This document shows, one piece after another, positions 1 through 64,000 of a DNA stretch of 64,000 nucleotides (position 1 is the first letter of the stretch; every line of letters begins with the position of its first letter). Location of the stretch: positions 248,001-312,000 of the forward strand of contig JNKJ01000003.1 in assembly GCA_000702025.1 (NCBI GenBank), read 5' to 3'. This DNA is from Blautia schinkii DSM 10518 (GTDB lineage: Bacteria > Bacillota > Clostridia > Lachnospirales > Lachnospiraceae). The translations under genes were made by a program, and so were the position numbers. Under the pieces are notes generated by a model, which was given only the letters and a program-made list of their open reading frames with translations, was not told the origin of the DNA and made no database searches.

Positions 1-220
1 GAAAGATATGTGTGAAGCATGGGACGGCGCAATGCTGATGTATAAAGAAGAGGGAATTCTTGAGGGAGGAATCAATACTCTGATATTGGATAATATTGAG
101 GATGGCAGACAAAAAGCGGTTATCCTCAGAAAACTCCAGAGGCGCTTTTCACTTACAGAAGAAATGGCAAACAAATATTATGAGCGCTGCATAGAAGAAT
201 CGCAGCTTCAACGGATATAG
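1..220 (+). CDS. Rpn family nuclease/putative transposase, C-terminal end (partial)
   Basis: This is the 3' end of a gene that begins before the window: the reading frame is open to the first complete codon (Lys-Asp precede the first Met). The visible part contains EEGILEGG and then a charged helical tail ending in QLQRI. That pattern resembles the C-terminal region of PD-(D/E)XK nuclease family transposase-like (Rpn) proteins, where a Lys/Glu-rich helix follows the nuclease core. The catalytic core lies outside the window, so neither activity nor integrity can be judged. It is followed by a GC-rich hairpin and converges on the selenium genes. Family assignment is by general resemblance only. 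Confidence 0.55.
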   Translation, partial: KDMCEAWDGAMLMYKEEGILEGGINTLILDNIEDGRQKAVILRKLQRRFSLTEEMANKYYERCIEESQLQRI

Positions 221-233
221 TATCAATTTTTAA

Positions 234-254
234 CGGCGGTCAATTTGACCGCCG
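234..254. terminator. Hairpin between convergent genes
   Basis: A 9-bp perfect inverted repeat (CGGCGGTCA / TGACCGCCG) with a 3-nt loop lies 13 bases after the stop of the Rpn-like gene and 55 bases beyond the end of the convergent DUF3343 gene. There is no clear T-run on the plus side. On the minus strand the stem is followed by TTAAAAATT. It may act as a weak bidirectional terminator. Confidence 0.5.
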
Positions 255-309
255 ATTCTGCTACCGAAGTGGTAATCCCCTACCATTTAGATTGGTCAAG
301 TATGTATGA

Positions 310-546
310 TTACAGATTTCGTATCTCCATCGTCTCCCACCCAATCCCCGCCTGTAACAGTTCCTGCTTAAGCTCCTGCTGTGCTTCCGGTTCTGTTTTC
401 CAGGCGAGTCCGCAGCCTGCAGAAATCTCTGCGGGAAGGGGTATCAATCTGCCCTTTATCCCTTTGTCCAGGCAGTATTTTTCCATACACATGGCTTGCG
501 ATGTTGTGGAAAATGTAATAATAAGTTGTTCTTTTTTCTGTCTCAT
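310..546 (-). CDS. DUF3343 domain protein (putative Se/S carrier-like)
   Basis: This 78-residue protein has the DUF3343 pattern: an N-terminal strand (LIITFSTTSQAMCMEKYC) followed by RLIPLPAEISAGCGLAWKTEP. The Cys in SAGCGLAW is the conserved cysteine of the family. DUF3343 proteins are small, proposed sulfur/selenium carriers that recur beside yedF genes. Its start overlaps the end of the upstream cysteine desulfurase-like gene by 4 bases, indicating translational coupling. It is the last gene of the yedF, desulfurase, DUF3343 set. The biochemical role is inferred from family and neighbourhood. Confidence 0.85.
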   Translation of the reverse strand: MRQKKEQLIITFSTTSQAMCMEKYCLDKGIKGRLIPLPAEISAGCGLAWKTEPEAQQELKQELLQAGIGWETMEIRNL

Positions 547-1688
547 TCAGCAGCCTCCCGGGCAAGCGTGCGGACTGCTTCTACCGCCGCATCCACCTCT
601 TTCTCTGTATTATAATAGGAAAAGCTGAATCTCACAGCTCCCTGCTTCTGCGTACCTAAGGCTTCGTGCATCAGCGGCGCGCAGTGTGCTCCGGAGCGTA
701 CTGCAATCTCATAATCCTCCCAGAGCCAGTCGCTCACCGTGGCAGAGTCGATATCTCCGATATTGAGAGATACGATTCCTACACGTTCTTTCATATTATA
801 ATCACCGTAAAGGCGGACATTTTCCATTTGCTGTACTCCCTGCACAAATCTGTCGGCAAGAGCCCGCTCCTGCTGTCCCACCTGCTTTACTCCCACAGAT
901 AAAAGATAAGAAACTGCGGCATTCAGCCCCGCGATACCATGACTGTTCAGGGTCCCGGCCTCCAGCGCCGTGGGCATTACAGACGGATGCTCTTTTTCGT
1001 AGCTGTGTACACCGCTTCCGCCGACCTTTAAGGCCCGTATACAGATACCCTCGCGCACATAGATTCCCCCGGTTCCCTGCGGTCCCAGCAGTCCTTTGTG
1101 GCCTGTGAAGCATAGAACATCAATCCCGCTTTTTTCTACATCGATTGGCAGCACACCTGCTGTCTGGGACGCGTCTACAATTAGTTGAATCCCATGCCAC
1201 CGGGTAAATTCTCCCACTTTTTCCAGGTCCGTCACATTTCCTGTGAGATTGGATGCATGGGTGATGACCACAGCTTTTGTATTAGGGCGGTACAATTCCT
1301 CCAGCTTGTCGTAATCCAGCCGGCCTTTATCATCGGCGGAAAGCAGAGATACCCCGACGCCTTCTTTTTCCATGAGGTACAGGGGTCTGAGTACAGAATT
1401 ATGTTCGCAGACTGTGCTGATCACATGATCTCTGGGGAAAAATAGTCCTTGAATGGCAATATTCAGCGCTTCTGTGGCATTGCTGGTAAAGGCGATTCTT
1501 AAAGGGTCGGAAATCCCAAAGAGCTGCGCCAGTTTTTCTCTTGTATCATAAATCAACCTGGATGCACCAAGCGTTGCCGCATGGGCCCCGCGCCCGGCAT
1601 TGCCCACTGTATGCATTGCTTCCACCACTGCCTTTTCTACTTCTGGTGGTTTATGAAAGGTTGTGGCAGCATTGTCCAGATAAATCAT
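543..1688 (-). CDS. Cysteine desulfurase family protein (NifS/Csd-like aminotransferase class V)
   Basis: This 381-residue PLP enzyme of aminotransferase class V starts with the family signature YLDNAATTFHKPP. The Schiff-base lysine is in CFTGHKGLLGPQGTGG, and the catalytic-loop cysteine is in RSGAHCAPLMHEALG near the C-terminus. It belongs to the branch often found next to YedF in selenium-using Firmicutes. The likely reaction is release of sulfur or selenium from cysteine or selenocysteine as an enzyme-bound persulfide or perselenide, handed to the YedF or DUF3343 carrier. Its ends overlap both neighbours by 4 bases, so the three genes form one unit. Whether it prefers selenocysteine cannot be read from sequence. 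Confidence 0.9.
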   Translation of the reverse strand: MIYLDNAATTFHKPPEVEKAVVEAMHTVGNAGRGAHAATLGASRLIYDTREKLAQLFGISDPLRIAFTSNATEALNIAIQGLFFPRDHVISTVCEHNSVLRPLYLMEKEGVGVSLLSADDKGRLDYDKLEELYRPNTKAVVITHASNLTGNVTDLEKVGEFTRWHGIQLIVDASQTAGVLPIDVEKSGIDVLCFTGHKGLLGPQGTGGIYVREGICIRALKVGGSGVHSYEKEHPSVMPTALEAGTLNSHGIAGLNAAVSYLLSVGVKQVGQQERALADRFVQGVQQMENVRLYGDYNMKERVGIVSLNIGDIDSATVSDWLWEDYEIAVRSGAHCAPLMHEALGTQKQGAVRFSFSYYNTEKEVDAAVEAVRTLAREAAE

Positions 1689-2386
1689 GGCTTTACAATC
1701 AGTCCTGCCTGTGTCATTTTTTCTGCTATGGCGTACATGTTGGTCACACTTCCCACCTGAAGCTTGTCCGTCAGCCCATAGAAATCAAGGCATGTGCCGC
1801 AGGTAAGGATTTCTACTCCCTGTGCTTCCATGGATTTCAAATCCTCCAGTGTCGGTGCGTCCTCGCATGTGAGCCTGGCTCCGCCATTATAAAAAAGGAT
1901 GGTGGAGGGAAGCTGTTCCTGCTGTGACAGCGCGTAGACAAAGCCTTTCATCAGCGCGGCTCCCAACTTGTCATCCCCGCTGCCCATACAGGAGGAAGAA
2001 ATCACAACAACCACATTCTGATTCCTTGAATCCGGATTGCAGGTGACAGAAAATTCTTTAATGTGGGACTGTCCTTTACTTTCCGAGTATTCTTTATTTG
2101 AAGACGATACTTTATTTTCAGAATCCTCTTTGTTCTCTACGTTGCCGGACGGCACGGAAACTTCCGCGGCAATCTCCACACGGTACTGCTTTTCTCCCAG
2201 CTTTTCGGACTTTACTCCGAAATTTTTCCCTTGGGCCATTTTGGTAAGATTCTGTACTGCAATCTCATTATCTACCAAAACTTCAATTGTATCAGACTTT
2301 TTCAACTCTTTGATTGCATTCAGTGTCTTTACAACCGGTATTGGGCATGCGTCGCCCAAAGCATTTACTGTAATCATAATTTTCAT
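1685..2386 (-). CDS. yedF: Sulfurtransferase-like selenium metabolism protein YedF
   Basis: This 233-residue protein has two domains. The N-terminal TusA-like domain (about residues 1-75) carries the DACPIPVVKT motif with its active cysteine. The C-terminal DsrE-like domain (about 120-233) contains SSSCMGSGDD and LTCGTCLDFYGL. They are joined by a Ser/Asn/Lys/Glu-rich linker of roughly 40 residues, with repeated SNKE/SENK/SESK-like runs, which seems long for the family. YedF is known from selenium-using bacteria and is thought to deliver or sense Se/S. The gene heads the desulfurase and DUF3343 operon and lies downstream of a LysR regulator on the same strand. Two in-frame ATG codons (residues 1 and 4) are both plausible starts. 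Confidence 0.92.
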   Translation of the reverse strand: MKIMITVNALGDACPIPVVKTLNAIKELKKSDTIEVLVDNEIAVQNLTKMAQGKNFGVKSEKLGEKQYRVEIAAEVSVPSGNVENKEDSENKVSSSNKEYSESKGQSHIKEFSVTCNPDSRNQNVVVVISSSCMGSGDDKLGAALMKGFVYALSQQEQLPSTILFYNGGARLTCEDAPTLEDLKSMEAQGVEILTCGTCLDFYGLTDKLQVGSVTNMYAIAEKMTQAGLIVKP

Positions 2387-2569
2387 CCTTTCCTTCCATC
2401 ACTTTTCTATTATCTCCAGAAACACCCGACGCTGTGTATTGGTCTGTCCCTTATCGACCTGCAAATAAACGATTTCTCTGCTTTTGTAATTCTTTTGTGA
2501 CTGTTCAATATCTTCACAGTTACGAGATGCCTTGCTGATCAGCTAGATTCTTTTTATTTATAATACTTT

Positions 2570-3463
2570 TCATTTATAATACTCTAACAGGTAATTGATG
2601 AATTCTTTCACATAAGTCTTTAATATGTATTCCTTCTGATAAATAATATATAAACCTCTGTGTGAAAGCTCGGCCGGAAGTTCAAATTTCAAAAGCCGCC
2701 CTGCAGACACATCATCCTGGACTGCCTTTTCCGATACAATGGAAACGCCAAGCCCTCCGGCCACAAGGTTCTTGATAGATTCCTGGTCGTTCATTCTGGC
2801 TGACACACGAAGCTCCTCCTCGCTTACTCCCATCTTCTGCAGAAAAAGCTCCGCGCTCCTGCCGCTTCCGCTGCCTTGCTCACGAAGGAGCATTGGCTCT
2901 GTCAAAAGCTGCTTAAGAGGGACATCCTTCTGCTGCTTAAGAGAAAGAAAATATTCTGTTTTGGGCGTGATCAAAACCATCCTGTCCTGATAAAACTCCA
3001 CGAACTCCAACAGCTCATCTTCGGTTTTCATTCCCACAAGCCCGATATCATAGGTTCCCTTATGGACCGCCTCAATAATATTACGGCTGTCGCTCTGATT
3101 TACCATAAACGAAATATCCTTATGCAGCTCACCAAAGCCGGGCAAAACCTCCGGCAGGATATAGGCGGATGGAATGGTCGACACGCCGAGACGCACCACC
3201 TTTGACTCCGTCCCATTCCAGCGACTGAGCATATCATCACGGAGCTTGAGGATATTCTGGGCACACTCATAAAGCTCCCACCCTCTGTTGGTGATTTCGA
3301 AGCTTTTTGCCGTGCGTATAATGAGCCTGGAATTGAGTTCATCCTCCAGAATACGGATATGTGTGCTTATGGTTGGTTGGGAAATCTCCAACGCCTCAGC
3401 CGCCGCGGTAAAGCTCTTATATTTGACTACGGATATAAAGGATTGCAGTTGTTTAAAATCCAT
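2570..3463 (-). CDS. LysR-type regulator of the selenium/YedF locus
   Basis: This 297-residue LysR-type regulator has an N-terminal winged helix-turn-helix (MDFKQLQSFISVVKYKSFTA, then ALEISQPTISTHI) and a periplasmic-binding-like effector domain from about residue 90. It lies 183 bases upstream of yedF on the same strand. This matches the known family of LysR regulators associated with selenium metabolism. Its own promoter region carries a dyad of the kind LysR proteins bind, so autoregulation and control of yedF are likely. The effector is unknown. Confidence 0.85.
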   Translation of the reverse strand: MDFKQLQSFISVVKYKSFTAAAEALEISQPTISTHIRILEDELNSRLIIRTAKSFEITNRGWELYECAQNILKLRDDMLSRWNGTESKVVRLGVSTIPSAYILPEVLPGFGELHKDISFMVNQSDSRNIIEAVHKGTYDIGLVGMKTEDELLEFVEFYQDRMVLITPKTEYFLSLKQQKDVPLKQLLTEPMLLREQGSGSGRSAELFLQKMGVSEEELRVSARMNDQESIKNLVAGGLGVSIVSEKAVQDDVSAGRLLKFELPAELSHRGLYIIYQKEYILKTYVKEFINYLLEYYK

Positions 3464-3494
3464 GATTGCCTCCCGGGATTGCTCTGATAAAACT

Positions 3495-3550
3495 ATTATA
3501 GCTCATATATTATTTTTTTCAATAGTATCATTAGCTTTTGTAATACTATT
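3495..3550 (-). promoter_or_regulatory. LysR gene promoter with upstream dyad
   Basis: Reading the minus strand, TTGAAA (3522-3517), a 16-base spacer and TATAAT (3500-3495) form a near-consensus promoter ending about 30 bases before the LysR start codon. An 8-bp inverted repeat with a 14-base spacer (AATAGTAT at 3521-3528 and ATACTATT at 3543-3550) abuts and overlaps the -35 box. This is the usual geometry of a LysR autoregulatory site. Binding is inferred. Confidence 0.6.
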
Positions 3551-3876
3551 TATGTACGAGAGCTAACGCGGCTTTATCCTTCTTTGCAAAGTTGGAAGCC
3601 ACTGTCCTGGTAATTTTGGTGGGACTTTGGGTAGTTTGGGTGGGACTGCCGCTGCGCACAAATTCACTTGAAACCTGACGGTACATATTCACTTGAAAAT
3701 CACTGTCAAAATCAATCAGCTCCGGTTCCTGCAACCCCTATTCCCCGCATTCACAGAATCAACCGGGGAATAGGGGAATACCACCTGAATATCCCCTGGA
3801 TTCAGATAAGAGCGGTGAGCGGCAGAATCTGCCTCATCTCACACACACACTATCGCCCGGCATCTGCAAAAATCCA
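3551..3876. other. Intergenic stretch with short direct repeats, possible mobile-element remnant
   Basis: No convincing gene is present here. The stretch contains two copies of GGTGGGACT (3618-3626 and 3639-3647) and two of ATTCACTTGAAA (3662-3673 and 3687-3698, 25 bases apart). Short spaced direct repeats of this sort occur near the ends of some insertion sequences. No transposase or terminal inverted repeat pair was recognised. A 62-codon minus-strand frame (3546-3734) has low-complexity Thr/Ser content and no ribosome binding site, and I do not call it a gene. Confidence 0.35.
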
Positions 3877-3925
3877 TTGACTTCTATTACGGTTACTGAT
3901 ATAGTATTATTACAGTAACCGTAAT
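3877..3925 (+). promoter_or_regulatory. PadR gene promoter overlapped by a 13-bp inverted repeat
   Basis: TTGACT (3877-3882), a 17-base spacer and TATAGT (3900-3905) form a good sigma-70-type promoter. A perfect 13-bp inverted repeat flanks the -10 box: ATTACGGTTACTG at 3886-3898 and CAGTAACCGTAAT at 3913-3925, with a 14-base spacer. The start codon follows at 3938 after AAGGAGG. A bound dimer would cover the core promoter, so this is very likely the autoregulatory operator of the PadR protein downstream. Confidence 0.75.
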
Positions 3926-3937
3926 AAGGAGGCATTT

Positions 3938-4264
3938 ATGCGGGATCATACAAAAGGCGGAGCACTTACAGAAGTTACTTTCTATATCTTACTGTCCCTG
4001 TATTCGCCCAAGCATGGATATGCAGTCATGCAGTTCATCGAAAATATGACAAATGGCCGTCTTTCCCTTGGGGCAGGAACGCTATATGGTGCCTTGAATG
4101 CACTGCTGGAAAAAGGCTGGATTAAACCTTGCGGCAGTAGTGAAGGAAGAAAAAAGGAATACATCATTACAGAGCTTGGCAGAGAAATCGCAAAAAAAGA
4201 ACTTACCAGACTTAAAGAGCTTACAAACATTGCTGGTACAATTGTTGAAGGAGGTACTATATGA
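3938..4264 (+). CDS. PadR family transcriptional regulator
   Basis: This 108-residue PadR-type protein has a winged helix domain over most of its length: EVTFYILLSLYSPKHGYAVMQFIE, then LSLGAGTLYGALNALLEKGWI and KKEYIITELGREI. The length is typical of small PadR proteins. It starts at ATG after a strong AAGGAGG site. Its stop overlaps the start of the DUF2812 gene (ATGA), the standard PadR-DUF2812 pairing. The role is probably repression of its own two-gene operon, via the dyad at 3886-3925. The inducer is unknown. Confidence 0.93.
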   Translation: MRDHTKGGALTEVTFYILLSLYSPKHGYAVMQFIENMTNGRLSLGAGTLYGALNALLEKGWIKPCGSSEGRKKEYIITELGREIAKKELTRLKELTNIAGTIVEGGTI

Positions 4265-4848
4265 GCATAAAACAGTATCGCTTTTATGGCGGATTATTGA
4301 CCGCGCAGGAGAATTGGCTGAACAAGATGGGTGACAATGGTTACCGCCTGATTCGTGTCGAAAAGCTTCTTTACGAATTTGAAAAATGCGAATCAGAAAA
4401 ATTCCAGTATTGCATCGAATTTATCGGCCAGAAATCAAAGGCGGACGCACAGGAATATCGCGCTTTTCTCGAAGATATGGGCTATCATGTGTTTTACAAA
4501 AACATAAATCTTAACTATTCGATTGGCAAGGTAAAGTGGCGTCCCTGGGCTGAGCCAGGCGGACAAATCGCTACAAACTCCACAACCTTTAACAGGGAAC
4601 TCCTAATTGTCGAAAAACTTAATGACGGAAAGCCGTTTGAATTACATACATCCTTTGAGGATAAGATTCAATATTATAATACCCTGAAAAAACCGTGGTT
4701 TACACTTACCGCTTTATTTGTTCTTATGGCAATACTGGCTAAGTCTGTCCCTATGGTTATCTGCGCCCTCGTCTCACTGATTCCGGTTATTATCTATCAG
4801 CTCCAGATCAATAACCTAAAGAACGAGGCCAAAACAAAAGAATGGTAA
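4261..4848 (+). CDS. DUF2812 domain membrane protein
   Basis: This 195-residue protein belongs to the DUF2812 family that usually sits after a PadR gene. The N-terminal half (about 1-110) is a soluble domain with KQYRFYGGLLTAQENWLNKMGDNGYRL-like features. The C-terminal part has a pair of hydrophobic segments, around residues 148-178 (TLTALFVLMAILAKS, VPMVICALVSLIPVIIY), so it is probably membrane anchored with both ends inside. It overlaps the PadR gene by 4 bases. The molecular function of DUF2812 is unknown. The pairing suggests that it responds to, or is controlled by, the PadR signal. Confidence 0.88.
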   Translation: MSIKQYRFYGGLLTAQENWLNKMGDNGYRLIRVEKLLYEFEKCESEKFQYCIEFIGQKSKADAQEYRAFLEDMGYHVFYKNINLNYSIGKVKWRPWAEPGGQIATNSTTFNRELLIVEKLNDGKPFELHTSFEDKIQYYNTLKKPWFTLTALFVLMAILAKSVPMVICALVSLIPVIIYQLQINNLKNEAKTKEW

Positions 4849-4853
4849 TCAAA

Positions 4854-4908
4854 TTATGACCGCCCAAGCTCCGGGGCTTCACCCCGCTGAACCTGCGTGC
4901 GGTCATAA
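4854..4908. terminator. Hairpin between DUF2812 and the convergent GH78 gene
   Basis: TTATGACCGC (4854-4863) pairs with GCGGTCATAA (4899-4908). The enclosed 35 bases contain a second small hairpin (CGGGG/CCCCG). It lies just after the DUF2812 stop and before the end of the convergent rhamnosidase gene. T-runs are short, so termination strength is uncertain. Confidence 0.55.
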
Positions 4909-4945
4909 CATTTAAAATGATTCTACAATCAATCCTATATGAATC

Positions 4946-7117
4946 CTACCCCCAGAAAGTATATCTTCCCGGTCCAACCTCAGTCTCGCGGCCGCCGATC
5001 ACAATCCTAGCATTTACCGGGGTAGTAATTTCATACTTAAGCCCGTCTTCCTGCCAAGTCCATCTGGATTTCACAAGTCCATTCCGGGTGTCAATGGACG
5101 CTTCCAGCCACTCAAGGCGCTTGTCGGCCTTAGGCTCAATATAGAGCTTCTCAAAGCCCGGCGCATCCTCTGTCACGCGGATACCCGCTGCCTCCTCATA
5201 CACCCAGTCCGCAACCGCGCCGTATGCATAGTGATTAAAGGAATTCATATCCGTACTCCAGAATTCGCCGTTTTCCATAATGCCGTCCCAGTGCTCCCAG
5301 ATTGTGGTCGCTCCTTTATCCACAGCATACAGCCAGGATGGGTATTCCTTTCTCATGAGCAGTGTATAGGCAAGCTCTGTGTGGCCGTATCTGCTCAGCA
5401 CATGGAGGATATACGGAGTTCCCACAAAGCCGGTGCGCATCTGGCAGCCGTCCGACTTGATCATCTCAGCCAGCTCATCCGCTGACTTCTGCAAATCCTC
5501 CGCCAGCTCAAACCATACAGCCAGGATATATTCTGTCTGTGTCTCATACTTGGGATAAGTACTGCGGAAAGTATTGAGGATATTTTCATACAGCTTTTCA
5601 TAGGAAGCAACATCCTCCCCCAGCACATTTCCTGCCTTAATCACGAGTTTGGTTGAATACGCATAGAACGCAGAGGCAATAAAATCCTCTCTGGAAGAGC
5701 CTTTATAGCTTCCTACCGGCGCATCCAGCCCAAGCCAGTCACCGAAATGTTCCCCGCCCGTCCAGAGATATGTATCTTTCGTAGCGCCTGTGATATAATC
5801 CACCCATTTTTTCATACTGTCAAACTGCCCGGACAGCACCTCTTTATCTCCATAGGTAAGATAAATCTGCCATGGACAAATTGTAGCAGCATCGCCCCAG
5901 GCAGCACTCGGAGCTCCCTCCGGCAGGTAATCAGGAATGACCTGTCCTACGCTTCCGTCCACTCTCTGATCCGCCGCAAGATCACGAAGCCATTTCTTGT
6001 AAAATCTTTGAGTATCGTAATTGTAGCTGGCAGCTTTAATAAACACCTGCGCATCACCTGTCCAGCCAAGACGCTCGTCCCTCTGCGGACAGTCTGTAGG
6101 TACATCCAGGAAATTCCCCTTCTGTCCCCAAAAAATATTAGAAAATAACTGGTTCAGCCCCGCATCGGAACACCGCAGTGAACCTGTCTGCTTCATCCTG
6201 GAATACACCACAATGGCGGTAAACTGCTCAGGTAATATACTTTCTGGAAACTCTCCCGGAAATTCTTCCAGCTTAAGATAGCGGAAACCAAAAAAGGTGA
6301 GCATCGGATGCCAGGTCTGTTTTCCTTCTTTACAGGTATAGATGATTTCCGCCTTAGCACTGCGGTAATTGGCATTATAAAAATTGTCCTGCTGGTCCAG
6401 CACCTCACCGTGCAGGATTTTTACACGGTCCCCAGCTTTTGCATCCACAGTGAATTCCACATATCCGGTCACTTCCTGTCCGAAATCCACCACCAGCTCT
6501 CCCGCAGGCGTAACAAATACAGATTTTGCCTGTATGCGCTCCATCTCACGGATTTCTTCACCCTCCTGCGGAATTAAAATGTCCCAGGGACCGTCAAAGC
6601 TGCATACCTTTTCCCGGTTCTCCGGGATAAATGATGCATCATAAATCTCTCCGTCGTAGATTTCACTGAACCGTACCTGGCTCTGGGCACAGCTCCAGGT
6701 ATCATCTGTTGCAATGATTTCCACAGTGCCGTCCTCATAAGTTACATGCAGCTCACAGAGGAGACCTGTGTGACGTCCCATCCTGCGCACCCTGTCCTCA
6801 GTCATCATCCAGCCCGGCATACTCGAGCTATACCAGCCTTTTCCCACTGTCACACACAGCTCATTCTTACTTTTAAGCAGGCTTGTCACATCATATTTTT
6901 GATATTGAAGTCGTTTTTCATAGGCAGTCCAGCCTGGCGCAAGCACATATTCTCCCACTCGGAAACCGTTTAATCTGGCCTCATATACGCCAAGTGCCGT
7001 AATGCATAGTTCAGCCTTGACCGTATTTTTTCCCCCATCCCATGTTTTTTGGAATACCGGGCAGATATCTCCCATGTCTTTCTCCGGACATATCCAGTTT
7101 GCTTTCCACTGCATCAT
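4946..7117 (-). CDS. Alpha-L-rhamnosidase, glycoside hydrolase family 78
   Basis: This 723-residue GH78 enzyme has N-terminal beta-sandwich domains to about residue 320, then the (alpha/alpha)6 catalytic barrel starting near the diagnostic motif DVPTDCPQRDERLGWTGDAQ, and a C-terminal beta-sandwich domain. The Asp/Arg/Asp/Glu residues of that motif are the family's acidic substrate-binding and catalytic cluster. EHWDGI later in the barrel is also typical. There is no signal peptide, so it should act in the cytoplasm on imported rhamnosides such as flavonoid glycosides or rhamnogalacturonan oligomers. It appears monocistronic, with no transporter beside it. An 18-bp tandem repeat lies upstream of its start. 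Confidence 0.93.
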   Translation of the reverse strand: MMQWKANWICPEKDMGDICPVFQKTWDGGKNTVKAELCITALGVYEARLNGFRVGEYVLAPGWTAYEKRLQYQKYDVTSLLKSKNELCVTVGKGWYSSSMPGWMMTEDRVRRMGRHTGLLCELHVTYEDGTVEIIATDDTWSCAQSQVRFSEIYDGEIYDASFIPENREKVCSFDGPWDILIPQEGEEIREMERIQAKSVFVTPAGELVVDFGQEVTGYVEFTVDAKAGDRVKILHGEVLDQQDNFYNANYRSAKAEIIYTCKEGKQTWHPMLTFFGFRYLKLEEFPGEFPESILPEQFTAIVVYSRMKQTGSLRCSDAGLNQLFSNIFWGQKGNFLDVPTDCPQRDERLGWTGDAQVFIKAASYNYDTQRFYKKWLRDLAADQRVDGSVGQVIPDYLPEGAPSAAWGDAATICPWQIYLTYGDKEVLSGQFDSMKKWVDYITGATKDTYLWTGGEHFGDWLGLDAPVGSYKGSSREDFIASAFYAYSTKLVIKAGNVLGEDVASYEKLYENILNTFRSTYPKYETQTEYILAVWFELAEDLQKSADELAEMIKSDGCQMRTGFVGTPYILHVLSRYGHTELAYTLLMRKEYPSWLYAVDKGATTIWEHWDGIMENGEFWSTDMNSFNHYAYGAVADWVYEEAAGIRVTEDAPGFEKLYIEPKADKRLEWLEASIDTRNGLVKSRWTWQEDGLKYEITTPVNARIVIGGRETEVGPGRYTFWG

Positions 7118-7274
7118 ATTTCATCCTCCCAATAGCTTTACATTTTTTATTATAGATATCTGCAGTATATCACCATTTCACTGATATCAACATATAAAAT
7201 ACAGGCTTTTGAGATGTAAAATCCAGGCTGGTTTTATTCTTATTTCATTACCGTATAAATACACCACATAAGGA

Positions 7275-7382
7275 TTATAATCTCACTAAAGTTTATAACT
7301 TCACTACAGTTTATAGCCTCACTACAGTTTATAGCCTCACTACAGTTTATAGCCTCACTACAGTTTATAGCCTCGCTAAAAA
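7275..7382. repeat. 18-bp tandem repeat, six units
   Basis: Six head-to-tail 18-bp units run through 7275-7382. The unit is TTATAGCCTCACTACAGT. Units 3-5 (7311-7364) are identical, units 1-2 are diverged and unit 6 is half degenerate. No open frame with a start and ribosome site uses it. It lies about 160-265 bases upstream of the GH78 start and abuts a terminator hairpin at 7378-7414. It could be a repeated protein-binding site or a neutral slippage array. The copy number may vary between strains. Confidence 0.85.
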
Positions 7383-7414
7383 GACAGCCGCTGAACTACA
7401 GAGACTGTCTTTTT
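7378..7414 (-). terminator. Rho-independent terminator after the Hpt-like gene
   Basis: AAAAAGACAG (7378-7387) pairs with CTGTCTTTTT (7405-7414) around a 17-base loop, with A/T tracts on both sides, so it can work in both directions. It lies 19 bases beyond the stop of the minus-strand gene at 7433. Confidence 0.7.
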
Positions 7415-7432
7415 AAGCAATACTATTAACTT

Positions 7433-7762
7433 CTAAAACAGCTTTAAGAGTTGCACTCTTTTCTGAACCAAAAGTGCCAGTGCATTCCTGGCCTGGGCGC
7501 GGTTCTTGCTCATGATTGATTTACGAAGCTGGGGCATCTGTCTTTTCATATTTTCTAATCCCAAGCCATTCATTTTCTGCTCCATTCTGCGCAAAATCAT
7601 CATCGCAGTCTGCCATTGTCCGCGGCTCACCGCTTGTCCGAGACGCATAAATTCATAACCGCCTATAAAACTCTTAAGCTGGGAAAGATAAGCTTCCTCC
7701 CCCATCTGTTCCAATGCGTCTCCAGGATTTATACCAATTTCTTCAAGTTTATGTATATCCAT
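7433..7762 (-). CDS. Small helical protein, degenerate Hpt-like
   Basis: This 109-residue, probably all-helical soluble protein has no signal peptide. The pattern GDALEQMGEEAYLSQLKSF, then GQWQTAMMILRRMEQKMNGLG and later four-helix residues, resembles a histidine phosphotransfer (Hpt) domain. Where Hpt proteins have the phosphorylated His in an HxLKG motif, this one reads RRMEQKMNG, so the phospho-acceptor is missing. It lies 16 bases after the transglutaminase-like gene on the same strand and probably shares its transcript. The function is unknown. A scaffold or a decoy Hpt fold is one possibility. The fold assignment is tentative. Confidence 0.6.
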   Translation of the reverse strand: MDIHKLEEIGINPGDALEQMGEEAYLSQLKSFIGGYEFMRLGQAVSRGQWQTAMMILRRMEQKMNGLGLENMKRQMPQLRKSIMSKNRAQARNALALLVQKRVQLLKLF

Positions 7763-7778
7763 GAATACTCACTTCCGG

Positions 7779-8573
7779 TTACACTCGCTTCAAATAGAGC
7801 TTGTTTGTTTTATATCTTGGTCTTCCGGCCACTCCGCTCAAATCATAAGACATTGCAAAATAGCTGTCTACACTGCTTGCCTTCGCCCAGTTTGTGTCAT
7901 AAATTTTACCGTCAATCTCAGTCCATCCGTGTCCACCCGAGGATATTGCAGTAGCCTTATACCCCAACGCGTTTGCCAGATATGCAAAATATGCAGCATA
8001 AGAATAACAGTCTGCACGTCCGGAACTGAAAGCGATTTCCGCGTAAAATATATCCCAGGTACTGCTATTTTGAAATCCACCCCGATTATACGATTTCAAA
8101 TGACTCTTCGTATAATCAAACGCTTTTCTAAGTTTCTGCGTCTTGGTCATCTTCGCATTCGTGATACTCTGCAGTGTTTCGTTGGCCTTTACCAAAAGCG
8201 GCAGCTTCCTTTTCGAATAGCTATTCATAACAGCCTTCCCTCCTGCTGCCAGCTTGATTCCGTTAATTGTTTTTGAGCCGATGCGGTATCCTTTGGCCTG
8301 GGTGTCCAGTCTGAAGAAATAATAGTCTCCCTTTATCTTTCTCCAGCCAGTCCTCTGTATCCCCTTGGAATCAAAGTAAAAATAACGCTTGCCGATTTTC
8401 TGCATGCCTGTCAATTTCTTGCCCTTGGCATTGTAATAAGTGTCTTCTCCCTTGGCATTCTTAACCCATTGGTTCTGGTATTTTGCACCTGCATTCACAG
8501 GAACGACCGCCATCAACAGCGCACAAAGGAAAATCAGCGCCAGCAGCCCGTTTCTCTTTCGTTTTTCTCTCAT
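7779..8573 (-). CDS. Secreted transglutaminase-like protein with wall-binding repeats
   Basis: The ATG at 8573 is preferred over farther upstream in-frame codons because AGGAG lies 6 bases before it. The product is then 264 residues. It has a basic N-terminus and hydrophobic signal peptide (GLLALIFLCALLMAVVPVNAGA). Tyr/Gly-rich repeats follow (ARGEDTYYNAKGKKLTG-like, KRYFYFDSKGIQRTGWRK), of the glucan/choline-binding type. A C-terminal transglutaminase-like domain carries the triad Cys (GRADCYSYAAYFAYLANALGY), His (GGHGWTEI) and Asp (IYDTNWA). It probably acts at the cell surface on protein or peptidoglycan. Related proteins are encoded at 36507 and 39169. The substrate is unknown. Confidence 0.85.
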   Translation of the reverse strand: MREKRKRNGLLALIFLCALLMAVVPVNAGAKYQNQWVKNAKGEDTYYNAKGKKLTGMQKIGKRYFYFDSKGIQRTGWRKIKGDYYFFRLDTQAKGYRIGSKTINGIKLAAGGKAVMNSYSKRKLPLLVKANETLQSITNAKMTKTQKLRKAFDYTKSHLKSYNRGGFQNSSTWDIFYAEIAFSSGRADCYSYAAYFAYLANALGYKATAISSGGHGWTEIDGKIYDTNWAKASSVDSYFAMSYDLSGVAGRPRYKTNKLYLKRV

Positions 8574-8848
8574 GATCTTCTCCTGCCTCATCTGCATGTC
8601 CCATGCGGATTCTATACTTATAATCATAACCCTTTCCGTCCAATTCATCAAGTACTTTCAGACTTTTCTCGTCCACTTTTGACAAAATATCAAAACCAAC
8701 AATAGCTTCCTAAATTTGCAATTTGGGGAACATGAGCGGAAACCTTTCTATAACACAACAGAATTAATGTACCAGGACTAGTCACCGCCTCATCCGTTTG
8801 GTACAATAAGAACAGATATTTAAATCATACAAGACGGAGGTGACCGAA

Positions 8849-10627
8849 GTGAATTTAAAATTCAGGCAAATCCTAAAGAAAATATATAGCCTTCTGGACC
8901 GGAAGCAGAAAAGAAATTTCATAATCGCTCTGTCGATTATGATCATATCCGCAATTTTAACCCAGATCACACCGAAAATAATAGGGTGGCTCACAGACGA
9001 TATTCTTTCCCAGGCCCAAATTCAATTTTTAAAAATCATTCCGCTGCTCTTCATCATTTTAGTCGTCAATGTCATAAATGAACTTATCAAAATACTACGG
9101 CGTATCATCGTAGAGGACACCGCGACAAAAACGGAGAAAAAAGCAAGAGGAATCGTAATCGCATCACTGCTGAAAGCTCCCCTTCTGTATTTCAAGGAAA
9201 ATATGACAGGCAATATCCACGGCAGATTAAATCGCTGCCTGGAGGGTACCGTTAAGCTTGAGAAGCTTATTTTCATGGATTTTGCTCCCGCCATTTTTAA
9301 CAGTGCCGCGGCAATCGTTGTCATTTTAACCACCCTCCCGATTGTTTTAGGACTGCCCATGCTTCTTGTCATTCCCATAGGAATCGCCATTGTATTCAGG
9401 CAGATCAGCACGCAAAAAGGAATCCGCGTAGAGCTTTTGGAGACAAAAGCCGCTATGGACGGAGCAATCGTCGAGCTGTTAAACGGAATCGAAGTCATCC
9501 GCATGGAGGACAGCTGTGCCCTGGAGGAAAAACGATTTGACAATAAATCCGAATTTTTAAGAAGCAAAGAGATGAAGCACCATAAACAAATGGCTAAATA
9601 CGACTGTTTGAAATTTTTAAACGAGGTATTTTTTACAGTTATCATGATTGGAGCCTCCGCATACTTAGCAACACAGGGAGTGATCAGTGTAGGAGACGTT
9701 CTGACCTCATACCTCTGCTTTTCCCAGCTCATAAAACCACTGGAGGAGCTTCACCGAATATTGGACGAGCTATCAGAAAGCTTTATTTTAGCGGAGGATT
9801 TTTTCAGAATGGCAGATATCCCCCACGACTTTTCCTACGCCCCTCTTCCCGTTGAAAAAATTGACAAGATTGAGAAAAAAGGCGAAAGTGGCAGTCCGTC
9901 CATTATAAATATCCGCAATCTGAATTTTTCCTACAACCATGAGGATAGGATACTGAAAGGAATCAATCTTTCCATTACAAAGGGAACATTTTGGGGGATT
10001 GCCGGTCCGAGCGGCTGCGGAAAATCCTCTCTCATCAAAGCCATATGCAAATTGGAAAAGTGTGAGGGAGACATTCTCATTGACGGTACAGACATTTCCT
10101 CTCTGTCGAGACAGGACCTGTCACAGCTCATCGCTTTAGTTCCGCAGAATCCATTTCTCTTTGCAGGGACTATATATGACAATGTCTGCTACGGTTTGGA
10201 GGAAAAACCGGATTATGAAGAAGTGATGCAGGCAGTCAAAAAAGCGGATCTCTACGACTTCATAGACAATCTGCCAGATAAAATGAATACCTGCATCTCT
10301 GAAAGAGGCTCCAACCTGTCAGGAGGGCAAAGACAAAGAGTGGCTATATCCAGAATCTTTCTGAGGAAACCAAAGATTCTGATTTTAGATGAAGCGACAT
10401 CCGCTTTAGATAATACTTCCGAACGCTACATACAAAAAGAAATTGAAAAATTAAAAACCCAATATGGTATGACCATTATATCCATTGCCCACAGGCTTAC
10501 AACTTTGAAAAACTGCGATACCATCATTGTGATGAACAATGGTGAAATTGTTCAAAAAGGTAAATACAATGAATTAGTTAAAGCCGACGGAATATTCAGC
10601 GATATGTATCACGGACGCCTAAAATAG
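8849..10627 (+). CDS. ABC exporter, fused permease and ATPase
   Basis: This half-transporter of about 592 residues has an N-terminal six-helix ABC transmembrane domain (to about residue 320). The C-terminal nucleotide-binding domain has Walker A GPSGCGKSSL, signature LSGGQRQRVAISR and Walker B ILILDEATSAL. It probably works as a homodimer exporting a lipid, peptide or drug. I place the start at GTG 8849 because GGAGG (8836-8840) is 8 bases upstream. The in-frame GTG at 8840 overlaps that site. It stands alone on the plus strand and its 3' end overlaps the convergent ATPase gene by 19 bases. The substrate is unknown. Confidence 0.92.
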   Translation: MNLKFRQILKKIYSLLDRKQKRNFIIALSIMIISAILTQITPKIIGWLTDDILSQAQIQFLKIIPLLFIILVVNVINELIKILRRIIVEDTATKTEKKARGIVIASLLKAPLLYFKENMTGNIHGRLNRCLEGTVKLEKLIFMDFAPAIFNSAAAIVVILTTLPIVLGLPMLLVIPIGIAIVFRQISTQKGIRVELLETKAAMDGAIVELLNGIEVIRMEDSCALEEKRFDNKSEFLRSKEMKHHKQMAKYDCLKFLNEVFFTVIMIGASAYLATQGVISVGDVLTSYLCFSQLIKPLEELHRILDELSESFILAEDFFRMADIPHDFSYAPLPVEKIDKIEKKGESGSPSIINIRNLNFSYNHEDRILKGINLSITKGTFWGIAGPSGCGKSSLIKAICKLEKCEGDILIDGTDISSLSRQDLSQLIALVPQNPFLFAGTIYDNVCYGLEEKPDYEEVMQAVKKADLYDFIDNLPDKMNTCISERGSNLSGGQRQRVAISRIFLRKPKILILDEATSALDNTSERYIQKEIEKLKTQYGMTIISIAHRLTTLKNCDTIIVMNNGEIVQKGKYNELVKADGIFSDMYHGRLK

Positions 10628-11277
10628 TTTGAGTTAAAGTGGTTGCTGCTCCTTTCTCTCAGACAACCATGCTTAATTTCTAAGACAACATCCGCGTTAC
10701 GGGCAACCTCATTGGAATGGGTAACAATGATCACGCATTTTCCCATTCCATGTGCACTCTCCATCAAAATCTCTGTAATCTCAGCTGCCGTTGTTTCGTC
10801 GAGATTACCTGTTGGTTCATCCGCCAGTATGACAGGGGCATCCGAGGCCAGTGACCTGGCGATTGCTGCCCGCTGCTGCTGTCCGCCTGACAGCTTCAGA
10901 ACCGTGCGGCCCATTTCCTTTTCCGAAAGCCCCAAGCGCTTCAATATAGGCACAACATCAACCTTTGCAGTCAGTCTGGCATTTTCGATTGGTGTCATAT
11001 AATCGATAAGATTATAGCTTTGAAAGATCAAAGAAACATATTTTCTGCGGTAATCCTCAAGCCCTGTCACTGCAATATCTGTCCCGTCCAGCAGAATCAT
11101 TCCCTGTGCAGGTGAGTCAAGTCCGCCCAGCAGCGAAAGCAGCGTAGTTTTCCCCGAACCGGACGGGCCCAATACCGCATACACCTTGCCGCTCTCAAAC
11201 TGCCAGTTTACCTGTTCTAAAATATTCTTTCTTTTATCGTAAGTGTAGGATACGTTATGGCATTTTAATACAGACAT
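10609..11277 (-). CDS. ABC transporter ATP-binding protein (MacB/LolD-like)
   Basis: This 222-residue ATPase has Walker A GPSGSGKTTL, Q-loop FQSYNLIDYMTP, signature LSGGQQQRAAIARSLA and Walker B VILADEPTGNLD. The last is the hallmark of ATPases that pair with FtsX/MacB-type permeases. It follows the permease gene after 15 bases. Together with the downstream kinase/regulator pair the set resembles peptide-sensing or antimicrobial-peptide resistance modules such as Bce or Vex-Vnc. The last codons overlap the convergent exporter gene at 8849. Confidence 0.92.
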   Translation of the reverse strand: MSVLKCHNVSYTYDKRKNILEQVNWQFESGKVYAVLGPSGSGKTTLLSLLGGLDSPAQGMILLDGTDIAVTGLEDYRRKYVSLIFQSYNLIDYMTPIENARLTAKVDVVPILKRLGLSEKEMGRTVLKLSGGQQQRAAIARSLASDAPVILADEPTGNLDETTAAEITEILMESAHGMGKCVIIVTHSNEVARNADVVLEIKHGCLRERSSNHFNSNYFRRP

Positions 11278-11292
11278 TATATTCTCCCTTCT

Positions 11293-12717
11293 TTAACTCA
11301 TACGCGCGAGGATTTCTCTTGGTTTCAGGCGCATCACAGTAACAGACGAAATGGTGACAGAAATCGTGATAAGCAGAAAACCTATTACAAATAGCTGCAG
11401 AAGATTTTCCATGCCCACAGACACCTCTATCTCAGGCTCACCAAATGCCATATTATCAGAACTATCCATATCGGTACTATCCGACGTTTCTACAAACACC
11501 CCGTCTTTTGTACCGTCTGTATGGTTCCTGTTTCCATTGTCTTCACTTTGCGCCTGCACTCCCTGATGTATCAGCGTATCTGCAATATTTTCCGATACCA
11601 GACTGCTGGTAAAAAAAGACAGTCCAAAGGCAATCACCGCTATGAGCAAAACTTCTGTCAAATATTGTCCAATAATGTCTATCTTTTTTATTCCGATAGA
11701 AAGAAACACACCTGTCTCGTGTATACGGGCCTTTCCCCACAGAGTAAGAATCAGGGACAAAATGACAACACTGACTACAAGAATTACAATCAAAAAGCTC
11801 ATCACCAGCTTATCCAATTTTGACAGGGAAGAGGCAGCATTTTGATAAGCCTCGTCATCTGCCTGTATAGTAAACCCATCGGTTTTCAAGCCGGGAAACT
11901 TCTTTACCTCTTCTATGATCTGCTCCATATTTTCAGGGTCTTCTACCGTCACTCTCACACCCTCAAAGCCTTGTACCGCCGGTCCGTTCTCAATGGCAAC
12001 GGCTGAGTCAAGATCCGTGAACACCCGGTTTTGTATTTTGTCATATGTAGTAACCTGCTGCCCAAACTTCTCTGTTTCGTTTGCCGTAAACAGTCCAATG
12101 ATTTCAAGATTAATCTCTTTACCGTCTGTACTCTTAGCTTTCAGAATATCACCCAGACCCAGGCCGCTTTTCTCCGCCAAATCCTTACAGATCACCGCCT
12201 TATTCGAATCGTTCTCTGTAATGTGTCTGCCCTCCGTCAGCGTCAGCTTCCCTGATGTAAAAAGGCTGTGTTCCCCGCTTCTCCATAAGCTTACTATTTT
12301 TGTATTGTAGATGAAATCCTTATCTACAGGAACAGTTCCCGGAAAAAGAGAAAGCTGTTCCAAATCCACCAGAGATTCCGAGGCTGCATCACAGTATTTC
12401 ACTCCCTTTATACTCCGGATATGTTCGATGGTATCAGAGGATAGCTGCTCTGTAGAATACATAACGTAACCGGAAGCTCCGTCCGCATCCTCTAATGTTT
12501 CTTTTTGCAGATATGGATTACTGTCTGTATAATCCACGGATACCTCGAAGGCTCCTCCCAGACTCGACCGCAGATTTCTCTGCGCCTGCTTCGCTGCCAC
12601 GCCAATGGAAAGTCCCGTCAGGACAAAGGTTGCCATCATCAGCAGAATCAGGAAAAGGAGCAGGCTTTTCCCTTTCTTTCGCGTCACATACAATAACGCT
12701 CTGTTCATACAATTCAT
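11293..12717 (-). CDS. FtsX/MacB-type ABC transporter permease
   Basis: This protein of about 474 residues has one N-terminal transmembrane helix (LLLFLILLMMATFVLTGLSIG), a long extracytoplasmic domain (about 45-300) and a C-terminal FtsX domain with three helices. The extracellular loop between the last helices is Asp/Ser/Gly-rich. This is the mechanotransmission architecture that moves extracellular substrates rather than importing sugars. ATG 12717 is chosen because GGAGGG is 9 bases upstream. An ATG at 12738 overlaps that site. It is the partner of the ATPase at 10609. The substrate is unknown, plausibly a peptide or lipoprotein. Confidence 0.88.
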   Translation of the reverse strand: MNCMNRALLYVTRKKGKSLLLFLILLMMATFVLTGLSIGVAAKQAQRNLRSSLGGAFEVSVDYTDSNPYLQKETLEDADGASGYVMYSTEQLSSDTIEHIRSIKGVKYCDAASESLVDLEQLSLFPGTVPVDKDFIYNTKIVSLWRSGEHSLFTSGKLTLTEGRHITENDSNKAVICKDLAEKSGLGLGDILKAKSTDGKEINLEIIGLFTANETEKFGQQVTTYDKIQNRVFTDLDSAVAIENGPAVQGFEGVRVTVEDPENMEQIIEEVKKFPGLKTDGFTIQADDEAYQNAASSLSKLDKLVMSFLIVILVVSVVILSLILTLWGKARIHETGVFLSIGIKKIDIIGQYLTEVLLIAVIAFGLSFFTSSLVSENIADTLIHQGVQAQSEDNGNRNHTDGTKDGVFVETSDSTDMDSSDNMAFGEPEIEVSVGMENLLQLFVIGFLLITISVTISSVTVMRLKPREILARMS

Positions 12718-12842
12718 TGTTTCATTCCCTCCAGTCATTGATTGAATTTTGAATCCAAAAGAAGAATATCATCTCAATATGGAAGGGATATGAAACATAA
12801 ACACTGTGTATATGGAATGGCGCGTGCAGCTTCCGGATTTTA

Positions 12843-13967
12843 TTATAAACGGATAGTAAACCGCATACCATCCGGGTCATGCATAGGCGCAAACGTATAA
12901 GTAATATCCAGCGCAGAAAAAATCGTAGCTACAATATACAACCCCAGCCCATTTCCGCCGCTCTCCCTGCTCCGTGAGAAGTCCGGCCGGTAAAACGGTT
13001 CGAATAAGTGCGGCAGCTCCTGCCGGCTTATGGGTATACACTCGTTTTCCACCACAAGGCGATTTTTGTCTACATAAACAGAAACCTTCTTTCCCCTTTC
13101 TGTATAATTAACCGCGTTGGTCAAAATATTAGAAACCGCCCGGCCAAATTCCCTCTCAGAAACCTTTAGGGAAAAGCATTCCGGAAGCTTTAAATCAAAT
13201 GTGACCCCATGAGCCGCTGCAATCAGCTGATACGGCTCACAAAGTTTGGAAAGAAACTCAGACAAATTGATCACCTCCGGCGGCTCTGCCCGAACTGTGA
13301 TATTCATTTTCGATGTTTCTAAGATTTCATGTATCATCACGGAAAGCTGCTCTGTCATTTCTTTGCATTCGGGTAAACAGGCCGCATGATCGCGGTACCG
13401 TCCTACACCAAGGATCATATTTTCAAGAGTCGCATTCAACGCTGTCACCGGAGTTTTCAACTCATGGGATGCGGTCCGCAGGAAGTCAATCTTTGCCTGT
13501 TCCCCTTCACTCACCTTTTGTTTTTCTGCTTCCAGGTTTTCGATCGTGATAAACAGCCTGTGATAAAGCTCGTTGATATTATCAGCCAGCTCCCCTATTT
13601 CATCATGGGATGATACCTCACACCGTGCCGTCCTGTCCATCTCTGCCATTTTTTGTGCTGCCTTGGAAATCTGGCGGATAGGGATGGTCATACTCCTGGA
13701 AAAAAGACAGGAGCACAAAACAGAGAGGAGCAGACAGATAAAAAGAGAGACAGGCAAAGCATTTTTGATTGCCCGCATAACAAACTGAAAGGAATCCACA
13801 CTGCTGCTCAGTAAATACCCGCTATTTTCCACACTTTCCGCGGCTGCAACCTCCACTGCCATCCGGGGCGCAAGCAGATATAAGAGCACATGCGCCGACA
13901 GAGCGATAAGCAGCATAGTACCTAATGTATATAGGAATGTTTTTGTAAATATCTTTGTCTTTTTCAT
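12843..13967 (-). CDS. Sensor histidine kinase
   Basis: This 374-residue membrane kinase has two N-terminal helices (about 10-33 and 68-92) flanking a very short extracellular loop. They are followed by a HAMP segment (about 92-145), a HisKA domain with phospho-acceptor H168 in RTASHELKTPVT, and a HATPase domain with NILTNAVNYT and GGNGLGLYIV. It overlaps the response regulator gene by 4 bases. The short loop suggests intramembrane sensing, or sensing through the neighbouring ABC transporter, as in Bce-type systems. The transporter gene pair begins 126 bases further on in the same direction. Confidence 0.92.
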   Translation of the reverse strand: MKKTKIFTKTFLYTLGTMLLIALSAHVLLYLLAPRMAVEVAAAESVENSGYLLSSSVDSFQFVMRAIKNALPVSLFICLLLSVLCSCLFSRSMTIPIRQISKAAQKMAEMDRTARCEVSSHDEIGELADNINELYHRLFITIENLEAEKQKVSEGEQAKIDFLRTASHELKTPVTALNATLENMILGVGRYRDHAACLPECKEMTEQLSVMIHEILETSKMNITVRAEPPEVINLSEFLSKLCEPYQLIAAAHGVTFDLKLPECFSLKVSEREFGRAVSNILTNAVNYTERGKKVSVYVDKNRLVVENECIPISRQELPHLFEPFYRPDFSRSRESGGNGLGLYIVATIFSALDITYTFAPMHDPDGMRFTIRL

Positions 13968-14629
13968 ACGATTTCCTCGAATTTATAACCAATTCCTTTT
14001 ACCGTTACGATACAATCAATACGGAGCTTTTTTCGCAGATTCTTAATATAAGTGTCTATGGTCCTGTCAATGATAGGATGGTCGTCCCCCCACAGCTCGT
14101 CAAGTATCTGGTCGCGCGTGAGCACCAGCCCTTTGTGTTCCACCAAAAGCCGCAGCAAATCTATCTCCTTGGGCATGATATCTATTTTGCCGTCCGTATC
14201 GCAGGCAGAATAGCCGGAGAAATTCACGGTAACTTCACCGAAAGTCATGGTATCGATTGGCTTCATCTGTCCACAGCGGCGCAAAAGTGCGGTAATTCTT
14301 TTTCCGAGCAATACCATGGAAAACGGTTTTGTAATATAATCGTCAGCCTGTTCGTCAAAGCTTTTAACTTGTGTATATTCGTCTTCAACCGCGGTAAGCA
14401 TCAGGACCGGGACATTGCTTCTCTTCCGTATTTCATGCAAAACTGCAAGTCCGGTCATCTTGGGCAGCATAATATCCAGGACGATTAAATCTATGGATTC
14501 GGTTCGGAACAGCTTTAAGGCTTCCAAACCGTCATAAGCAGGAACCACCCCATGCCCGGTTGGTTTCAGGTATTCACAGATGGCTTCATTGGTGCGTTTA
14601 TCATCTTCTACAATCAATAATTTAGACAT
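13964..14629 (-). CDS. OmpR/PhoB-family response regulator
   Basis: This 221-residue regulator has a receiver domain (1-120, phospho-acceptor D52 in LIVLDIMLPKMTG, conserved K in YITKPF) and a C-terminal winged helix with DQILDELWGDDHPIIDRTIDTYIKNLRKKL. It is the first gene of a two-component operon and overlaps the kinase start by 4 bases. The likely targets are its own operon and the adjacent FtsX-type transporter. The arrangement resembles VncR/VncS with Vex, but the similarity is architectural only. Confidence 0.93.
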   Translation of the reverse strand: MSKLLIVEDDKRTNEAICEYLKPTGHGVVPAYDGLEALKLFRTESIDLIVLDIMLPKMTGLAVLHEIRKRSNVPVLMLTAVEDEYTQVKSFDEQADDYITKPFSMVLLGKRITALLRRCGQMKPIDTMTFGEVTVNFSGYSACDTDGKIDIMPKEIDLLRLLVEHKGLVLTRDQILDELWGDDHPIIDRTIDTYIKNLRKKLRIDCIVTVKGIGYKFEEIV

Positions 14630-14722
14630 ATTCCTACCTCCTCATCAGCAGTTTAGCATAGTTATATGGAGTGTGTATGAATCTCAAACGAGAATTTTAA
14701 ATACGTCCAACAATTTTCCAAT

Positions 14723-14790
14723 AAAAAAGAACATCCCTCCCTCAATTCCCATGGTTTCAAACCATGAACTTCGGAAAGATGTTCTTTTTT
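14723..14790. terminator. Strong bidirectional terminator after the arabinoxylan operon
   Basis: AAAAAAGAACATC (14723-14735) pairs perfectly with GATGTTCTTTTTT (14778-14790). An inner perfect hairpin is centred on CATGGTTTCAAACCATG (14750-14766). With A- and T-tracts on both sides it should end the long minus-strand operon that stops at 14815 and isolate it from the two-component genes. Confidence 0.85.
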
Positions 14791-14814
14791 AATTAATGCT
14801 AATGAAAACTCTTC

Positions 14815-16833
14815 CTAAAACAGAACCTTGTCTAAAGCCTCTTTCGTCTCAAACGGTCCCGGCAGAGGATTGATGTGTCTGTGCTCACCCATGTAATCAT
14901 CCGAAAACAGGATTGGTGTCCCGTCCGGATTTTCGAATTTCTGCTCCGGTTCAAATGCCTCGCCCAGCAGCTCGGTAGACACAAAGGGTGTGGCAAAGGA
15001 TGTTGTAAACGGTATCACATAGTCATAAAGATTTGTCCGCAATACAGGTCCATCCTCTGTTTCTTCGTATTTCAGATAAATCTCATGCTCTATATCCATC
15101 ACAAAATTTTCTTCCTTATCACAAGGCCTGGCACCGTTAAAGTACATATTGCCGCCGGTGTATACAGGCATATGGTCATAATAGAAGTCCTTATACCCTT
15201 TATTTACAATCGAACGTTCGTTAAACTGCTGTTTGTACTCATCTTCCGTAGGATAACCATCGTATGGCTTGGTTCCGCAGACAAATTGGTACTGGCTTGT
15301 AAGTCCTTCTTCCTCCGCATAGGTTGCCATATCCTCCCGTACAGGCTGCTGCACGAAAATATTATTATAAAAACGTGCATCTCCGTGAAGAATCGTCATA
15401 AATCCCGCAACTTCTGTGCGATGGGGTACATGATACGGCGTATAACGGCAGGACTGGAGCACAGCCGCACCGTTGTCTGTCCCGTCCCCCACCCAGGTAA
15501 AGGAGCCTGCGATCAGATTATGTACAAAAGCGATTCCCTGCGTGCTCACACGGCAAGCGGCTTCAGAAAGCAGCAGATTGTTGTCAATGAGTGTGGGGCC
15601 ATGAGATACTTCAATGAAAATATCCTCACCAAGAGCCAGGCTGTTTGCAGGTGTAGTGCCCTTTGGCGGGAAGTTGTCATGAAAGAGGTTTTTTGTCACT
15701 CTTGTTCCCTGTGCCTGCCAGTCAAGCCAGAGTCCACGTGTGCAGTGGTGGATATGATTGCGGCGGTAGATCACATCGATTGCCGCATGCATCTTGATAC
15801 CGCCGATTTCCGCTCCGGCTAAATCCTGCTTATTGTTGATATGGTGAATGTGGTTATCCTCAATAATGGAGAATACTCCTCCAAGATGCCCCACGATACC
15901 GGTCTGCCCGCAGTCATGAATGTTGCAGCGGCGCACAATGTGGTGGCCGATATTTTCTTTTGTCCAGCCCTCAAGCTGCGCCTGACAGATTGCATCACGC
16001 TCTGTCTGTGTGCCGTCTTTATAGAATTTCGTGGTCCACTTGTTTTCATTATTAGGCTGCAGATATTTTCCAAGAGAAATTCCGGAGCATCTGGAATCGG
16101 AAATCTCACAGTCCTCGATAATCCATCCCTTAGACCAGTGCGGGCCGACCATGCCTTCCTGATATGCAGTCGGCGGCGCCCACTGAGTTGCTGCCTGCTT
16201 GACCACAAATCCGGAAAGTGTGATATAATTTACCCCTGTTTTATCCGGGTAAAAGCAGTTGCGGCGCACATTAACCTCTACGTTTTCCTCATTGGGGTCT
16301 GCACCCTGGAAGTTTGCATAGATTACGGTGTCTCCGTTTTCCTGGGTGGTATACCAGGTAAACACGGTTTTCTCCGGCTCCCAGGAAGTTACATCCACTA
16401 CCGGAGCCAGAACCTTATCCATGGTCACTGCTTCATACATTGCTTTGCCATTTAAGTAAACCTCACCTGTATGAACCGGTTTTATAGTCTTGTCATACCA
16501 GTCACCGCTTACCAAAACTGTGTATGGATTGTAGCTTCCGAAAATTCCGTTGGGAATCCTTGCCATCCACACATTTCCTTCATATTTGCTCCAGTTTTTC
16601 ACGCGTTCCGCGCCTGTGATCACGGCACCGCCCATGACTTCCGAACGATATACAATCGGCGCTTCTTTAGTTCCTGCATTTACAGGATTTACATATTCAC
16701 GGTAGACACCCGGCGCGACCAGGACCTCATCCCCGGCGACAGCGATTTGTGCTGCCTGACTGATGCTGCGAAACGGTCTTTCCCCGGAGCCGTCGCCATC
16801 TCTTCCTGCTTTCACCGAAACATAATATTTCAT
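14815..16833 (-). CDS. Beta-xylosidase-like right-handed beta-helix enzyme, family GH120
   Basis: This 672-residue protein has a right-handed parallel beta-helix core. Several blocks match what I know of GH120 beta-xylosidase XylC from Thermoanaerobacterium: TVIYANFQGADPNEE, WAPPTAYQEGMVGPHWSKGW, GGIKMHAAID and LWLDWQAQGTRV. The family's two catalytic acids correspond here to D371 (in LWLDWQ) and E408 (in DIFIEVSHGP). There is no signal peptide, so it should cleave imported xylo-oligosaccharides in the cytoplasm. It is the last gene of the transporter, GH51, GH120 operon, which fits arabinoxylan-oligosaccharide breakdown. Exact substrate preference is inferred. Confidence 0.88.
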   Translation of the reverse strand: MKYYVSVKAGRDGDGSGERPFRSISQAAQIAVAGDEVLVAPGVYREYVNPVNAGTKEAPIVYRSEVMGGAVITGAERVKNWSKYEGNVWMARIPNGIFGSYNPYTVLVSGDWYDKTIKPVHTGEVYLNGKAMYEAVTMDKVLAPVVDVTSWEPEKTVFTWYTTQENGDTVIYANFQGADPNEENVEVNVRRNCFYPDKTGVNYITLSGFVVKQAATQWAPPTAYQEGMVGPHWSKGWIIEDCEISDSRCSGISLGKYLQPNNENKWTTKFYKDGTQTERDAICQAQLEGWTKENIGHHIVRRCNIHDCGQTGIVGHLGGVFSIIEDNHIHHINNKQDLAGAEIGGIKMHAAIDVIYRRNHIHHCTRGLWLDWQAQGTRVTKNLFHDNFPPKGTTPANSLALGEDIFIEVSHGPTLIDNNLLLSEAACRVSTQGIAFVHNLIAGSFTWVGDGTDNGAAVLQSCRYTPYHVPHRTEVAGFMTILHGDARFYNNIFVQQPVREDMATYAEEEGLTSQYQFVCGTKPYDGYPTEDEYKQQFNERSIVNKGYKDFYYDHMPVYTGGNMYFNGARPCDKEENFVMDIEHEIYLKYEETEDGPVLRTNLYDYVIPFTTSFATPFVSTELLGEAFEPEQKFENPDGTPILFSDDYMGEHRHINPLPGPFETKEALDKVLF

Positions 16834-16872
16834 TTAAGTCTCCATTCCCTGCCCTTATCGGGCAGCAAACCA

Positions 16873-19243
<2,371 letters not shown>

Positions 19244-19244
<1 letters not shown>

Positions 19245-20152
19245 TATTTATCCCCTCCTTTTCCCATAGTCCCATTAATCCTAAGCTGAATAAAGTTGAT
19301 TCCGAGAACGATCAGCAGGAATATCACACCAATCGCGCTGGCAATTCCAAGGTTGTTCTGCTCCAGCCCCAATCTGTAAAGGAAGCCTACCAGTGTGGTC
19401 CCGATATTGTTCGGCGATTTGTTTCCATTGAACAAAATGTAGGATTCTGAGAACATCGCCATACCACCGAAAATAGAAATCGTCAATACGTAGATGGTGG
19501 TCGGTTTCAAAAGCGGAATTGTTATGTAACGAAGCTTCTGCATGGTGGTGGCACCATCGATGGATGCAGATTCGTATAAATCTTCCGGAATCTGCTGCAG
19601 TCCGGACAAGTAGTACATCATATTAACACCGGTCCAGCGCCATAAACATAATAGGAACATCGCTGTCCACGAAGTAAACGGTTTTCTCAGCCAGATGACC
19701 GGCTCTTTTCCAAACACACTCAGCACCTGGTTCATAAAGGAGTTATCCAGTTCTCCGAACATTAACCGGAATACAACACCTGCCACAACGATGGAGGTCA
19801 GTGCTGGAATAAATAATACGCTTCGGAAAGTGGCTTTTGCACGCATATGCTTACTGTTCAGCATGGCTGCCAGTACCATAGGAATGGGGATCATCAGCAT
19901 ACAGCTGACAATTGTATAAAAGATACTATTTTTCAAACTTTTCATGAAAACAGCATTTTTTACAATCATATAATTGTCAAATCCCACAAAGGTTGAATTC
20001 GGCCCCGCTACTTTCTGGAAACTCATGATGATCATACTGACAATAGAGTAGGCAAAGAAGACCAGGAATGTAATAATGAACGGGGAAATAAACACGTATG
20101 GGGCTGCTTTCTGCGAATAGATAAATTTCTTAAATACGCTCTTTTTTTTCAT
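19244..20152 (-). CDS. Carbohydrate ABC transporter permease (MalF family)
   Basis: This 302-residue permease has the N-terminal segment and six helices of the MalF/UgpA family. Its EAA loop reads YESASIDGATTMQKLRYITIPLLKP. It follows the binding-protein gene after a 72-base gap that contains a hairpin, which may lower its expression relative to the binding protein. It is the partner of the permease at 18408 in an importer for hemicellulose oligosaccharides. Confidence 0.93.
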
Positions 20153-20174
20153 AAAAGCCTCCTTTTAAAAATAA

Positions 20175-20198
20175 GAGTGCCGTGAAACCACGGCACTC
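20175..20198 (-). terminator. Intercistronic hairpin between binding protein and permeases
   Basis: A perfect 10-bp stem (GAGTGCCGTG / CACGGCACTC) with a 4-base loop is followed on the minus strand by TTATTTTT. Such hairpins after binding-protein genes usually act as partial terminators or 3' stabilisers, giving more binding protein than permease. Confidence 0.75.
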
Positions 20199-20224
20199 CC
20201 ATTCATTACTTATCATCGTAGTGC

Positions 20225-21544
20225 TTAGTAGATAATAGAATCCTGTTCGCTCTGAAGTAATTCCATTGCATCCTGATCTACCGAGATTTCAAATGCATTT
20301 GCGTAGGTAGTAGATACTAAGCTGCCATATACTGCTGAATAAGCGCCTGCAATGTTTGGTGCGGTAATATCTGTTCCGTTGGCTTTCAGAACATCAAACG
20401 GGTTTGTTGCGAAATAGCTCAGGAATTTGTTATCTTTATTTTCTGTGATGGCCGGGTCTTCCCATAATTCGGTACGAATCGGGTCAAATCCAAGAACTTC
20501 CCATTCATAGGTACAGCCTTCTTTAGAAAGTTTCGCAAATGCGAGGAAGTCTTTTGCAAGCTCTTCATTTTCTGTGCCTTTGATTACAGATGTACCGGTA
20601 CCGCCCTGGAGAACTGCACGAACATCGCCTTCGTTCCATACAGGAATCGGATGGATAGCAATTTTGCCCTTCAGGTCCGGACAGTAGTCTGTAAATCTTC
20701 CCATGTACCACAGAGGCATGGTAAGGGATGCTACATCACCGTTGTTGAGATGGCCGTACCACTCTTCTTTATGTACACCGCCGCCAGGAGCGATTTCACA
20801 AACGCCTTCCTCTAAGAGGCCTCTGATAAAGTTGATCACATCTGCATGTTCCTGTGTTGCAAGGCTTGGATTTCCTTCTTCGTCTACATACTGGCCGCCT
20901 TTTTCAAGGAGCATAGCCTGCGGAAGGAAGAGGTCGTTTGTCTCAACCGCAAACATCGGTTTGCCTGTAGCTTCCAGAACTTTTCTTCCTGCTTCTGCGT
21001 AATCTTCCCAGGTTACGATTGTGGTAGGATCTACGCCTGCTTCATTCATGATGTCCATGTTATAGTAGGTAACAGTTTCACCAAGATGGAAGTCTACACC
21101 GTAGTAATTGCCTTCCGGGTCTCCATACATGCTGACACGTGATAAAACAATGTCGTCTTTGTAAGGCTCTACTGCTTCGTTGATCGGAAGCAGATATCCG
21201 TCTTTTAAGAATGAGCCGTAATATCCAATCTCAACGTCTGCCATATCCGGAGCGCCGTCGCCGGACTGACATGCGATCAGAAGTTTGCTGTGCATAGGCT
21301 GGGATTCACCGGATGTAACCGTAAGGTTGATCGCTCTGTCCGGGTTCTGCTCATTCCATACATCTGCCATTGTGGTCCAGAAGTCTACGTGCAGTTCCTG
21401 GAAGGTCCAGAAATCCATTTCCGTAGCTCCGTCAACAAATGTGTTCTTTCCCTGTGTGGATGCATCGTCGGCTGCGCTTACGCTCAGCGCTGATCCTAAT
21501 ACCATTACAGATGCAAGTGTTCCAGCAACTAATTTCTTCATCAT
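20225..21544 (-). CDS. Extracellular sugar-binding protein of ABC importer
   Basis: This 439-residue family 1-type solute-binding protein heads the arabinoxylan operon. The N-terminus is a clear signal peptide (KKLVAGTLASVMVLGSALSVSAAD) but has no cysteine. The usual Gram-positive lipobox is therefore missing, and the mature protein would be released or stay anchored by an uncleaved signal. The start follows AGGAGG by 8 bases. The mature part reads typically (FWTFQELHVDFWTTMADVWNEQNPDR, then the C-lobe). Ligands are probably arabinoxylo-oligosaccharides, by context. The promoter upstream carries the palindromic operator shared with the esterases. Confidence 0.9.
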   Translation of the reverse strand: MMKKLVAGTLASVMVLGSALSVSAADDASTQGKNTFVDGATEMDFWTFQELHVDFWTTMADVWNEQNPDRAINLTVTSGESQPMHSKLLIACQSGDGAPDMADVEIGYYGSFLKDGYLLPINEAVEPYKDDIVLSRVSMYGDPEGNYYGVDFHLGETVTYYNMDIMNEAGVDPTTIVTWEDYAEAGRKVLEATGKPMFAVETNDLFLPQAMLLEKGGQYVDEEGNPSLATQEHADVINFIRGLLEEGVCEIAPGGGVHKEEWYGHLNNGDVASLTMPLWYMGRFTDYCPDLKGKIAIHPIPVWNEGDVRAVLQGGTGTSVIKGTENEELAKDFLAFAKLSKEGCTYEWEVLGFDPIRTELWEDPAITENKDNKFLSYFATNPFDVLKANGTDITAPNIAGAYSAVYGSLVSTTYANAFEISVDQDAMELLQSEQDSIIY

Positions 21545-21635
21545 ATTAAATTCCTCCTTTTATTTAGGTTTTGCGGTAACTGTTCACCAGTTTGTTTCCT
21601 GCTGTACATCCGCGGTTCCGTTTCTCTGTATCTTT

Positions 21636-21664
21636 AGATTAACGTTAATTCACTATTTTGTCAA
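21636..21664 (-). promoter_or_regulatory. Promoter and LacI-type operator of the arabinoxylan operon
   Basis: On the minus strand TTGACA (21664-21659), a 17-base spacer and TAATCT (21641-21636) form the promoter. The palindrome ATTAACGTTAAT (21638-21649) overlaps the -10 box. Position and symmetry fit a LacI-family operator that blocks polymerase. About 110 bases around this site are closely similar to the region upstream of the esterase gene at 23308, suggesting a duplicated promoter. Confidence 0.8.
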
Positions 21665-21754
21665 TACTGTTTTTGTGTTTTTCCGTCATTTTGTCAGTTT
21701 GTCACAACATCACAGGTCTATTTTTATGCATTATGTAACTGCACGTTATATCTC

Positions 21755-23101
21755 TTATTTCGCAGCGAAAGCATCTGGATTCCACAGATAGTCTTTTGCA
21801 TAAGTAGCGAACAATTGATTCCAGGTATTAAAGTCATGTCCGCCTGCTACTTCCAGGTATACACCATTAGGAACACGGTTGTAGAATGCTTCCACGTTCT
21901 CTTCGGAAAGATCAGCTGCCGGTAAGTCATGGTTTCCCTGACCTCCAAATACATAGATATCCTGCAGATTCTCTTCCGGAACAGGCATATCCGGTTCACG
22001 TTCACCGATATTCTGGTCAATAACGTTAACCATACCGCCACTCCAGACGCCGTAGTATTTAAAGAGATCAGCCATATCACTTGCCATGATTCTGGATGTT
22101 ATGGAACCGCCCATTGATAATCCGGAGAAAGAACGGTTTTCTGCACCATCAGCAACATTATAGTTATCTTCTACAAATTTAATGATTTCAGGTATATTTT
22201 TGTTTCCTTCGCCTAAATATCCGGGTGTGCTGGTGGAAGAAGCCATTGTTGTTACAACAATCGCCGGCTCGGTCTCACCATCCGCAATCAGGTTATCCAT
22301 AATATGCGGAACGCTGCCGATGTTCAGCCAGTCGGATGCATCCTGTCCGCTGCCGTGCTGCAGATAGATCGTTTTGTACGGTTCTTCTCTTTCTGCATCG
22401 TAGCTTGGCGGAAGATATACGCCTAAATAACGTTTCTCAGGTGCGTTTTCTCCTTCGTTGATCTCTGCCGGAAGTTCTACATAACTCCAGGATCCATGGT
22501 CAATGTCTTCTCTAGGAACTTCAATATCACGTGCTGCGAGTGGTTCGAAATCGCCCATAGTTTCTGCATCATAATGTACATAAACAGGATTGAAGTTACG
22601 GCGGTCAGATTCTTCAAGACAGTCTGCCGGATATTTCGGAGCATATGGATTCGCCGGGTCAATGAGCCAGTCGCCTCCAACTTCGTCCACACCGTTTACG
22701 GTGAACCAATACTGATTGGCGCCTGCTGTGATAGGTACTTCGATCATCCAGTAACCATCTGCAACTTCTTCCATTTCCTCATCATAGGAACCGGCTCCGC
22801 GCATCATGCCTGGTTTGTATTCAAACGGTGAATATTTTGTTGTATCGCTCTGGTCTTCCCAGTTCTGCAGCGCCATATCCCCGTGGAACTGTACACTTTC
22901 CGCATCCTCGTCTTTATAAACAAACCGAGCCATATAACCAGTTGGAGAATCTTCACTTTTCGTAACTGTCGGCCCAAGCACCTCTTCCCAATTTGTTGCT
23001 GCTTCGTCTGCCGGTGTAGATTCTGCCGCCGCTGCCGACACCGGAACACTCATACACATCACTGCTGCCATTGTCAATGCATAAAATTTTTTGTTAAACA
23101 T
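21755..23101 (-). CDS. Secreted esterase, alpha/beta hydrolase with N-terminal E-set domain (CE1-like)
   Basis: This 448-residue secreted protein has a signal peptide (MFNKKFYALTMAAVMCMSVPVSAAAAE), an N-terminal immunoglobulin-like/CBM48-type domain (about 55-150) and a PF00756-type esterase domain. The nucleophile is S329 in GLSMGG, the oxyanion segment is YLQHGSGQDASDW, and a probable catalytic His lies in AGGHDFNTWNQLF near the C-terminus. This layout is that of feruloyl or acetyl-xylan esterases of CE1. It would remove ester decorations outside the cell before import. A close paralogue lies directly upstream at 23308. Confidence 0.88.
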   Translation of the reverse strand: MFNKKFYALTMAAVMCMSVPVSAAAAESTPADEAATNWEEVLGPTVTKSEDSPTGYMARFVYKDEDAESVQFHGDMALQNWEDQSDTTKYSPFEYKPGMMRGAGSYDEEMEEVADGYWMIEVPITAGANQYWFTVNGVDEVGGDWLIDPANPYAPKYPADCLEESDRRNFNPVYVHYDAETMGDFEPLAARDIEVPREDIDHGSWSYVELPAEINEGENAPEKRYLGVYLPPSYDAEREEPYKTIYLQHGSGQDASDWLNIGSVPHIMDNLIADGETEPAIVVTTMASSTSTPGYLGEGNKNIPEIIKFVEDNYNVADGAENRSFSGLSMGGSITSRIMASDMADLFKYYGVWSGGMVNVIDQNIGEREPDMPVPEENLQDIYVFGGQGNHDLPAADLSEENVEAFYNRVPNGVYLEVAGGHDFNTWNQLFATYAKDYLWNPDAFAAK

Positions 23102-23282
23102 AGTAATACCTCCTCAAATTTATCTTTTGTATTGTGTGAATTTTCTTTTTGCTACCTTTTCCCCATTATTAAGTTTTGCTCTATTATATACCACTCTCTG
23201 TTTGCAGCACCTCCCGTTTAATCATCATATTGTCATCAATCACCTCCCTCCTAAAGCATTTCATCCTGTTACATTGTATTGT

Positions 23283-23300
23283 TTGATTAACGTTAATCAA
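23283..23300. promoter_or_regulatory. LacI-type operator upstream of the first esterase gene
   Basis: TTGATTAACGTTAATCAA is a perfect 18-bp palindrome sharing the TTAACGTTAA core with three other sites in the window. It lies 182 bases upstream of the esterase start at 23101, in the short gap after the second esterase gene. On the minus strand its first six bases (TTGATT) could act as a -35 box with TACAAT 16 bases on, so a bound repressor would block an internal promoter. Confidence 0.75.
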
Positions 23301-23307
23301 CTATTTA

Positions 23308-24645
23308 TTATTTTCCAGTGAAAGCATCTGGCTGCCACAAGTAGTCTCTCGCGTAAGTAGTAAACAGCTGACACCAGGTATTGAAATCATGTCCGCCTGC
23401 AACCTTCAGGTATGCGCTGTTTGGAGCTTTATTGTAAAATGCTTCTAAGGCATCATCAGGAACATTGCTTCTCTCTGTATCGTTGTTGCCCTGCCCGATG
23501 AAGATGCAGAGATCCTGCATATGTTCTTCCGGAACGATCACCTCAGGCTCGCGCTCGCCAACTGTCTGACCGATCAGTTCCTGGATACCACCGCTCCATA
23601 CGCCGTAGTATTTAAAAAGGTCATAATATTCGCTGGCCATGATTCCGGTGGTTGCCCGGGCGCCGCTTGATAATCCTGAAAAAGAGCGGTTTTCTGCGCC
23701 AGCAGCTACATTGTAGTTGTCTTCAACAAATTTAACGATTGCAGGTAAGTTTTTATACCCTTCTCCTAAATAACCAGGTGCATCACTCATCGTACACATA
23801 GTTGATACAACAACTGCCGGTTCTGTCTGACCATCAGCGATCAGGTTATCCATAATATGCGGAACACTGCCGATATTCATCCAGTCGGATGCGTCCTGTC
23901 CACCGCCATGCTGCAGATAGATGGTCTTGTATGGCTCTTCTCTTTCCGCATCGTAGCTTGGGGGAAGATAAACGCCTGCATAGCGTTTCTCAGGTGGATT
24001 CTCTCCCTCATTGATTTCTGCCGGAAGTTCTACATAACTCCAGGAGCCATGTTCGATTCCTTCTCTTGGGACCTCAATGTCACGCGCTGCCATAGGTGCG
24101 AAATCTCCCATGGTTTCCGGGTCATAATGCACATATAAAGGATTGAAATTACGGCGGTCAACTTCTAAAAGGCCATCCTCCGGATAAATGGGCGCGTATG
24201 GATTCGCCGGGTCGATCAGCCAGTCGGAACCAACCTCGTCCACACCGTTTACAGTGAACCAATACTGATTCGCTCCTGCTGTCACAGGTACTTCGATCAT
24301 CCAGTACCCGTCTGACACTTCCTTCATTTCCTCGTCATAGGAGCCTGCACCACGCATCATACCAGGTTTGTATTCAAAGGGAGTATATACGTTCGTGTCA
24401 CTTAAATCCTCCCAATTCTGCAGCGCCATATCTCCATGGAATTGTACGCTTTCTGCCGTCTCATCTTTGTAAACAAACCGGGCCATGTAGCCGGTGGGGG
24501 AATCTTCGCTCTTCGTAACTGTAGGTCCAAGCACCTCTTCCCAATTTGTTGCTGCTTCATCTGCAGGTGTGGATTCCGCTGCTACCGGAACACACACACA
24601 CATCACTGCTGCCATTGCCAATGCATAAACTTTTTTAGATACCAT
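23308..24645 (-). CDS. Secreted esterase, tandem paralogue (CE1-like)
   Basis: This 445-residue paralogue of the esterase at 21755 is nearly identical through the N-terminal domain and the linker around DWLIDPANPYAP. The signal peptide is MVSKKVYALAMAAVMCVCVPVAAE. The nucleophile is S326, but the elbow reads GLSSGARATT instead of GLSMGGSIT, and the segment before the acid differs (GQGNNDTERS versus GQGNHDLPAA). Both still keep GxSxG and the GGHDFNTW histidine. The changes cluster around the active site, which suggests a shift in ester specificity after duplication. It has its own operator-bearing promoter. Confidence 0.88.
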   Translation of the reverse strand: MVSKKVYALAMAAVMCVCVPVAAESTPADEAATNWEEVLGPTVTKSEDSPTGYMARFVYKDETAESVQFHGDMALQNWEDLSDTNVYTPFEYKPGMMRGAGSYDEEMKEVSDGYWMIEVPVTAGANQYWFTVNGVDEVGSDWLIDPANPYAPIYPEDGLLEVDRRNFNPLYVHYDPETMGDFAPMAARDIEVPREGIEHGSWSYVELPAEINEGENPPEKRYAGVYLPPSYDAEREEPYKTIYLQHGGGQDASDWMNIGSVPHIMDNLIADGQTEPAVVVSTMCTMSDAPGYLGEGYKNLPAIVKFVEDNYNVAAGAENRSFSGLSSGARATTGIMASEYYDLFKYYGVWSGGIQELIGQTVGEREPEVIVPEEHMQDLCIFIGQGNNDTERSNVPDDALEAFYNKAPNSAYLKVAGGHDFNTWCQLFTTYARDYLWQPDAFTGK

Positions 24646-24697
24646 ACTTACCTCCTTGATTTTGTCCTAATTAATTGTTTTCCGTTTTCTTGTACCG

Positions 24698-24728
24698 TTA
24701 GATTAACGTTAATCTAATATTTTGTCAA
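24698..24728 (-). promoter_or_regulatory. Promoter and 20-bp LacI-type operator of the second esterase gene
   Basis: On the minus strand TTGACA (24728-24723), a 17-base spacer and TAATCT (24705-24700) form the promoter. The perfect 20-bp palindrome TTAGATTAACGTTAATCTAA (24698-24717) covers the spacer and -10 box. It is the most extensive of the four sites and lies 160 bases from the divergent LacI gene, so it may also mediate autoregulation. Confidence 0.85.
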
Positions 24729-24806
24729 TACTGTTTTTACGCTTTTCCGTCATTTTGTCACTTTAGCACAATATTGCGGCACTATTTTTATGCACTATGT
24801 TCTCTC

Positions 24807-24835
24807 TTGCTTTTTAGTGGTGGGTCAGGTAAAAT
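24807..24835 (+). promoter_or_regulatory. Candidate promoter of the LacI-family gene
   Basis: TTGCTT (24807-24812), a 17-base spacer and TAAAAT (24830-24835) lie 42 bases before the start codon, which is preceded by AAGGAG. No palindrome of the TTAACGTTAA type lies inside this promoter. The nearest is at 24698-24717. Confidence 0.5.
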
Positions 24836-24876
24836 ATAGATAATACATATCAAAAACCAAACAAGGAGATTTACCA

Positions 24877-25905
24877 ATGGAGTCTAAAAACAAACGTATC
24901 ACATTGAAGGACATCGCCGATGCATGCGGATATTCCGTAAATACCATATCCCGGGCGCTCCGAAACGATACGCGGCTTCCGGCCGAAACGATTTCCAGAA
25001 TACAGACTACCGCCACTGAACTTGGCTATATTCGCAATGTTGCTGCTTCCTCTCTCCGTTCCGGACAGACCAACCTGATCGTAGCTATTATCGATGATAT
25101 TCAGAACCCATACTACTCCGAAATGCTAGCGCAGATTGCCCGAAAGCTCCGATCATATGATTATCATCTTTTTATTTTGTGTACCCAATTTCAGGGAATG
25201 CATGACGCTGATGCACTTTCTCTTGTCATTTCCTATAATGTCAGCGGGATTTTTCTCTTTCCGCGAGCCGAGAGCCATTATATGATACAAACCATTAATC
25301 AGAACCATATCCCTCTTGTTTTCATCGGCCGTGAACTTCCCAACAGGACCAATGATGTTGTGCGATGCAATGACTACCAGGGTGGTTATCTGGCAGGGAA
25401 GTCTCTGATCAAGCAAGGGCATCGCAGTTTTGCCTTTTTATCCGGCCCATGGAACAGTGCTTCTCAAGTGCTCCGTTACAACGGTTTTATGCAGGCACTG
25501 GCTGAATCCAGTATGAGCGCCGACAATGTCAGAGAAATATCGTACGAGGCTTTTCAGGATGCTATTCTTACCGGTTCGCTGAAAAAACTGCTGATTCCGG
25601 TGGACTATACCGCCATCTGCGGATTCAGTGACCTGCTTGCCTATTCCGCTATGAATACGCTTTTGGAAAATGGTTATAACATCCCGGAAGATGTATCTAT
25701 CATAGGCTTCGACCACCTGCGCCAGAGCCTGCCTCATCTGCTGCCGCTGTCAAGTATTTCCTATACCGCAAGCGAGCCCATTGCCGATGAAGCCGTGGAT
25801 CTTATGGTCAGCCGCATCAAAAATCCGGATATGGATATCCGGTCGAAAATCCTCTCTGTCAAGCTCTATGACGAAGGGACGATTGGGGCAGTACCGCAAA
25901 AATAA
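24877..25905 (+). CDS. LacI-family transcriptional regulator, probable arabinoxylan repressor
   Basis: This 342-residue regulator has the LacI helix-turn-helix (RITLKDIADACGYSVNTISRAL, residues 7-28), the hinge helix (NVAASSLRSGQTN) and a periplasmic-binding-like effector domain. It is divergent from the esterase and transporter genes. LacI proteins bind short perfect palindromes with a central CG, exactly the form of the four sites seen here, so it is the best candidate for controlling the arabinoxylan operon, both esterases and the distant GH51 gene. The inducer is probably an imported oligosaccharide or a pentose. A strong terminator follows. Confidence 0.92.
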   Translation: MESKNKRITLKDIADACGYSVNTISRALRNDTRLPAETISRIQTTATELGYIRNVAASSLRSGQTNLIVAIIDDIQNPYYSEMLAQIARKLRSYDYHLFILCTQFQGMHDADALSLVISYNVSGIFLFPRAESHYMIQTINQNHIPLVFIGRELPNRTNDVVRCNDYQGGYLAGKSLIKQGHRSFAFLSGPWNSASQVLRYNGFMQALAESSMSADNVREISYEAFQDAILTGSLKKLLIPVDYTAICGFSDLLAYSAMNTLLENGYNIPEDVSIIGFDHLRQSLPHLLPLSSISYTASEPIADEAVDLMVSRIKNPDMDIRSKILSVKLYDEGTIGAVPQK

Positions 25906-25915
25906 TCGCAGACGA

Positions 25916-25951
25916 AAAAAATCGAGACCTCCAAAGAAGTCTCGATTTTTT
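25916..25951. terminator. Bidirectional terminator after the LacI-family gene
   Basis: AAAAAATCGAGAC (25916-25928) pairs perfectly with GTCTCGATTTTTT (25939-25951) around a 10-base loop, flanked by A- and T-tracts. It serves both the LacI gene and the convergent DUF3798 transporter operon. Confidence 0.88.
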
Positions 25952-26003
25952 ATTTTATACGAAAATACGTTTTACTTTCATACTTTCTAAATTTGCTGTC
26001 TTA

Positions 26004-26504
26004 TCAGATATCGCCCAGGCCTTCAAAACCATCCGTACCAAGGTCATCCACCGGAGTATCCGTTTCAGTATCAGACGGCTCCTCTTCCTCAGGTTCCTCC
26101 ACGATCGTCTGCACAAACTCAGACAGATACGCCTCCTCGGGAAGGTCTGCAAGCAGCGCCGGAATATTGATGATCACACCGTCCATACTCTGTGGCAGCT
26201 TCACCTTAAACTCCTTAGTAGTAGGCTCATCCCCCTTGTTCTCAGTAATCTCAAGGGTCATTTTAAAGTTTGCGCCCATCCAGGAAGCCATGCCTCGCTC
26301 ATCTGCTTTGAGCTTGGCGGCCCTCTCTTCTTTCACATAAACATCTACTCTATAAGGGTTGGCATAAGTCTTTCCCTCATACTCCATTGCCACGTTATCA
26401 AAGTAAACCGTATGGCCTCTGCCAATCACCATCATAGCAGCCGCAATTACAAGAAGGACAACAACTGCCAGGACTCTGATCAGAATCGTCTTTTTCTTAT
26501 TCAT
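26004..26504 (-). CDS. Small membrane-anchored protein of the DUF3798 transporter operon (DUF6672-like)
   Basis: This protein of about 166 residues has one N-terminal transmembrane helix (TILIRVLAVVVLLVIAAAMMVIG) and an extracytoplasmic domain of about 100 residues (HTVYFDNVAMEYEGKTYANPYRVDVYV...). An acidic, Glu/Asp/Thr-rich tail follows. I recall this family accompanying DUF3798 transporters, but its role is unknown. The codon at 26504 is preferred because GGGG lies 9 bases upstream. The gene overlaps the upstream permease stop. It may be a transporter accessory or a substrate-presenting subunit. Confidence 0.75.
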   Translation of the reverse strand: MNKKKTILIRVLAVVVLLVIAAAMMVIGRGHTVYFDNVAMEYEGKTYANPYRVDVYVKEERAAKLKADERGMASWMGANFKMTLEITENKGDEPTTKEFKVKLPQSMDGVIINIPALLADLPEEAYLSEFVQTIVEEPEEEEPSDTETDTPVDDLGTDGFEGLGDI

Positions 26505-27633
26505 CTGCCTCATCCCCCTTCTGATCCGCTTTCAGCTGCTGGCCTGCTCTGCTCTTAATCCTACGTTTCTTCGTCTCGTACATGGTCAGGGCAACCGTAA
26601 TAACACCGTAGGATACGAACACACGGAAATACTCACCGATCATGGAGTCACCTGTAATCTTCGTACCTGTGGACGGCGCAACGATAAACATCAGATGGAA
26701 CAGAATTACGCCAAGAAATACATTCTTGATGGAGGCATGATCTACCGAAGCACCACCGATGAGCAACGCCGCGATACAAAACATACCAATCTGTGAATGA
26801 GCCGTGTAGGTCGGAAGATTACCCATGTTCTGAATATAAATAACCATACCGAAGCCTGCGAGCACGGTTGACATAACGATGGAAATAATACGTGTCCTCT
26901 CTACGTTGATACCTGCATCGCGTGCAACCTCCATGTCCTGGCCTACAGCTCTCATATCCTGGCCAAGCTTTGTCTTTTTGAACCATACAAAGAACAGACA
27001 CAGCACGCCCACAATGATAAAGGTCAGTACAGGAATCTTCACTCCCTTAATGGTAATACTCATAAGATTGTCAAGACACTGTCTCATATTCAGGAGACTT
27101 ACCGTATTACGGATACCATAGCCTCGGGGCAGCCTGATACTGGAATGTTTAATGGGAATGATCGGCCCCATCATATACAATACAACAAGCTGATATACAC
27201 CGTTGATAAAGAAGCTGATGATATAACTGGTGATCATCTCACGCCCCTTTGCCATATTCAGGACTTTTCCGCAGAAAATACCAAGCACGATGGAAATAGG
27301 GATGGAAATGATCATAGCAAGCACAACGCCTGGTATTCCGTAAATCTGCCAGTCGGCAACAAAAATAAGGCCAATCTCACCCGCCATCGCACCAAGCGTC
27401 ATACCAAAGTTCAGGCCCATACCTGCCATGATAGGAATCAGCAGGCACAGGATCAGGAACGTATTCCTTCCCATACGGGTCATAATCTCATTCAGCAGAT
27501 AACCCGGAGAAAATCCGGATACCGGAATACATACGGCACAGATTATGATAAACATAATCGGCACAGGATTATCGGATAGAAATCTCCGCAGCTTTTTTCC
27601 GAAACTCATTTGTGTTGTGGTATTATTTTTCAT
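26497..27633 (-). CDS. ABC transporter permease (RbsC/BPL family), second subunit
   Basis: This 378-residue polytopic permease belongs to the branched-chain amino acid/ribose (RbsC, XylH, NupP/NupQ) superfamily, with about 9-10 helices and the conserved TRIISIVMSTVLAGFGMVIYIQNMGN segment. It starts 4 bases inside the preceding permease gene. Two different permeases beside a double-domain ATPase suggest a heterodimeric channel, as in nucleoside importers. The substrate cannot be read from sequence. Confidence 0.88.
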   Translation of the reverse strand: MKNNTTTQMSFGKKLRRFLSDNPVPIMFIIICAVCIPVSGFSPGYLLNEIMTRMGRNTFLILCLLIPIMAGMGLNFGMTLGAMAGEIGLIFVADWQIYGIPGVVLAMIISIPISIVLGIFCGKVLNMAKGREMITSYIISFFINGVYQLVVLYMMGPIIPIKHSSIRLPRGYGIRNTVSLLNMRQCLDNLMSITIKGVKIPVLTFIIVGVLCLFFVWFKKTKLGQDMRAVGQDMEVARDAGINVERTRIISIVMSTVLAGFGMVIYIQNMGNLPTYTAHSQIGMFCIAALLIGGASVDHASIKNVFLGVILFHLMFIVAPSTGTKITGDSMIGEYFRVFVSYGVITVALTMYETKKRRIKSRAGQQLKADQKGDEADE

Positions 27634-28703
27634 TTCGAGCCCTCCGTCTTTCTGGTCAAAGCATACAGAATCATACCGTTAGAAACGATGATTCGGACAA
27701 CTTCGCTCACATCCATATGAATGATGGAGTTCATAACAGTCGGAGTCATGGTTACAATACCCTGGAACAGGAACGTACCAATGATCACATTAAGGATGGA
27801 TGCCTTGTTCACAGAAGCACCGCCGATAAGGATGGCAGATACCGCCGGAAGTGCCATATAAAACGGCGCCATATAAATCTGTACAAAGCCAAAGCCCTGC
27901 TCATAAACCAGGATACCGATAGCAGCCAGCCATGTGGACATGATAACAGAAATCATACGCATTTTATCTACATTAACGCCTGCCGCCTTTGCAAAGGTGG
28001 GGTTTGATCCCGCAGCCGTCATAGCTGTACCTGTCTTGGTGTGGAAAAATGCCCACACTGCCAGCGCCAGCACTGCAAAGAACAGAAGGTTGCCCACAGG
28101 TATGGAGAAGCTTCCGATCTTAATCTTCAGGAAGTTTGAAAGCACCTGTGCGTAATAGCCTTCCAGGGAAATGGTAGTACGCAGACCTTTTCCGGACAGT
28201 CCCCAAACCATATTCGGGGCATGGTAAGGAAGCAGGATCCACATCATACACATAAAGGATACCGCGGAGAAGCCCACGTAAGTAGCAATCATCATCTCGC
28301 CGCCCTTAATCTTATTCAAAAGCCAGCCGTAGCCGGTTCCCAGAATAAGCGCAAAAGGTGTTGCCAGTGCAATCGCCACAAAGAAGCTTAAGCCCCCGGT
28401 AAATCCAAATTCAATAGACAGGGTCGCACCCAAAAGTCCGGAAATAATTCCGAGAGGCAGACCGAAGTTTAAGCCGCATCCGGACTGTACCATAGGCACC
28501 ATTGCAAGTACCAGGATTGCATTCCATCCGAAACGGTTGATCACATTTGTTAACTGTGTAAATATATTTGCGCCCACAAAAGGAGACGCGATAAAGAGCA
28601 GCAGAAGGAAACCGGCAATAATCAGTCTCGGCAGGCCAAAGCTTTTGATCAAGCCCTGAATGCGTCCGCCTGCTGTCTTCTCTTCAGAAGTTTTAGCGTT
28701 CAT
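27630..28703 (-). CDS. ABC transporter permease (RbsC/BPL family), first subunit
   Basis: This 357-residue permease is a homologue of the downstream subunit, with matching motifs (MISVIMSTWLAAIGILVYEQGFGFVQIYMAP, AILIGGASVNKASILNVIIGTFLFQG). It follows the ATPase gene after 10 bases. Its 3' end overlaps the next permease by 4 bases. The two subunits probably form a heterodimer. Confidence 0.88.
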   Translation of the reverse strand: MNAKTSEEKTAGGRIQGLIKSFGLPRLIIAGFLLLLFIASPFVGANIFTQLTNVINRFGWNAILVLAMVPMVQSGCGLNFGLPLGIISGLLGATLSIEFGFTGGLSFFVAIALATPFALILGTGYGWLLNKIKGGEMMIATYVGFSAVSFMCMMWILLPYHAPNMVWGLSGKGLRTTISLEGYYAQVLSNFLKIKIGSFSIPVGNLLFFAVLALAVWAFFHTKTGTAMTAAGSNPTFAKAAGVNVDKMRMISVIMSTWLAAIGILVYEQGFGFVQIYMAPFYMALPAVSAILIGGASVNKASILNVIIGTFLFQGIVTMTPTVMNSIIHMDVSEVVRIIVSNGMILYALTRKTEGSK

Positions 28704-28713
28704 TTTATCCTCC

Positions 28714-30306
28714 TTATTTCACCTGACTGATCATCAGCATACCAAATTTTTCTGATGACTCAGAAGCAGGAAGTATTCCGGCAACCTTACCGCCCGATAC
28801 GATTGCAATCCTGTCGCAGGTCTGTCTCAGCTCTTCCAGCTCAGAAGAGATAACGACTACCGTAGCGCCGTTTTCCCGGTTATATTTCTTGATTGCCTCC
28901 AGTACCAGACTCTTCGCGCCAACATCAATACCACGGGTAGGCTCAGATACAAACAAGAGCTTCGGTTCCATGGCAAAAGCTTTCGCCAGACAGATTTTCT
29001 GCTGGTTACCGCCCGAAAGCTCTCTTGCCTTCTGCTTGGAGCTTGTACATTTGATCATAAAGCTTTTTATGTAATTCTCTGTGACTTCATGGATTGCTTT
29101 TTCGTCTCTCCACTTGATCAGGCCGCCCAGATAATTTTTCAGATATTTATTCTGTACCTGCATAGCCGGGAATGCGATATTCCACTCCAAAGTCTCATCA
29201 AGGAGCAGGCCCACACTTCTTCTGTCCTCAGAAACAAAGGCAATGGACGAATCCAGGCACTTCCGCGGACTGTTCAGCGGGATTTCCTGTCCGTTAAAGG
29301 TCACGGTTCCGCCTGCATCATACAGTCCCATAATGCCGTTGGGAATGCCGAGCTTACCCTGTCCCGCCAGGCCGCCGATACCGAGGATTTCGCCCTCTTT
29401 GATATCCAGGTCAACATTACGCACTGTCTCACCGGGCATATCCACCCACAGTTTGCGAACCGACATGATATTAGGCGCATCCGTTTTTATTCTTGCATCT
29501 TTATTTGCAGCGGCAGAACCCACGTCACGGCCAACCATCCATTTGGTGATTTCCTCCACATTGGTTTCTTTAGAATCTACATCTTTGACAACATAACCGT
29601 CGCGCATGACAAGAACACGGTTGCAGACAGATAAAATTTCATGTAAACGATGCGTGATAAATATAACAGAAATACCTTTTGCCGACATATTGCGGATAGA
29701 TTCCAGCAAGGCGTCCGCTTCTTTTTCTGTTAAAACCGCTGTCGGCTCATCCAGGATCAACAGCTTCAAATTTTCTTTACTAAGCTCTCTTGCGATTTCA
29801 GTAAACTGCTTATGCCCTACAGGCATGTTGTTGATGGACATATCCGCGTCAATCTGAAAGCCCATCTTATCGATCGCCTCTGCCGCTGTCTCACTCATCT
29901 GACCGCGGTTCAGCGTATCCAAACGGTCTCCGAACACCTCAGAAAGTACGTTTTTCTTTTTCTGCTCTCTGTTGAGCACAATATTCTCTGTTGCAGTAAA
30001 ACCGGGAATCAGCGAGAATTCCTGGTGAACCATGCCGACACCTGCCGCCAGTGCATCAAAAGGCGTATTAAACTGTACCTTCTCTCCGTTGATCAGGATA
30101 TCACCTTCATACCCTCCGGTCTCTCTGATCACATCCATACCAAAAAGTATCTTCATCAGGGTACTTTTACCCGCGCCATTCTCACCAACAAGGCCAAGGA
30201 CTTCTCCCTCTTCCAGCTTGAAATTGATATCTGACAGTACCTGATTTTCGAAGAAACTTTTTTTAACGTTTTTCATCTCCAATAACGGAGCTTCGTTATT
30301 CTTCAT
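28714..30306 (-). CDS. Sugar/nucleoside-type ABC ATPase with two nucleotide-binding domains
   Basis: This 530-residue RbsA-like tandem ATPase has a first domain with Walker A GENGAGKSTLMKILFG and Walker B KLLILDEPTAVL. The second domain is degenerate at Walker A (GIGGLAGQGKLGI) but has a good signature, ELSGGNQQKICLAKAF, and LLFVSEPTRGID. This asymmetry, with one weak site, is normal in the family. It drives the two permeases downstream. A long palindromic hairpin separates it from the binding-protein gene. Confidence 0.93.
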   Translation of the reverse strand: MKNNEAPLLEMKNVKKSFFENQVLSDINFKLEEGEVLGLVGENGAGKSTLMKILFGMDVIRETGGYEGDILINGEKVQFNTPFDALAAGVGMVHQEFSLIPGFTATENIVLNREQKKKNVLSEVFGDRLDTLNRGQMSETAAEAIDKMGFQIDADMSINNMPVGHKQFTEIARELSKENLKLLILDEPTAVLTEKEADALLESIRNMSAKGISVIFITHRLHEILSVCNRVLVMRDGYVVKDVDSKETNVEEITKWMVGRDVGSAAANKDARIKTDAPNIMSVRKLWVDMPGETVRNVDLDIKEGEILGIGGLAGQGKLGIPNGIMGLYDAGGTVTFNGQEIPLNSPRKCLDSSIAFVSEDRRSVGLLLDETLEWNIAFPAMQVQNKYLKNYLGGLIKWRDEKAIHEVTENYIKSFMIKCTSSKQKARELSGGNQQKICLAKAFAMEPKLLFVSEPTRGIDVGAKSLVLEAIKKYNRENGATVVVISSELEELRQTCDRIAIVSGGKVAGILPASESSEKFGMLMISQVK

Positions 30307-30370
30307 AATTTTTCATTCCTTGTCCAAGAATCTATTTTTAGCGTAAAACCTAAACATATCCGAAAAGAAC

Positions 30371-30392
30371 GGGGAGGAAAATTTTCCTCCCC
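30371..30392 (-). terminator. Perfect 22-bp palindrome between binding protein and ATPase genes
   Basis: GGGGAGGAAAA (30371-30381) is followed at once by its exact complement to 30392. The RNA would form a hairpin after the DUF3798 gene. There is no strong T-run after it, so partial termination or 3'-end protection is more likely than full termination. Confidence 0.65.
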
Positions 30393-30426
30393 ATTCAACT
30401 TGAATCATTACGAAACCGTGAACAGC

Positions 30427-31632
30427 TTATTTGATGGTGAAGTACTTTTCAGGAACTTCAACATCTGTAGAACCCATGAAATGTCCTGGATCACCCATAA
30501 TATAGGTATCCTGGTAAATCAGGAATGTGTTGTCGGCTTTTACACCGGTCTCAGCGTTTGTATAGTTGGAACCATTCCAGTTTGCTTCGCCTGAGAATAC
30601 GGTATATGCTTCAGATACATCATCGATCTCGTCAATCTCGCTCTCGCCGTTGAGAACGTTCATAGCATGCTGTGCAAGACCTGCAGATGTAACGTATCCG
30701 TAGGAGTATGCCCATGTGCCGAAGTGGTCAGCGCCGCCTTTTTCACAGATAGTCTGCTCTACTTTTGCAAGGATTTTGGAGAAATCGCCTGCTTCTTCAG
30801 TAAGGTCGATTCCTAATGCTCCCGGGTAGCCCATCAGCGGAGACGGAAGATCGGCTTCAATAAAATATCCGCCGTACTCAAGAAGCTGTTTCAGCAACGG
30901 CTCTGTATGAGCGTCGTTGGTACAGAAGTAAGCAGCCTTCTCTCCGTATTTCTCAACCCATTCCGGAACTTTTTCAAGAATGTAAGCCTGTGCGCCTGCA
31001 ACACCAACGTCAGATGTTGGGTCCGGAGCGGTCTCAAGTACGAATTTCATACCGAATTCTTCACATGCAGCTTTCATGATAGCTACACGACGGCTCATGG
31101 TCTCATAAGCCATATGTCTCGGGAAAGAAATATGTACAAATGTATCACATCCCAGCTCGTGAGCTGTTCTGATGATCAGATATCCACGTGCAACGAAGTC
31201 GTTGTTTACAACCAAGTCAGCAGCGCTTCCGATCTCCGGAAGGTCCTCATGGGACTCGCCTGCGATACAAAGGATGTCAGGACGTCTTTCTTTGATCTGA
31301 CGGAAAGCTTCTGTTGTTCCAGGAACTGCCTGGTTAACGATGATTGCTTTCATATCAGGATCGTCAGACAGGTTAACGATTGTCTGGATTGTTGTTTCAA
31401 GCTCTTCTGTAAAGTTGTCTGGATAGATAGCGAGCTTAACCATATCTTCTCCGTACATTTTCTGGAATTCCTCCGCACCGCGGCGGTCATCCTCTGACTG
31501 AGAAACAGAACCGGTTACGATACCAATCTTGTAGTCTGCTTCCTCAGCTTCCGCTTTTACGCTTACGCTCGGCACTACTAACATAGAGAATGCCATAGCA
31601 AAGCTTAAGAGTGTTGCGATTACCTTCTTCAT
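30427..31632 (-). CDS. DUF3798 family periplasmic-binding-like protein
   Basis: This 401-residue secreted protein has a signal peptide (KKVIATLLSFAMAFSMLVVPSVSVKAEAEE) without a lipobox cysteine. It then has a type 1 periplasmic-binding fold (DYKIGIVTGSVSQSEDDRRGAEEFQ, AIIVNQAVPGTTEAFRQI, YFCTNDAHTEPLLKQLLEYGG). It matches the DUF3798 family. It is the first gene of an ABC operon with a two-domain ATPase, two permeases and a DUF6672-like protein. The substrate is not known from family or context. The promoter carries a dyad distinct from the LacI-type palindromes. Confidence 0.88.
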   Translation of the reverse strand: MKKVIATLLSFAMAFSMLVVPSVSVKAEAEEADYKIGIVTGSVSQSEDDRRGAEEFQKMYGEDMVKLAIYPDNFTEELETTIQTIVNLSDDPDMKAIIVNQAVPGTTEAFRQIKERRPDILCIAGESHEDLPEIGSAADLVVNNDFVARGYLIIRTAHELGCDTFVHISFPRHMAYETMSRRVAIMKAACEEFGMKFVLETAPDPTSDVGVAGAQAYILEKVPEWVEKYGEKAAYFCTNDAHTEPLLKQLLEYGGYFIEADLPSPLMGYPGALGIDLTEEAGDFSKILAKVEQTICEKGGADHFGTWAYSYGYVTSAGLAQHAMNVLNGESEIDEIDDVSEAYTVFSGEANWNGSNYTNAETGVKADNTFLIYQDTYIMGDPGHFMGSTDVEVPEKYFTIK

Positions 31633-31694
31633 TGTTCTCCTCCAATTTTTTAATAAAATTAGAAATTGCTTTCACACAATTCCCCGTCTCTTTG

Positions 31695-31723
31695 ATAATA
31701 CATTACTTTAACGTATTAGTCAA
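31695..31723 (-). promoter_or_regulatory. Promoter of the DUF3798 transporter operon with dyad
   Basis: On the minus strand TTGACT (31723-31718), a 17-base spacer and TATTAT (31700-31695) form a strong promoter, 63 bases before the start. TAATAC (31696-31701) and GTATTA (31713-31718) make an inverted repeat with an 11-base spacer across it. This is a likely operator for an unidentified regulator. The rest of 31633-31960 (about 330 bases) shows no gene or other structure I can support. Confidence 0.65.
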
Positions 31724-31960
31724 TAGTGAATGCACAAAATCAAATACATTTTCTGCGTTTTTTTGTATAAATCAACAAAATACAACAGGAAAACACTTTG
31801 ATTTCTTTAGGATTTTTGTACAATTTTCGGCTGCAATCTCCGGTTTTTGTGGCAGTTTTTGTGGCAGTTTCTGTGACTTTTCCACAATGCTTCCGGCCGC
31901 CTTTACACAGCTCTTTACGATTGCCCCGTGCCGCCCGGCAGTGCTCTGCGTCAGGCACAC

Positions 31961-32185
31961 TCAGCCCTTTAATCTGCAGATCATATCCCACAATGCTTCC
32001 GCAGAATTGAAGTTCGCGGGGATGATCTCCGCAGGTGTCAGCGTCACCTCGAATGCATCGTTAATCTCGCTGATAATGGATAAAATACTAAAAGAACTTA
32101 AGATTTTATCATCTACCAATGCCTTTTCCGTTTCAAAGTCCACATCCGGACAGATTTCCTCTAAAATTTCCATTAATTCTTCCAT
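31961..32185 (-). CDS. Acyl/peptidyl carrier protein (DltC-like)
   Basis: This 74-residue acidic four-helix carrier protein would carry a phosphopantetheine arm. The attachment region reads DDKILSSFSILSIISEIND. Carrier proteins normally have Asp-Ser before a hydrophobic residue, but here the Asp is replaced by Ser (S-S-F), so modification should be verified. It follows an amino-acid adenylation gene and, upstream, SGNH and MBOAT genes, the complete dlt-type set. No good ribosome site lies directly before the ATG. A hairpin carrying GGAGG is about 50 bases upstream. Confidence 0.82.
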   Translation of the reverse strand: MEELMEILEEICPDVDFETEKALVDDKILSSFSILSIISEINDAFEVTLTPAEIIPANFNSAEALWDMICRLKG

Positions 32186-32196
32186 TTGTTCTATTC

Positions 32197-32246
32197 GCTA
32201 TTCAGTCTCTACACGGCTGCCGCTTCGCGGTACCCTCCTGAATAGC
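32197..32246 (-). other. Intercistronic stem-loop before the carrier protein gene
   Basis: GCTATTCAG (32197-32205) and CTGAATAGC (32238-32246) are perfect 9-bp complements around a 32-base loop. The loop includes a GGAGG sequence in the minus-strand RNA. The carrier gene starts 12 bases after the stem, with no other evident ribosome site. The structure may process, stabilise or gate translation. This is inference. Confidence 0.5.
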
Positions 32247-32308
32247 TGCCTCCCTTCTTTTCTTTGTTTTCTCTGCCTTCTGCAGGTTCCGTATTTCTTA
32301 CAGATTCT

Positions 32309-33826
32309 CTATTTCTTATAGGTTCTATAATTTTCCTGCAAAGCCTTTTTATCAATCTTGCCGTTTTTCGTGACAGGCATGGTCTCCACCTGCCGGAATA
32401 CGTTGGGAATCATATATTCCGGCAAAAGCCTGCCAAGCTCTGCACATATCTGCTTTCTATTCAAATTACCCTGATAACAGCAAACGATTTTATTTCTCTC
32501 CTGGTCAAAGAAGCAGGTTCCCCGCACAAGCCCTTCTACTTTTTCCAATGCACATTCTATCTCCCCAAGTTCAATGCGGTGCCCCATGTGCTTGATCTGG
32601 GAATCTTTTCTGGATGCAAAGCAAAGCTCTCCCCGGCTATTGTATATTCCCAAATCCCCTGTGCGGTAGATCAGCTCCATATGGCTTAAATTCAGAGGAT
32701 TCTGCACAAAGGCCTTCTGTGTCTGTTCCGGGGAATTATAGTACCCCAGTGCCAGTGCGGTGCCGGATACACAGATTTCACCTTTTTGCTCCGGCTGCGT
32801 CACCTCACGGCCATCCTCATCCAGCAGAAATACCCGTTCATTTGGAAATGCTCTGCCTATGGGCAGCATCTCTCCCGGAGAAAATTCCCGGTCCAGGATG
32901 TAATAGGTACAATTGCAGGTGATCTCCGTAGGCCCATACAGATTCACAAACATGGCCTCCGGAAGGTATTTCCTCCAGTAATTCAGATGGCGGATAGGCA
33001 TTGTCTCCCCGGAAAACATGACTCTCTTCAAAGAAGCCGGAACCTTATAGGAGAGGCCGTTCAACGTGGACACAATGCAAAGAGCAGATACTGCCCAGGT
33101 CAGATTTGTCACCCCTCTCTCCTCCAGAAAATCGAGGAGCAGCATAGGGAAAGAAAACAATGTCTTTGGTATGATCTGCACCGTGGCCCCGGTTTTGAGC
33201 CCCGCATATATATCCTTCACGGAAACATCGAAGTCCCACGGAGCCTGGTTCCCGATCACGTCCCCGCTGTCAATCCCGAATATATCCGTAAAGCACTCCA
33301 TAAAATCAATGACAGACCTGTGGCTTACCACCACCCCTTTGGGAACCCCCGTAGAGCCGGAGGTGAACAGCACATAGAGCGGATCCATATCACACTGGGC
33401 ATCCCGGATTGCTTTCAAGCCTTTCTCATCAGCCTCTCCCTGCAACAGCTCGTCAGGGGTGATGAGACTGCCCGTGAAATGAAGGCTCCGGGCAATTTCC
33501 ATATTTTCGGAAGAGACAATCATCCGGTGTGCCTGCAGGGTATCTAAAATCTGCTCCAGACGGCGGACCGGATGAGTGCCATCCAGCATCACATAAAAGC
33601 CTCCTGCATATACGATACCCATCATAATCTTTATGGTCTGCACGCCCTTTTCCATCAGTACCGGAACCGGCCTTCTGATAACGCCATGCTCCAAAAGCCT
33701 GGAACCAATCACCTGCGCATCTTGTTTCAAAACAGAAAACGTGCACTCCTGTTCTTCATCGGCAAAAGCCGTCTTGTCCGGGAATCTCTCCGCACTGTTT
33801 TCCAAATATTCTAATATAGATTTCAT
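32309..33826 (-). CDS. Amino-acid adenylation enzyme (DltA-like)
   Basis: This 505-residue AMP-forming ligase has the stand-alone adenylation architecture of DltA or a NRPS A domain: VLFTSGSTGVPKGVVVSHRS, NLYGPTEITCNCTYY, YRTGDLGIYNSRGELCF and the C-terminal lysine loop VTKNGKIDKKAL. It would activate a small amino acid as adenylate and load the downstream carrier protein. In the specificity region the sequence is NLTWAVSALCIVS, which keeps a Cys near the position that reads D-alanine in DltA but differs from the usual STPSF-type segment. D-alanine is therefore likely, not certain. It is third in an MBOAT, SGNH, ligase, carrier operon. Confidence 0.85.
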   Translation of the reverse strand: MKSILEYLENSAERFPDKTAFADEEQECTFSVLKQDAQVIGSRLLEHGVIRRPVPVLMEKGVQTIKIMMGIVYAGGFYVMLDGTHPVRRLEQILDTLQAHRMIVSSENMEIARSLHFTGSLITPDELLQGEADEKGLKAIRDAQCDMDPLYVLFTSGSTGVPKGVVVSHRSVIDFMECFTDIFGIDSGDVIGNQAPWDFDVSVKDIYAGLKTGATVQIIPKTLFSFPMLLLDFLEERGVTNLTWAVSALCIVSTLNGLSYKVPASLKRVMFSGETMPIRHLNYWRKYLPEAMFVNLYGPTEITCNCTYYILDREFSPGEMLPIGRAFPNERVFLLDEDGREVTQPEQKGEICVSGTALALGYYNSPEQTQKAFVQNPLNLSHMELIYRTGDLGIYNSRGELCFASRKDSQIKHMGHRIELGEIECALEKVEGLVRGTCFFDQERNKIVCCYQGNLNRKQICAELGRLLPEYMIPNVFRQVETMPVTKNGKIDKKALQENYRTYKK

Positions 33827-33884
33827 AATTCTCGTTACTCCTTTGCCGCCTTAAATGCTGTCTGTGATCTGCCGCAAGCATTCC

Positions 33885-33981
33885 GCTGCGGCCTTATCCC
33901 GCTGCTCCGTAATGGCTTGCGCGCTGCCTTGCGATGCGGCTCTATCCCGCTGCCTCCGTAGTAGCCTGCGCGCTGCCTTGT
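33885..33981. repeat. Tandem duplication of the 3' end of the SGNH gene
   Basis: Two adjacent units of about 48 bases (33885-33932 and 33933-33981) share long identical blocks (CTATCCCGCTGC-like and GCGCGCTGCCTTG). The second unit contains the last codons of the SGNH gene (coding for TQGSAQATTEAAG). The first lies just beyond its stop. Slippage at the gene end is the simplest origin. It may produce variable C-termini. Confidence 0.7.
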
Positions 33982-34979
33982 GTACTTTCGGATGCCGGGA
34001 ACTCATAGGTATTATCCAGTACCTGCGCCAATATTTTCGAAAACTCCCGCGCAGCATCCCCGTTCAGATGTCCGTCATAATCCGTATATGCACTCAGCTC
34101 ATGCGTGAATATCGGGAAATACTGGTTGCTGTTAAAATTGATATACCGCACGTCATTTTCTTTGAAAAATTCTCCGAAATACTGATATGCTTTCCCAAAG
34201 GATTCCCCATAAGCGGAAAGAGATACACCCGGGATAGGCGTGACAAGCGCCACAAACTCAATACCCTTTTCCTTACACAAATCCACCAGCATTTTGAGAT
34301 ATTCCATATTCCGTTGGACCACATCCTCCTCACTAAATTCCGTGATCCCGGTCATAGCAAGCCCCGAGACATCCACAGAATACCTCTCGATAAACCCGCT
34401 CTCATGATACTCTTGGGAGTCAGATTTCAAGTCGTCAATACCGAAATCCTTATTCCATTTCGTTTTAAATGTATCCCCCAGGTTTTCCAATTCGTAACTG
34501 ATGGGATATTCATACCACGGAAAGAGCATGGTTCGGAAATTACAGTTTCTGATAGAGTCCCAGAAGTAGGACAATTTTGTATAAGACAAAGGAAACTCAT
34601 GATAAAACAGCAGATAATTGTTCCCCTCTTCCTTTTCCGAGGTGAAGTATCCCGGTGAAATCTCATAAACGATACGTGATGGCTTGTACCCTTTTTCCAA
34701 AATCAATTGAGAAATATAATAGGCATCTTCACTGTATTGTCCTCCCACGCAGAGATTATGGCCGGTCCTGCCGCTCACCTCTTCCATTGCCTTGGGATCA
34801 ATGCCCATTTTACCGTGGGAGGTGCCCATATAAATGTCGTCAAACTGTCTTGTGGTCACTGCGTGGATATCATTTCTTGTAAAGGTACATGGATATAAAA
34901 GAAAATCCAATAACAAAAAGACTGCGATTACTGCTGCCAGGACGCAGACAGCCCTGATATTTCGTTTAAAATTGTGCAT
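33942..34979 (-). CDS. SGNH/DltD-like membrane-anchored hydrolase
   Basis: This protein of about 345 residues has one N-terminal transmembrane helix (AVCVLAAVIAVFLLLDFLLYP) and an extracytoplasmic SGNH-type domain. The putative nucleophile Ser lies in IYMGTSHGKMGID and the Asp-His pair in YTDYDGHLNGDAA near the C-terminus. It is the functional counterpart of DltD in this dlt-like set. ATG 34979 (MHNFKRN) is preferred over an in-frame upstream codon at 35012, which would extend further into the MBOAT gene. The last 15 residues are Ser/Thr/Ala/Gln rich and come from a duplicated segment. Confidence 0.82.
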   Translation of the reverse strand: MHNFKRNIRAVCVLAAVIAVFLLLDFLLYPCTFTRNDIHAVTTRQFDDIYMGTSHGKMGIDPKAMEEVSGRTGHNLCVGGQYSEDAYYISQLILEKGYKPSRIVYEISPGYFTSEKEEGNNYLLFYHEFPLSYTKLSYFWDSIRNCNFRTMLFPWYEYPISYELENLGDTFKTKWNKDFGIDDLKSDSQEYHESGFIERYSVDVSGLAMTGITEFSEEDVVQRNMEYLKMLVDLCKEKGIEFVALVTPIPGVSLSAYGESFGKAYQYFGEFFKENDVRYINFNSNQYFPIFTHELSAYTDYDGHLNGDAAREFSKILAQVLDNTYEFPASESTQGSAQATTEAAG

Positions 34980-36486
34980 AGATAAAACCTCGCGGAGCCG
35001 CCGTGGACCCAAACATCCCGATCATGACAAGCAAAAGTATATAGATACAGACCGTAACAGGCAGGGGAAGGCGCGCCAGACTTTCCCGGATATGATATCC
35101 CTTTTCCTGGAAAGCTCCCACCGTGACCATCACAATACAACCCACAGCAATGATCAGAATCGCCCATGGCACAAAAGCAGTGCCGCCGCTCCCCGCCGAA
35201 ATCTCCAATATCTGTGCCGGAGCAAAATGAGTGAACGCCTGCCGGATCATATAAAAGCCCTGCCCCAAAGTATCGGAACGGTCAAAAAACCATCTTAAGT
35301 TTACAAGAATAAAGGTCCTGACTATGGCAAAGACATGATACCATGCCTCATCCCCCTTGATGTGGAGCGCGGTCCTCCACTTACGGTAGGTTCCGCCCAT
35401 CAACTCACTGAACGCAATGATACCGCCGTTTAAAAGACCATACATCACATATTTCCAGCTTGCTCCGTGCCAGATACCCACCAGAAAAAACACGATCAGG
35501 TCCGCAAGCGCGATAGGCACAATCCGCCCGTTCTTCCTCCCGAATTTCTTTTTGGACCATTTGGCAAATTTCATCATCCACTTGGAAAGGGATACGGGAT
35601 AAAACACATAATTCATCATCCACTCCCCAAGAGTGATATGCCACCGTTTCCAGAAATCCGCCATGGAAGTGGCAAAATAGGGTCTTTGGAAGTTTTCGTC
35701 CAGTTGGATGCCGAACAGGTTTCCGATTCCGATCACCACATCCATTGCTCCCGAAAAATCCGCATAGAGCTGGATTCCGTAAAAAACCAGGCCAAACAAC
35801 GCAATTCCGTTAAATCTGTCAAGGTCGCCCCAGATGGCATCCGCAAACACGCCGGCCCAGTCCGCAATGATCATCTTTTTCGCATAACCCCAGATGATAC
35901 GCTGCAGACCAAATGAGATATTATGTAATTGGAATGTATGCGGCTGGTAAAGCTGCGCCGCAAGTCTTTCATATCTCCCGATCGGCCCCTGAAGAAGCTG
36001 GGGAAAAAACGAGACAAAGAGCGCATATTTAAAAATATTGCGCTCCGCCTCAATTCGTTTCCAATATACATCCATTAAATATCCTGTGGACTGAAAGGTA
36101 AAAAATGAGATGCCGAGTGGGAAAAGAATTTCCAGTCCTTTCATATCCAAATGGAATAAAAGATTAATATTCTCCACGAAAAATCCGGTATACTTTACGA
36201 GTCCCAGCATACCGAGATTCATAAGTATTCCCACCACCAAAAGCCGTTTCTGTACTTTCACGGACGCTTCCTTTGCCCGCAGCTTTTCAATCCCAAGGGC
36301 AAAGCCATAGGTCACTAAAGTGGAAAACAGGATGAACAGAACATATTTTGCATTGCCGGAAAGGTAATATAAATAACTGAAGATCAGCAGGATCACCCAC
36401 TTTATCTTCTGTGGCACCAGATAATAAAGTATCACAGCCGCCAGCACAAACAATAAAAATGCATTTGAAACAAGGGACATTCCCAT
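34966..36486 (-). CDS. MBOAT family O-acyltransferase (DltB/AlgI-like)
   Basis: This 506-residue polytopic membrane O-acyltransferase has about 11 hydrophobic segments and the MBOAT signature with invariant H340 in VGIWHGASWKYVMYG. RWHITLGEW (H283) and FWKRWHI are also typical. In dlt systems this subunit passes the activated acyl group from the carrier protein across the membrane. It overlaps the SGNH gene and starts 20 bases after a secreted transglutaminase-like gene, so that surface protein is probably in the same operon. The acceptor polymer (teichoic acid or another wall glycan) is unknown. Confidence 0.9.
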   Translation of the reverse strand: MGMSLVSNAFLLFVLAAVILYYLVPQKIKWVILLIFSYLYYLSGNAKYVLFILFSTLVTYGFALGIEKLRAKEASVKVQKRLLVVGILMNLGMLGLVKYTGFFVENINLLFHLDMKGLEILFPLGISFFTFQSTGYLMDVYWKRIEAERNIFKYALFVSFFPQLLQGPIGRYERLAAQLYQPHTFQLHNISFGLQRIIWGYAKKMIIADWAGVFADAIWGDLDRFNGIALFGLVFYGIQLYADFSGAMDVVIGIGNLFGIQLDENFQRPYFATSMADFWKRWHITLGEWMMNYVFYPVSLSKWMMKFAKWSKKKFGRKNGRIVPIALADLIVFFLVGIWHGASWKYVMYGLLNGGIIAFSELMGGTYRKWRTALHIKGDEAWYHVFAIVRTFILVNLRWFFDRSDTLGQGFYMIRQAFTHFAPAQILEISAGSGGTAFVPWAILIIAVGCIVMVTVGAFQEKGYHIRESLARLPLPVTVCIYILLLVMIGMFGSTAAPRGFIYAQF

Positions 36487-36506
36487 ACCTCCAGGCTGAA
36501 CTGTTA

Positions 36507-37223
36507 CTATTTGAGTTCTTTTTTCTTACTGTTAAAGTACCGATATGTATTCTTGGTTCCGTAGGTGAATTTATATCCTGACTTCATCCCCTTCAGAATC
36601 TTTTTCTGATAGCAATCTCCCGAGAAGTTAGGGTCATACACATAGGTCGTCTTGCCAGATTTTATGGTCGTCCATGCATGAGGGCTGTAAACGGTAATCT
36701 TGCCGTTCGCGTCCTTGGCTGTAGGCACGTAACCCTGGACAAATTTTGCATTATAGCCCAACGCTTTTGCCATCCAGTAGAAGGTGGCAGCCTGCACATT
36801 ACAGTCTCCGCGGTTCCGTTCAAAGCCATACGTGCCGAAATAAGTCTCCTTTGTCTGACCGGCAGGCGCTTTTGTGCTGTTGGTATAGTATTTCAGGTTG
36901 GCCGACCACTGGAAAGCCTTCCATAAAATCTGTGAATTTGAGTATTTCCCATAATAAGGATTCAGGCGGATTCCAGCCAGTCCCTGCACCTTGCTTACCT
37001 TGGTCAATACCCCAGCTTTGCTGATCTTGTAATATTTGTTTTTGATTTTATAGCCGAACTTTCCTTTGACCAGCTTACCGGAATTGTCGTAGTAATACTG
37101 CTTATTGTTTTTTGTGACTATCTGATTTTTATAGGATGCCGCTGATACGGAGGATGAAAAGCACACAGCCGCCAGCATACCCAGAAGCACCGCCACTAGT
37201 ATTTTCCGATTGATTTTCTTCAT
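36507..37223 (-). CDS. Secreted transglutaminase-like protein
   Basis: This protein of about 238 residues has a signal peptide (ILVAVLLGMLAAVCFSSSVSAAS), two short YG-rich wall-binding repeats (KQYYYDNSGKLVKGK, NKYYKISKAGVLTK) and a transglutaminase-like domain. The catalytic triad is Cys (RGDCNVQAATFYWMAKALGY), His (SPHAWTTI) and Asp (YVYDPNFSG). The ATG at 37223 is favoured because GAGGGG is 8 bases upstream. The ATG at 37229 is too close to it. It lies directly before the dlt-like genes, which links it to wall modification. Crosslinking, proteolysis or amidase activity are all possible. Confidence 0.83.
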   Translation of the reverse strand: MKKINRKILVAVLLGMLAAVCFSSSVSAASYKNQIVTKNNKQYYYDNSGKLVKGKFGYKIKNKYYKISKAGVLTKVSKVQGLAGIRLNPYYGKYSNSQILWKAFQWSANLKYYTNSTKAPAGQTKETYFGTYGFERNRGDCNVQAATFYWMAKALGYNAKFVQGYVPTAKDANGKITVYSPHAWTTIKSGKTTYVYDPNFSGDCYQKKILKGMKSGYKFTYGTKNTYRYFNSKKKELK

Positions 37224-37253
37224 GATCATTACCCCTCAGTGTTTTATTAATTA

Positions 37254-37289
37254 GTCCTAGTACAGTGAATACTAAGTAACTGTCACATT
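37254..37289 (-). repeat. 36-bp promoter-region repeat, left copy
   Basis: On the minus strand these 36 bases contain CAGTTACTTAGTATTCACTG and end in TGTACTAGGAC. An inverted copy lies at 39140-39175 on the plus strand, matching at 31 of 36 positions without gaps. The left copy ends 31 bases before the transglutaminase-like start and may be its promoter (GTGACA, 18-base spacer, TACTAG). Confidence 0.65.
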
Positions 37290-37400
37290 GACTTATTATT
37301 TACTGCACTGATATTTAAAACCTTTATACAAATAAACAGGTTCCCTTGCCTAAATGAACCAGCTTACTTGCACAGTTATACAGACATGTCCGGTCTGTAT

Positions 37401-38075
37401 CTACATCGGAAAAATTCCGAAAACCATTTCACGTTTGTCCGGATATCTGTGAATTGTCACATAAATGTTCGCGTAATTGAGCCGGTAGTCGTCTCCGGGT
37501 TCTCCGTAGCAGCTGTTAAGCTTAATCTCTTTTTTAGGCTTGCCCAGGATTTTACGGATAGCCGCGGCATCTGCCTGGTATGCTCCGGCCTTGCGGATAG
37601 CCTTTGACTTGGCGGAATTACATCGTCCATTTTTATCAAAATAGTAGGTGTAGGAATCTCCGTTACTGTCGTATTTCATCGGATTGTTGTAATAACCTGA
37701 CTTCACCATATGACCGAGACGGTCAAAGCCGTAATAGTAATTTCCGATTTTTTTAAGCACCACATTTTTGTTGTATTTCATTGACTTTTTAAGGTCCTTA
37801 GCCGCATACGCCCTGCCGTTACTTCCAAAGTAATATTTATAGGAAACGGTTTTTCCGTTGGAAGTAGTCTTTATGGTTTTCCAGGTGTTCGTTACCTTTT
37901 TGTTGTTCGCGTAGAAATAGTAATAGTTTCCTTCTTTTTTCAATCCTTTTTTCACGGTTGCCGCCTGCACCTTTTCAGCCATAAAAGGAACCGTAATCAC
38001 ACCCTGAGCCAGGATTACACACAACAGCAGTATGATGAATTTCTTAAACCCTGAGCGGTTTCTCTTCTTTTCCAT
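37401..38075 (-). CDS. Secreted wall-binding repeat protein of unknown function
   Basis: This protein of about 224 residues has a signal peptide (FIILLLCVILAQGVITVPFMAEKVQA) and at least four YG-rich repeats (NYYYFYANNKKVTNTWK, YKYYFGSNGRAYAAKDL, NYYYGFDRLGHMVKSG, YTYYFDKNGRCNSAK) of the glucan/choline-binding type. A short C-terminal domain of about 60 residues (RKILGKPKKEIKLNSCYGEPGDDYRLNYANIYVTIHRYPDK) I do not recognise. ATG 38075 is chosen because AGGAG lies 7 bases upstream. It sits between an SH3 protein and a transglutaminase-like protein. It is probably retained on the cell surface. Confidence 0.75.
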   Translation of the reverse strand: MEKKRNRSGFKKFIILLLCVILAQGVITVPFMAEKVQAATVKKGLKKEGNYYYFYANNKKVTNTWKTIKTTSNGKTVSYKYYFGSNGRAYAAKDLKKSMKYNKNVVLKKIGNYYYGFDRLGHMVKSGYYNNPMKYDSNGDSYTYYFDKNGRCNSAKSKAIRKAGAYQADAAAIRKILGKPKKEIKLNSCYGEPGDDYRLNYANIYVTIHRYPDKREMVFGIFPM

Positions 38076-38133
38076 TCTTTTTCTCCTCATATAATCCAAA
38101 ATCATTTCATTCAAGTCCCTTAGCGCAACGCTT

Positions 38134-39033
38134 TTAATTCAGTAAACCGCCTGTGAGACATCCCTGTGAACCGTCATCTCCGCCGGACGCACCATTGTCG
38201 GATGCCCCTCCGCCTGAGGAACCTCCATCGTAGCCGTCACCCGAATAATCATAGTCATAGTCTGAATAATCATAGCTGTAAGACTCGCTTTGCGCCGCAG
38301 CAGCCGCCTCTGCCGCTTTCGCCGACGCTACAGCCGCATCCACTGCTTCCTTGTCATCAGAGAGGAATTTGTGGTTAATATAACCTGTAACCCCATTGTA
38401 CTCTACCTGGTACCAGCCAGGTCTGATTTCCAGAACCTTGCACTCGCCGCCCATCTCAGCCACTTTCAGTGCAGCTGAGTCAGCATCTGCTTCTTCACGG
38501 ATATTCACACTGGTAAGCGCCCACATAATAAGCTCCTCCTTAGGTGTGACCGCCGCCTTTGTCTCAGAAGCATCCCGACTGCTGCCATCTGTCTCTGTAT
38601 ACCTGATATACAAAAATCCATGATCCTCAATAAGCTTTGCATCTGTCCATTTCAATGGATTGACCTTCTCAAACTTATGTTCTCCGTCTGCCGTATCAAG
38701 CACTACTGTACAGGTATCTCCCTCCTCGTTCCCGGCTTCTGCATTATCCGAATCAGTATCTGTCCCGGCCTCTGCTTTTGCGGAAACAGTCTCTGCTTTC
38801 GCAGAATTGACTTCCGTTTCAGTCTCGTTGACTATTACAATCTCGCTGCCGTTTAGCTCGAATGTGATATCCTCTGCTGATTTTTCCGGATTTGCTTCCT
38901 CTGAAGTCTGGGCCTGGGCTTCCGCTGCTGCGGCATTCTCTTCTGCTCCTGCTGCAGATACTGGGATACTGGTTACCATCATCGCAGCAACTGTCAAGCC
39001 AAGATACAGGCTAATCAATTTTTTATTCATCAT
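38134..39033 (-). CDS. Secreted SH3-domain protein
   Basis: This 299-residue secreted protein has a signal peptide (KLISLYLGLTVAAMMVTSIPVSAAGAE), a long Ala/Glu/Ser/Thr-rich N-terminal region, and a bacterial SH3-like domain (TSVNIREEADADSAALKVAEMGGECKVLEIRPGWYQVEYNGVTGYINHKFL). The C-terminus is Ser/Tyr/Asp/Gly rich with SYDYSDYDYDYSGDGYDGG repeats, a low-complexity tail ending GCLTGGLLN. SH3b domains bind peptidoglycan or wall peptides, so it is likely a wall-associated protein. The function is unknown. Confidence 0.8.
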   Translation of the reverse strand: MMNKKLISLYLGLTVAAMMVTSIPVSAAGAEENAAAAEAQAQTSEEANPEKSAEDITFELNGSEIVIVNETETEVNSAKAETVSAKAEAGTDTDSDNAEAGNEEGDTCTVVLDTADGEHKFEKVNPLKWTDAKLIEDHGFLYIRYTETDGSSRDASETKAAVTPKEELIMWALTSVNIREEADADSAALKVAEMGGECKVLEIRPGWYQVEYNGVTGYINHKFLSDDKEAVDAAVASAKAAEAAAAAQSESYSYDYSDYDYDYSGDGYDGGSSGGGASDNGASGGDDGSQGCLTGGLLN

Positions 39034-39139
39034 ATTAAGTTCCTTTCTTGATTATCTGAGTCAATTATATAATGAAAATACCTACCTTACAATGTCTAAT
39101 TTCCAATATACGGCAGATTATGATTATTTTAGACAGGCT

Positions 39140-39175
39140 AATGTGTCAGTTACTTATTATTCATTGTATTAGAAC
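39140..39175 (+). repeat. 36-bp promoter-region repeat, right copy (inverted)
   Basis: This is the plus-strand counterpart of 37254-37289, with CAGTTACTTATTATTCATTG and TGTATTAGAAC. It overlaps the last codon of the transglutaminase-like gene at 39169, so if it is a promoter it points antisense into that gene. The two copies bracket the SH3 and wall-binding repeat genes. Confidence 0.6.
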
Positions 39176-40314
39176 ACTGTCTTTTTATATACTTTATAAG
39201 AAGGTCTGCTGCTTGCTCCAAAAAGGCCGTGGTACATATTATCATAATATTTGCCATCGATCATGACAAAGCTGTGGTCCCCTGTTGTAGTGACAACTGT
39301 AGGATTTTTATAGCCCAGCACGCTCGCCATGGCTGCAACACAAGATGCAAAACGATGGCAATTACCTCTCAGGTTCGGCGCGTTAAATGTATAAAGCGCC
39401 AGCTCATATATCCCGTCTTTTTTATCAATGATCTTGTAATCTGCCGAGGTAGAAAAATAGTTGGGCGAATACCTCATATATCCCAACAGATACCTGAAGC
39501 TGGAACGGAACTTCTGGGCGTTCGTCTGAGAGCTTGTTGAATGCTTTTCAATAAACCGCTGGGCAGCAAAGATACATTCCGCTTTTTTGTCAGACATTTT
39601 AGCGGTAACACCTTTGGAATCTATACTGTAGTAGCTCTTTCCAATTTTTATTGCCTTGACGTTTTTCACCTGCTTGCCCTTGGCATCAAAATAATAGTAG
39701 ACCTTGCCTATTTTAGTCCGTCCTGTGGCAATATGTCCGTCTGCGTAAAAATAATAACGGCTTCCATTAATGGTGTAAAACTTATTTTGCATGAACATTT
39801 TTCCATTACCGAGGAAATAATAATATTGCCCTTTTATTTTTTTGAAGCTCTTTGACAGCCGGCTTCCCCCCTTAGTAATGTAATATTTATCCTTACCTAC
39901 TGTGAAAAGTCCCTGCTTTGTGCGTATAGACCCATCCGAATTCTGCCAGTAATAGTTCGAGCCTTTTTTAATCCAGCCCTCCTTGTAGACTGGCTTCTCT
40001 GGTTCGTCGGGCTTATCCGGCTCATCGGGCTTATCCGGCGTATCCGGGGTATCGGGGGTATCGGGGATATCTGGCTTGTCAGGGACGCCCGGGGTATCCG
40101 GGGACTCTGGCTTATCAGGGACCGGGGTATCCGGGGACTCTGGCGCATTGGATATGTCCTGAGCATCGGTCAGGTCCACATTTGCAAAAATCTCTGAGAC
40201 AGCCGGTATATCTGTGCCAGAATATGCCGCCTGTACAGTAGATACTATTGTAAATGTAAAACATACAGCCATCATAACAGCCAAACAAAATTTACCTTTT
40301 CTTTTCAATATCAT
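39169..40314 (-). CDS. Secreted transglutaminase-like protein with Pro-rich linker and wall-binding repeats
   Basis: This protein of about 381 residues has a signal peptide (FCLAVMMAVCFTFTIVSTVQAAY). A Pro/Asp/Lys/Glu-rich stalk (about residues 57-108) is built of PDKPD, PDTPD and PESPD repeats. At least four YG-rich repeats follow, then a C-terminal transglutaminase-like domain with Cys in LRGNCHRFASCVAAMASVLGY, His in TGDHSFVMIDG and Asp in KYYDNMYHG. The stalk could span the wall. The first ATG is only 3 bases from AGGAG. A TTG two codons later (40308) is 9 bases from it and may be the true start. Confidence 0.82.
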   Translation of the reverse strand: MILKRKGKFCLAVMMAVCFTFTIVSTVQAAYSGTDIPAVSEIFANVDLTDAQDISNAPESPDTPVPDKPESPDTPGVPDKPDIPDTPDTPDTPDKPDEPDKPDEPEKPVYKEGWIKKGSNYYWQNSDGSIRTKQGLFTVGKDKYYITKGGSRLSKSFKKIKGQYYYFLGNGKMFMQNKFYTINGSRYYFYADGHIATGRTKIGKVYYYFDAKGKQVKNVKAIKIGKSYYSIDSKGVTAKMSDKKAECIFAAQRFIEKHSTSSQTNAQKFRSSFRYLLGYMRYSPNYFSTSADYKIIDKKDGIYELALYTFNAPNLRGNCHRFASCVAAMASVLGYKNPTVVTTTGDHSFVMIDGKYYDNMYHGLFGASSRPSYKVYKKTVF

Positions 40315-40347
40315 TCACTCCTAATCTTCTAATAATATGAGAATATA

Positions 40348-40380
40348 TGCCGCATAATGAATATTCACCATTATGCGGCA
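40348..40380 (-). terminator. Hairpin after the leucine-rich repeat gene
   Basis: TGCCGCATAATG (40348-40359) and CATTATGCGGCA (40369-40380) form a perfect 12-bp stem with a 9-base loop, 15 bases beyond the stop of the gene at 40395. No T-run follows on the minus strand, so it may stabilise the message end or only partly terminate. Confidence 0.65.
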
Positions 40381-40394
40381 GATTCTAAAAGTTT

Positions 40395-42428
40395 CTATCT
40401 GGTTGTAACCTTGACAATGCCGGAAAATGAACCATAGGTATTCTTTTTGCTGACAGTCAGATACGGCCTTATTTTGTAGTAATAAATCTTTTTAGCCTGC
40501 AGCTTGTTATCTGTATATTTGACTGTAGTGCCTTTTTTAATGGTTGCAACCTTTGTATATTTTCCTTTTTTGCTGGTGGCACGGTAAATCTGGTAGCCTG
40601 TTGCACCATTCAGCTTTTTCCAGGTAAGGGTTGCGCTTTTAGTGCCTGGCCTGGCGGTGAGTTTGGGCTTCCAATTGTACTGATTAATATAGGTACGTAC
40701 ATTACTGTATGCACTTGTGGCAGTCTTTCCGTTTACTTTCCCATAGGCTTTCACTTTATATGAATATTTCGCCCATGTACTGGTCTTGTCGATATAGTAA
40801 TTTTTATTTCCGCCCTTAACTGTCGCAATCTTTTTGTAGGCGGAATCATTGATTTTACGATAAACATAAAAGCCTTCTGCTCCTACTACATGATTCCAGT
40901 ATATCTCACGCTTTTTATCAGTTTCGTATATTTCACTGATCTTAGGTACGTCAAGTTTCTCCTTTTCTGCCCTGGTAAGATGATAGTTGACCGGTAATAC
41001 CAAATCTAAATACCTAACATCTAAATCAAAAGAAACATCTGTACTATTACCCTCAAATTCATCTATGACAAAATAGCTACATGCACCAGCATTTGTTTTT
41101 TCTGGTGTTAACCCCCGAGGATTTATTATATTCACCCCACGCCAAAATTCCATTAACATCACTTCATCCCAAAGCTGAGAAGCATAAAGTATATTGGTAT
41201 ATAAATCAATATTAGCTTTTCTCTGAGGTTCTGGATAACCAATAAATTTTTCTTTATCCCCTTTAATTTCTGTAAGATTATTCATCCAGCAATTAAGAAA
41301 TTTCAGATTTGGAAGTCCTGTGGCATCCAAAAACGTAAGATCATTATAAGAGACATCTATTTCCTCTAAGTCCGGACAACAACTCAAATCCAAACTTTTA
41401 AGCCTATTTCCTGTCAACCCTAATGTAGTAAGCTTAGGATATGAAGAAAGAGAAATCTCCTCTAATTTTTCTCCTATACTTAATACTTTCAAGTCAGGTG
41501 CTATCGGGAGCGAAAAAGCATTTAAGCTATTGACCCTAAATATCTTTAAGTTTTTCAGTGCGGGAAGCGCCCCAAATTCCAGGCTTCTCACATTTTGTAA
41601 ATCTTGAAGTGAGCATACAGACAGAGTTCTACTCCCTGACATAACTACACTCTCTACCGAGCAATCCTGCATTGTGACTGTAGTTATACCCGTGAATATA
41701 GATACATCAAACGATGCTAAATATACACCACTCAAATAAATATCCTCAAGAGATGTAAGTGCATTTCCAAAATTGATAGACTGATTCATCAAAATTTCTT
41801 TATTTTTATAACTGTTATAATACACATTAATAGATACTCTTCTTAGTTTAATATTTTTGCTTATATCAAGCGAAAAAGCTACTGCTGAATCTGTAGAACG
41901 AATATCTATTTCTCTTAAAGCCGTAAGATATTCAATTCCAGAGTAGTCATCCGCTTCACAATATTCCAATTCTGTAATATTACTGATTTCCTCAGTCGAT
42001 AACTCCTCATCTCCATCACCATTTTCATATTCTAAACCCAAAATAAAATAGCGGAAATTATCATCCGGGAAATGCACCGTATCTATTGGCACGCTCTCCC
42101 CTGCTGCCAGGACAGGCCCTTCATCTCCAGAAAATGATATATCTGAATTCCCATCCGTAAAAACGTCCTCTTCAATTTCAGATGTGGAAAAAAGCACACT
42201 TTCCTCCCCCTGCGATGCCTCATCTGTGGTTTCTTCATCAACATCCACAATCTCCTGTGCCGAATCAAATACTTCCACATCGATTGCTTCCTCTGTCATA
42301 CGTTCTACGTCTGTGTCGTAGTCCTGTACACTCTCCAATTTAGGCTCACCGGCATATACAACACTACCCGGCAGTGCCAAAGACACACATATTACTCCTG
42401 AGATTAACTTGTTCCATTTTCTTTTCAT
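40395..42428 (-). CDS. Secreted leucine-rich repeat protein with two fibronectin type III domains
   Basis: This secreted protein of about 677 residues starts at ATG 42428, which is preceded by GAAGGAGG. It has a signal peptide (LISGVICVSLALPGSVVYA), an acidic Glu/Asp/Ser-rich segment, and a leucine-rich repeat array (about 110-400, with FPDDNFRYFILGLEYENGD at its start and NRLKSLDLSCCPDLEEIDVS). Two FnIII-like domains follow at the C-terminus (KREIYWNHVVGAEGFYVYRK and SATLTWKKLNGATGYQIYRA). This is a common surface-adhesin layout in gut Clostridia, with LRR recognition modules on FnIII stalks. No LPXTG-type anchor is visible. The ligand is unknown. Confidence 0.85.
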   Translation of the reverse strand: MKRKWNKLISGVICVSLALPGSVVYAGEPKLESVQDYDTDVERMTEEAIDVEVFDSAQEIVDVDEETTDEASQGEESVLFSTSEIEEDVFTDGNSDISFSGDEGPVLAAGESVPIDTVHFPDDNFRYFILGLEYENGDGDEELSTEEISNITELEYCEADDYSGIEYLTALREIDIRSTDSAVAFSLDISKNIKLRRVSINVYYNSYKNKEILMNQSINFGNALTSLEDIYLSGVYLASFDVSIFTGITTVTMQDCSVESVVMSGSRTLSVCSLQDLQNVRSLEFGALPALKNLKIFRVNSLNAFSLPIAPDLKVLSIGEKLEEISLSSYPKLTTLGLTGNRLKSLDLSCCPDLEEIDVSYNDLTFLDATGLPNLKFLNCWMNNLTEIKGDKEKFIGYPEPQRKANIDLYTNILYASQLWDEVMLMEFWRGVNIINPRGLTPEKTNAGACSYFVIDEFEGNSTDVSFDLDVRYLDLVLPVNYHLTRAEKEKLDVPKISEIYETDKKREIYWNHVVGAEGFYVYRKINDSAYKKIATVKGGNKNYYIDKTSTWAKYSYKVKAYGKVNGKTATSAYSNVRTYINQYNWKPKLTARPGTKSATLTWKKLNGATGYQIYRATSKKGKYTKVATIKKGTTVKYTDNKLQAKKIYYYKIRPYLTVSKKNTYGSFSGIVKVTTR

Positions 42429-42459
42429 AAGCTTCTTTCCTCCTTCAAAAAATTTTGCC

Positions 42460-42471
42460 GGTATGCATACC
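42460..42471. promoter_or_regulatory. 12-bp palindrome upstream of the leucine-rich repeat gene
   Basis: GGTATGCATACC is a perfect palindrome 31 bases upstream of the start codon, followed by a related but imperfect GATATGCGATACC. It could be an operator in the 5' leader. No regulator is identified. Confidence 0.4.
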
Positions 42472-42630
42472 AGCTCTGCTGATATGCGATACCGACAATT
42501 AAAATATAAGCTTATGAACATCCTTTTTCAACCAAGTTATCATAACTTACAATAATATCTGCATAACTTACAATTCCTTGAACACTCGCACTTTTAGACA
42601 TAATAAGAAACCATCAAATCCTCTACGGAA

Positions 42631-44046
42631 CTAAGGCAGCATAACAATAAACGGATTATCGTCACTATTCCCGTTTGCATCGATTCTGGCGGCAATATCT
42701 GCGAGTCGCTGGTATGCGGCGGTCTGCTCCGCATCATTGGGATTATACTGCACATCCGTCGGGAAAATAGCAACGTATTTTTTCGCTTCACTGACTCCAG
42801 CAATTGTATAGCGAGGAATGTCTGCATAGCTGTCATCACCCCAGTCATAAGCCTTTATAGTGACAAACACACCTCCGTACCCCTCGTCCCTGGCTGAAGC
42901 AAGCACCAGCTTAATCGTGTCAGAATTTACCACCTCATAATCCCAGAGCACATCCATGGGCAGGTATAATTGGAAATAATCTGTGGTGAGTAAGGCGCTG
43001 CCTTCGCTTGCGTGAACATTTATTCCATCGGAAATATTAAATCCAATATTCCCGACACTCGCATCAGAAGTATTCTCTTCTGTCTCTCCTGAGGCAGGCG
43101 CTGCAAGTATCTCTTCCATATCCGCTTTATTATTTGTATTGTTCCGCAAATCCATCCAATACACAGTGGCCGCCAGAGATTGATAAATCACTTCATTATA
43201 CAAAGTACCCTCATCTCTGTCCGGCAAAGAATACAGCTTATCCAGATGCTCTTCTCTGCCATCCTCCAGATAATATTTATAGACCTCACGGTCTGTAGCG
43301 CTATAAACCAGATAATCATCTGTAACCCAGATATATTCCCCTCCATCAAACTCCTGCTCCGGAGAAATATCCTCTGTTCCAGATGTTTCCAGGTTATATC
43401 TGTGCAAAAGTGTCTCTTCGTCTCCCCAATAATAAATATAATCGCCCTGAATCACGATAGAAGCATCCGCCGCCGTATCGGTAAGGTAAGCCTTCCCGGA
43501 GCCATCATGGTTTACATAAAACAGTCCACCATCTGAATCTGTGTAATAAATCCCATCTTTCGTAAGCTGATAATCCGAAATCCCTGTAAGCAGGCTTTCC
43601 TCCTCCTGATGGTCAGCGGGTGTGCGCTGCAGCGTATTTCCGGCTCTGTAATACACATAATTACCGTAAATCTCAAATCCGTTAATCAGAGAATTTTCAT
43701 ACAGCAATTGAGCCTGACTAGCATCCTGAACATGCTCATTCAAATCAACGCGGAAAAGGCCGCCATAGGTTGCCAAATACAAATAATTTCCATCGACAGC
43801 GAGATCCGTTATGTCCTCCGGCACATGCCCTTCCGTGACAAAATCATATACATTCCCATTCTCATCCAACAAGGCAGTGCACAGGGTATTGTTCCAGCCG
43901 TAAAATACCACTCCCTTTTCATGAACAAACACAGTACTGGAAGCAGTGACTCCTTCCATACGCCCAGCCGCTAAAACCGACACCCCGGACACCAAAACGC
44001 AGATTAAAACTAACAAGGGCAGCACAAATTTACCATATCTCCTCAT
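42631..44046 (-). CDS. Secreted beta-propeller-like protein (DUF5050-like)
   Basis: This 471-residue secreted protein has a signal peptide (FVLPLLVLICVLVSGVSVLAA). Repeated strands of the form DGNYLYLATYGGLFRVDL, YGNYVYYRAGNTLQRT, KDGIYYTDSDGGLFYVNHDG, QGDYIYYWGDEETLLHRYNL and TDDYLVYSATDREVYKYYL predict a beta-propeller or DUF5050-type fold. A C-terminal domain from about residue 345 (NISDGINVHASEGSALLTTDYFQLYLP) I do not recognise. GGAGG lies 9 bases before the ATG. It opens the surface-protein run. The function is unknown, possibly ligand binding at the surface. Confidence 0.75.
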   Translation of the reverse strand: MRRYGKFVLPLLVLICVLVSGVSVLAAGRMEGVTASSTVFVHEKGVVFYGWNNTLCTALLDENGNVYDFVTEGHVPEDITDLAVDGNYLYLATYGGLFRVDLNEHVQDASQAQLLYENSLINGFEIYGNYVYYRAGNTLQRTPADHQEEESLLTGISDYQLTKDGIYYTDSDGGLFYVNHDGSGKAYLTDTAADASIVIQGDYIYYWGDEETLLHRYNLETSGTEDISPEQEFDGGEYIWVTDDYLVYSATDREVYKYYLEDGREEHLDKLYSLPDRDEGTLYNEVIYQSLAATVYWMDLRNNTNNKADMEEILAAPASGETEENTSDASVGNIGFNISDGINVHASEGSALLTTDYFQLYLPMDVLWDYEVVNSDTIKLVLASARDEGYGGVFVTIKAYDWGDDSYADIPRYTIAGVSEAKKYVAIFPTDVQYNPNDAEQTAAYQRLADIAARIDANGNSDDNPFIVMLP

Positions 44047-44355
44047 TTCTTTCTACCTCCTCTCCTTAAATAGCCGCTTCATCACTTATCGACTGCAAAT
44101 CTTCAATCTAATCCCTCTTATTCCCCCCTTATAAATGCTTTTTAACGATTTCCTTTTAAAATAAACGTATCACCGCAGTATAAGCATGTCAAGCAAAGAT
44201 AATTCGGCAAAGATAATTTCAGACAATCATAATCATATAAAATGCTTGACACATAAATTGCCTGACGTCAAAAACAAACATATAAATATAAAAAAACCGC
44301 CATCTGGAAGCAGGTGTACACCATATCACCATAATCCCCGACAGCGGCCTGTCAT
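44047..44355. other. Intergenic region upstream of the surface-protein island
   Basis: No gene is visible. On the minus strand a TTGACA box (44192-44187) is a possible -35 element for the gene at 42631, but no convincing -10 hexamer sits at the right distance. The direct repeat GCAAAGATAATT occurs twice (near 44194 and 44209). Confidence 0.35.
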
Positions 44356-44795
44356 TTAAAACTTAAACGCCACCTTCAAATCTCCATATTTCCCGGAAGC
44401 ATAATCAATCGCCTTCTCCCACTCCTCAATAGAGAATATATTCGTCACCACGCCGTCTGTTTTCAGCGTGCCTTTTCTCATATTCTCAATCACAATGGGG
44501 TAGGCATAGGGGATTAAATGCACGCCCAGGATATCCAGCTCCTTCCGGTCGCCGATAATGGACCAGTCCACGGTTGTCTCCTGGCCGATAACACTGAATT
44601 CCACAAAACGTCCAAGCTTACGCACGATGGAAAGCCCCTGGATCACGCTTGACGGATGCCCGGTTGCTTCTATATAAACATCACACCCGTAACCGTCTGT
44701 AAGCTTCTTAATCTCCTCATCCACATCACATTTTCCCCAAGCTCAACAATCCTTCCGAAGAATTCATGTCCTCGTATCCTTCTACCTTTTTATTG
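44356..44795 (-). pseudogene. Remnant of a zinc-dependent alcohol/polyol dehydrogenase
   Basis: The main frame (44356-44724) encodes the C-terminal third of a medium-chain dehydrogenase: KKLTDGYGCDVYIEATGHPSSV through ENMRKGTLKTDGVVTNIF. Just upstream, in a different frame, is RRIRGHEFFGRIVELGENV, the N-terminal zinc-site GHE motif of the same family. About 100 residues between them (the start of the nucleotide-binding domain) are missing, and the frame shifts at the junction near 44730. A stop codon precedes the N-terminal piece. The gene is therefore broken by deletion plus frameshift. It lies just downstream of the second GH51 gene. Confidence 0.85.
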
Positions 44796-44837
44796 ATTCC
44801 ATCTCAGTACATTGTTTCAACTACAGCCTCCTCCAAT

Positions 44838-46340
44838 CTATACCTGTTCAACCCCAATCCAAATAATATTCACAGAATGAGGCCAAAGGCTTATCTGCAT
44901 TCCCGGCCTAAATTCTCCCAGGGCTTCGTGTTTTATCTGAACATCCTCGCGTCCAACGTCATTATAAGCTTCCGTACTGTCTCCGCTGATATAGTGGATT
45001 TCCACCGGACCGTCCGCCTCAAAGTCAAGGCTCAAGCTTTGCTTTTCGCAGCCGTCCTTATTCACCGCTGCGATTGCCAGCCCTTTCTTATCACGAAAAG
45101 CAGTCACTACCACATCGACAAGCTCTACCTCTGCCTTTTCCTTTGACACAGACTCCATCATTTTCACAGGACATTCCTCCGCCCAGGAATCCAAGAGGAC
45201 ATCCCCCAGGTAGTTTACATACAAATCAAACACATGGTATGTGCTGCGCAGAACAATTCCTTCTTTCAAAGTAAAGATACATCCGCGTGTATTCACAATG
45301 GGGGCAAAGGCGGCCATTCCCACCAAATTACAATTACGGTTGCACATATTCAAAAAACACGCCGTAAATACCGCATCTGCCATGGTATAGCTGCTATTAT
45401 CGTCATTTCTGCCCCTGGGCGAAAGGTATTCCTCCTTTGTCACTCCCTGCTCAACCGTATGAACCTTTGGATGGTACCACTGGCGGAGGTTCCACTCATC
45501 AAAGGCGATTTTAATCTTTCCATCCAGGCCCATTGCCTGCAGAAGACCGCTCACCTTCCTGACGGATTCATCGATGTGATTCGTATAAACCATACATGCA
45601 TCATAATCCGCCAAATCATTCGTCTCATGAATGGGGTCCCAATACTCATGAATGGAAATCCAGTCCAGAAACTCCCCGCAGTTTTTCAGAAGATTTACGT
45701 TCCACTCCAGGTCCGTCAAAGCAGCCGCGGATAACTCTGTGCAGGGGTCTACGTGCTTCATCATCTTGGCCGCCTCTGTTGTAAGACGCCCCCACTCCTC
45801 CGGAGATTTTGCCCCAATTTCCCAAAAACCATAGTTTTCGTTCCCTATGCTCCAGTATTTTACCTTATGAGGCTTTGGATAACCGTTAGCAATCCGCCAC
45901 TTTGCATAACGCCCTTCTGATTCCAAATTGCAGTATTCCACCCAATCGCTCATTTCCTCCGCATTACCAGTACCGGCATTGGTACAGATATACGGCTCAC
46001 AATTTATTTTCCGGCACATTTTTATATACTCGTCTGTGCCGAATTCATTGCTCTCCTCCACCCGCCATGCTTTGTCAAACATAGGATTCCGCTCACTGCC
46101 CACACCGTCCTTCCAGTGATAAGAAGACACAAAGCATCCCCCGGGCCAGCGCAAAATGGGAACCTTGATTTTTCTCATAGCCTCAAGGACATCTATGCGC
46201 AGGCCATCCTCATCCGAAAGCGGATTTCCCGGATCATACACGCCTCCGTAAATCTGCCTGTGGAAATGCTCGATAAAATGCCCATAGATCATGGGACTTC
46301 TTTGCCCAAGCTCACGTTTCTTGTTTATGTACAGTTTCAT
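44838..46340 (-). CDS. Alpha-L-arabinofuranosidase, family GH51 (second copy)
   Basis: This 500-residue intracellular GH51 enzyme has acid/base Glu E168 (YWSIGNENYG) and nucleophile Glu E282 (IAFDEWNLRQWYH). It keeps the family's fold but differs clearly from the copy at 16873, for example in the YHWKDGVGSERNPMFDKAWRVEESNEFG segment, suggesting different linkage or oligomer preference. Its promoter has the same TTAACGTTAA palindrome as the arabinoxylan locus 20 kb away, so it is probably in that LacI regulon. A dehydrogenase remnant follows it. Confidence 0.94.
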   Translation of the reverse strand: MKLYINKKRELGQRSPMIYGHFIEHFHRQIYGGVYDPGNPLSDEDGLRIDVLEAMRKIKVPILRWPGGCFVSSYHWKDGVGSERNPMFDKAWRVEESNEFGTDEYIKMCRKINCEPYICTNAGTGNAEEMSDWVEYCNLESEGRYAKWRIANGYPKPHKVKYWSIGNENYGFWEIGAKSPEEWGRLTTEAAKMMKHVDPCTELSAAALTDLEWNVNLLKNCGEFLDWISIHEYWDPIHETNDLADYDACMVYTNHIDESVRKVSGLLQAMGLDGKIKIAFDEWNLRQWYHPKVHTVEQGVTKEEYLSPRGRNDDNSSYTMADAVFTACFLNMCNRNCNLVGMAAFAPIVNTRGCIFTLKEGIVLRSTYHVFDLYVNYLGDVLLDSWAEECPVKMMESVSKEKAEVELVDVVVTAFRDKKGLAIAAVNKDGCEKQSLSLDFEADGPVEIHYISGDSTEAYNDVGREDVQIKHEALGEFRPGMQISLWPHSVNIIWIGVEQV

Positions 46341-46405
46341 TTCGCCTTTTCCTCACTTTCTTAGACCGTCATACCTTCGATTTTTCTCTTGCAACCGGAT
46401 AATAA

Positions 46406-46419
46406 GATTAACGTTAACC
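46406..46419. promoter_or_regulatory. LacI-type operator at the second GH51 gene
   Basis: GATTAACGTTAACC contains the same TTAACGTTAA core (46408-46417) as the three sites at 21638, 23283 and 24698. On the minus strand it lies directly downstream of a TATAAT box (46430-46425), about where transcription would begin, and 66 bases before the start codon. A TTGACA is present too, but 22 bases from TATAAT, so the -35 is uncertain. Confidence 0.75.
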
Positions 46420-46464
46420 CTTTATTATAGATTATTGTTCTTTGCCCGATTTGTCAAGGTGTTT

Positions 46465-46632
46465 TCTGGCATAAATTCCGTAATCTCTGATACAGATTCA
46501 AGATTCTCCGGCATAAAATCGATGTTCTTTGGCATAGACTCAATATTCTCCAGCTCTAAATCAATATTCCTTGCCACTGATTTAAGATTCTTCGGCTCTA
46601 AATCAATATTCTTTGCCACAAATCTAAATTTG
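46465..46632. repeat. 21-bp degenerate tandem repeat, eight units
   Basis: Eight consecutive 21-bp units fill 46465-46632 with no insertions or deletions. Typical units are TTCGGCTCTAAATCAATATTC and TCCAGCTCTAAATCAATATTC, and all but the outermost end in a TTC. Period 21 is three-fold, so all six frames repeat. The minus-strand frame 46425-46691 encodes a 14-residue double unit such as AKNIDLEPKNLKSV, but it has no ribosome site. The array lies between the GH51 promoter and the terminator of the oxidoreductase gene. Confidence 0.85.
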
Positions 46633-46659
46633 AGATACAAAGCTAATTTATCTTTATAT

Positions 46660-46722
46660 AAAAAGGCCTCTGTCCAAGATTCAATGCTCATACAGCACCA
46701 AATTGGACAAAAGCCTCTTTTT
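46660..46722 (-). terminator. Terminator after the Gfo/Idh/MocA gene
   Basis: AAAAAGGC...TGTCCAA (46660-46676) pairs with TTGGACA...GCCTCTTTTT (46703-46722). The long stem has one internal mismatch and a 26-base loop, with A/T tracts at both ends. It lies 35 bases beyond the stop at 46757 and separates it from the second GH51 transcription unit. Confidence 0.7.
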
Positions 46723-46756
46723 CTATCGTTATTTAATATCCGTTTTCGTAACCGAT

Positions 46757-47740
46757 TTAGTAACCGATTTCCTTCAAAATCCGGTCAATCATATTAGCGT
46801 TCATAATAGAGAAGTCCTCTGAAACGGCTGGTGTTTCCCCTTCTGCAATACAGCGTCCCAGCTGTTCTACTTCCAAACGGTAATTCTGAGGAGTGGAAAC
46901 CACCTTCACTTCTTCTGTCCCATCAAAATACCTTACCGTATAACTTAAGTCACCGTCCCCGTTAAATTCAAACCCGGTTCCGATTACTGAACCCTTGGTT
47001 CCCTGAATCTCAAATCTGTCAATATGCCTGTCCAGATTTGTCTCAAGTACCATTCCGCAGGAGAATGCCGCCTTTTTCCCATCCGCATATTCCATAAGCA
47101 CCGAAGTATAAGTGTCAATCCCCTCTTTAGAAAAACTGCTCACAGCCTTTATTGTTTCAGGTTCTTCCCCCAGCATACGCAGGATCAGGCTGGTATTATA
47201 CACGCCAAGGTCATACGTACAGCCGCCAAGACTGTCTCTGCGCATACGGATATTGCTCTTATCATAATCTGAAGTGATATAAGCAGATTCTATGTAACGG
47301 ATATCCCCGATAATCCCGCTGTCAATGTCAGATTTTATTGCGGAAATATAAGGACTGTGCTGGTAAGCGAACGCTTCCATCAAAAACACGTTATTATCCC
47401 TGGCAGCCTGGAACATTTCCCGCACCTGGGCCGCTGTAGGCGCCATAGGCTTCTCGCAGAGTACATGCAGCTTCCTATTTAATGCTTTGATTGTCCATTC
47501 ATAATGCAGAGTGTTAGGCAACGGTATATATACTGCCTCCACTTCCGGGTCCTCAAGCAATTCCTCGTAGCTTCCATATGCTTTTTCGAAACCATATTTC
47601 TCCCGGAAGCTCTCTGCCTTTTCCATGCTTCTGCCTGCAATGGCATACATCACGCAATTATCAGCCTGAAGCATACCAGGTAAAGTACTTCTTTCGCAGA
47701 TAAATGCAGTTCCTAAAACACCCCATTTGATTTTCTTCAT
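46757..47740 (-). CDS. Gfo/Idh/MocA family oxidoreductase
   Basis: This oxidoreductase of about 327 residues has an N-terminal Rossmann fold (KKIKWGVLGTAFICERSTLPGML) and the conserved catalytic-lysine motif CEKPMAPTAAQVREM. The C-terminal alpha/beta domain contains GGCTYDLGVYNTSLILRMLGEEP. The family oxidises or epimerises sugars, inositols or their derivatives with NAD(P). ATG 47740 is preferred because GAGAGGG is 7-8 bases upstream. It is probably monocistronic, with its own promoter and terminator. The substrate is unknown. Confidence 0.9.
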   Translation of the reverse strand: MKKIKWGVLGTAFICERSTLPGMLQADNCVMYAIAGRSMEKAESFREKYGFEKAYGSYEELLEDPEVEAVYIPLPNTLHYEWTIKALNRKLHVLCEKPMAPTAAQVREMFQAARDNNVFLMEAFAYQHSPYISAIKSDIDSGIIGDIRYIESAYITSDYDKSNIRMRRDSLGGCTYDLGVYNTSLILRMLGEEPETIKAVSSFSKEGIDTYTSVLMEYADGKKAAFSCGMVLETNLDRHIDRFEIQGTKGSVIGTGFEFNGDGDLSYTVRYFDGTEEVKVVSTPQNYRLEVEQLGRCIAEGETPAVSEDFSIMNANMIDRILKEIGY

Positions 47741-47865
47741 GTTTAATCCCTCTCTTAACCGTGGCATTATTTTCCACATGTTTGGTATTTTGATCAACGC
47801 TCAAGTGTTTTCCCGCTCCGCCAACAGAGACGGGAAACTCCCAATTATTCTGTTGAACTACTTAT

Positions 47866-47895
47866 ATAGTAATGAGTTTTTGTACTAATTGTCAA
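47866..47895 (-). promoter_or_regulatory. Promoter of the Gfo/Idh/MocA gene
   Basis: On the minus strand TTGACA (47895-47890), an 18-base spacer and TACTAT (47871-47866) form a sigma-70-type promoter about 125 bases before the start codon. Confidence 0.6.
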
Positions 47896-47954
47896 GCGCG
47901 AAAAATACCTTACAGCACATTAGATAATTTTAATAAATATTTTTCTTTTATTGG

Positions 47955-48008
47955 TTGACATTGTATTCAATAATGTATATAATCCTTTTATATAAACTAA
48001 TTATATAA
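47955..48008 (+). promoter_or_regulatory. Consensus promoter and dyad for the TetR/flavodoxin operon
   Basis: TTGACA (47955-47960), a 17-base spacer and TATAAT (47978-47983) form a perfect consensus promoter. Just downstream, two TTATATAA boxes (47988-47995 and 48001-48008) are separated by 5 bases, about where transcription begins. This is a good candidate operator for the TetR protein encoded next. The region between this promoter and the divergent one at 47866-47895 holds nothing else I can identify. Confidence 0.75.
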
Positions 48009-48043
48009 CTTGATTATATTTTTCATTTTATAGGAGGTAACCA

Positions 48044-48610
48044 ATGCCTAAGCAAAAAATAACAAAGGAAATGGTAGTAGATGCAGCTTTTGAACTGGCA
48101 CGGGCAGGCGGAATGGAACAGGTTATGGTAAAGAGCATTGCAGAAAAGCTCGGCTGCTCCGTTCAGCCAATCTACAGCTATTGCAATAATATGGACGGAC
48201 TGCGGCAGGATGTCACAAACCAGGCACGGCGGTTTGTCCAGAGCTATGTATCCGCCCGTCTTGACAGGCATGATTTGTTCCGCAGTACCGGGCGGGCATA
48301 TATCCAGCTGGCTAAAGAAGAGCCCCATATCCTCAAGATGTTCGTTTTCCAGGAGAGGAAAAACATTTCATCCTTAGATGACCTGTATCGCACCGAGGCA
48401 AGTCCCCACCTTGCCCAAATCATGGCGGACGAGCTGAACATCACCGTAGAAAAGGCTGCACAGCTTCATCTAAACATGTTAATCTATACCATTGGTATCG
48501 GCACAATTCTTTCTGTGACTACCCCGGGTATCCCGGCAGATGAAATCTATTCACAGCAGGACCACGCCTTTGAGATTTTCTTAAAGGCCACATTGGAGGA
48601 AAAAGAATAA
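48044..48610 (+). CDS. TetR/AcrR family regulator
   Basis: This 188-residue TetR-type repressor has an N-terminal helix-turn-helix (KITKEMVVDAAFELARAGGMEQVMVKSIAEKLGCSVQPIYSYC). Its C-terminal ligand-binding domain contains a WHG-like domain pattern. Its stop overlaps the start of the flavodoxin gene by one base, so the two are co-translated. It likely controls its own operon through the paired TTATATAA boxes. The start follows AGGAGG at ideal spacing. Confidence 0.92.
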   Translation: MPKQKITKEMVVDAAFELARAGGMEQVMVKSIAEKLGCSVQPIYSYCNNMDGLRQDVTNQARRFVQSYVSARLDRHDLFRSTGRAYIQLAKEEPHILKMFVFQERKNISSLDDLYRTEASPHLAQIMADELNITVEKAAQLHLNMLIYTIGIGTILSVTTPGIPADEIYSQQDHAFEIFLKATLEEKE

Positions 48611-49137
48611 TGGAAAAGAAAATTTTATTAGTATATAAAAGCGTAACCGGGTTCACACAGAAATACGCAGAAATGATTGCGCAAGAGATCGACTGCACTC
48701 TTATGGAACTTAAAAAGACCACGGCAGAAACCATGTCAGGCTTTGATACCGTTATTTACGGCGGCAGGGTACATGCCGGAACGTTGGAAGGGCTGAAAGA
48801 CGCAAAGAAACTTTTCCAACAGAGCAAAGCTTCACAGTTTATCGTTTATGCCACCGGCGCTATTCCCAATGCTTCGACCAAAACCATAGAAGAAATGTGG
48901 AGCCAAAACCTCTCACCCGAGGAGCTGCTCCACATCCCGCACTTCTATATGCAAGGCGGCCTCGCCTATGAAAAACTGCCATTGCCCGACAAACTAATGA
49001 TGAAGGCATTCAGCGCAATGATGAAAAAGAAAAAAGACAAAACAGAAGATGAAAAAGTAATGGCGGAGGCTATTTCAGGCTCCTATGATATTTCGTCCAA
49101 AGAATATATTATGCCATTGGTTGCATTACTGAAATAG
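48610..49137 (+). CDS. Flavodoxin domain protein
   Basis: This 175-residue protein has the flavodoxin FMN-binding loop VYKSVTGFTQKYAEMIA at its N-terminus and the second loop VIYGGRVHAGTLEGL. The family includes HemG-like and stand-alone flavodoxins that carry electrons at low potential. The C-terminal part is rich in Lys and Met (MMKAFSAMMKKKKDKTEDE). It is coupled to a TetR gene, suggesting response to a small molecule or redox stress. It lies convergent to the corrinoid operon 34 bases away, but it is on the opposite strand and separately controlled. Confidence 0.88.
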   Translation: MEKKILLVYKSVTGFTQKYAEMIAQEIDCTLMELKKTTAETMSGFDTVIYGGRVHAGTLEGLKDAKKLFQQSKASQFIVYATGAIPNASTKTIEEMWSQNLSPEELLHIPHFYMQGGLAYEKLPLPDKLMMKAFSAMMKKKKDKTEDEKVMAEAISGSYDISSKEYIMPLVALLK

Positions 49138-49170
49138 CTTCGCTGAGTGATCTTCATTTCATCATCAAAC

Positions 49171-49821
49171 TCATATTTCAGGAATATTTCGAAATTTGCA
49201 ATGCACATTTGGACATTTTCTACAGTCATGCTGTGCTTGAAAGACCGTTTCATCCCCTGTCAGGACGAATACCTGACAGGAGGTTTTTACCGGGTCAAGC
49301 ATAAAACCACAGCTAATATCTATTCCAAATCTTTTTTTCAGTTCCAGTCGCTCCCACGCTTCACGCTGAGCTTCCATTGGAATATCATGAGGAGCTTCCA
49401 GGCGTTTTAAAATACCTTTTTTATGTTCTCTGCAGACCTCCCGCAGCTTTTCCAGCATCCTGTCTTCCAATGAAAAGAGAATACTGTCTGCGATTGCGTC
49501 ACAGAGCATGCCTTTTACATAATCGCCCTCCTGAAACGCTTTTGTACTGCATTGCATGATGCGGTCGCCAATACTAAGCACCGCATATATGACAGGAGTG
49601 CCTTCTTTATACTTCTCTGTTTCTATTACCATTGGCAATGTACCAAAACCCAGGATTCCTACGGGTTCTGCAAGCTTAAGAAGCTTGTCACAGATCTCAT
49701 GATACTCGTTTACGATTTCTCCATACGCGCAGCTTTTTTCATCGCAGTCCATTGCTTTTAATACTGCGGAAAGCTTCAGTTTAGGAACCAGATTATCAAT
49801 CTCATAAATTTCATCCATCAA
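49171..49821 (-). CDS. Methionine synthase activation domain-like protein with CxxCxxxxC cluster, possible corrinoid activator
   Basis: This 216-residue protein resembles the cobalamin-dependent methionine synthase activation domain (GDRIMQCSTKAFQEGDYVKGMLCDAIADSILFSLED, then the PMEAQREAWERLELKKRFGIDISCGFMLDPVKTSCQVF block). At its end it has C200-x2-C203-x4-C208 followed by KFR, a probable metal or Fe-S site. Proteins of this shape accompany corrinoid methyltransferase operons and may reduce or re-methylate inactive Co(II) corrinoid. Here it is the last gene of the UroD/corrinoid operon. Activity is inferred. The RamA-type ferredoxin domain is not present. Confidence 0.75.
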   Translation of the reverse strand: MMDEIYEIDNLVPKLKLSAVLKAMDCDEKSCAYGEIVNEYHEICDKLLKLAEPVGILGFGTLPMVIETEKYKEGTPVIYAVLSIGDRIMQCSTKAFQEGDYVKGMLCDAIADSILFSLEDRMLEKLREVCREHKKGILKRLEAPHDIPMEAQREAWERLELKKRFGIDISCGFMLDPVKTSCQVFVLTGDETVFQAQHDCRKCPNVHCKFRNIPEI

Positions 49822-49842
49822 TCAACCACGCTCCTAATAGCC

Positions 49843-50871
49843 TTACCTGTCCTCACTGTCCTCAGATTTCCTGTAAAACTGCTCTGCGGCGCAGAAAAAT
49901 GCTTCCAGATTTTCCATGGAGGTCTGGGGCGGTATATCGCAGCCGCTTGCCAGTACAAAATTTGGATATTTACTGCATTTCTCCAGCAGAGCTTTCGTCT
50001 CCTGCGCAATCACTTCAGGAGTTTCGCTTCGGAGGATGCCCGCCGGATCAATATTTCCAATCACCAGACGGTCAGAAGGAATCGCCTTTAATGCATTCTC
50101 CAGATCAATGGCGTTTCCAAAGCTATATGCTCGTACCTGCAACTCCGCAATTTCCTTCAAAAGGGGAGTTACCTTACCACAGTTATGATAGAGAAACAGG
50201 AAGTTTTCATCCTCCACCGCCTCCTGCACACGTTTCACGTACGGATTGGAAAATTCCCGAATCATAGGTGGTGACAGCAGGCCTGCCGCCGGTTCCGCCA
50301 TTGCGATTCCGTTTGCGCCTGCCTCCTTAAAAGCTTTCGCATACTCAATGAGAAACTGTGTTGATTTTTCCAGGATGGATTCCACCATTTCCGGTTCGTC
50401 ATAGCACAATAGCATGATTTCCGATATATCAAGAAGCCTTCCTGCCAGTGAAAATGGGCCGATAATCCCAGCAAATATGGGTCTGTCTGTGATTCTTTCA
50501 CAGGCCTCCCGAATCCCTTTTACACATTCCCCGGTACGTCCCGCGCCAACCTCCGGAATCTTCAGGGCCTCTGCCTCCTCCTCGTCATGGATCAGCATAT
50601 CGTGCAGTGTGGGAATATCATCCGCACTGTAAACCACCGGACTGCCGAAAGCCTCCGCCTCCACAGAAAGATCCATCAAACTAAACGCTGCCCCGGTGTC
50701 AAACCTTTTTGCGATTGCTTCCATGCAAAGAGCCTGATTATGTCCGCTCTTCACCAGCTCCTCCACATTTTTCCCAATCAACTGTGTGCCTGGGAAGGAT
50801 AAGATTGGCATGGGCTTTTTGTTTTTTCCCTGAAGATACGCATTGATCCACTCATTCATATTCCGTTTCAT
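49843..50871 (-). CDS. UroD/MtaA-superfamily methyltransferase with intact HxC...C zinc site
   Basis: This 342-residue TIM-barrel protein belongs to the uroporphyrinogen decarboxylase superfamily that includes corrinoid methyltransferases MtaA, MtbA and CmuA. It has the zinc ligands of that branch: H229 and C231 in LYHNCGK, and C311 in LASGCDIPPQTS. Of the UroD-type proteins in this operon it is the only one with all three, so it is the best candidate for moving the methyl group from the corrinoid protein to the final acceptor (such as a pterin or thiol) or the reverse. It lies 4 bases after the GH43 gene. Decarboxylation of uroporphyrinogen is unlikely for it. Confidence 0.85.
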   Translation of the reverse strand: MKRNMNEWINAYLQGKNKKPMPILSFPGTQLIGKNVEELVKSGHNQALCMEAIAKRFDTGAAFSLMDLSVEAEAFGSPVVYSADDIPTLHDMLIHDEEEAEALKIPEVGAGRTGECVKGIREACERITDRPIFAGIIGPFSLAGRLLDISEIMLLCYDEPEMVESILEKSTQFLIEYAKAFKEAGANGIAMAEPAAGLLSPPMIREFSNPYVKRVQEAVEDENFLFLYHNCGKVTPLLKEIAELQVRAYSFGNAIDLENALKAIPSDRLVIGNIDPAGILRSETPEVIAQETKALLEKCSKYPNFVLASGCDIPPQTSMENLEAFFCAAEQFYRKSEDSEDR

Positions 50872-50874
50872 GTT

Positions 50875-52998
50875 CTATTCCTCTCTTTCATTGTCATTTT
50901 CTCCAAAAGAAAATGTATTCGGATTAATTGCAAAAGAATCCACAAAAATCCCTTTATCCGCATTTCCACTCTTACGCAGACAGATATAATTCTCTGTACC
51001 GGCCGGAAGATTTACAGGCACCGCTATGGTGTGGGCATTTCTCATGGAAAAATCCCCTGTACTTTTGAACGGAAGCAAAGTCTGGATTTCTCCATTCACT
51101 TCCAGTTCATAAGCAGAACTTCCTGCCTCTCCCCTGCTGTACCGTACCTCCAGAACATACTGCCCCCCGGCTCCGCCGTTCACCTTTGCTATAGTCACTG
51201 CATCTCCGGGGTTTTCCAGATATTTCACAACTCTTCCGCTGAAAGCAAAGTAATCGCTTTCCCTCTGCGGAAGACCGTCCCAGCATCCGTTCCCCATTGG
51301 AGTAAGGGCTCCGTTTGCCGCAGAATAAACCTGACAGCAGCTTTTTTCCGTATATAAAGTCAGATGGTCAATGGCAAGCTTCCCGTATTGGTACCTGCCG
51401 GACTGCACACATATTTTATTTACCCCCGGCTTTACCTCCACCGGCACACGCAGCTCTGACGAAGCCCGTCCCAGAGAAGCTCTGCCATTCACAGGAAATA
51501 CAAGGGAACGTTGATACGTATCATTGACGTAAAGCTCCAGCTCTACCTCATCCTCACTGCAATAATACGGGATTACAAGCTCTCCGTGGCCGCCCGCACC
51601 TCCGTCCAGCAAACCATGAAAAGAGGCCCCTTTCAGTTCCATATTCCCAAGGACACGGTGACAGCTTGCATCCGGGTCAAATACCCTGGCCGCGCCGCGT
51701 CCCACAAAGGAATATACCGGCTCTGCCGTACTCTTTTTCTTTCCGTTATCAAAAGAAAACCAGTCTAACAATACCGGAGCTTTTGCGCAGAAGCACAGAT
51801 TCCTTGTCCCTTGCCCGCAGCAAAGTTCACAGCAGAAAATATCTGTTTTTTTATCTGTTTTTTTATCTGTTTTTTTGTCTGTTTTTTCAAAAGAATCCAC
51901 ACTTCCTACTTCGCAGGTGCCCAGAAGCTCTCCCTCTTCATTATCCTGTCTGATTTCAATCACGGCAGCCTTGCCTTGTATCAACGAGCTTCCGCAAAAC
52001 TGCATTTGGGTATGGTACTCTACATTTGCTATATTGGGGAAACACAGCATTTCCCCCTTTTTCAATTCCACTGCAAAGCCCCCGTCCGGCAGCTCTGTCT
52101 TGCATTCACGAGATGCAGAAAAATACCATTCTGCCTCAATCCTTTCCCATGCGGCATCATACTGTCCGCATCCATATTCCATGATTTTCTGATCAATCAC
52201 AATGCTTCCGTCAGCACGATAATGACATGGAGCCAGATAGGAGGCTCTTAAATATCGATTCGGATTGTCCATTCCTCCGGAAGCAAAATATGTCTGATTA
52301 TGATAGGTAAAATAACTTCCATGGTCAATGTTGCATCCCGTATTTCCCATATACTCATACGGACCGTAAACACAATCCGACATGGCATAATAGGAAGAAT
52401 GTGTCAGATAATACCTCTCTCCGTACTTATGAATCGAGGGCTTGTCCTCCTTGCACGGATTTCCTTTATATTCGATGCGTCTGAGCGGCTCTGCCAGACT
52501 TATCATATCTTCGTTCAGACGGGCAATGAAATAACAGTCACAGGGCGCAGGCACCCTGCATTCTCCCACGATCAGGTACGCACTGCCGTCGTCGTCCTGA
52601 AACACACAGGGGTCCCATTTCGGAAAATCCCTTGGCTCTGTCCGGTAATCCACAAGAGGGCCTCCAAGTGCATCCACAAAAGGGCCGGTCGGCGCATCTG
52701 CCGTTCCCACACCCACGCCCCAGTCTCCCGTAGAAAAATACCAGTAATACTTTCCGTTTTTGTACGCAGCGTCAACAGCCCAACACTGGTCCAGCGCACC
52801 GCAGTAAAAATCCCCGGGGCGAAGCACCGCCTCCTGTTTCCACTCAATCAGATCCTCCGAGGACCATATCTGCCAGTCCTCCATATGAAAGCCTTCCTCA
52901 TATCCCGGGGAATCATGAGTTGCGTATAAATAGACCCGGCCATCAAAAACATGTACATGCGGATCACAAATACCCTGCCTGAATATTATGGGGTTCAT
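50875..52998 (-). CDS. Glycoside hydrolase family 43 protein with CBM6-like modules
   Basis: This protein of about 707 residues starts with a five-bladed-propeller GH43 domain (about 1-290). The GH43 acids are D12 (ICDPHVHVFDG), D129 (FPKWDPCVFQDDDG) and E184 (CKEDKPSIHKYGERYYL). The rest is beta-sandwich, with two or three CBM6-like modules and a KKTD repeat linker (residues about 369-382) encoded by a short 12-base repeat. It lacks a signal peptide, so it is predicted cytoplasmic, which is unusual with CBMs. ATG 52998 is selected, with AAGGAAG upstream. It probably cleaves an arabinose- or xylose-type unit from the imported glycan. Confidence 0.82.
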   Translation of the reverse strand: MNPIIFRQGICDPHVHVFDGRVYLYATHDSPGYEEGFHMEDWQIWSSEDLIEWKQEAVLRPGDFYCGALDQCWAVDAAYKNGKYYWYFSTGDWGVGVGTADAPTGPFVDALGGPLVDYRTEPRDFPKWDPCVFQDDDGSAYLIVGECRVPAPCDCYFIARLNEDMISLAEPLRRIEYKGNPCKEDKPSIHKYGERYYLTHSSYYAMSDCVYGPYEYMGNTGCNIDHGSYFTYHNQTYFASGGMDNPNRYLRASYLAPCHYRADGSIVIDQKIMEYGCGQYDAAWERIEAEWYFSASRECKTELPDGGFAVELKKGEMLCFPNIANVEYHTQMQFCGSSLIQGKAAVIEIRQDNEEGELLGTCEVGSVDSFEKTDKKTDKKTDKKTDIFCCELCCGQGTRNLCFCAKAPVLLDWFSFDNGKKKSTAEPVYSFVGRGAARVFDPDASCHRVLGNMELKGASFHGLLDGGAGGHGELVIPYYCSEDEVELELYVNDTYQRSLVFPVNGRASLGRASSELRVPVEVKPGVNKICVQSGRYQYGKLAIDHLTLYTEKSCCQVYSAANGALTPMGNGCWDGLPQRESDYFAFSGRVVKYLENPGDAVTIAKVNGGAGGQYVLEVRYSRGEAGSSAYELEVNGEIQTLLPFKSTGDFSMRNAHTIAVPVNLPAGTENYICLRKSGNADKGIFVDSFAINPNTFSFGENDNEREE

Positions 52999-52999
52999 G

Positions 53000-54040
53000 T
53001 CAGTCTTCCTTTCCCGATTTCGCCAATCCGTATCGAATCGTCTCATCATACAAAGCCTCCAGATTCTCAAGCTTCCAATCAGGAGTGGAGTTATTTCCCA
53101 TTGTCATAATCAGTCTGCCGCTGTCCCGCCAATAGGTATCCAGCATAAAGCGGACCTCCGCCCGTACCTCCTCTTCTGTCCCAAAGGGAAGGGTATTCTG
53201 CACATCAAATCCGGCGAAAATACATATCTGATTTCCATACTTTTGTGCGATTTCCCGCTCATCCATAGTGTACTTCTGAATGGGGTGAATAACATCCAAC
53301 CCAATCTCAATAAAGTCCGGCAAAAATGATTGAATATTCCCGCAGGTATGAAGCCAGAAGTGAGTCCCCAGCTCATGCGCTTTATCAAAAAGCTTTTTAT
53401 AATACGGCTTGAAAAATTCCCGGAATATTTCCGGCGAAAAAAATGTGGATTTTTGTGTGCCCAGATCATCCGAAACAAAAAATCCGTCCACATGGGTTTC
53501 CTCGCAGGCACGCTCCATCATACGCAGATAGAAATCTGTCAGTCTTTGAAAGAGTCTGTGAACCTTTTCCGGATAAAGATAAAAATCGGTCAGTGCATTT
53601 TCCATTCCCCGCAGCATCCACAGCCGTTCGAAATAGCAGAACCAGAAACGCGCCAATACATATTTATCCGTACTCTCCCTTTGGGGAACCAGCCCCGGAT
53701 ACTCCGGACTTGGGAACGTTTCAAAAAATATCTCCGCCGCTTCTCCCTCCCAATCATCGATCAGAACCTGGCTGTCCAACCCGGCTGACGTATTTTCCTC
53801 CATATCCACTCCGGTCCAGCGGTAATTCGGCTCCTCCTCAGGTGCAGTGAAAAGATTTGGCATATTCAATTCGAAATATTCAATATCGGACGGATAGCCT
53901 GCCAGCCATTTCTTTTTCTGTTCTTCCTTTCCCTGAAACGCATTGCTGTGAATCCAATGGTCAAAGGCAATCGGAGGGCGGACAGCACACCCCCGTCCTT
54001 CAATTACCTGTTTCACCTCATCTCTGGTCAAACATCTCAT
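53000..54040 (-). CDS. UroD-superfamily methyltransferase-like protein, third zinc ligand absent
   Basis: This UroD-like barrel has about 346 residues. The HxC motif is present (H231, C233 in LHTCGNIQSF), but where MtaA-type proteins have a C-terminal Cys this one has IMTMGNNSTPDW. It is thus a divergent paralogue with an altered metal site or a different substrate. The start at 54040 is preferred (AGAGGG 8 bases upstream), because an earlier codon would overlap the mannosidase gene. It is placed between the GH38 and GH43 genes, directly abutting the latter. The function is unknown. Confidence 0.83.
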   Translation of the reverse strand: MRCLTRDEVKQVIEGRGCAVRPPIAFDHWIHSNAFQGKEEQKKKWLAGYPSDIEYFELNMPNLFTAPEEEPNYRWTGVDMEENTSAGLDSQVLIDDWEGEAAEIFFETFPSPEYPGLVPQRESTDKYVLARFWFCYFERLWMLRGMENALTDFYLYPEKVHRLFQRLTDFYLRMMERACEETHVDGFFVSDDLGTQKSTFFSPEIFREFFKPYYKKLFDKAHELGTHFWLHTCGNIQSFLPDFIEIGLDVIHPIQKYTMDEREIAQKYGNQICIFAGFDVQNTLPFGTEEEVRAEVRFMLDTYWRDSGRLIMTMGNNSTPDWKLENLEALYDETIRYGLAKSGKED

Positions 54041-54053
54041 AACTATGTCCCTC

Positions 54054-57000
54054 TTAATTGATTTCAAACATAAGTGTCTTTATTTCGTAGGGTGTCAGCT
54101 CTACCGTAACCTCTCCTTCGCACCAGCAGTCTCCCAATGGCTTTTCCATCAGATTACATTCACACCAGGAATTGTATCTGAATCCCGGAATGACCTTTAT
54201 TTTCTGTCTGCTGCCTGTGTATTCATGGAAACGGATGATAAGGCTTTTGCCATCCTCTGAACGTTTCACCGCATCCAGCTCTATACTGTCCTTATGGAAG
54301 GACACAAAACTTGTCCCGGCATTCCGGAGCATTCCCCTGCACACTTTGAGCGGCTGGTTTAAGGCGTAAGCCTCTTTCACAGTCTCCCCTTCCACGAAGT
54401 CTCCTTTATGAGGAAGAAGGGAATAGGTAAAGGTATGCTCTCCGATATCCTGTTTATAATCCGGATTTGTTGCACTCTTTAAAAGTGTGATCCGCATTCT
54501 GTTCTCTTTGGCATCATGTCCGTACTTACAGTCATTCAGAAGGCTCACTCCATAATCCCGCTCAGACATATCCACCCATCTGTGAGCAACTGTTTCAAAT
54601 TTTGCCATCTCCCAGCTTGTATTCCAGTTATTGGCACGCTTCACATTTCCGTACTGAATATCATAACGCGCCTCCGTCGCCCGGATATCCACTGTAAAGG
54701 ATGCTTTCAAAAGCTGGTGTACCTCCCTCCAGTCCACATAAGTGACAAAGTCAATCCGTCTGTCATCCGCATAAACGGTCAGATCCTGTACGATTGTGGA
54801 GTTCATGTATTTCCATTCCTGACGAAGAACCGCTCTCAGGCTTCCATTCTCCACGACCTCTGCGGAGACAAGCTCCGTAACCTCTTTCATTTTCTCCTCA
54901 TAAAAAATGTCAATATTCCATGCATCATAGTCCCGTGGCTTGTCCTCAAATATTTGAAGTACATTGGCACGCTGGCCCTCTGCGAGTACCTCCCGGTCAT
55001 TCTCCTTATCATAAAGTCTCGTAATCTGCCCCGCCTCATTAAGCTCCATTGTATAAAACGGCGTACAGATACGCTGCGGAGACACTTCAAATCGTTGTCT
55101 GTGTGCAAAAACCCCCTTGGATTCCCATGTATTCTCAGCAGATTCCCCTATAATCTCAGCGCCTTCTCTTACATTCCCAGCACCTTCTTCAAAACGGATT
55201 ACCGTACCTCCCATTGCAGGCACATGTTCCACCTTAACATAAGTGATACTGCCTTCCTTCTGTGTTTCCAGAATTTCTCCGTCACAGTTTCTGAACACCC
55301 CATCTCTTGGCTCTTCCACTGCTGCCACCTGCCCTGTTTCCCAGGCAGCGTTATTTAAGATTGTCCAGGTATCCTCAATCGGCTCTACAAGCACAGAAAA
55401 AGCTTCCTTTTCAACTCCTTCTGCAATCTCCTGTGCCAGTGCGTATTCCTTTTTGGAATCTTCATAAACAGGAAGAATGGAGGAACCCGGGATAATATCA
55501 TGGAACTGATGACGCAGTACAATTTTCCAGCCTTCTGTCAGCCTGTCCTGTGCCGCTTCTTTTATATCTCCCCTGGCTGCTGCCGCCATAGCGGTGAGCC
55601 ATTCTGCCTCCCGGTATAAAAACTCCATTTTCCGGTTCATTTTCTTATTATAGGCATGGCTCGTGTAGGTCCCGCGGTGAAACTCCAGATACAGCTCTCC
55701 ATCCCAGGTATGCAGATATTCCTCCGTATTTTTCACAGTCTCGTGAAGCTTGCGGAAATACTGTCCCGCAGTGCTGGTCTTTACATTTGGCAGACCCGGA
55801 AGCTTATCCAGCCTCCTTCTCTGCTCCAAAGCCTCACGGTTGACACCGCCTCCCCCATCTCCGTAGCCATAGGAAATCAACACTTCTTTATTTATATTCT
55901 TGTCATTATAGTTCTTCCAAACACCCTTTACCGTATAGGGGGTGAGCATACCGTTATAGGTATAGTACCAGGGACTTAAATGATAGTCGGCATCCGGTGT
56001 GGTGACAAAATGCGTAAGCACTTCGCTGCCGTCCATCCCTTTCCACAGAAAGGTATCATGAGGCATACGGTTATATTCATTCCAGCTTATTTTTGTAGTC
56101 ATGAAGGTATCAATGCCTGATTTTTTCAAAATCTGGGGAAGCGCCCAGGAATAGCCGAATACATCCGGCAGCCACAGAAATTCCATCTCTTTGCCGAACT
56201 CTTCCTTTACAAACTTACTTCCCAGTAATATCTGTCTGGTGAGGGATTCTCCGCTGATCAGATTGCAGTCAGCCTCCACCCACATGGCTCCATCCGCTTC
56301 CCATCTGCCATCCCGGACTCTCGCCTTAATCTCCTCGTAAATTTCCGGGAAGTCCTGTTTGATATATTCATATATCTGCGGCTGTGTCTGAAGGAAGATG
56401 TATTCATCAAACATTTCCATCAGACGCAGTACTGTGGAAAAAGAACGTGAGGCTTTCTCCCTTGTATGCTTCAGCCTCCACAGCCACGCCAAATCAATAT
56501 GGGTATGTCCCACACAATTTACCGTTACCATGGACTTCTTATCCATAGAATCCAGCGCCTCATTCAGAAGCTCGTCCGCAATCCCCACAGATACATAGAA
56601 TGCTTCGCTTCCCGGATACGACCAGTCTATCTGCAAGAAGGCATCGTTTAATGCTTTTAACAGCACATACTTATCCGGATCATCCTCTTCCAGCTGTGCA
56701 ACCGTCCCAAGAATGGTTTTCGAAAGATAGTACAGATCATCTGTTTTCTCATCCAGCCATGCCAATGCTGCTCCTTTTATCCTGTGCTCCTGAATGCGGG
56801 GAACACCTCCGCCCTCCATTCCGGACCACAGGCGGAACGTAAGCTCCAGGGTCTTTCCCGCCGCATTGTCATCAAAGAACACCTCCTGGTGGTTCGAATC
56901 CACACCCTGAAATGGTCTTCCATTCATATAAAGCAGAGCCTCAAACCCGGTGTTTCCGCCGCCTCCTGTCCTTCCGAAATCGAACAGCCCCAGCATTCTT

Positions 57001-57242
57001 TTTCCTTTCCATGCTTCCGGCAATTGCGCATCCAGATGCAGCCACAGATAGGTGTCCCAGCCCTCCCACAGCATCCCGATTTTTTCCTGCTTAAAATCAC
57101 TGAAATCAGACGGTACCTCCGGATTTGGGATTTCCCCTTCTGACTCCTTCACCAAAATATCTTCCAGCTCAATTACATCACGGTAGCGGTATGGTTCCAG
57201 CTCCTGGATTCTCTTTTCCAGCTTTTCAGCAATAAAGAACAT
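54054..57242 (-). CDS. Alpha-mannosidase, family GH38
   Basis: This 1062-residue GH38 enzyme has the catalytic domain with zinc-binding residues in VGHTHIDLAWLWR (H248 and D250) and nucleophile D325 in MWVEADCNLISGES. It is followed by the usual large C-terminal all-beta domain (about 700-1062) ending ETVKEAYALNQPL...PYEIKTLMFEIN. The length is normal for bacterial GH38. No signal peptide is visible, so it should act in the cytoplasm on imported mannosides. It is within an operon of UroD/corrinoid proteins, which suggests that the mannose units may be methylated. Confidence 0.92.
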   Translation of the reverse strand: MFFIAEKLEKRIQELEPYRYRDVIELEDILVKESEGEIPNPEVPSDFSDFKQEKIGMLWEGWDTYLWLHLDAQLPEAWKGKRMLGLFDFGRTGGGGNTGFEALLYMNGRPFQGVDSNHQEVFFDDNAAGKTLELTFRLWSGMEGGGVPRIQEHRIKGAALAWLDEKTDDLYYLSKTILGTVAQLEEDDPDKYVLLKALNDAFLQIDWSYPGSEAFYVSVGIADELLNEALDSMDKKSMVTVNCVGHTHIDLAWLWRLKHTREKASRSFSTVLRLMEMFDEYIFLQTQPQIYEYIKQDFPEIYEEIKARVRDGRWEADGAMWVEADCNLISGESLTRQILLGSKFVKEEFGKEMEFLWLPDVFGYSWALPQILKKSGIDTFMTTKISWNEYNRMPHDTFLWKGMDGSEVLTHFVTTPDADYHLSPWYYTYNGMLTPYTVKGVWKNYNDKNINKEVLISYGYGDGGGGVNREALEQRRRLDKLPGLPNVKTSTAGQYFRKLHETVKNTEEYLHTWDGELYLEFHRGTYTSHAYNKKMNRKMEFLYREAEWLTAMAAAARGDIKEAAQDRLTEGWKIVLRHQFHDIIPGSSILPVYEDSKKEYALAQEIAEGVEKEAFSVLVEPIEDTWTILNNAAWETGQVAAVEEPRDGVFRNCDGEILETQKEGSITYVKVEHVPAMGGTVIRFEEGAGNVREGAEIIGESAENTWESKGVFAHRQRFEVSPQRICTPFYTMELNEAGQITRLYDKENDREVLAEGQRANVLQIFEDKPRDYDAWNIDIFYEEKMKEVTELVSAEVVENGSLRAVLRQEWKYMNSTIVQDLTVYADDRRIDFVTYVDWREVHQLLKASFTVDIRATEARYDIQYGNVKRANNWNTSWEMAKFETVAHRWVDMSERDYGVSLLNDCKYGHDAKENRMRITLLKSATNPDYKQDIGEHTFTYSLLPHKGDFVEGETVKEAYALNQPLKVCRGMLRNAGTSFVSFHKDSIELDAVKRSEDGKSLIIRFHEYTGSRQKIKVIPGFRYNSWCECNLMEKPLGDCWCEGEVTVELTPYEIKTLMFEIN

Positions 57243-57295
57243 AGCATTCTCCCTCTCCCTTTCTTTTCCGTAACAATTCAGACAAGCCCGGACTG

Positions 57296-58276
57296 TTACT
57301 GTTTTCCTGCCTCTGGATAAATTCCTTCTTCTCTCCAGATCCGGTGCATCAGTTCATACCGTTCCAAAGACAATCCCGTATAAGCGCAATTCGAGGTACA
57401 GAAAATATATCCGTATCCAGGCATACCCTCTCGGAGCGATCTTCTGATATCTGCCACGCATTCCTCCTCTGTGCCGGTCTGAAGAAGCCCGCAGTTTACA
57501 TTTCCGCACAAAGCCACCTTATCTCCCACCAATTCCTTCACCTTTTTAAGACTCACCCCGCCCTGAGGATCAAGAGAATGCAGGGCGTCCGGACCGCATT
57601 CTACCATTTGGTCCAGGATTGGCATAATATTTCCATCTGTATGCTTGATGGTATAATATCCCATACTCCTGTATGCATCCAAAATATCCTTCAGATAAGG
57701 TGCAATAAATTCCCCGAACAAATCCGGGCTGAAAAACGGATTTGCATTAAAGCAATAGTCCGAGCACAGCGTAAAGCCATCCAGCAGCCCTTCATACCGG
57801 GTCATTTTCTCCGCAAAAGCCTTGAAATGGTCGACCTTTTTCTGGGCAAGTGCTTTCATTTTATCCTCTTCCTCATAGAGGAGAGCCGTAAATTCTATCA
57901 TGTCGTCTCCGGTAGGAATGGCAAAGGTGGGATCGCCGTGAACCATAGTATAATACTTGTCCCCGGTCTGATTACGGATTTCCTCCAGTATCCTCACGGT
58001 TCTGTCAAAGTATTTCATATTCCCGGTGTCCATCTGAACAAAAATAGCGCTGTGATTATACTTTTCCGCATATGCAATATAGGTTTCCGCTATGTCCTGA
58101 ATATGATAGTCCTGCTCTCTTTTGCTCATCTGGTCCCACTGATGGAAGACTCTGTGCTCCGGATGTACTCTCCGGAAGGCTTCCATAGTCAGATAAAATA
58201 CCAGCTCGAAATGAGGAACATGCCCGGTGATCGGTTCTCTTTTTAAGCATTTAATAAATTTTTCTCTTGGTGTCAT
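57296..58276 (-). CDS. UroD-superfamily protein with HxD motif
   Basis: This 326-residue UroD-like TIM barrel has HTDG (H212, D214 in IKHTDGNIMPIL) at the metal position in place of HxCG, and a C-terminal FCTSNCAYTG. The Cys-to-Asp change would make a harder metal site, less suited to thiolate activation. It may therefore bind a methylated substrate rather than a thiol acceptor. AAGGAG lies 7 bases upstream of its start. It follows another UroD-like gene (58300) after 24 bases and precedes the mannosidase. The function is unknown. Confidence 0.83.
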   Translation of the reverse strand: MTPREKFIKCLKREPITGHVPHFELVFYLTMEAFRRVHPEHRVFHQWDQMSKREQDYHIQDIAETYIAYAEKYNHSAIFVQMDTGNMKYFDRTVRILEEIRNQTGDKYYTMVHGDPTFAIPTGDDMIEFTALLYEEEDKMKALAQKKVDHFKAFAEKMTRYEGLLDGFTLCSDYCFNANPFFSPDLFGEFIAPYLKDILDAYRSMGYYTIKHTDGNIMPILDQMVECGPDALHSLDPQGGVSLKKVKELVGDKVALCGNVNCGLLQTGTEEECVADIRRSLREGMPGYGYIFCTSNCAYTGLSLERYELMHRIWREEGIYPEAGKQ

Positions 58277-58299
58277 AATAAACTCCTTTACATTCTTTT

Positions 58300-59352
58300 T
58301 TACTTGAAATCTCCTCTGTATTCACGGACGATTTCTATCATATTTAAGTAACCCTCTGTAGGTACATAAGCCGGTATAGAATTTCCGGTGCCGAAGGCAA
58401 ATCCGCCATGACCCTGGGACTTCGCAATGATATCCAAAATATATTCCTTTAACTCCTGTCTGGACGCATGGCACACCATATCCACATCAGCCCCGCCGAA
58501 ATTCCCAATCCTGTCGCCGTATTTTTCCACCCACACGGGAAATGGTGCGATTTGGTCCTCATTGGAATGCTTGGCGTCAATTCCCACTTCTTGGATCAAA
58601 TCCTCCATTACATCAAAAATCTTACCGCAGGAATGGAGAAGAAACGGCTTATGATAGCTATGTACCAGATCAACGATTGGTTTATAATGAGGCAGAACGA
58701 GCTGCTTCAAATCCTTTACGGAAAGCATGGTACTGGTCTTGTATCCCAGATCATCACCGAAGCGCAGCACACAATAAATGTCTCCGAATTCCCGCATAAA
58801 TCTCTGCCAGATTTTCAGGTTCGTCTCCCCAACCTTCCGGAACAGATTCCGGTACAATTCTTCGTCGTCCGCTGCAATATAGCATAGTCCCTGAAAGCTT
58901 GTCACATCCTGGACACACTCAAAAATCCCATTTCCCACACCGCCGATTGCTTTCATTCCCTCCGGCATTTCCTCACGAAGCGCCCGGAAATATTTTGCAT
59001 TTCTTTCAAAATAATAATCCGGTATCTCATCCCATGGATAGCGGTTAAAGTCATCCTCATCCTGGATAACAGGGGTCACACGGCAGTCACCCAGGGCTCC
59101 GCTTCCCGGCATAACACCCCCGATACACTCCTCAAAGGTCACAACATCATAACCATATTCCTTAAAAAAATCACAGTATACGCGAAAGAACTCCCGGATA
59201 TCCCGTTCATCTCCGTTATACAGTGCCATCATATCCACGCCCTTGATTTCCCCGATTTTCTCGTAAGAAACATTATGTTCATAGAGCGGCAGTCTTTCTG
59301 CTTCGATATTTCCTGCACAGTTTACGATATTTTTATAATTCGGCTCAAACAT
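58300..59352 (-). CDS. UroD-superfamily methyltransferase-like protein
   Basis: This 350-residue UroD-like protein has H240 and C242 in LLHSCGKIFDVM and a C-terminal FGTGNSIPAYVPTEGY motif with Asn where MtaA has Cys. The GNSIP ending is shared in spirit with the protein at 53000 (MGNNSTPD). This GxGNS form is common in carbohydrate-locus UroD proteins of unknown function. It follows the corrinoid protein gene after 97 bases and is a good candidate substrate:corrinoid methyltransferase. The substrate is unknown. Confidence 0.84.
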   Translation of the reverse strand: MFEPNYKNIVNCAGNIEAERLPLYEHNVSYEKIGEIKGVDMMALYNGDERDIREFFRVYCDFFKEYGYDVVTFEECIGGVMPGSGALGDCRVTPVIQDEDDFNRYPWDEIPDYYFERNAKYFRALREEMPEGMKAIGGVGNGIFECVQDVTSFQGLCYIAADDEELYRNLFRKVGETNLKIWQRFMREFGDIYCVLRFGDDLGYKTSTMLSVKDLKQLVLPHYKPIVDLVHSYHKPFLLHSCGKIFDVMEDLIQEVGIDAKHSNEDQIAPFPVWVEKYGDRIGNFGGADVDMVCHASRQELKEYILDIIAKSQGHGGFAFGTGNSIPAYVPTEGYLNMIEIVREYRGDFK

Positions 59353-59449
59353 AATCTGCCTCCTGTCTGTTCCATGCTTCTGTTGTTTACCGCCATTTGT
59401 TTATAAAAGGAGAATCCACGTCTCCGGGACTCTCCTTGAAGATCATTCC

Positions 59450-60091
59450 TTATTTTCTTTCTTCTACTGCCTTCTTTGCTATCTCTGCGCAGGTGGCAGC
59501 ATCCGGAGTATAGTAATCAACGCCGATTTCACGTGCGAATTTTTCTGTCACGGGAGCGCCGCCTATCATTACAATATACTTTTCACGAAGTCCGCGGTTT
59601 TTCAGTTCTTCCACAACCTCACCCATATTGGGCATGGTTGTCGAGAGAAGTGCGGACATCCCGATAATATCTGCTCCCACTTCCTCTGCCTTATCCACAA
59701 ATGTCTCAGGTTCTACGTCCACACCAAGGTCATGGATTTCAAATCCCACACCTTTGAGCATCATCATGACAAGATTTTTGCCGATATCGTGCAGATCGCC
59801 TTTTACCGTACCGATAACCGCTTTTCCCACAGGCTCGTTGCCAATCTCTACAAGCCTTGGTTCCAGAACTGCAAGACCTGTATTCATCGCTCTTGCCGCA
59901 ATCAGGACATCCGGGACAAAGACTTCATCTTTTTTAAATTTTTCGCCAATGATCATCATGCCGGACAGAAGACCCTCGTTGAGAATCGCTTTTGGATCCT
60001 CCCCCTCTTCCAGAGCCTGCGTTACCAGAGCCTTTACATTTTTTGCCCTGCCCTTTTGTAAAAATTCGCTGATTTCTTCAATAATTGCCAT
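59450..60091 (-). CDS. Corrinoid (cobalamin-binding) methyltransferase protein
   Basis: This 213-residue protein matches MtaC/MtbC-type corrinoid proteins. The N-terminal helical B12-binding cap has FKKDEVFVPDVLIAARAMNTGLAVLEP. The Rossmann-like domain has the lower-ligand motif DLHDIG (D99, H101, G104), with H101 expected to coordinate cobalt. Later parts show the typical SALLSTTMPNM and MIGGAPVT. It carries the methyl group between the UroD-type enzymes. ATG 60091 follows AGGAGG by 8 bases. It is the sole corrinoid protein in the window, shared by five UroD homologues, and lies just after the sugar-binding protein gene. Confidence 0.93.
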   Translation of the reverse strand: MAIIEEISEFLQKGRAKNVKALVTQALEEGEDPKAILNEGLLSGMMIIGEKFKKDEVFVPDVLIAARAMNTGLAVLEPRLVEIGNEPVGKAVIGTVKGDLHDIGKNLVMMMLKGVGFEIHDLGVDVEPETFVDKAEEVGADIIGMSALLSTTMPNMGEVVEELKNRGLREKYIVMIGGAPVTEKFAREIGVDYYTPDAATCAEIAKKAVEERK

Positions 60092-60137
60092 TACTAATTC
60101 CCTCCTGAGTAAGTTCAGCATAAAAACTTTTTATATT

Positions 60138-61586
60138 TTATTTTGAAGCAAGAAACGCATCAATCTGCGTCTGCATCTCTGCCAGAACAGCATCCACGCC
60201 TGCAACCTCAAGCTTCTCAAGGAATTCTGCATTTGTTTCCTCTACGGGAAGCTCGCCGCCTACAAGGCTCTCATACTCTTTTACCACCTTGGATACGTTC
60301 GTAATCTCCATTTTCACAGGTTCCGGGTCAAAGGAAAAACCAAGGATCGGAGATGTCTTTGCGCTGTCGTTCAATGCTTTTGTCTGCTCCCATACATCTT
60401 CCGGCTGTCCTTCCAGGGAATAGCTGTTAAATACGTTGCCCACTGCCCAGGACTGTCCATGGGAATAGCCGCTGTTTGGAATCAGTTCAATGGAGGTATC
60501 GCCGGTCTTATTGTAATGCTTGCCTTCGATGCCATAGGAAATAAGGTTCATTACATATGGGTCTGTGTTCACAAGTTCAAAATATTTCAGTGTTTCTAAC
60601 GGATGCTTTGAGGTCGCGGAAATACCATACATGGTTGCCACAACACTTCCTGTGGATATATATGGATCTGTGGCAGCGGTAGCCATTACACAGTCATAAC
60701 CTGCACGTGCAGATTCCTCTGCCTCAACTCCTGGTTTATAGGTTCCGGAATAAAATGCCGACGTCTTCTTTGCCACACGCTGACTTTCGCCGTACTCGTC
60801 CATGTATCCGCATTCCCCGTCAAGGAGACCTTTCTCATTTAAAGCTGCCAGCTCATTGAGCATTGCCTTCCACTCGTCAGTAGCATAGAAATTGACAACC
60901 TTCGCCTGGGCATCATCCATTTTGATGGCGCCTGCTGCCATATAATCACTGATATACTCATATCCGCAGTAATCAGCCGCCTGTGTACGATTCACACCGC
61001 CTACCTTTGCTCCATACTCATCAAAGACTTTCTGTGCATATTCGCCCATATCAGTGAGGGTTTTAATGGTGCTGATATCTGTTCCGGTTCCTTCTACAAA
61101 GTCTTTCGGCATCAGGGCACCAATCTGACGTGCCACGATCTGCTGGTTGGGAACCGCATAGATACCACCGTTGACGGTTGCAGCCTGCCATATGTAATCC
61201 GGAATCACTTCCTTAAGAGCCGGAACTTCGTCCAGCATCTCCGTAATGTCCAGGAACGCACCCTTCACAACATCTGTATTGTATGGATTGATCCAGTTGG
61301 AGGTGAAGCAGGCATCATATTCCTCCCCTGATGCAATGATCGTTTGGATCTTGTCGCCATAGGAACCGCCATGGAATACATATTCTACTTCTACACCTAT
61401 CTTTTCTCTTGTGTACTCATTCAGTGCTTCCATAACCGCAGCCCCGTCTGTCTGCTCCGGAATCAGCGTATGGATTCTAATCTTTACCACGTCATCTGCC
61501 CTTACCGGTTCTGCTCCCACCATCGTACAGGTTCCGGCTGCCATAAGAGCTGCCATTCCAAGTGCAAGTAATTTCTTTCCTTTCAT
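60138..61586 (-). CDS. Extracellular sugar-binding protein (LplA-like, DUF3502-type)
   Basis: This 482-residue binding protein pairs with the LplB/LplC-like permeases upstream. The signal peptide (KKLLALGMAALMAAGTCTMVGAEPVRADD) contains one Cys, in AAGTC, but the residue before it (Thr) and the spacing do not match a lipobox, so lipoprotein status is doubtful. The C-terminal segment (ESLVGGELPVEETNAEFLEKL...DAFLASK) resembles DUF3502. It lies directly before the corrinoid protein gene. By context it should bind the oligosaccharide that is cleaved by GH38 and GH43. The ligand is unknown. Confidence 0.88.
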   Translation of the reverse strand: MKGKKLLALGMAALMAAGTCTMVGAEPVRADDVVKIRIHTLIPEQTDGAAVMEALNEYTREKIGVEVEYVFHGGSYGDKIQTIIASGEEYDACFTSNWINPYNTDVVKGAFLDITEMLDEVPALKEVIPDYIWQAATVNGGIYAVPNQQIVARQIGALMPKDFVEGTGTDISTIKTLTDMGEYAQKVFDEYGAKVGGVNRTQAADYCGYEYISDYMAAGAIKMDDAQAKVVNFYATDEWKAMLNELAALNEKGLLDGECGYMDEYGESQRVAKKTSAFYSGTYKPGVEAEESARAGYDCVMATAATDPYISTGSVVATMYGISATSKHPLETLKYFELVNTDPYVMNLISYGIEGKHYNKTGDTSIELIPNSGYSHGQSWAVGNVFNSYSLEGQPEDVWEQTKALNDSAKTSPILGFSFDPEPVKMEITNVSKVVKEYESLVGGELPVEETNAEFLEKLEVAGVDAVLAEMQTQIDAFLASK

Positions 61587-61657
61587 GTTTGTTTCCTCCT
61601 TGATTATTTTTTATTTGTAATCGCTTCAGCAATTTACATTCCCTGTTTAAAGCCTGG

Positions 61658-62542
61658 TCAGCCTTTTACACCGCCTACGGTGAGGCCCTTCACAAAATAC
61701 TTCTGAAAAAAAGGGAAGATGACCAGCATGGGCCCCGCCGCGATGACACACATGGCCATTCGCATAGACTCTGTGGGCATGTCCGCAATACTCATTCCCA
61801 TACCTGAAATCGCTGAGTTTTTCAGCATCTCCTGTACATCTCTCATAAGAATGTATAGCCTGTACTGCAGGTTATATAAGCTTCTGTCATCGATATACAT
61901 GAGCGGCTGGAACCAGTCATTCCAGTAATTCAGAGTGATGAACATCCCAACTGTCGCCAGCGCAGGTTTTGCCAGCGGAAGTACAATCTTAAAGAAAATT
62001 GTAAGCTCACCCGCCCCGTCCACGGTCGCGGCTTCCATAAGTGAGGACGGTATCTCAGAAAAGAAGGTCCGCAGCAGAATGACAAACCACGGTACGATCA
62101 GAAGCGGCAGCAGCATTGCCCACATTGTATTTTTTAAATGCAGGTATTTTGTCATCCAGATGTAGGTAGGAACAAGTCCGCCGTTAAGTACCATAGGCAC
62201 GATCAGAAACACGGTAAGCTGCTTCCGGTAAGCATAATCTCTTCTGGAAAGTACATAGGCAATCATGGAATTCAGCAACAGACCAAAAATAAGTCCCATA
62301 ACCGTCACGATAATCGTCACACCATATGACCGGAAAATAGCTGCCGAGTCTTTAAATACATATTTATAGGCATCCAGTGTAAAGCCCTTGGGAAGAATCC
62401 CGTATCCTTCCTTAGCAATCTGCAGATCACTTGAAAATGATATGGAGATTACGGTTATGATCGGAACCACACATATCAGACAAATGCAGACCAGGAATAT
62501 GTAAAGCACCAGCTTTGGCCCAAATGACATCTCTTTCTTCAT
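61658..62542 (-). CDS. Carbohydrate ABC transporter permease (LplC-like)
   Basis: This 294-residue MalG-type permease of the LplC branch has the EAA loop SSLMEAATVDGAGELTIFFKIVLPLAKP and the C-terminal FVKGLTVGGVKG. It lies 11 bases after the LplB-like permease. No ATPase is encoded in the operon. Import is probably powered by a shared ATPase. Confidence 0.92.
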   Translation of the reverse strand: MKKEMSFGPKLVLYIFLVCICLICVVPIITVISISFSSDLQIAKEGYGILPKGFTLDAYKYVFKDSAAIFRSYGVTIIVTVMGLIFGLLLNSMIAYVLSRRDYAYRKQLTVFLIVPMVLNGGLVPTYIWMTKYLHLKNTMWAMLLPLLIVPWFVILLRTFFSEIPSSLMEAATVDGAGELTIFFKIVLPLAKPALATVGMFITLNYWNDWFQPLMYIDDRSLYNLQYRLYILMRDVQEMLKNSAISGMGMSIADMPTESMRMAMCVIAAGPMLVIFPFFQKYFVKGLTVGGVKG

Positions 62543-62553
62543 AGCTATCCCCC

Positions 62554-63474
62554 CTAAAATAATGCACTGTCTCTGTCAATTTTGCGCACAATGAGATTGG
62601 ACCCCATAATCAGGATGAATCCAACGACTGCCTGGAAGCATCCCACAGCAGAGCCAATCCCGATATCCCCGGTGACACGAAGCGCCCTGTAAATATAGGT
62701 ATCCAGAACGTCCGTGGTTGCATAAAGAGCGCCCTGATCCCTTGTCAGATTGTAGAACAGGCCGAAATCCGAATACATGATCCGTCCAATCTGAAGGATG
62801 GTCATTACAATAAGCAGGCTCTTGATCATCGGTAATGTGATTCTCCACACCATCTGCCAGCGGCTCGCACCGTCCAGCGCCGCTGCTTCATAATAGGTAT
62901 CGTCAATCCCTATGATTCCCGCATAATAAATGACACTGTAATACCCGGCATTCTTCCATACAAACATAAACGTCAGTATAAACGGCCAGTATTGCGAATT
63001 CGCATACCAGGAGACACTGTGCAGCCCGAAAAATGCAAGAATCTGATTCAGGATGCCATAATCATGATGAAGATACGCATACAGCAGATACCCGACTACG
63101 ACCCATGACATAAAGTAAGGAAAAAACATGATCGTCTGTACAATCTTGATCATATTCCGGCTGCGCACCTCATTCATGATCAGTGCAACCATTACCGATA
63201 CCAGCAGTGTCATGGCAATAAACAGGAAATTTAATCCAATCGTATTACGCAATACCACCCAGGCATCATTAGATTTAAAGAAGAATTCAAAATTTTTAAA
63301 TCCGATCCAATCACTTCCAAGAAACCCTTTATCATAACGAAAATCCTTAAACGCAATAACAAGTCCGACAATGGGCACATAAGAAAATAGAAAAAGAAGT
63401 AATGCTGCCGGAAATGCCATTGCTGTCAGAGTTCTGTTTTTCTTTCTTCCGGTCCTGCTTATCCGTTTGTTCAT
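62554..63474 (-). CDS. Carbohydrate ABC transporter permease (LplB-like)
   Basis: This 306-residue MalF-type permease of the LplB branch has the EAA loop YYEAAALDGASRWQMVWRITLPMIKS. It has six helices after a charged N-terminus (KRISRTGRKKNRTLTAM). It precedes the LplC-like permease by 11 bases and may be the first gene after the promoter candidate at 63532. The importer operon continues through binding protein, corrinoid protein, UroD proteins and glycosidases. Confidence 0.92.
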   Translation of the reverse strand: MNKRISRTGRKKNRTLTAMAFPAALLLFLFSYVPIVGLVIAFKDFRYDKGFLGSDWIGFKNFEFFFKSNDAWVVLRNTIGLNFLFIAMTLLVSVMVALIMNEVRSRNMIKIVQTIMFFPYFMSWVVVGYLLYAYLHHDYGILNQILAFFGLHSVSWYANSQYWPFILTFMFVWKNAGYYSVIYYAGIIGIDDTYYEAAALDGASRWQMVWRITLPMIKSLLIVMTILQIGRIMYSDFGLFYNLTRDQGALYATTDVLDTYIYRALRVTGDIGIGSAVGCFQAVVGFILIMGSNLIVRKIDRDSALF

Positions 63475-63531
63475 TGTGGCGTCCCTCCTCCTTTTTTGCA
63501 GAATCTTTTTTGTCCTCTGTATTTGACTCTA

Positions 63532-63559
63532 TTTTTAGCACACATATCCGTTTTTTCAA
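63532..63559 (-). promoter_or_regulatory. Weak promoter candidate upstream of the LplB-like permease
   Basis: On the minus strand TTGAAA (63559-63554), a 16-base spacer and TAAAAA (63537-63532) lie 58 bases before the permease start. The -10 match is poor. The gap between this gene and the UroD gene upstream (63475-63620) has no terminator hairpin I can see, so the operon may be continuous with upstream genes. Confidence 0.35.
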
Positions 63560-63620
63560 CTTCAAAATCTAATGATTTCTATGTTTTCTAACAAAAGAGG
63601 ACTCTGAATTCTGCCTGACA

Positions 63621-64000
63621 CTACCATTCGGCCCAGTTTTTAAATACTTCATACACATTTTGGGGTGCTGCACCGGGGCCGAACTCACATTGGGCAATAC
63701 AGCCGCCTTGTTTCCACAGAGTTTCCCGGACCTTAGAAACCGCAGCCTGGATGTCCCCGGCCGTTCCCTCCACAAGGAGGTGCTGCCGGTCCATCTCGCC
63801 CCAGAAGGTAATTTTCCCTGCCAGAGGCGCCAGCTTATCAATCCCTATACAAAATATCTGGGAGTTCACAGCATCCACTCCTATCTCAGCGAAATCAGGA
63901 AGAATATCCAGAATATAGCCGTCGGAGTGCATGAATACCTTCTTATTATATTTTTTCCCTATTTCCGCATAATCCTTATACATAGGCTTGAAAATCTGAC
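63621..64000 (-). CDS. UroD-superfamily protein with HxD motif, C-terminal part (partial)
   Basis: The reading frame is open to the window edge, so this is the 3' end of a longer gene. It contains FMHSDGYILDILPDF, with HxDG in place of HxCG as in the protein at 57296, and the C-terminal AQCEFGPGAAPQNVYEVFKNW. It is the fifth UroD-superfamily protein of the cluster and the first in the direction of transcription among those visible. The N-terminal half lies outside the window. Confidence 0.8.
   Translation of the reverse strand, partial: QIFKPMYKDYAEIGKKYNKKVFMHSDGYILDILPDFAEIGVDAVNSQIFCIGIDKLAPLAGKITFWGEMDRQHLLVEGTAGDIQAAVSKVRETLWKQGGCIAQCEFGPGAAPQNVYEVFKNWAEW

Follow-up and report, generated by a model that had tools for sequence, protein, structure and literature searches.

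A Blautia schinkii gene run suggests corrinoid-dependent demethylation of O-methyl sugars alongside glycan import and cleavage

On many glycans, O-methyl ethers prevent glycosidases from acting. A gene run of Blautia schinkii DSM 10518 holds corrinoid methyl-transfer proteins together with sugar importers and glycosidases. The run lies at the end of the window, which is the whole stretch of DNA analysed here (64,000 nucleotides of contig JNKJ01000003.1). Our best reading, to which we give a probability of roughly 0.55, is corrinoid-dependent demethylation of O-methyl sugars. In the open PMC literature, from which subscription journals are mostly absent, no title or abstract start among the matches listed concerns corrinoid-dependent sugar demethylation, and the only sugar demethylation among them is an oxygen-requiring route.

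The run comprises 11 minus-strand genes (49171-63474) and a fifth UroD gene from 63621. It encodes a corrinoid protein (COR), an activation-like protein (ACT), five UroDs, GH38 and GH43 enzymes, and importers (Table 1). A preliminary description had claimed at least eleven consecutive minus-strand genes with gaps under about 100 bases. Its named genes are all present at their minus-strand positions, free of internal stops, and the gaps within 49171-63474 are 1-97 bases when likely starts are used (taken from sequence or translation for COR, probably 60091, for U4, 54040, and for GH43, 52998). The spacing from LplB to U10 is 146 bases. The assignment of U10 as a further UroD also holds, since the in-window piece scores 23.8 bits against a URO-D cut-off of 23.9 and the whole 335-aa gene scores 50.7 bits, above the cut-off. 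The extent of the cluster has to be enlarged, as the run continues past the window edge to 17 genes in total and ends at a divergent AraC-type gene. The order upstream is U10, GHx (751 aa), a second binding protein (SBP2), two permeases and a Gfo/Idh/MocA oxidoreductase. Promoter-like and terminator-like sites are about as frequent as in shuffles (26 vs 25.2 and 14 vs 12.7 sites), so the word operon refers here to spacing and strand only. Rfam gave nothing at gathering thresholds and a tRNA search found none.

Table 1. Genes of the run inside the window, with positions in window coordinates and E-values of domain matches.
Feature	Position	Strand	Evidence or remark
ACT, 216-aa activation-like protein, C-terminal CxxCxxxxC	49171..49821	-	resembles N-terminal part of RACo-type activases
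U2, MtaA-like UroD-fold methyltransferase, His-Cys-Cys	49843..50871	-	URO-D 1.4e-59
GH43 glycosidase (xylosidase/arabinofuranosidase relatives), weak CBM6	50875..52998	-	PF04616 1.3e-24
U4, UroD-fold, His-Cys-Asn, candidate O-demethylase	53000..54040	-	URO-D 8.5e-25
GH38 alpha-mannosidase, Ams1-like, 1062 aa	54054..57242	-	PF01074 9.1e-89
U6, UroD-fold, His-Asp-Asn, candidate O-demethylase	57296..58276	-	URO-D 6.7e-19
U7, UroD-fold, His-Cys-Asn, candidate O-demethylase	58300..59352	-	URO-D 9.3e-15
COR, corrinoid protein with DxHxxG	59450..60091	-	B12-binding 1.4e-27, B12-binding_2 5.9e-21
SBP, solute-binding protein, sugar-type ABC importer	60138..61586	-	PF12010 (DUF3502) 1.6e-21, PF01547 (SBP_bac_1) 6.1e-7
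LplC-like permease	61658..62542	-	BPD_transp_1 2.6e-10
LplB-like permease	62554..63474	-	BPD_transp_1 6e-15
U10, UroD-fold, candidate O-demethylase, crosses window edge	63621..64000 (whole gene L016:3621-4628, 335 aa)	-	URO-D

The corrinoid core consists of COR, ACT and U2. COR combines B12-binding domains with DLHDIG (residue 109 of the longer reading), an instance of the DxHxxG cobalamin motif, as expected of the corrinoid protein in an O-demethylase system. ACT (216 aa) matches no Pfam or NCBIfam model. It nevertheless shares 41-61% identity with the opening ~215 residues in each of three proteins 730-761 aa long; two of these were scanned, and both carry RACo activase domains at the C-terminal end. 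CxxCxxxxC lies at residue 200. The likeness is confined to the N-terminal portion of such activases. Pfam scans show no complete activase within the run itself; another contig of the genome (C4) encodes a full-length RACo activase (610 aa). The best solved relative of U2 is MtaA (4ay7, E 2.9e-22), and a His-Cys-Cys site aligns in U2 and in 15/15 U2 relatives from COR loci. Judged by sequence, U2 likely moves methyl between the corrinoid protein and an acceptor, either a thiol or another compound. No methyltransferase to tetrahydrofolate (MT-II) is found within the run; a Pterin_bind gene adjoins COR on own contig C5, and candidate frames similar to it occur on contigs C30 and C44. The earlier statement that MtaB- and MttB-type partners are missing is borne out by Pfam scans of the run's 17 proteins, which gave no MtaB (PF12176) or MttB match; in these scans the run lacks the MtaB of the MtaABC methanol system.

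The UroDs at 49843, 53000, 57296 and 58300 match URO-D in Pfam at E 1.4e-59 to 9.3e-15. They had been treated as one kind, but U2 is a different, thiol-type enzyme. U4, U6, U7 and U10 are 14-18% identical to U2, and an MtaA/CmuA-type identity for all UroDs is rejected for these four. Neither they nor the genome's 10 other UroDs align as His-Cys-Cys. U4 and U7 read H-C-N and U6 reads H-D-N; U10 has H-D, then a gap in the third column with a Cys two columns away, and the same gap occurs in 3/10 of the other own-genome UroDs. A rule given in the available part of PMC10418091 links His-Cys-Cys to S-type and altered sites to O-type substrates. The non-HCC sites of U4, U6, U7 and, with its gap, U10 therefore fit what is published, in that part, for metal-site UroDs acting as the first methyltransferase (MT-I) of O-demethylases. 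U4 weakly matches the chloromethane enzyme CdmB (9rui, E 4.1e-5), and U6 also gives a weak match to it. The predicted model of U6 (pLDDT 88.8) has MtaA 4ay8/4ay7 as its best folds by E-value. That of U7 (pLDDT 87.1) has a UroD fold whose top matches are uroporphyrinogen decarboxylases. The predicted folds indicate the UroD superfamily, not a methyltransferase. Searches of PDB sequences gave no credible solved relative for U7 (low-scoring caspase matches only, taken as chance) and none for U10. U6 orthologues are found at 57-63% identity in three genomes and at 57% in a further locus, L060, where U6 lies within a COR-MtaB-UroD array. A plasmid search with U6 gave three weak partial matches.

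An oligosaccharide-type importer and glycosidases share the run, as in a GH38 glycan-utilisation operon. The GH38 protein has PF01074 plus three further GH38 domains (4 domains) and matches Ams1 (7vqo) at E 1.8e-134. The best PDB matches of the GH43 protein are 3qed and 8hcj, and its CBM6 is below the cut-off. The permeases match BPD_transp_1, their names LplB and LplC come from the preliminary description, and L237 holds a relative of each at 83% identity. No Pfam or NCBIfam model matches GHx at 1e-3; its relatives carry weak GH127-type marks. The earlier naming of the glycan as a mannose- and arabinose/xylose-containing oligosaccharide is suggested by GH families only and is tentative. The general reading gains indirect support from the combination of a corrinoid methyl-transfer set with glycan import and cleavage, from the lack of MtaB and MttB matches, from four UroDs without the thiol-type site, from the recurrence of UroD, importer and GH38, and from the acetyl-CoA synthase described below.

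Clusters of UroD, importer and GH38 genes recur in three other genomes (G179, G253 and G214). One sugar locus of G179 combines U4, U6, U10, GHx and a GH38 with an importer at 83% and has no COR in cis; in G253 and G214, U10 occurs with GH38, permeases and additional UroDs. In G003 a close group contains the oxidoreductase (72%), a permease, a binding protein, COR (61%), DUF2284, RACo and U6 (58%). On the same contig, 14-34 kb from COR, lie GH95, GH10, GH2, GHx, two U4, U7, GH31, GH43 and L-fucose isomerase. Other genes, including a divergent AraC-type gene, split the two groups, so they are not one run. G036 has the oxidoreductase-importer-GHx-GH38-GH2 part but no UroD gene. A chance neighbourhood of unrelated genes is unlikely, given that portions of the set reappear in four genomes (G003, G179, G253 and G214). 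Of the neighbourhoods whose recurrence was to be searched for, those with UroD, importer and GH38 do recur. GH38, GH43 and GHx, the families searched for around COR, are found in the stretch covered in 0/33 close relatives and 0/17 further ones. In most relatives the corrinoid protein sits apart from the run's sugar-gene types. Among the 33 close relatives, 15 have U2 relatives at 45% or more, 24 have RACo domains and 22 have a PocR-type regulator.

U7 is found at 64% identity or more in 8/299 family genomes and U10 matches in 9/299. Both occur in 8 genomes, six of which carry them on different contigs (hypergeometric 6e-15, kinship ignored), and all seven other U7 genomes contain a COR of 61-81% identity. 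Plain UroD richness is, kinship again ignored, an unlikely cause of this co-occurrence, because one genome rich in first-look candidates (26 for U7 and 25 for U10, 7 scored each) has no match to either. Four of the seven U7 orthologues outside this genome lie outside such clusters (L088-L091). No relatives of the run's GH or UroD genes occur in the stretch around these four; two have permease relatives 4-6 kb away. The U7 stretch of L087 starts right at the end of its contig, and the U7 of G214 is a fragment with a stop. Gene lists come from a composition-scored caller that missed genes (e.g., the first UroD of L103 and several genes in L060) and are therefore incomplete. Neighbour labels give the best BLAST match within a small reference set (E 1e-4), which may reflect no more than a shared domain; those for GH38, GHx-type, RACo, RhaM and importer genes were confirmed with Pfam for single examples, not for every locus.

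The same genome carries further links. A second run on contig C17 has the order importer-UroD-GH78-like-GH38. Contig C5 has, in this order, a CUT2-type importer, the UroD US98, the rhamnose mutarotase RhaM, the pterin-binding methyltransferase and COR. US98 relatives occupy 24 places outside this genome; in the 20 fetched, RhaM is present in 9, a CUT2-type importer in 7, and COR and/or activase in 4, with 1-5 called genes between. Some genomes have a US98-related UroD close to a corrinoid core, others have one alongside a sugar importer and RhaM. Across the own genome, 9/11 UroD loci lie within 10 kb of a sugar importer (5.4 expected, P 0.013) and 5/11 within 3 kb (P 0.06), a proximity that exceeds chance by only a small margin. 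The check for Wood-Ljungdahl genes that had been proposed turned up an acetyl-CoA synthase, by which methyl groups could enter that pathway; G003, G051, G253 and G214 gave no match to it.

Gene content and order, families, site residues, recurrence, the acetyl-CoA synthase and the RACo activase, all directly seen, suggest, without proving it, that the cluster demethylates sugars anaerobically so that sugar and methyl group are both used. From them we infer a substrate class, a direction of methyl flow, an order of demethylation before cleavage, and an acceptor. The run would be an operon for glycan utilisation that includes its own corrinoid demethylation step. SBP, LplB and LplC would bring in an O-methylated oligosaccharide, and U4, U6, U7 and U10 would each be specific for one O-methyl position or sugar and pass its methyl group to Co(I) of COR. 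U2 (MtaA-type) or a pterin-type methyltransferase encoded elsewhere would transfer it onward, while ACT and the RACo-type activase encoded elsewhere in the genome would hold cobalt reduced. GH38, GH43 and GHx would then cut the unblocked glycan, and the methyl group could finish in acetyl-CoA in this acetogen. Several points count against this reading: GH38, GH43 and GHx are absent around COR in its relatives, four U7 orthologues lie outside such clusters, the G179 sugar locus has no COR, G036 has no UroD in its sugar-gene part, the two groups of G003 are separate, UroDs are barely nearer to importers than chance, four other genomes gave no acetyl-CoA synthase match, and the predicted folds do not specify a methyltransferase. 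In addition, cleavage is more difficult for alkyl than for aryl ethers. A narrower version is possible but tentative: position-specific corrinoid O-demethylases may unblock methyl-capped mannosides for GH38, and related UroDs with RhaM may act on free O-methyl deoxysugars. According to an excerpt of PMC5936828, O-methyl groups on terminal mannose stop an alpha-mannosidase. Candidate substrates would be mannosides such as the 3-O-methyl or 3,6-di-O-methyl mannose ends of algal N-glycans, common caps in Chlorella as far as the text available from PMC6344472 goes, or those of snails or flatworms.

Three other accounts compete with sugar demethylation. The importer may take up methoxylated aromatic conjugates, from which the glycosidases free the sugar while the UroDs demethylate the aromatic aglycone. 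The UroD-superfamily MT-Is MtvB, OdmB, VdmB and MtoB act on aryl methyl ethers (PMC13222342, in part), Blautia producta O-demethylates by a corrinoid system (PMC12915777, in part), and U4 and U6 have their weak CdmB matches. We still consider this unlikely: Pfam scans of the run's proteins bring up no family of aromatic metabolism, we judge GH38 and a pair of oligosaccharide-type importers to be unusual for phenolic glycosides, and sugars are indicated by the RhaM and CUT2-type importers found next to a related UroD. Less likely again is that the sugar-locus UroDs perform other chemistry on sugars or sugar acids (e.g., decarboxylation) and that COR, U2 and ACT arrived by rearrangement. In favour of this account, COR is missing from the stretch around many of the sugar-linked UroDs, and the nearest folds of U7 are uroporphyrinogen decarboxylases. 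Against it, COR is present in all U7 genomes, COR and/or activase share the region in 4/20 US98-relative loci, U6 (57%) sits inside the array of L060, and in G003 a related oxidoreductase and importer adjoin COR, activase and U6.

It is very improbable that U2, COR and the activase serve methyl-thiol or methyl-selenol salvage in the manner of type 1 mlp clusters, with the sugar genes as mere neighbours. U2 is indeed an MtaA-like His-Cys-Cys protein; COR, U2 relatives, RACo activase and PocR-type regulator recur away from these sugar genes; and the part of PMC10418091 at hand argues S/Se chemistry for such clusters. However, Pfam scans of the run's proteins reveal no family tied to sulfur, selenium or methionine, a His-Cys-Cys site does not align in the four other UroDs, and a type 1 cluster requires at least two Mlps, of which U2 alone resembles one.

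If sugar demethylation is correct, O-methylated glycans could be broken down without oxygen, an anaerobic corrinoid route would explain the use of methylated sugars by gut anaerobes, large uncharacterised UroD clades would gain functions, and glycan breakdown would be tied to acetogenesis.

Several known systems resemble the run in part. Paenibacillus LplA/LplB/YtcP aldouronate utilisation clusters have the same importer type, together with GH43. To our knowledge, they have no UroD or corrinoid genes. Type 1 mlp clusters, as defined in the available part of PMC10418091, contain at least two Mlps (>25% identical to coenzyme M methyltransferase), a corrinoid protein and a Ram/RACE activase, in the same direction and within 2 kb. 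The run shares with them an MtaA-like protein, a corrinoid protein, an activase-like part and the lack of a THF methyltransferase, but has a single HCC MtaA-like protein (identities measured against U2), four altered-site UroDs, and sugar instead of S/Se genes. The chloromethane system CdmBCA (PMC13222342, in excerpt) likewise pairs a UroD-superfamily MT-I with a corrinoid protein in an acetogen; the similarity is remote (E 4.1e-5 at best) and no haloalkane-related context is seen here. P450 demethylation of 6-O-methyl-galactose in porphyran degradation also removes a sugar O-methyl group during glycan breakdown, but that route, in the text available from PMC10033563, is oxygen-dependent, belongs to marine bacteria and works without corrinoid. 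Three-component O-demethylases comprise a UroD-superfamily MT-I, a corrinoid protein, MT-II and an activase. Those of acetogens (MtvB/OdmB/VdmB type) are matched here by UroD-fold candidate MT-Is, a small corrinoid protein, an activase-like part and a host with acetyl-CoA synthase. Unlike them, the run has several MT-I candidates, an MtaA-like protein and no pterin-type MT-II, and it is shared by oligosaccharide-type importers and the GH38 and GH43 enzymes.

The run occupies part of the 416-kb contig C2 of the 6.68-Mb genome; the window covers bases 248001-312000 of that contig. In transcription order, it comprises a Gfo/Idh/MocA oxidoreductase, a second importer (LplB2, LplC2, SBP2), the 751-aa protein GHx, the UroD-fold protein U10, the first importer (LplB, LplC, SBP), the corrinoid protein COR, U7, U6, a GH38 enzyme, U4, a GH43 enzyme, U2 and the activation-like protein ACT. 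A divergent AraC-type gene lies upstream. All genes named in the preliminary description were found, every one on the minus strand. The reported gaps of under about 100 bases hold across the run (1-99 bases with likely starts), with the sole exception of U10-LplB (146 bases). GHx has at least 756 relatives, some with GH127 marks, and no Pfam match at 1e-3. A U6 relative of 90% identity has the source name Blautia sp., and the best COR relative belongs to Candidatus Blautia faecavium (83%), which points to a probable Blautia host.

Features with their positions in the window or in fetched loci (L)
Location	Feature	Observation
Window 21755-24645	Tandem pair of similar secreted-type genes	Esterase domain PF00756; importer-type genes nearby
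Window 44356-44724	122-aa frame	Matches only positions 47-123 of 129 of ADH_zinc_N; possibly a dehydrogenase gene remnant
L016:4644-6899	GHx	
L098:4045-10749	US98 run, contig C5	
L103:1024-10104	Second run, contig C17 of this genome	Importer, UroD (D-D-H at the three site positions), GH78-like, GH38
L047:7868-8725	Homocysteine S-methyltransferase gene (PF02574)	Close to UroD genes
L165:6521-7690	Homocysteine S-methyltransferase gene (PF02574)	Close to UroD genes
L060:10001-18128	Verrucomicrobiia MAG (gene calls incomplete)	Corrinoid protein, MtaB, several UroD genes in a row, one of them a 57% U6 relative
L094:5722-12074	Distant U7 relative (31-35%)	MttB-family genes and one GH4 gene in stretch
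L097:9229-14244	Distant U7 relative (31-35%)	MttB-family gene in stretch

The UroD proteins of the run are not of one kind: in a common alignment the five share 14-25% identity, and the aligned site residues vary. U2 is an MtaA-like member (E 2.9e-22 against 4ay7, the M. mazei enzyme) and keeps His-Cys-Cys at the 4ay7 positions that we take to be zinc ligands, as do 15/15 U2 relatives from COR loci (>45% identical; one alignment). The aligned site is His-Cys-Asn in U4 and U7, His-Asp-Asn in U6, and His-Asp in U10, with a Cys two columns off the third position. No His-Cys-Cys site aligns in any of the ten further UroDs that the genome encodes, three of which have a gap at the third column. According to Kountz and Balskus, thiol and selenol enzymes of the superfamily carry His-Cys-Cys, and O-enzymes have one or both Cys replaced (PMC10418091). 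By this rule U2 is predicted to be S-type, U4, U6 and U7 O-type, and U10 probably O-type as well. AlphaFold models of U6 (pLDDT 88.8) and U7 (pLDDT 87.1) both have the UroD fold. The nearest structures by E-value are MtaA (4ay8/4ay7) for U6 and uroporphyrinogen decarboxylases for U7, with MtaA close behind, so the fold alone does not decide the chemistry.

The family of another UroD, US98, gives the strongest sign of a sugar or sugar-like methyl donor. On contig C5 of this genome, US98 stands between a CUT2-type importer and a rhamnose mutarotase (PF05336), after which come a pterin-binding methyltransferase and then a corrinoid protein; the run is a compact candidate for demethylating O-methyl deoxysugars. 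US98 has matches in 19/299 genomes at 25 places, its own counted. Twenty of the 24 outside places were fetched: a RhaM gene is present in nine regions, a CUT2-type importer in seven, and a corrinoid protein and/or activase, 1-5 called genes away, in four; several regions show neither set of neighbours. Members of the family thus have the corrinoid core nearby in some genomes and sit among monosaccharide genes in others, the pattern that points to a sugar-side donor.

Relatives of the run UroDs also occur with sugar genes. Ten of the 11 U10 places outside this genome were fetched as nine regions, six of which (L237, L238, L240, L243, L244, L246) have an importer gene or glycosidase near U10; none was seen in L239, L241 and L242. 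The L241 region carries a sulfatase and another UroD. L237, from genome G179, groups U4, U6, U10, GHx and GH38 with an importer 83% identical to SBP/LplC/LplB; that stretch has no corrinoid protein, and the G179 COR is on contig C18. L243 and L244 hold U10, further UroDs, GH38 and permeases. One contig of G003 carries an oxidoreductase (72%), a permease, a binding protein, COR (61%), DUF2284, a RACo activase, U6 (58%), a sugar kinase and GH3. On it, 14-34 kb from COR, are GH95, GH10, GH2, GHx, two U4 (59-60%), U7 (64%), GH31, GH43 and L-fucose isomerase, and the genes that separate the COR and GH groups include a divergent AraC-type gene.

U7 has matches in 10/299 family genomes (E 1e-20), eight at 64% or more (own counted, one a fragment with a stop); all eight fall within the nine with U10 matches (9/299, E 1e-60). 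Outside this genome, six draft assemblies place U7 and U10 on separate contigs, and G179 has them ~100 kb apart. U6 has matches in 11/392 order genomes (E 1e-40) and adjoins U7 in G447. COR was searched in the ten U7-matching genomes and one congener (G263) and matched in 11/11 (E 1e-10), with best identities of 61-81% in the seven other U7 genomes, 48% in G263, 78% in G253 and 74% in G291. Because the last two have distant U7 relatives only, COR is not restricted to U7 genomes.

The suggested recurrence of UroD, corrinoid and glycosidase neighbourhoods was thus borne out in part: the UroD-GH38-importer grouping recurs (L237, L243, L244), but GH38, GH43 and GHx, the only glycosidases sought, are in 0/33 of the closest COR loci of the GTDB collection (L017-L049; 6/33 stretches <12 kb) and 0/17 further ones (L050-L066). 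COR in the 33 keeps company with U2 relatives (>=45%; 15/33), RACo domains (24/33) and PocR-type regulators (22/33), and is therefore a general hub, rarely inside a glycan run. Four of seven outside U7 orthologues (L088-L091) lie away from any cluster of the run's GH/UroD relatives, two of them with permease relatives 4-6 kb off. The G036 locus combines the oxidoreductase and importer with GHx, phosphomannose isomerase, GH38 and GH2, and no UroD is among them. Nearness of UroD loci to sugar importers (PF01547, PF02653, PF13347 only; five run UroDs as one locus) in this genome is only a little above chance: 9/11 within 10 kb against a null of 5.4 (P 0.013) and 5/11 within 3 kb (P 0.06).

In the proposed mechanism, an O-methylated substrate would be imported, and U4, U6, U7 and U10 would transfer methyl from the O-methyl sugar to Co(I)-COR. 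U2, or a pterin-type methyltransferase encoded elsewhere, would take it off COR. Reactivation would fall to ACT together with a RACo enzyme acting in trans, such as the one encoded on contig C4. GH38 enzymes bind mannose O-2 and O-3 through a metal. Glycosidic cleavage would follow demethylation; a reason for this order is that, in a planarian study, unmethylated N-glycans were cut by alpha-mannosidase and methylated ones were resistant (PMC5936828), and that Chlorella N-glycans have 3-O-methyl and 3,6-di-O-methyl mannose ends (PMC6344472). The check for Wood-Ljungdahl genes gave an acetyl-CoA synthase match in this genome; 5/9 other genomes searched also have one. G003, G051, G253 and G214 have no match, and therefore methyl fate may differ there. 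The tabulated PF02574 genes are a possible methyl acceptor route.

Among the titles and abstract starts of the open-access matches listed, we found no description of the corrinoid-sugar gene combination or of the proposed substrate class. The sugar demethylation found there is the P450 route for 6-O-methyl-galactose (PMC10033563). The individual parts of the run are already known; their combination appears to be the new element.
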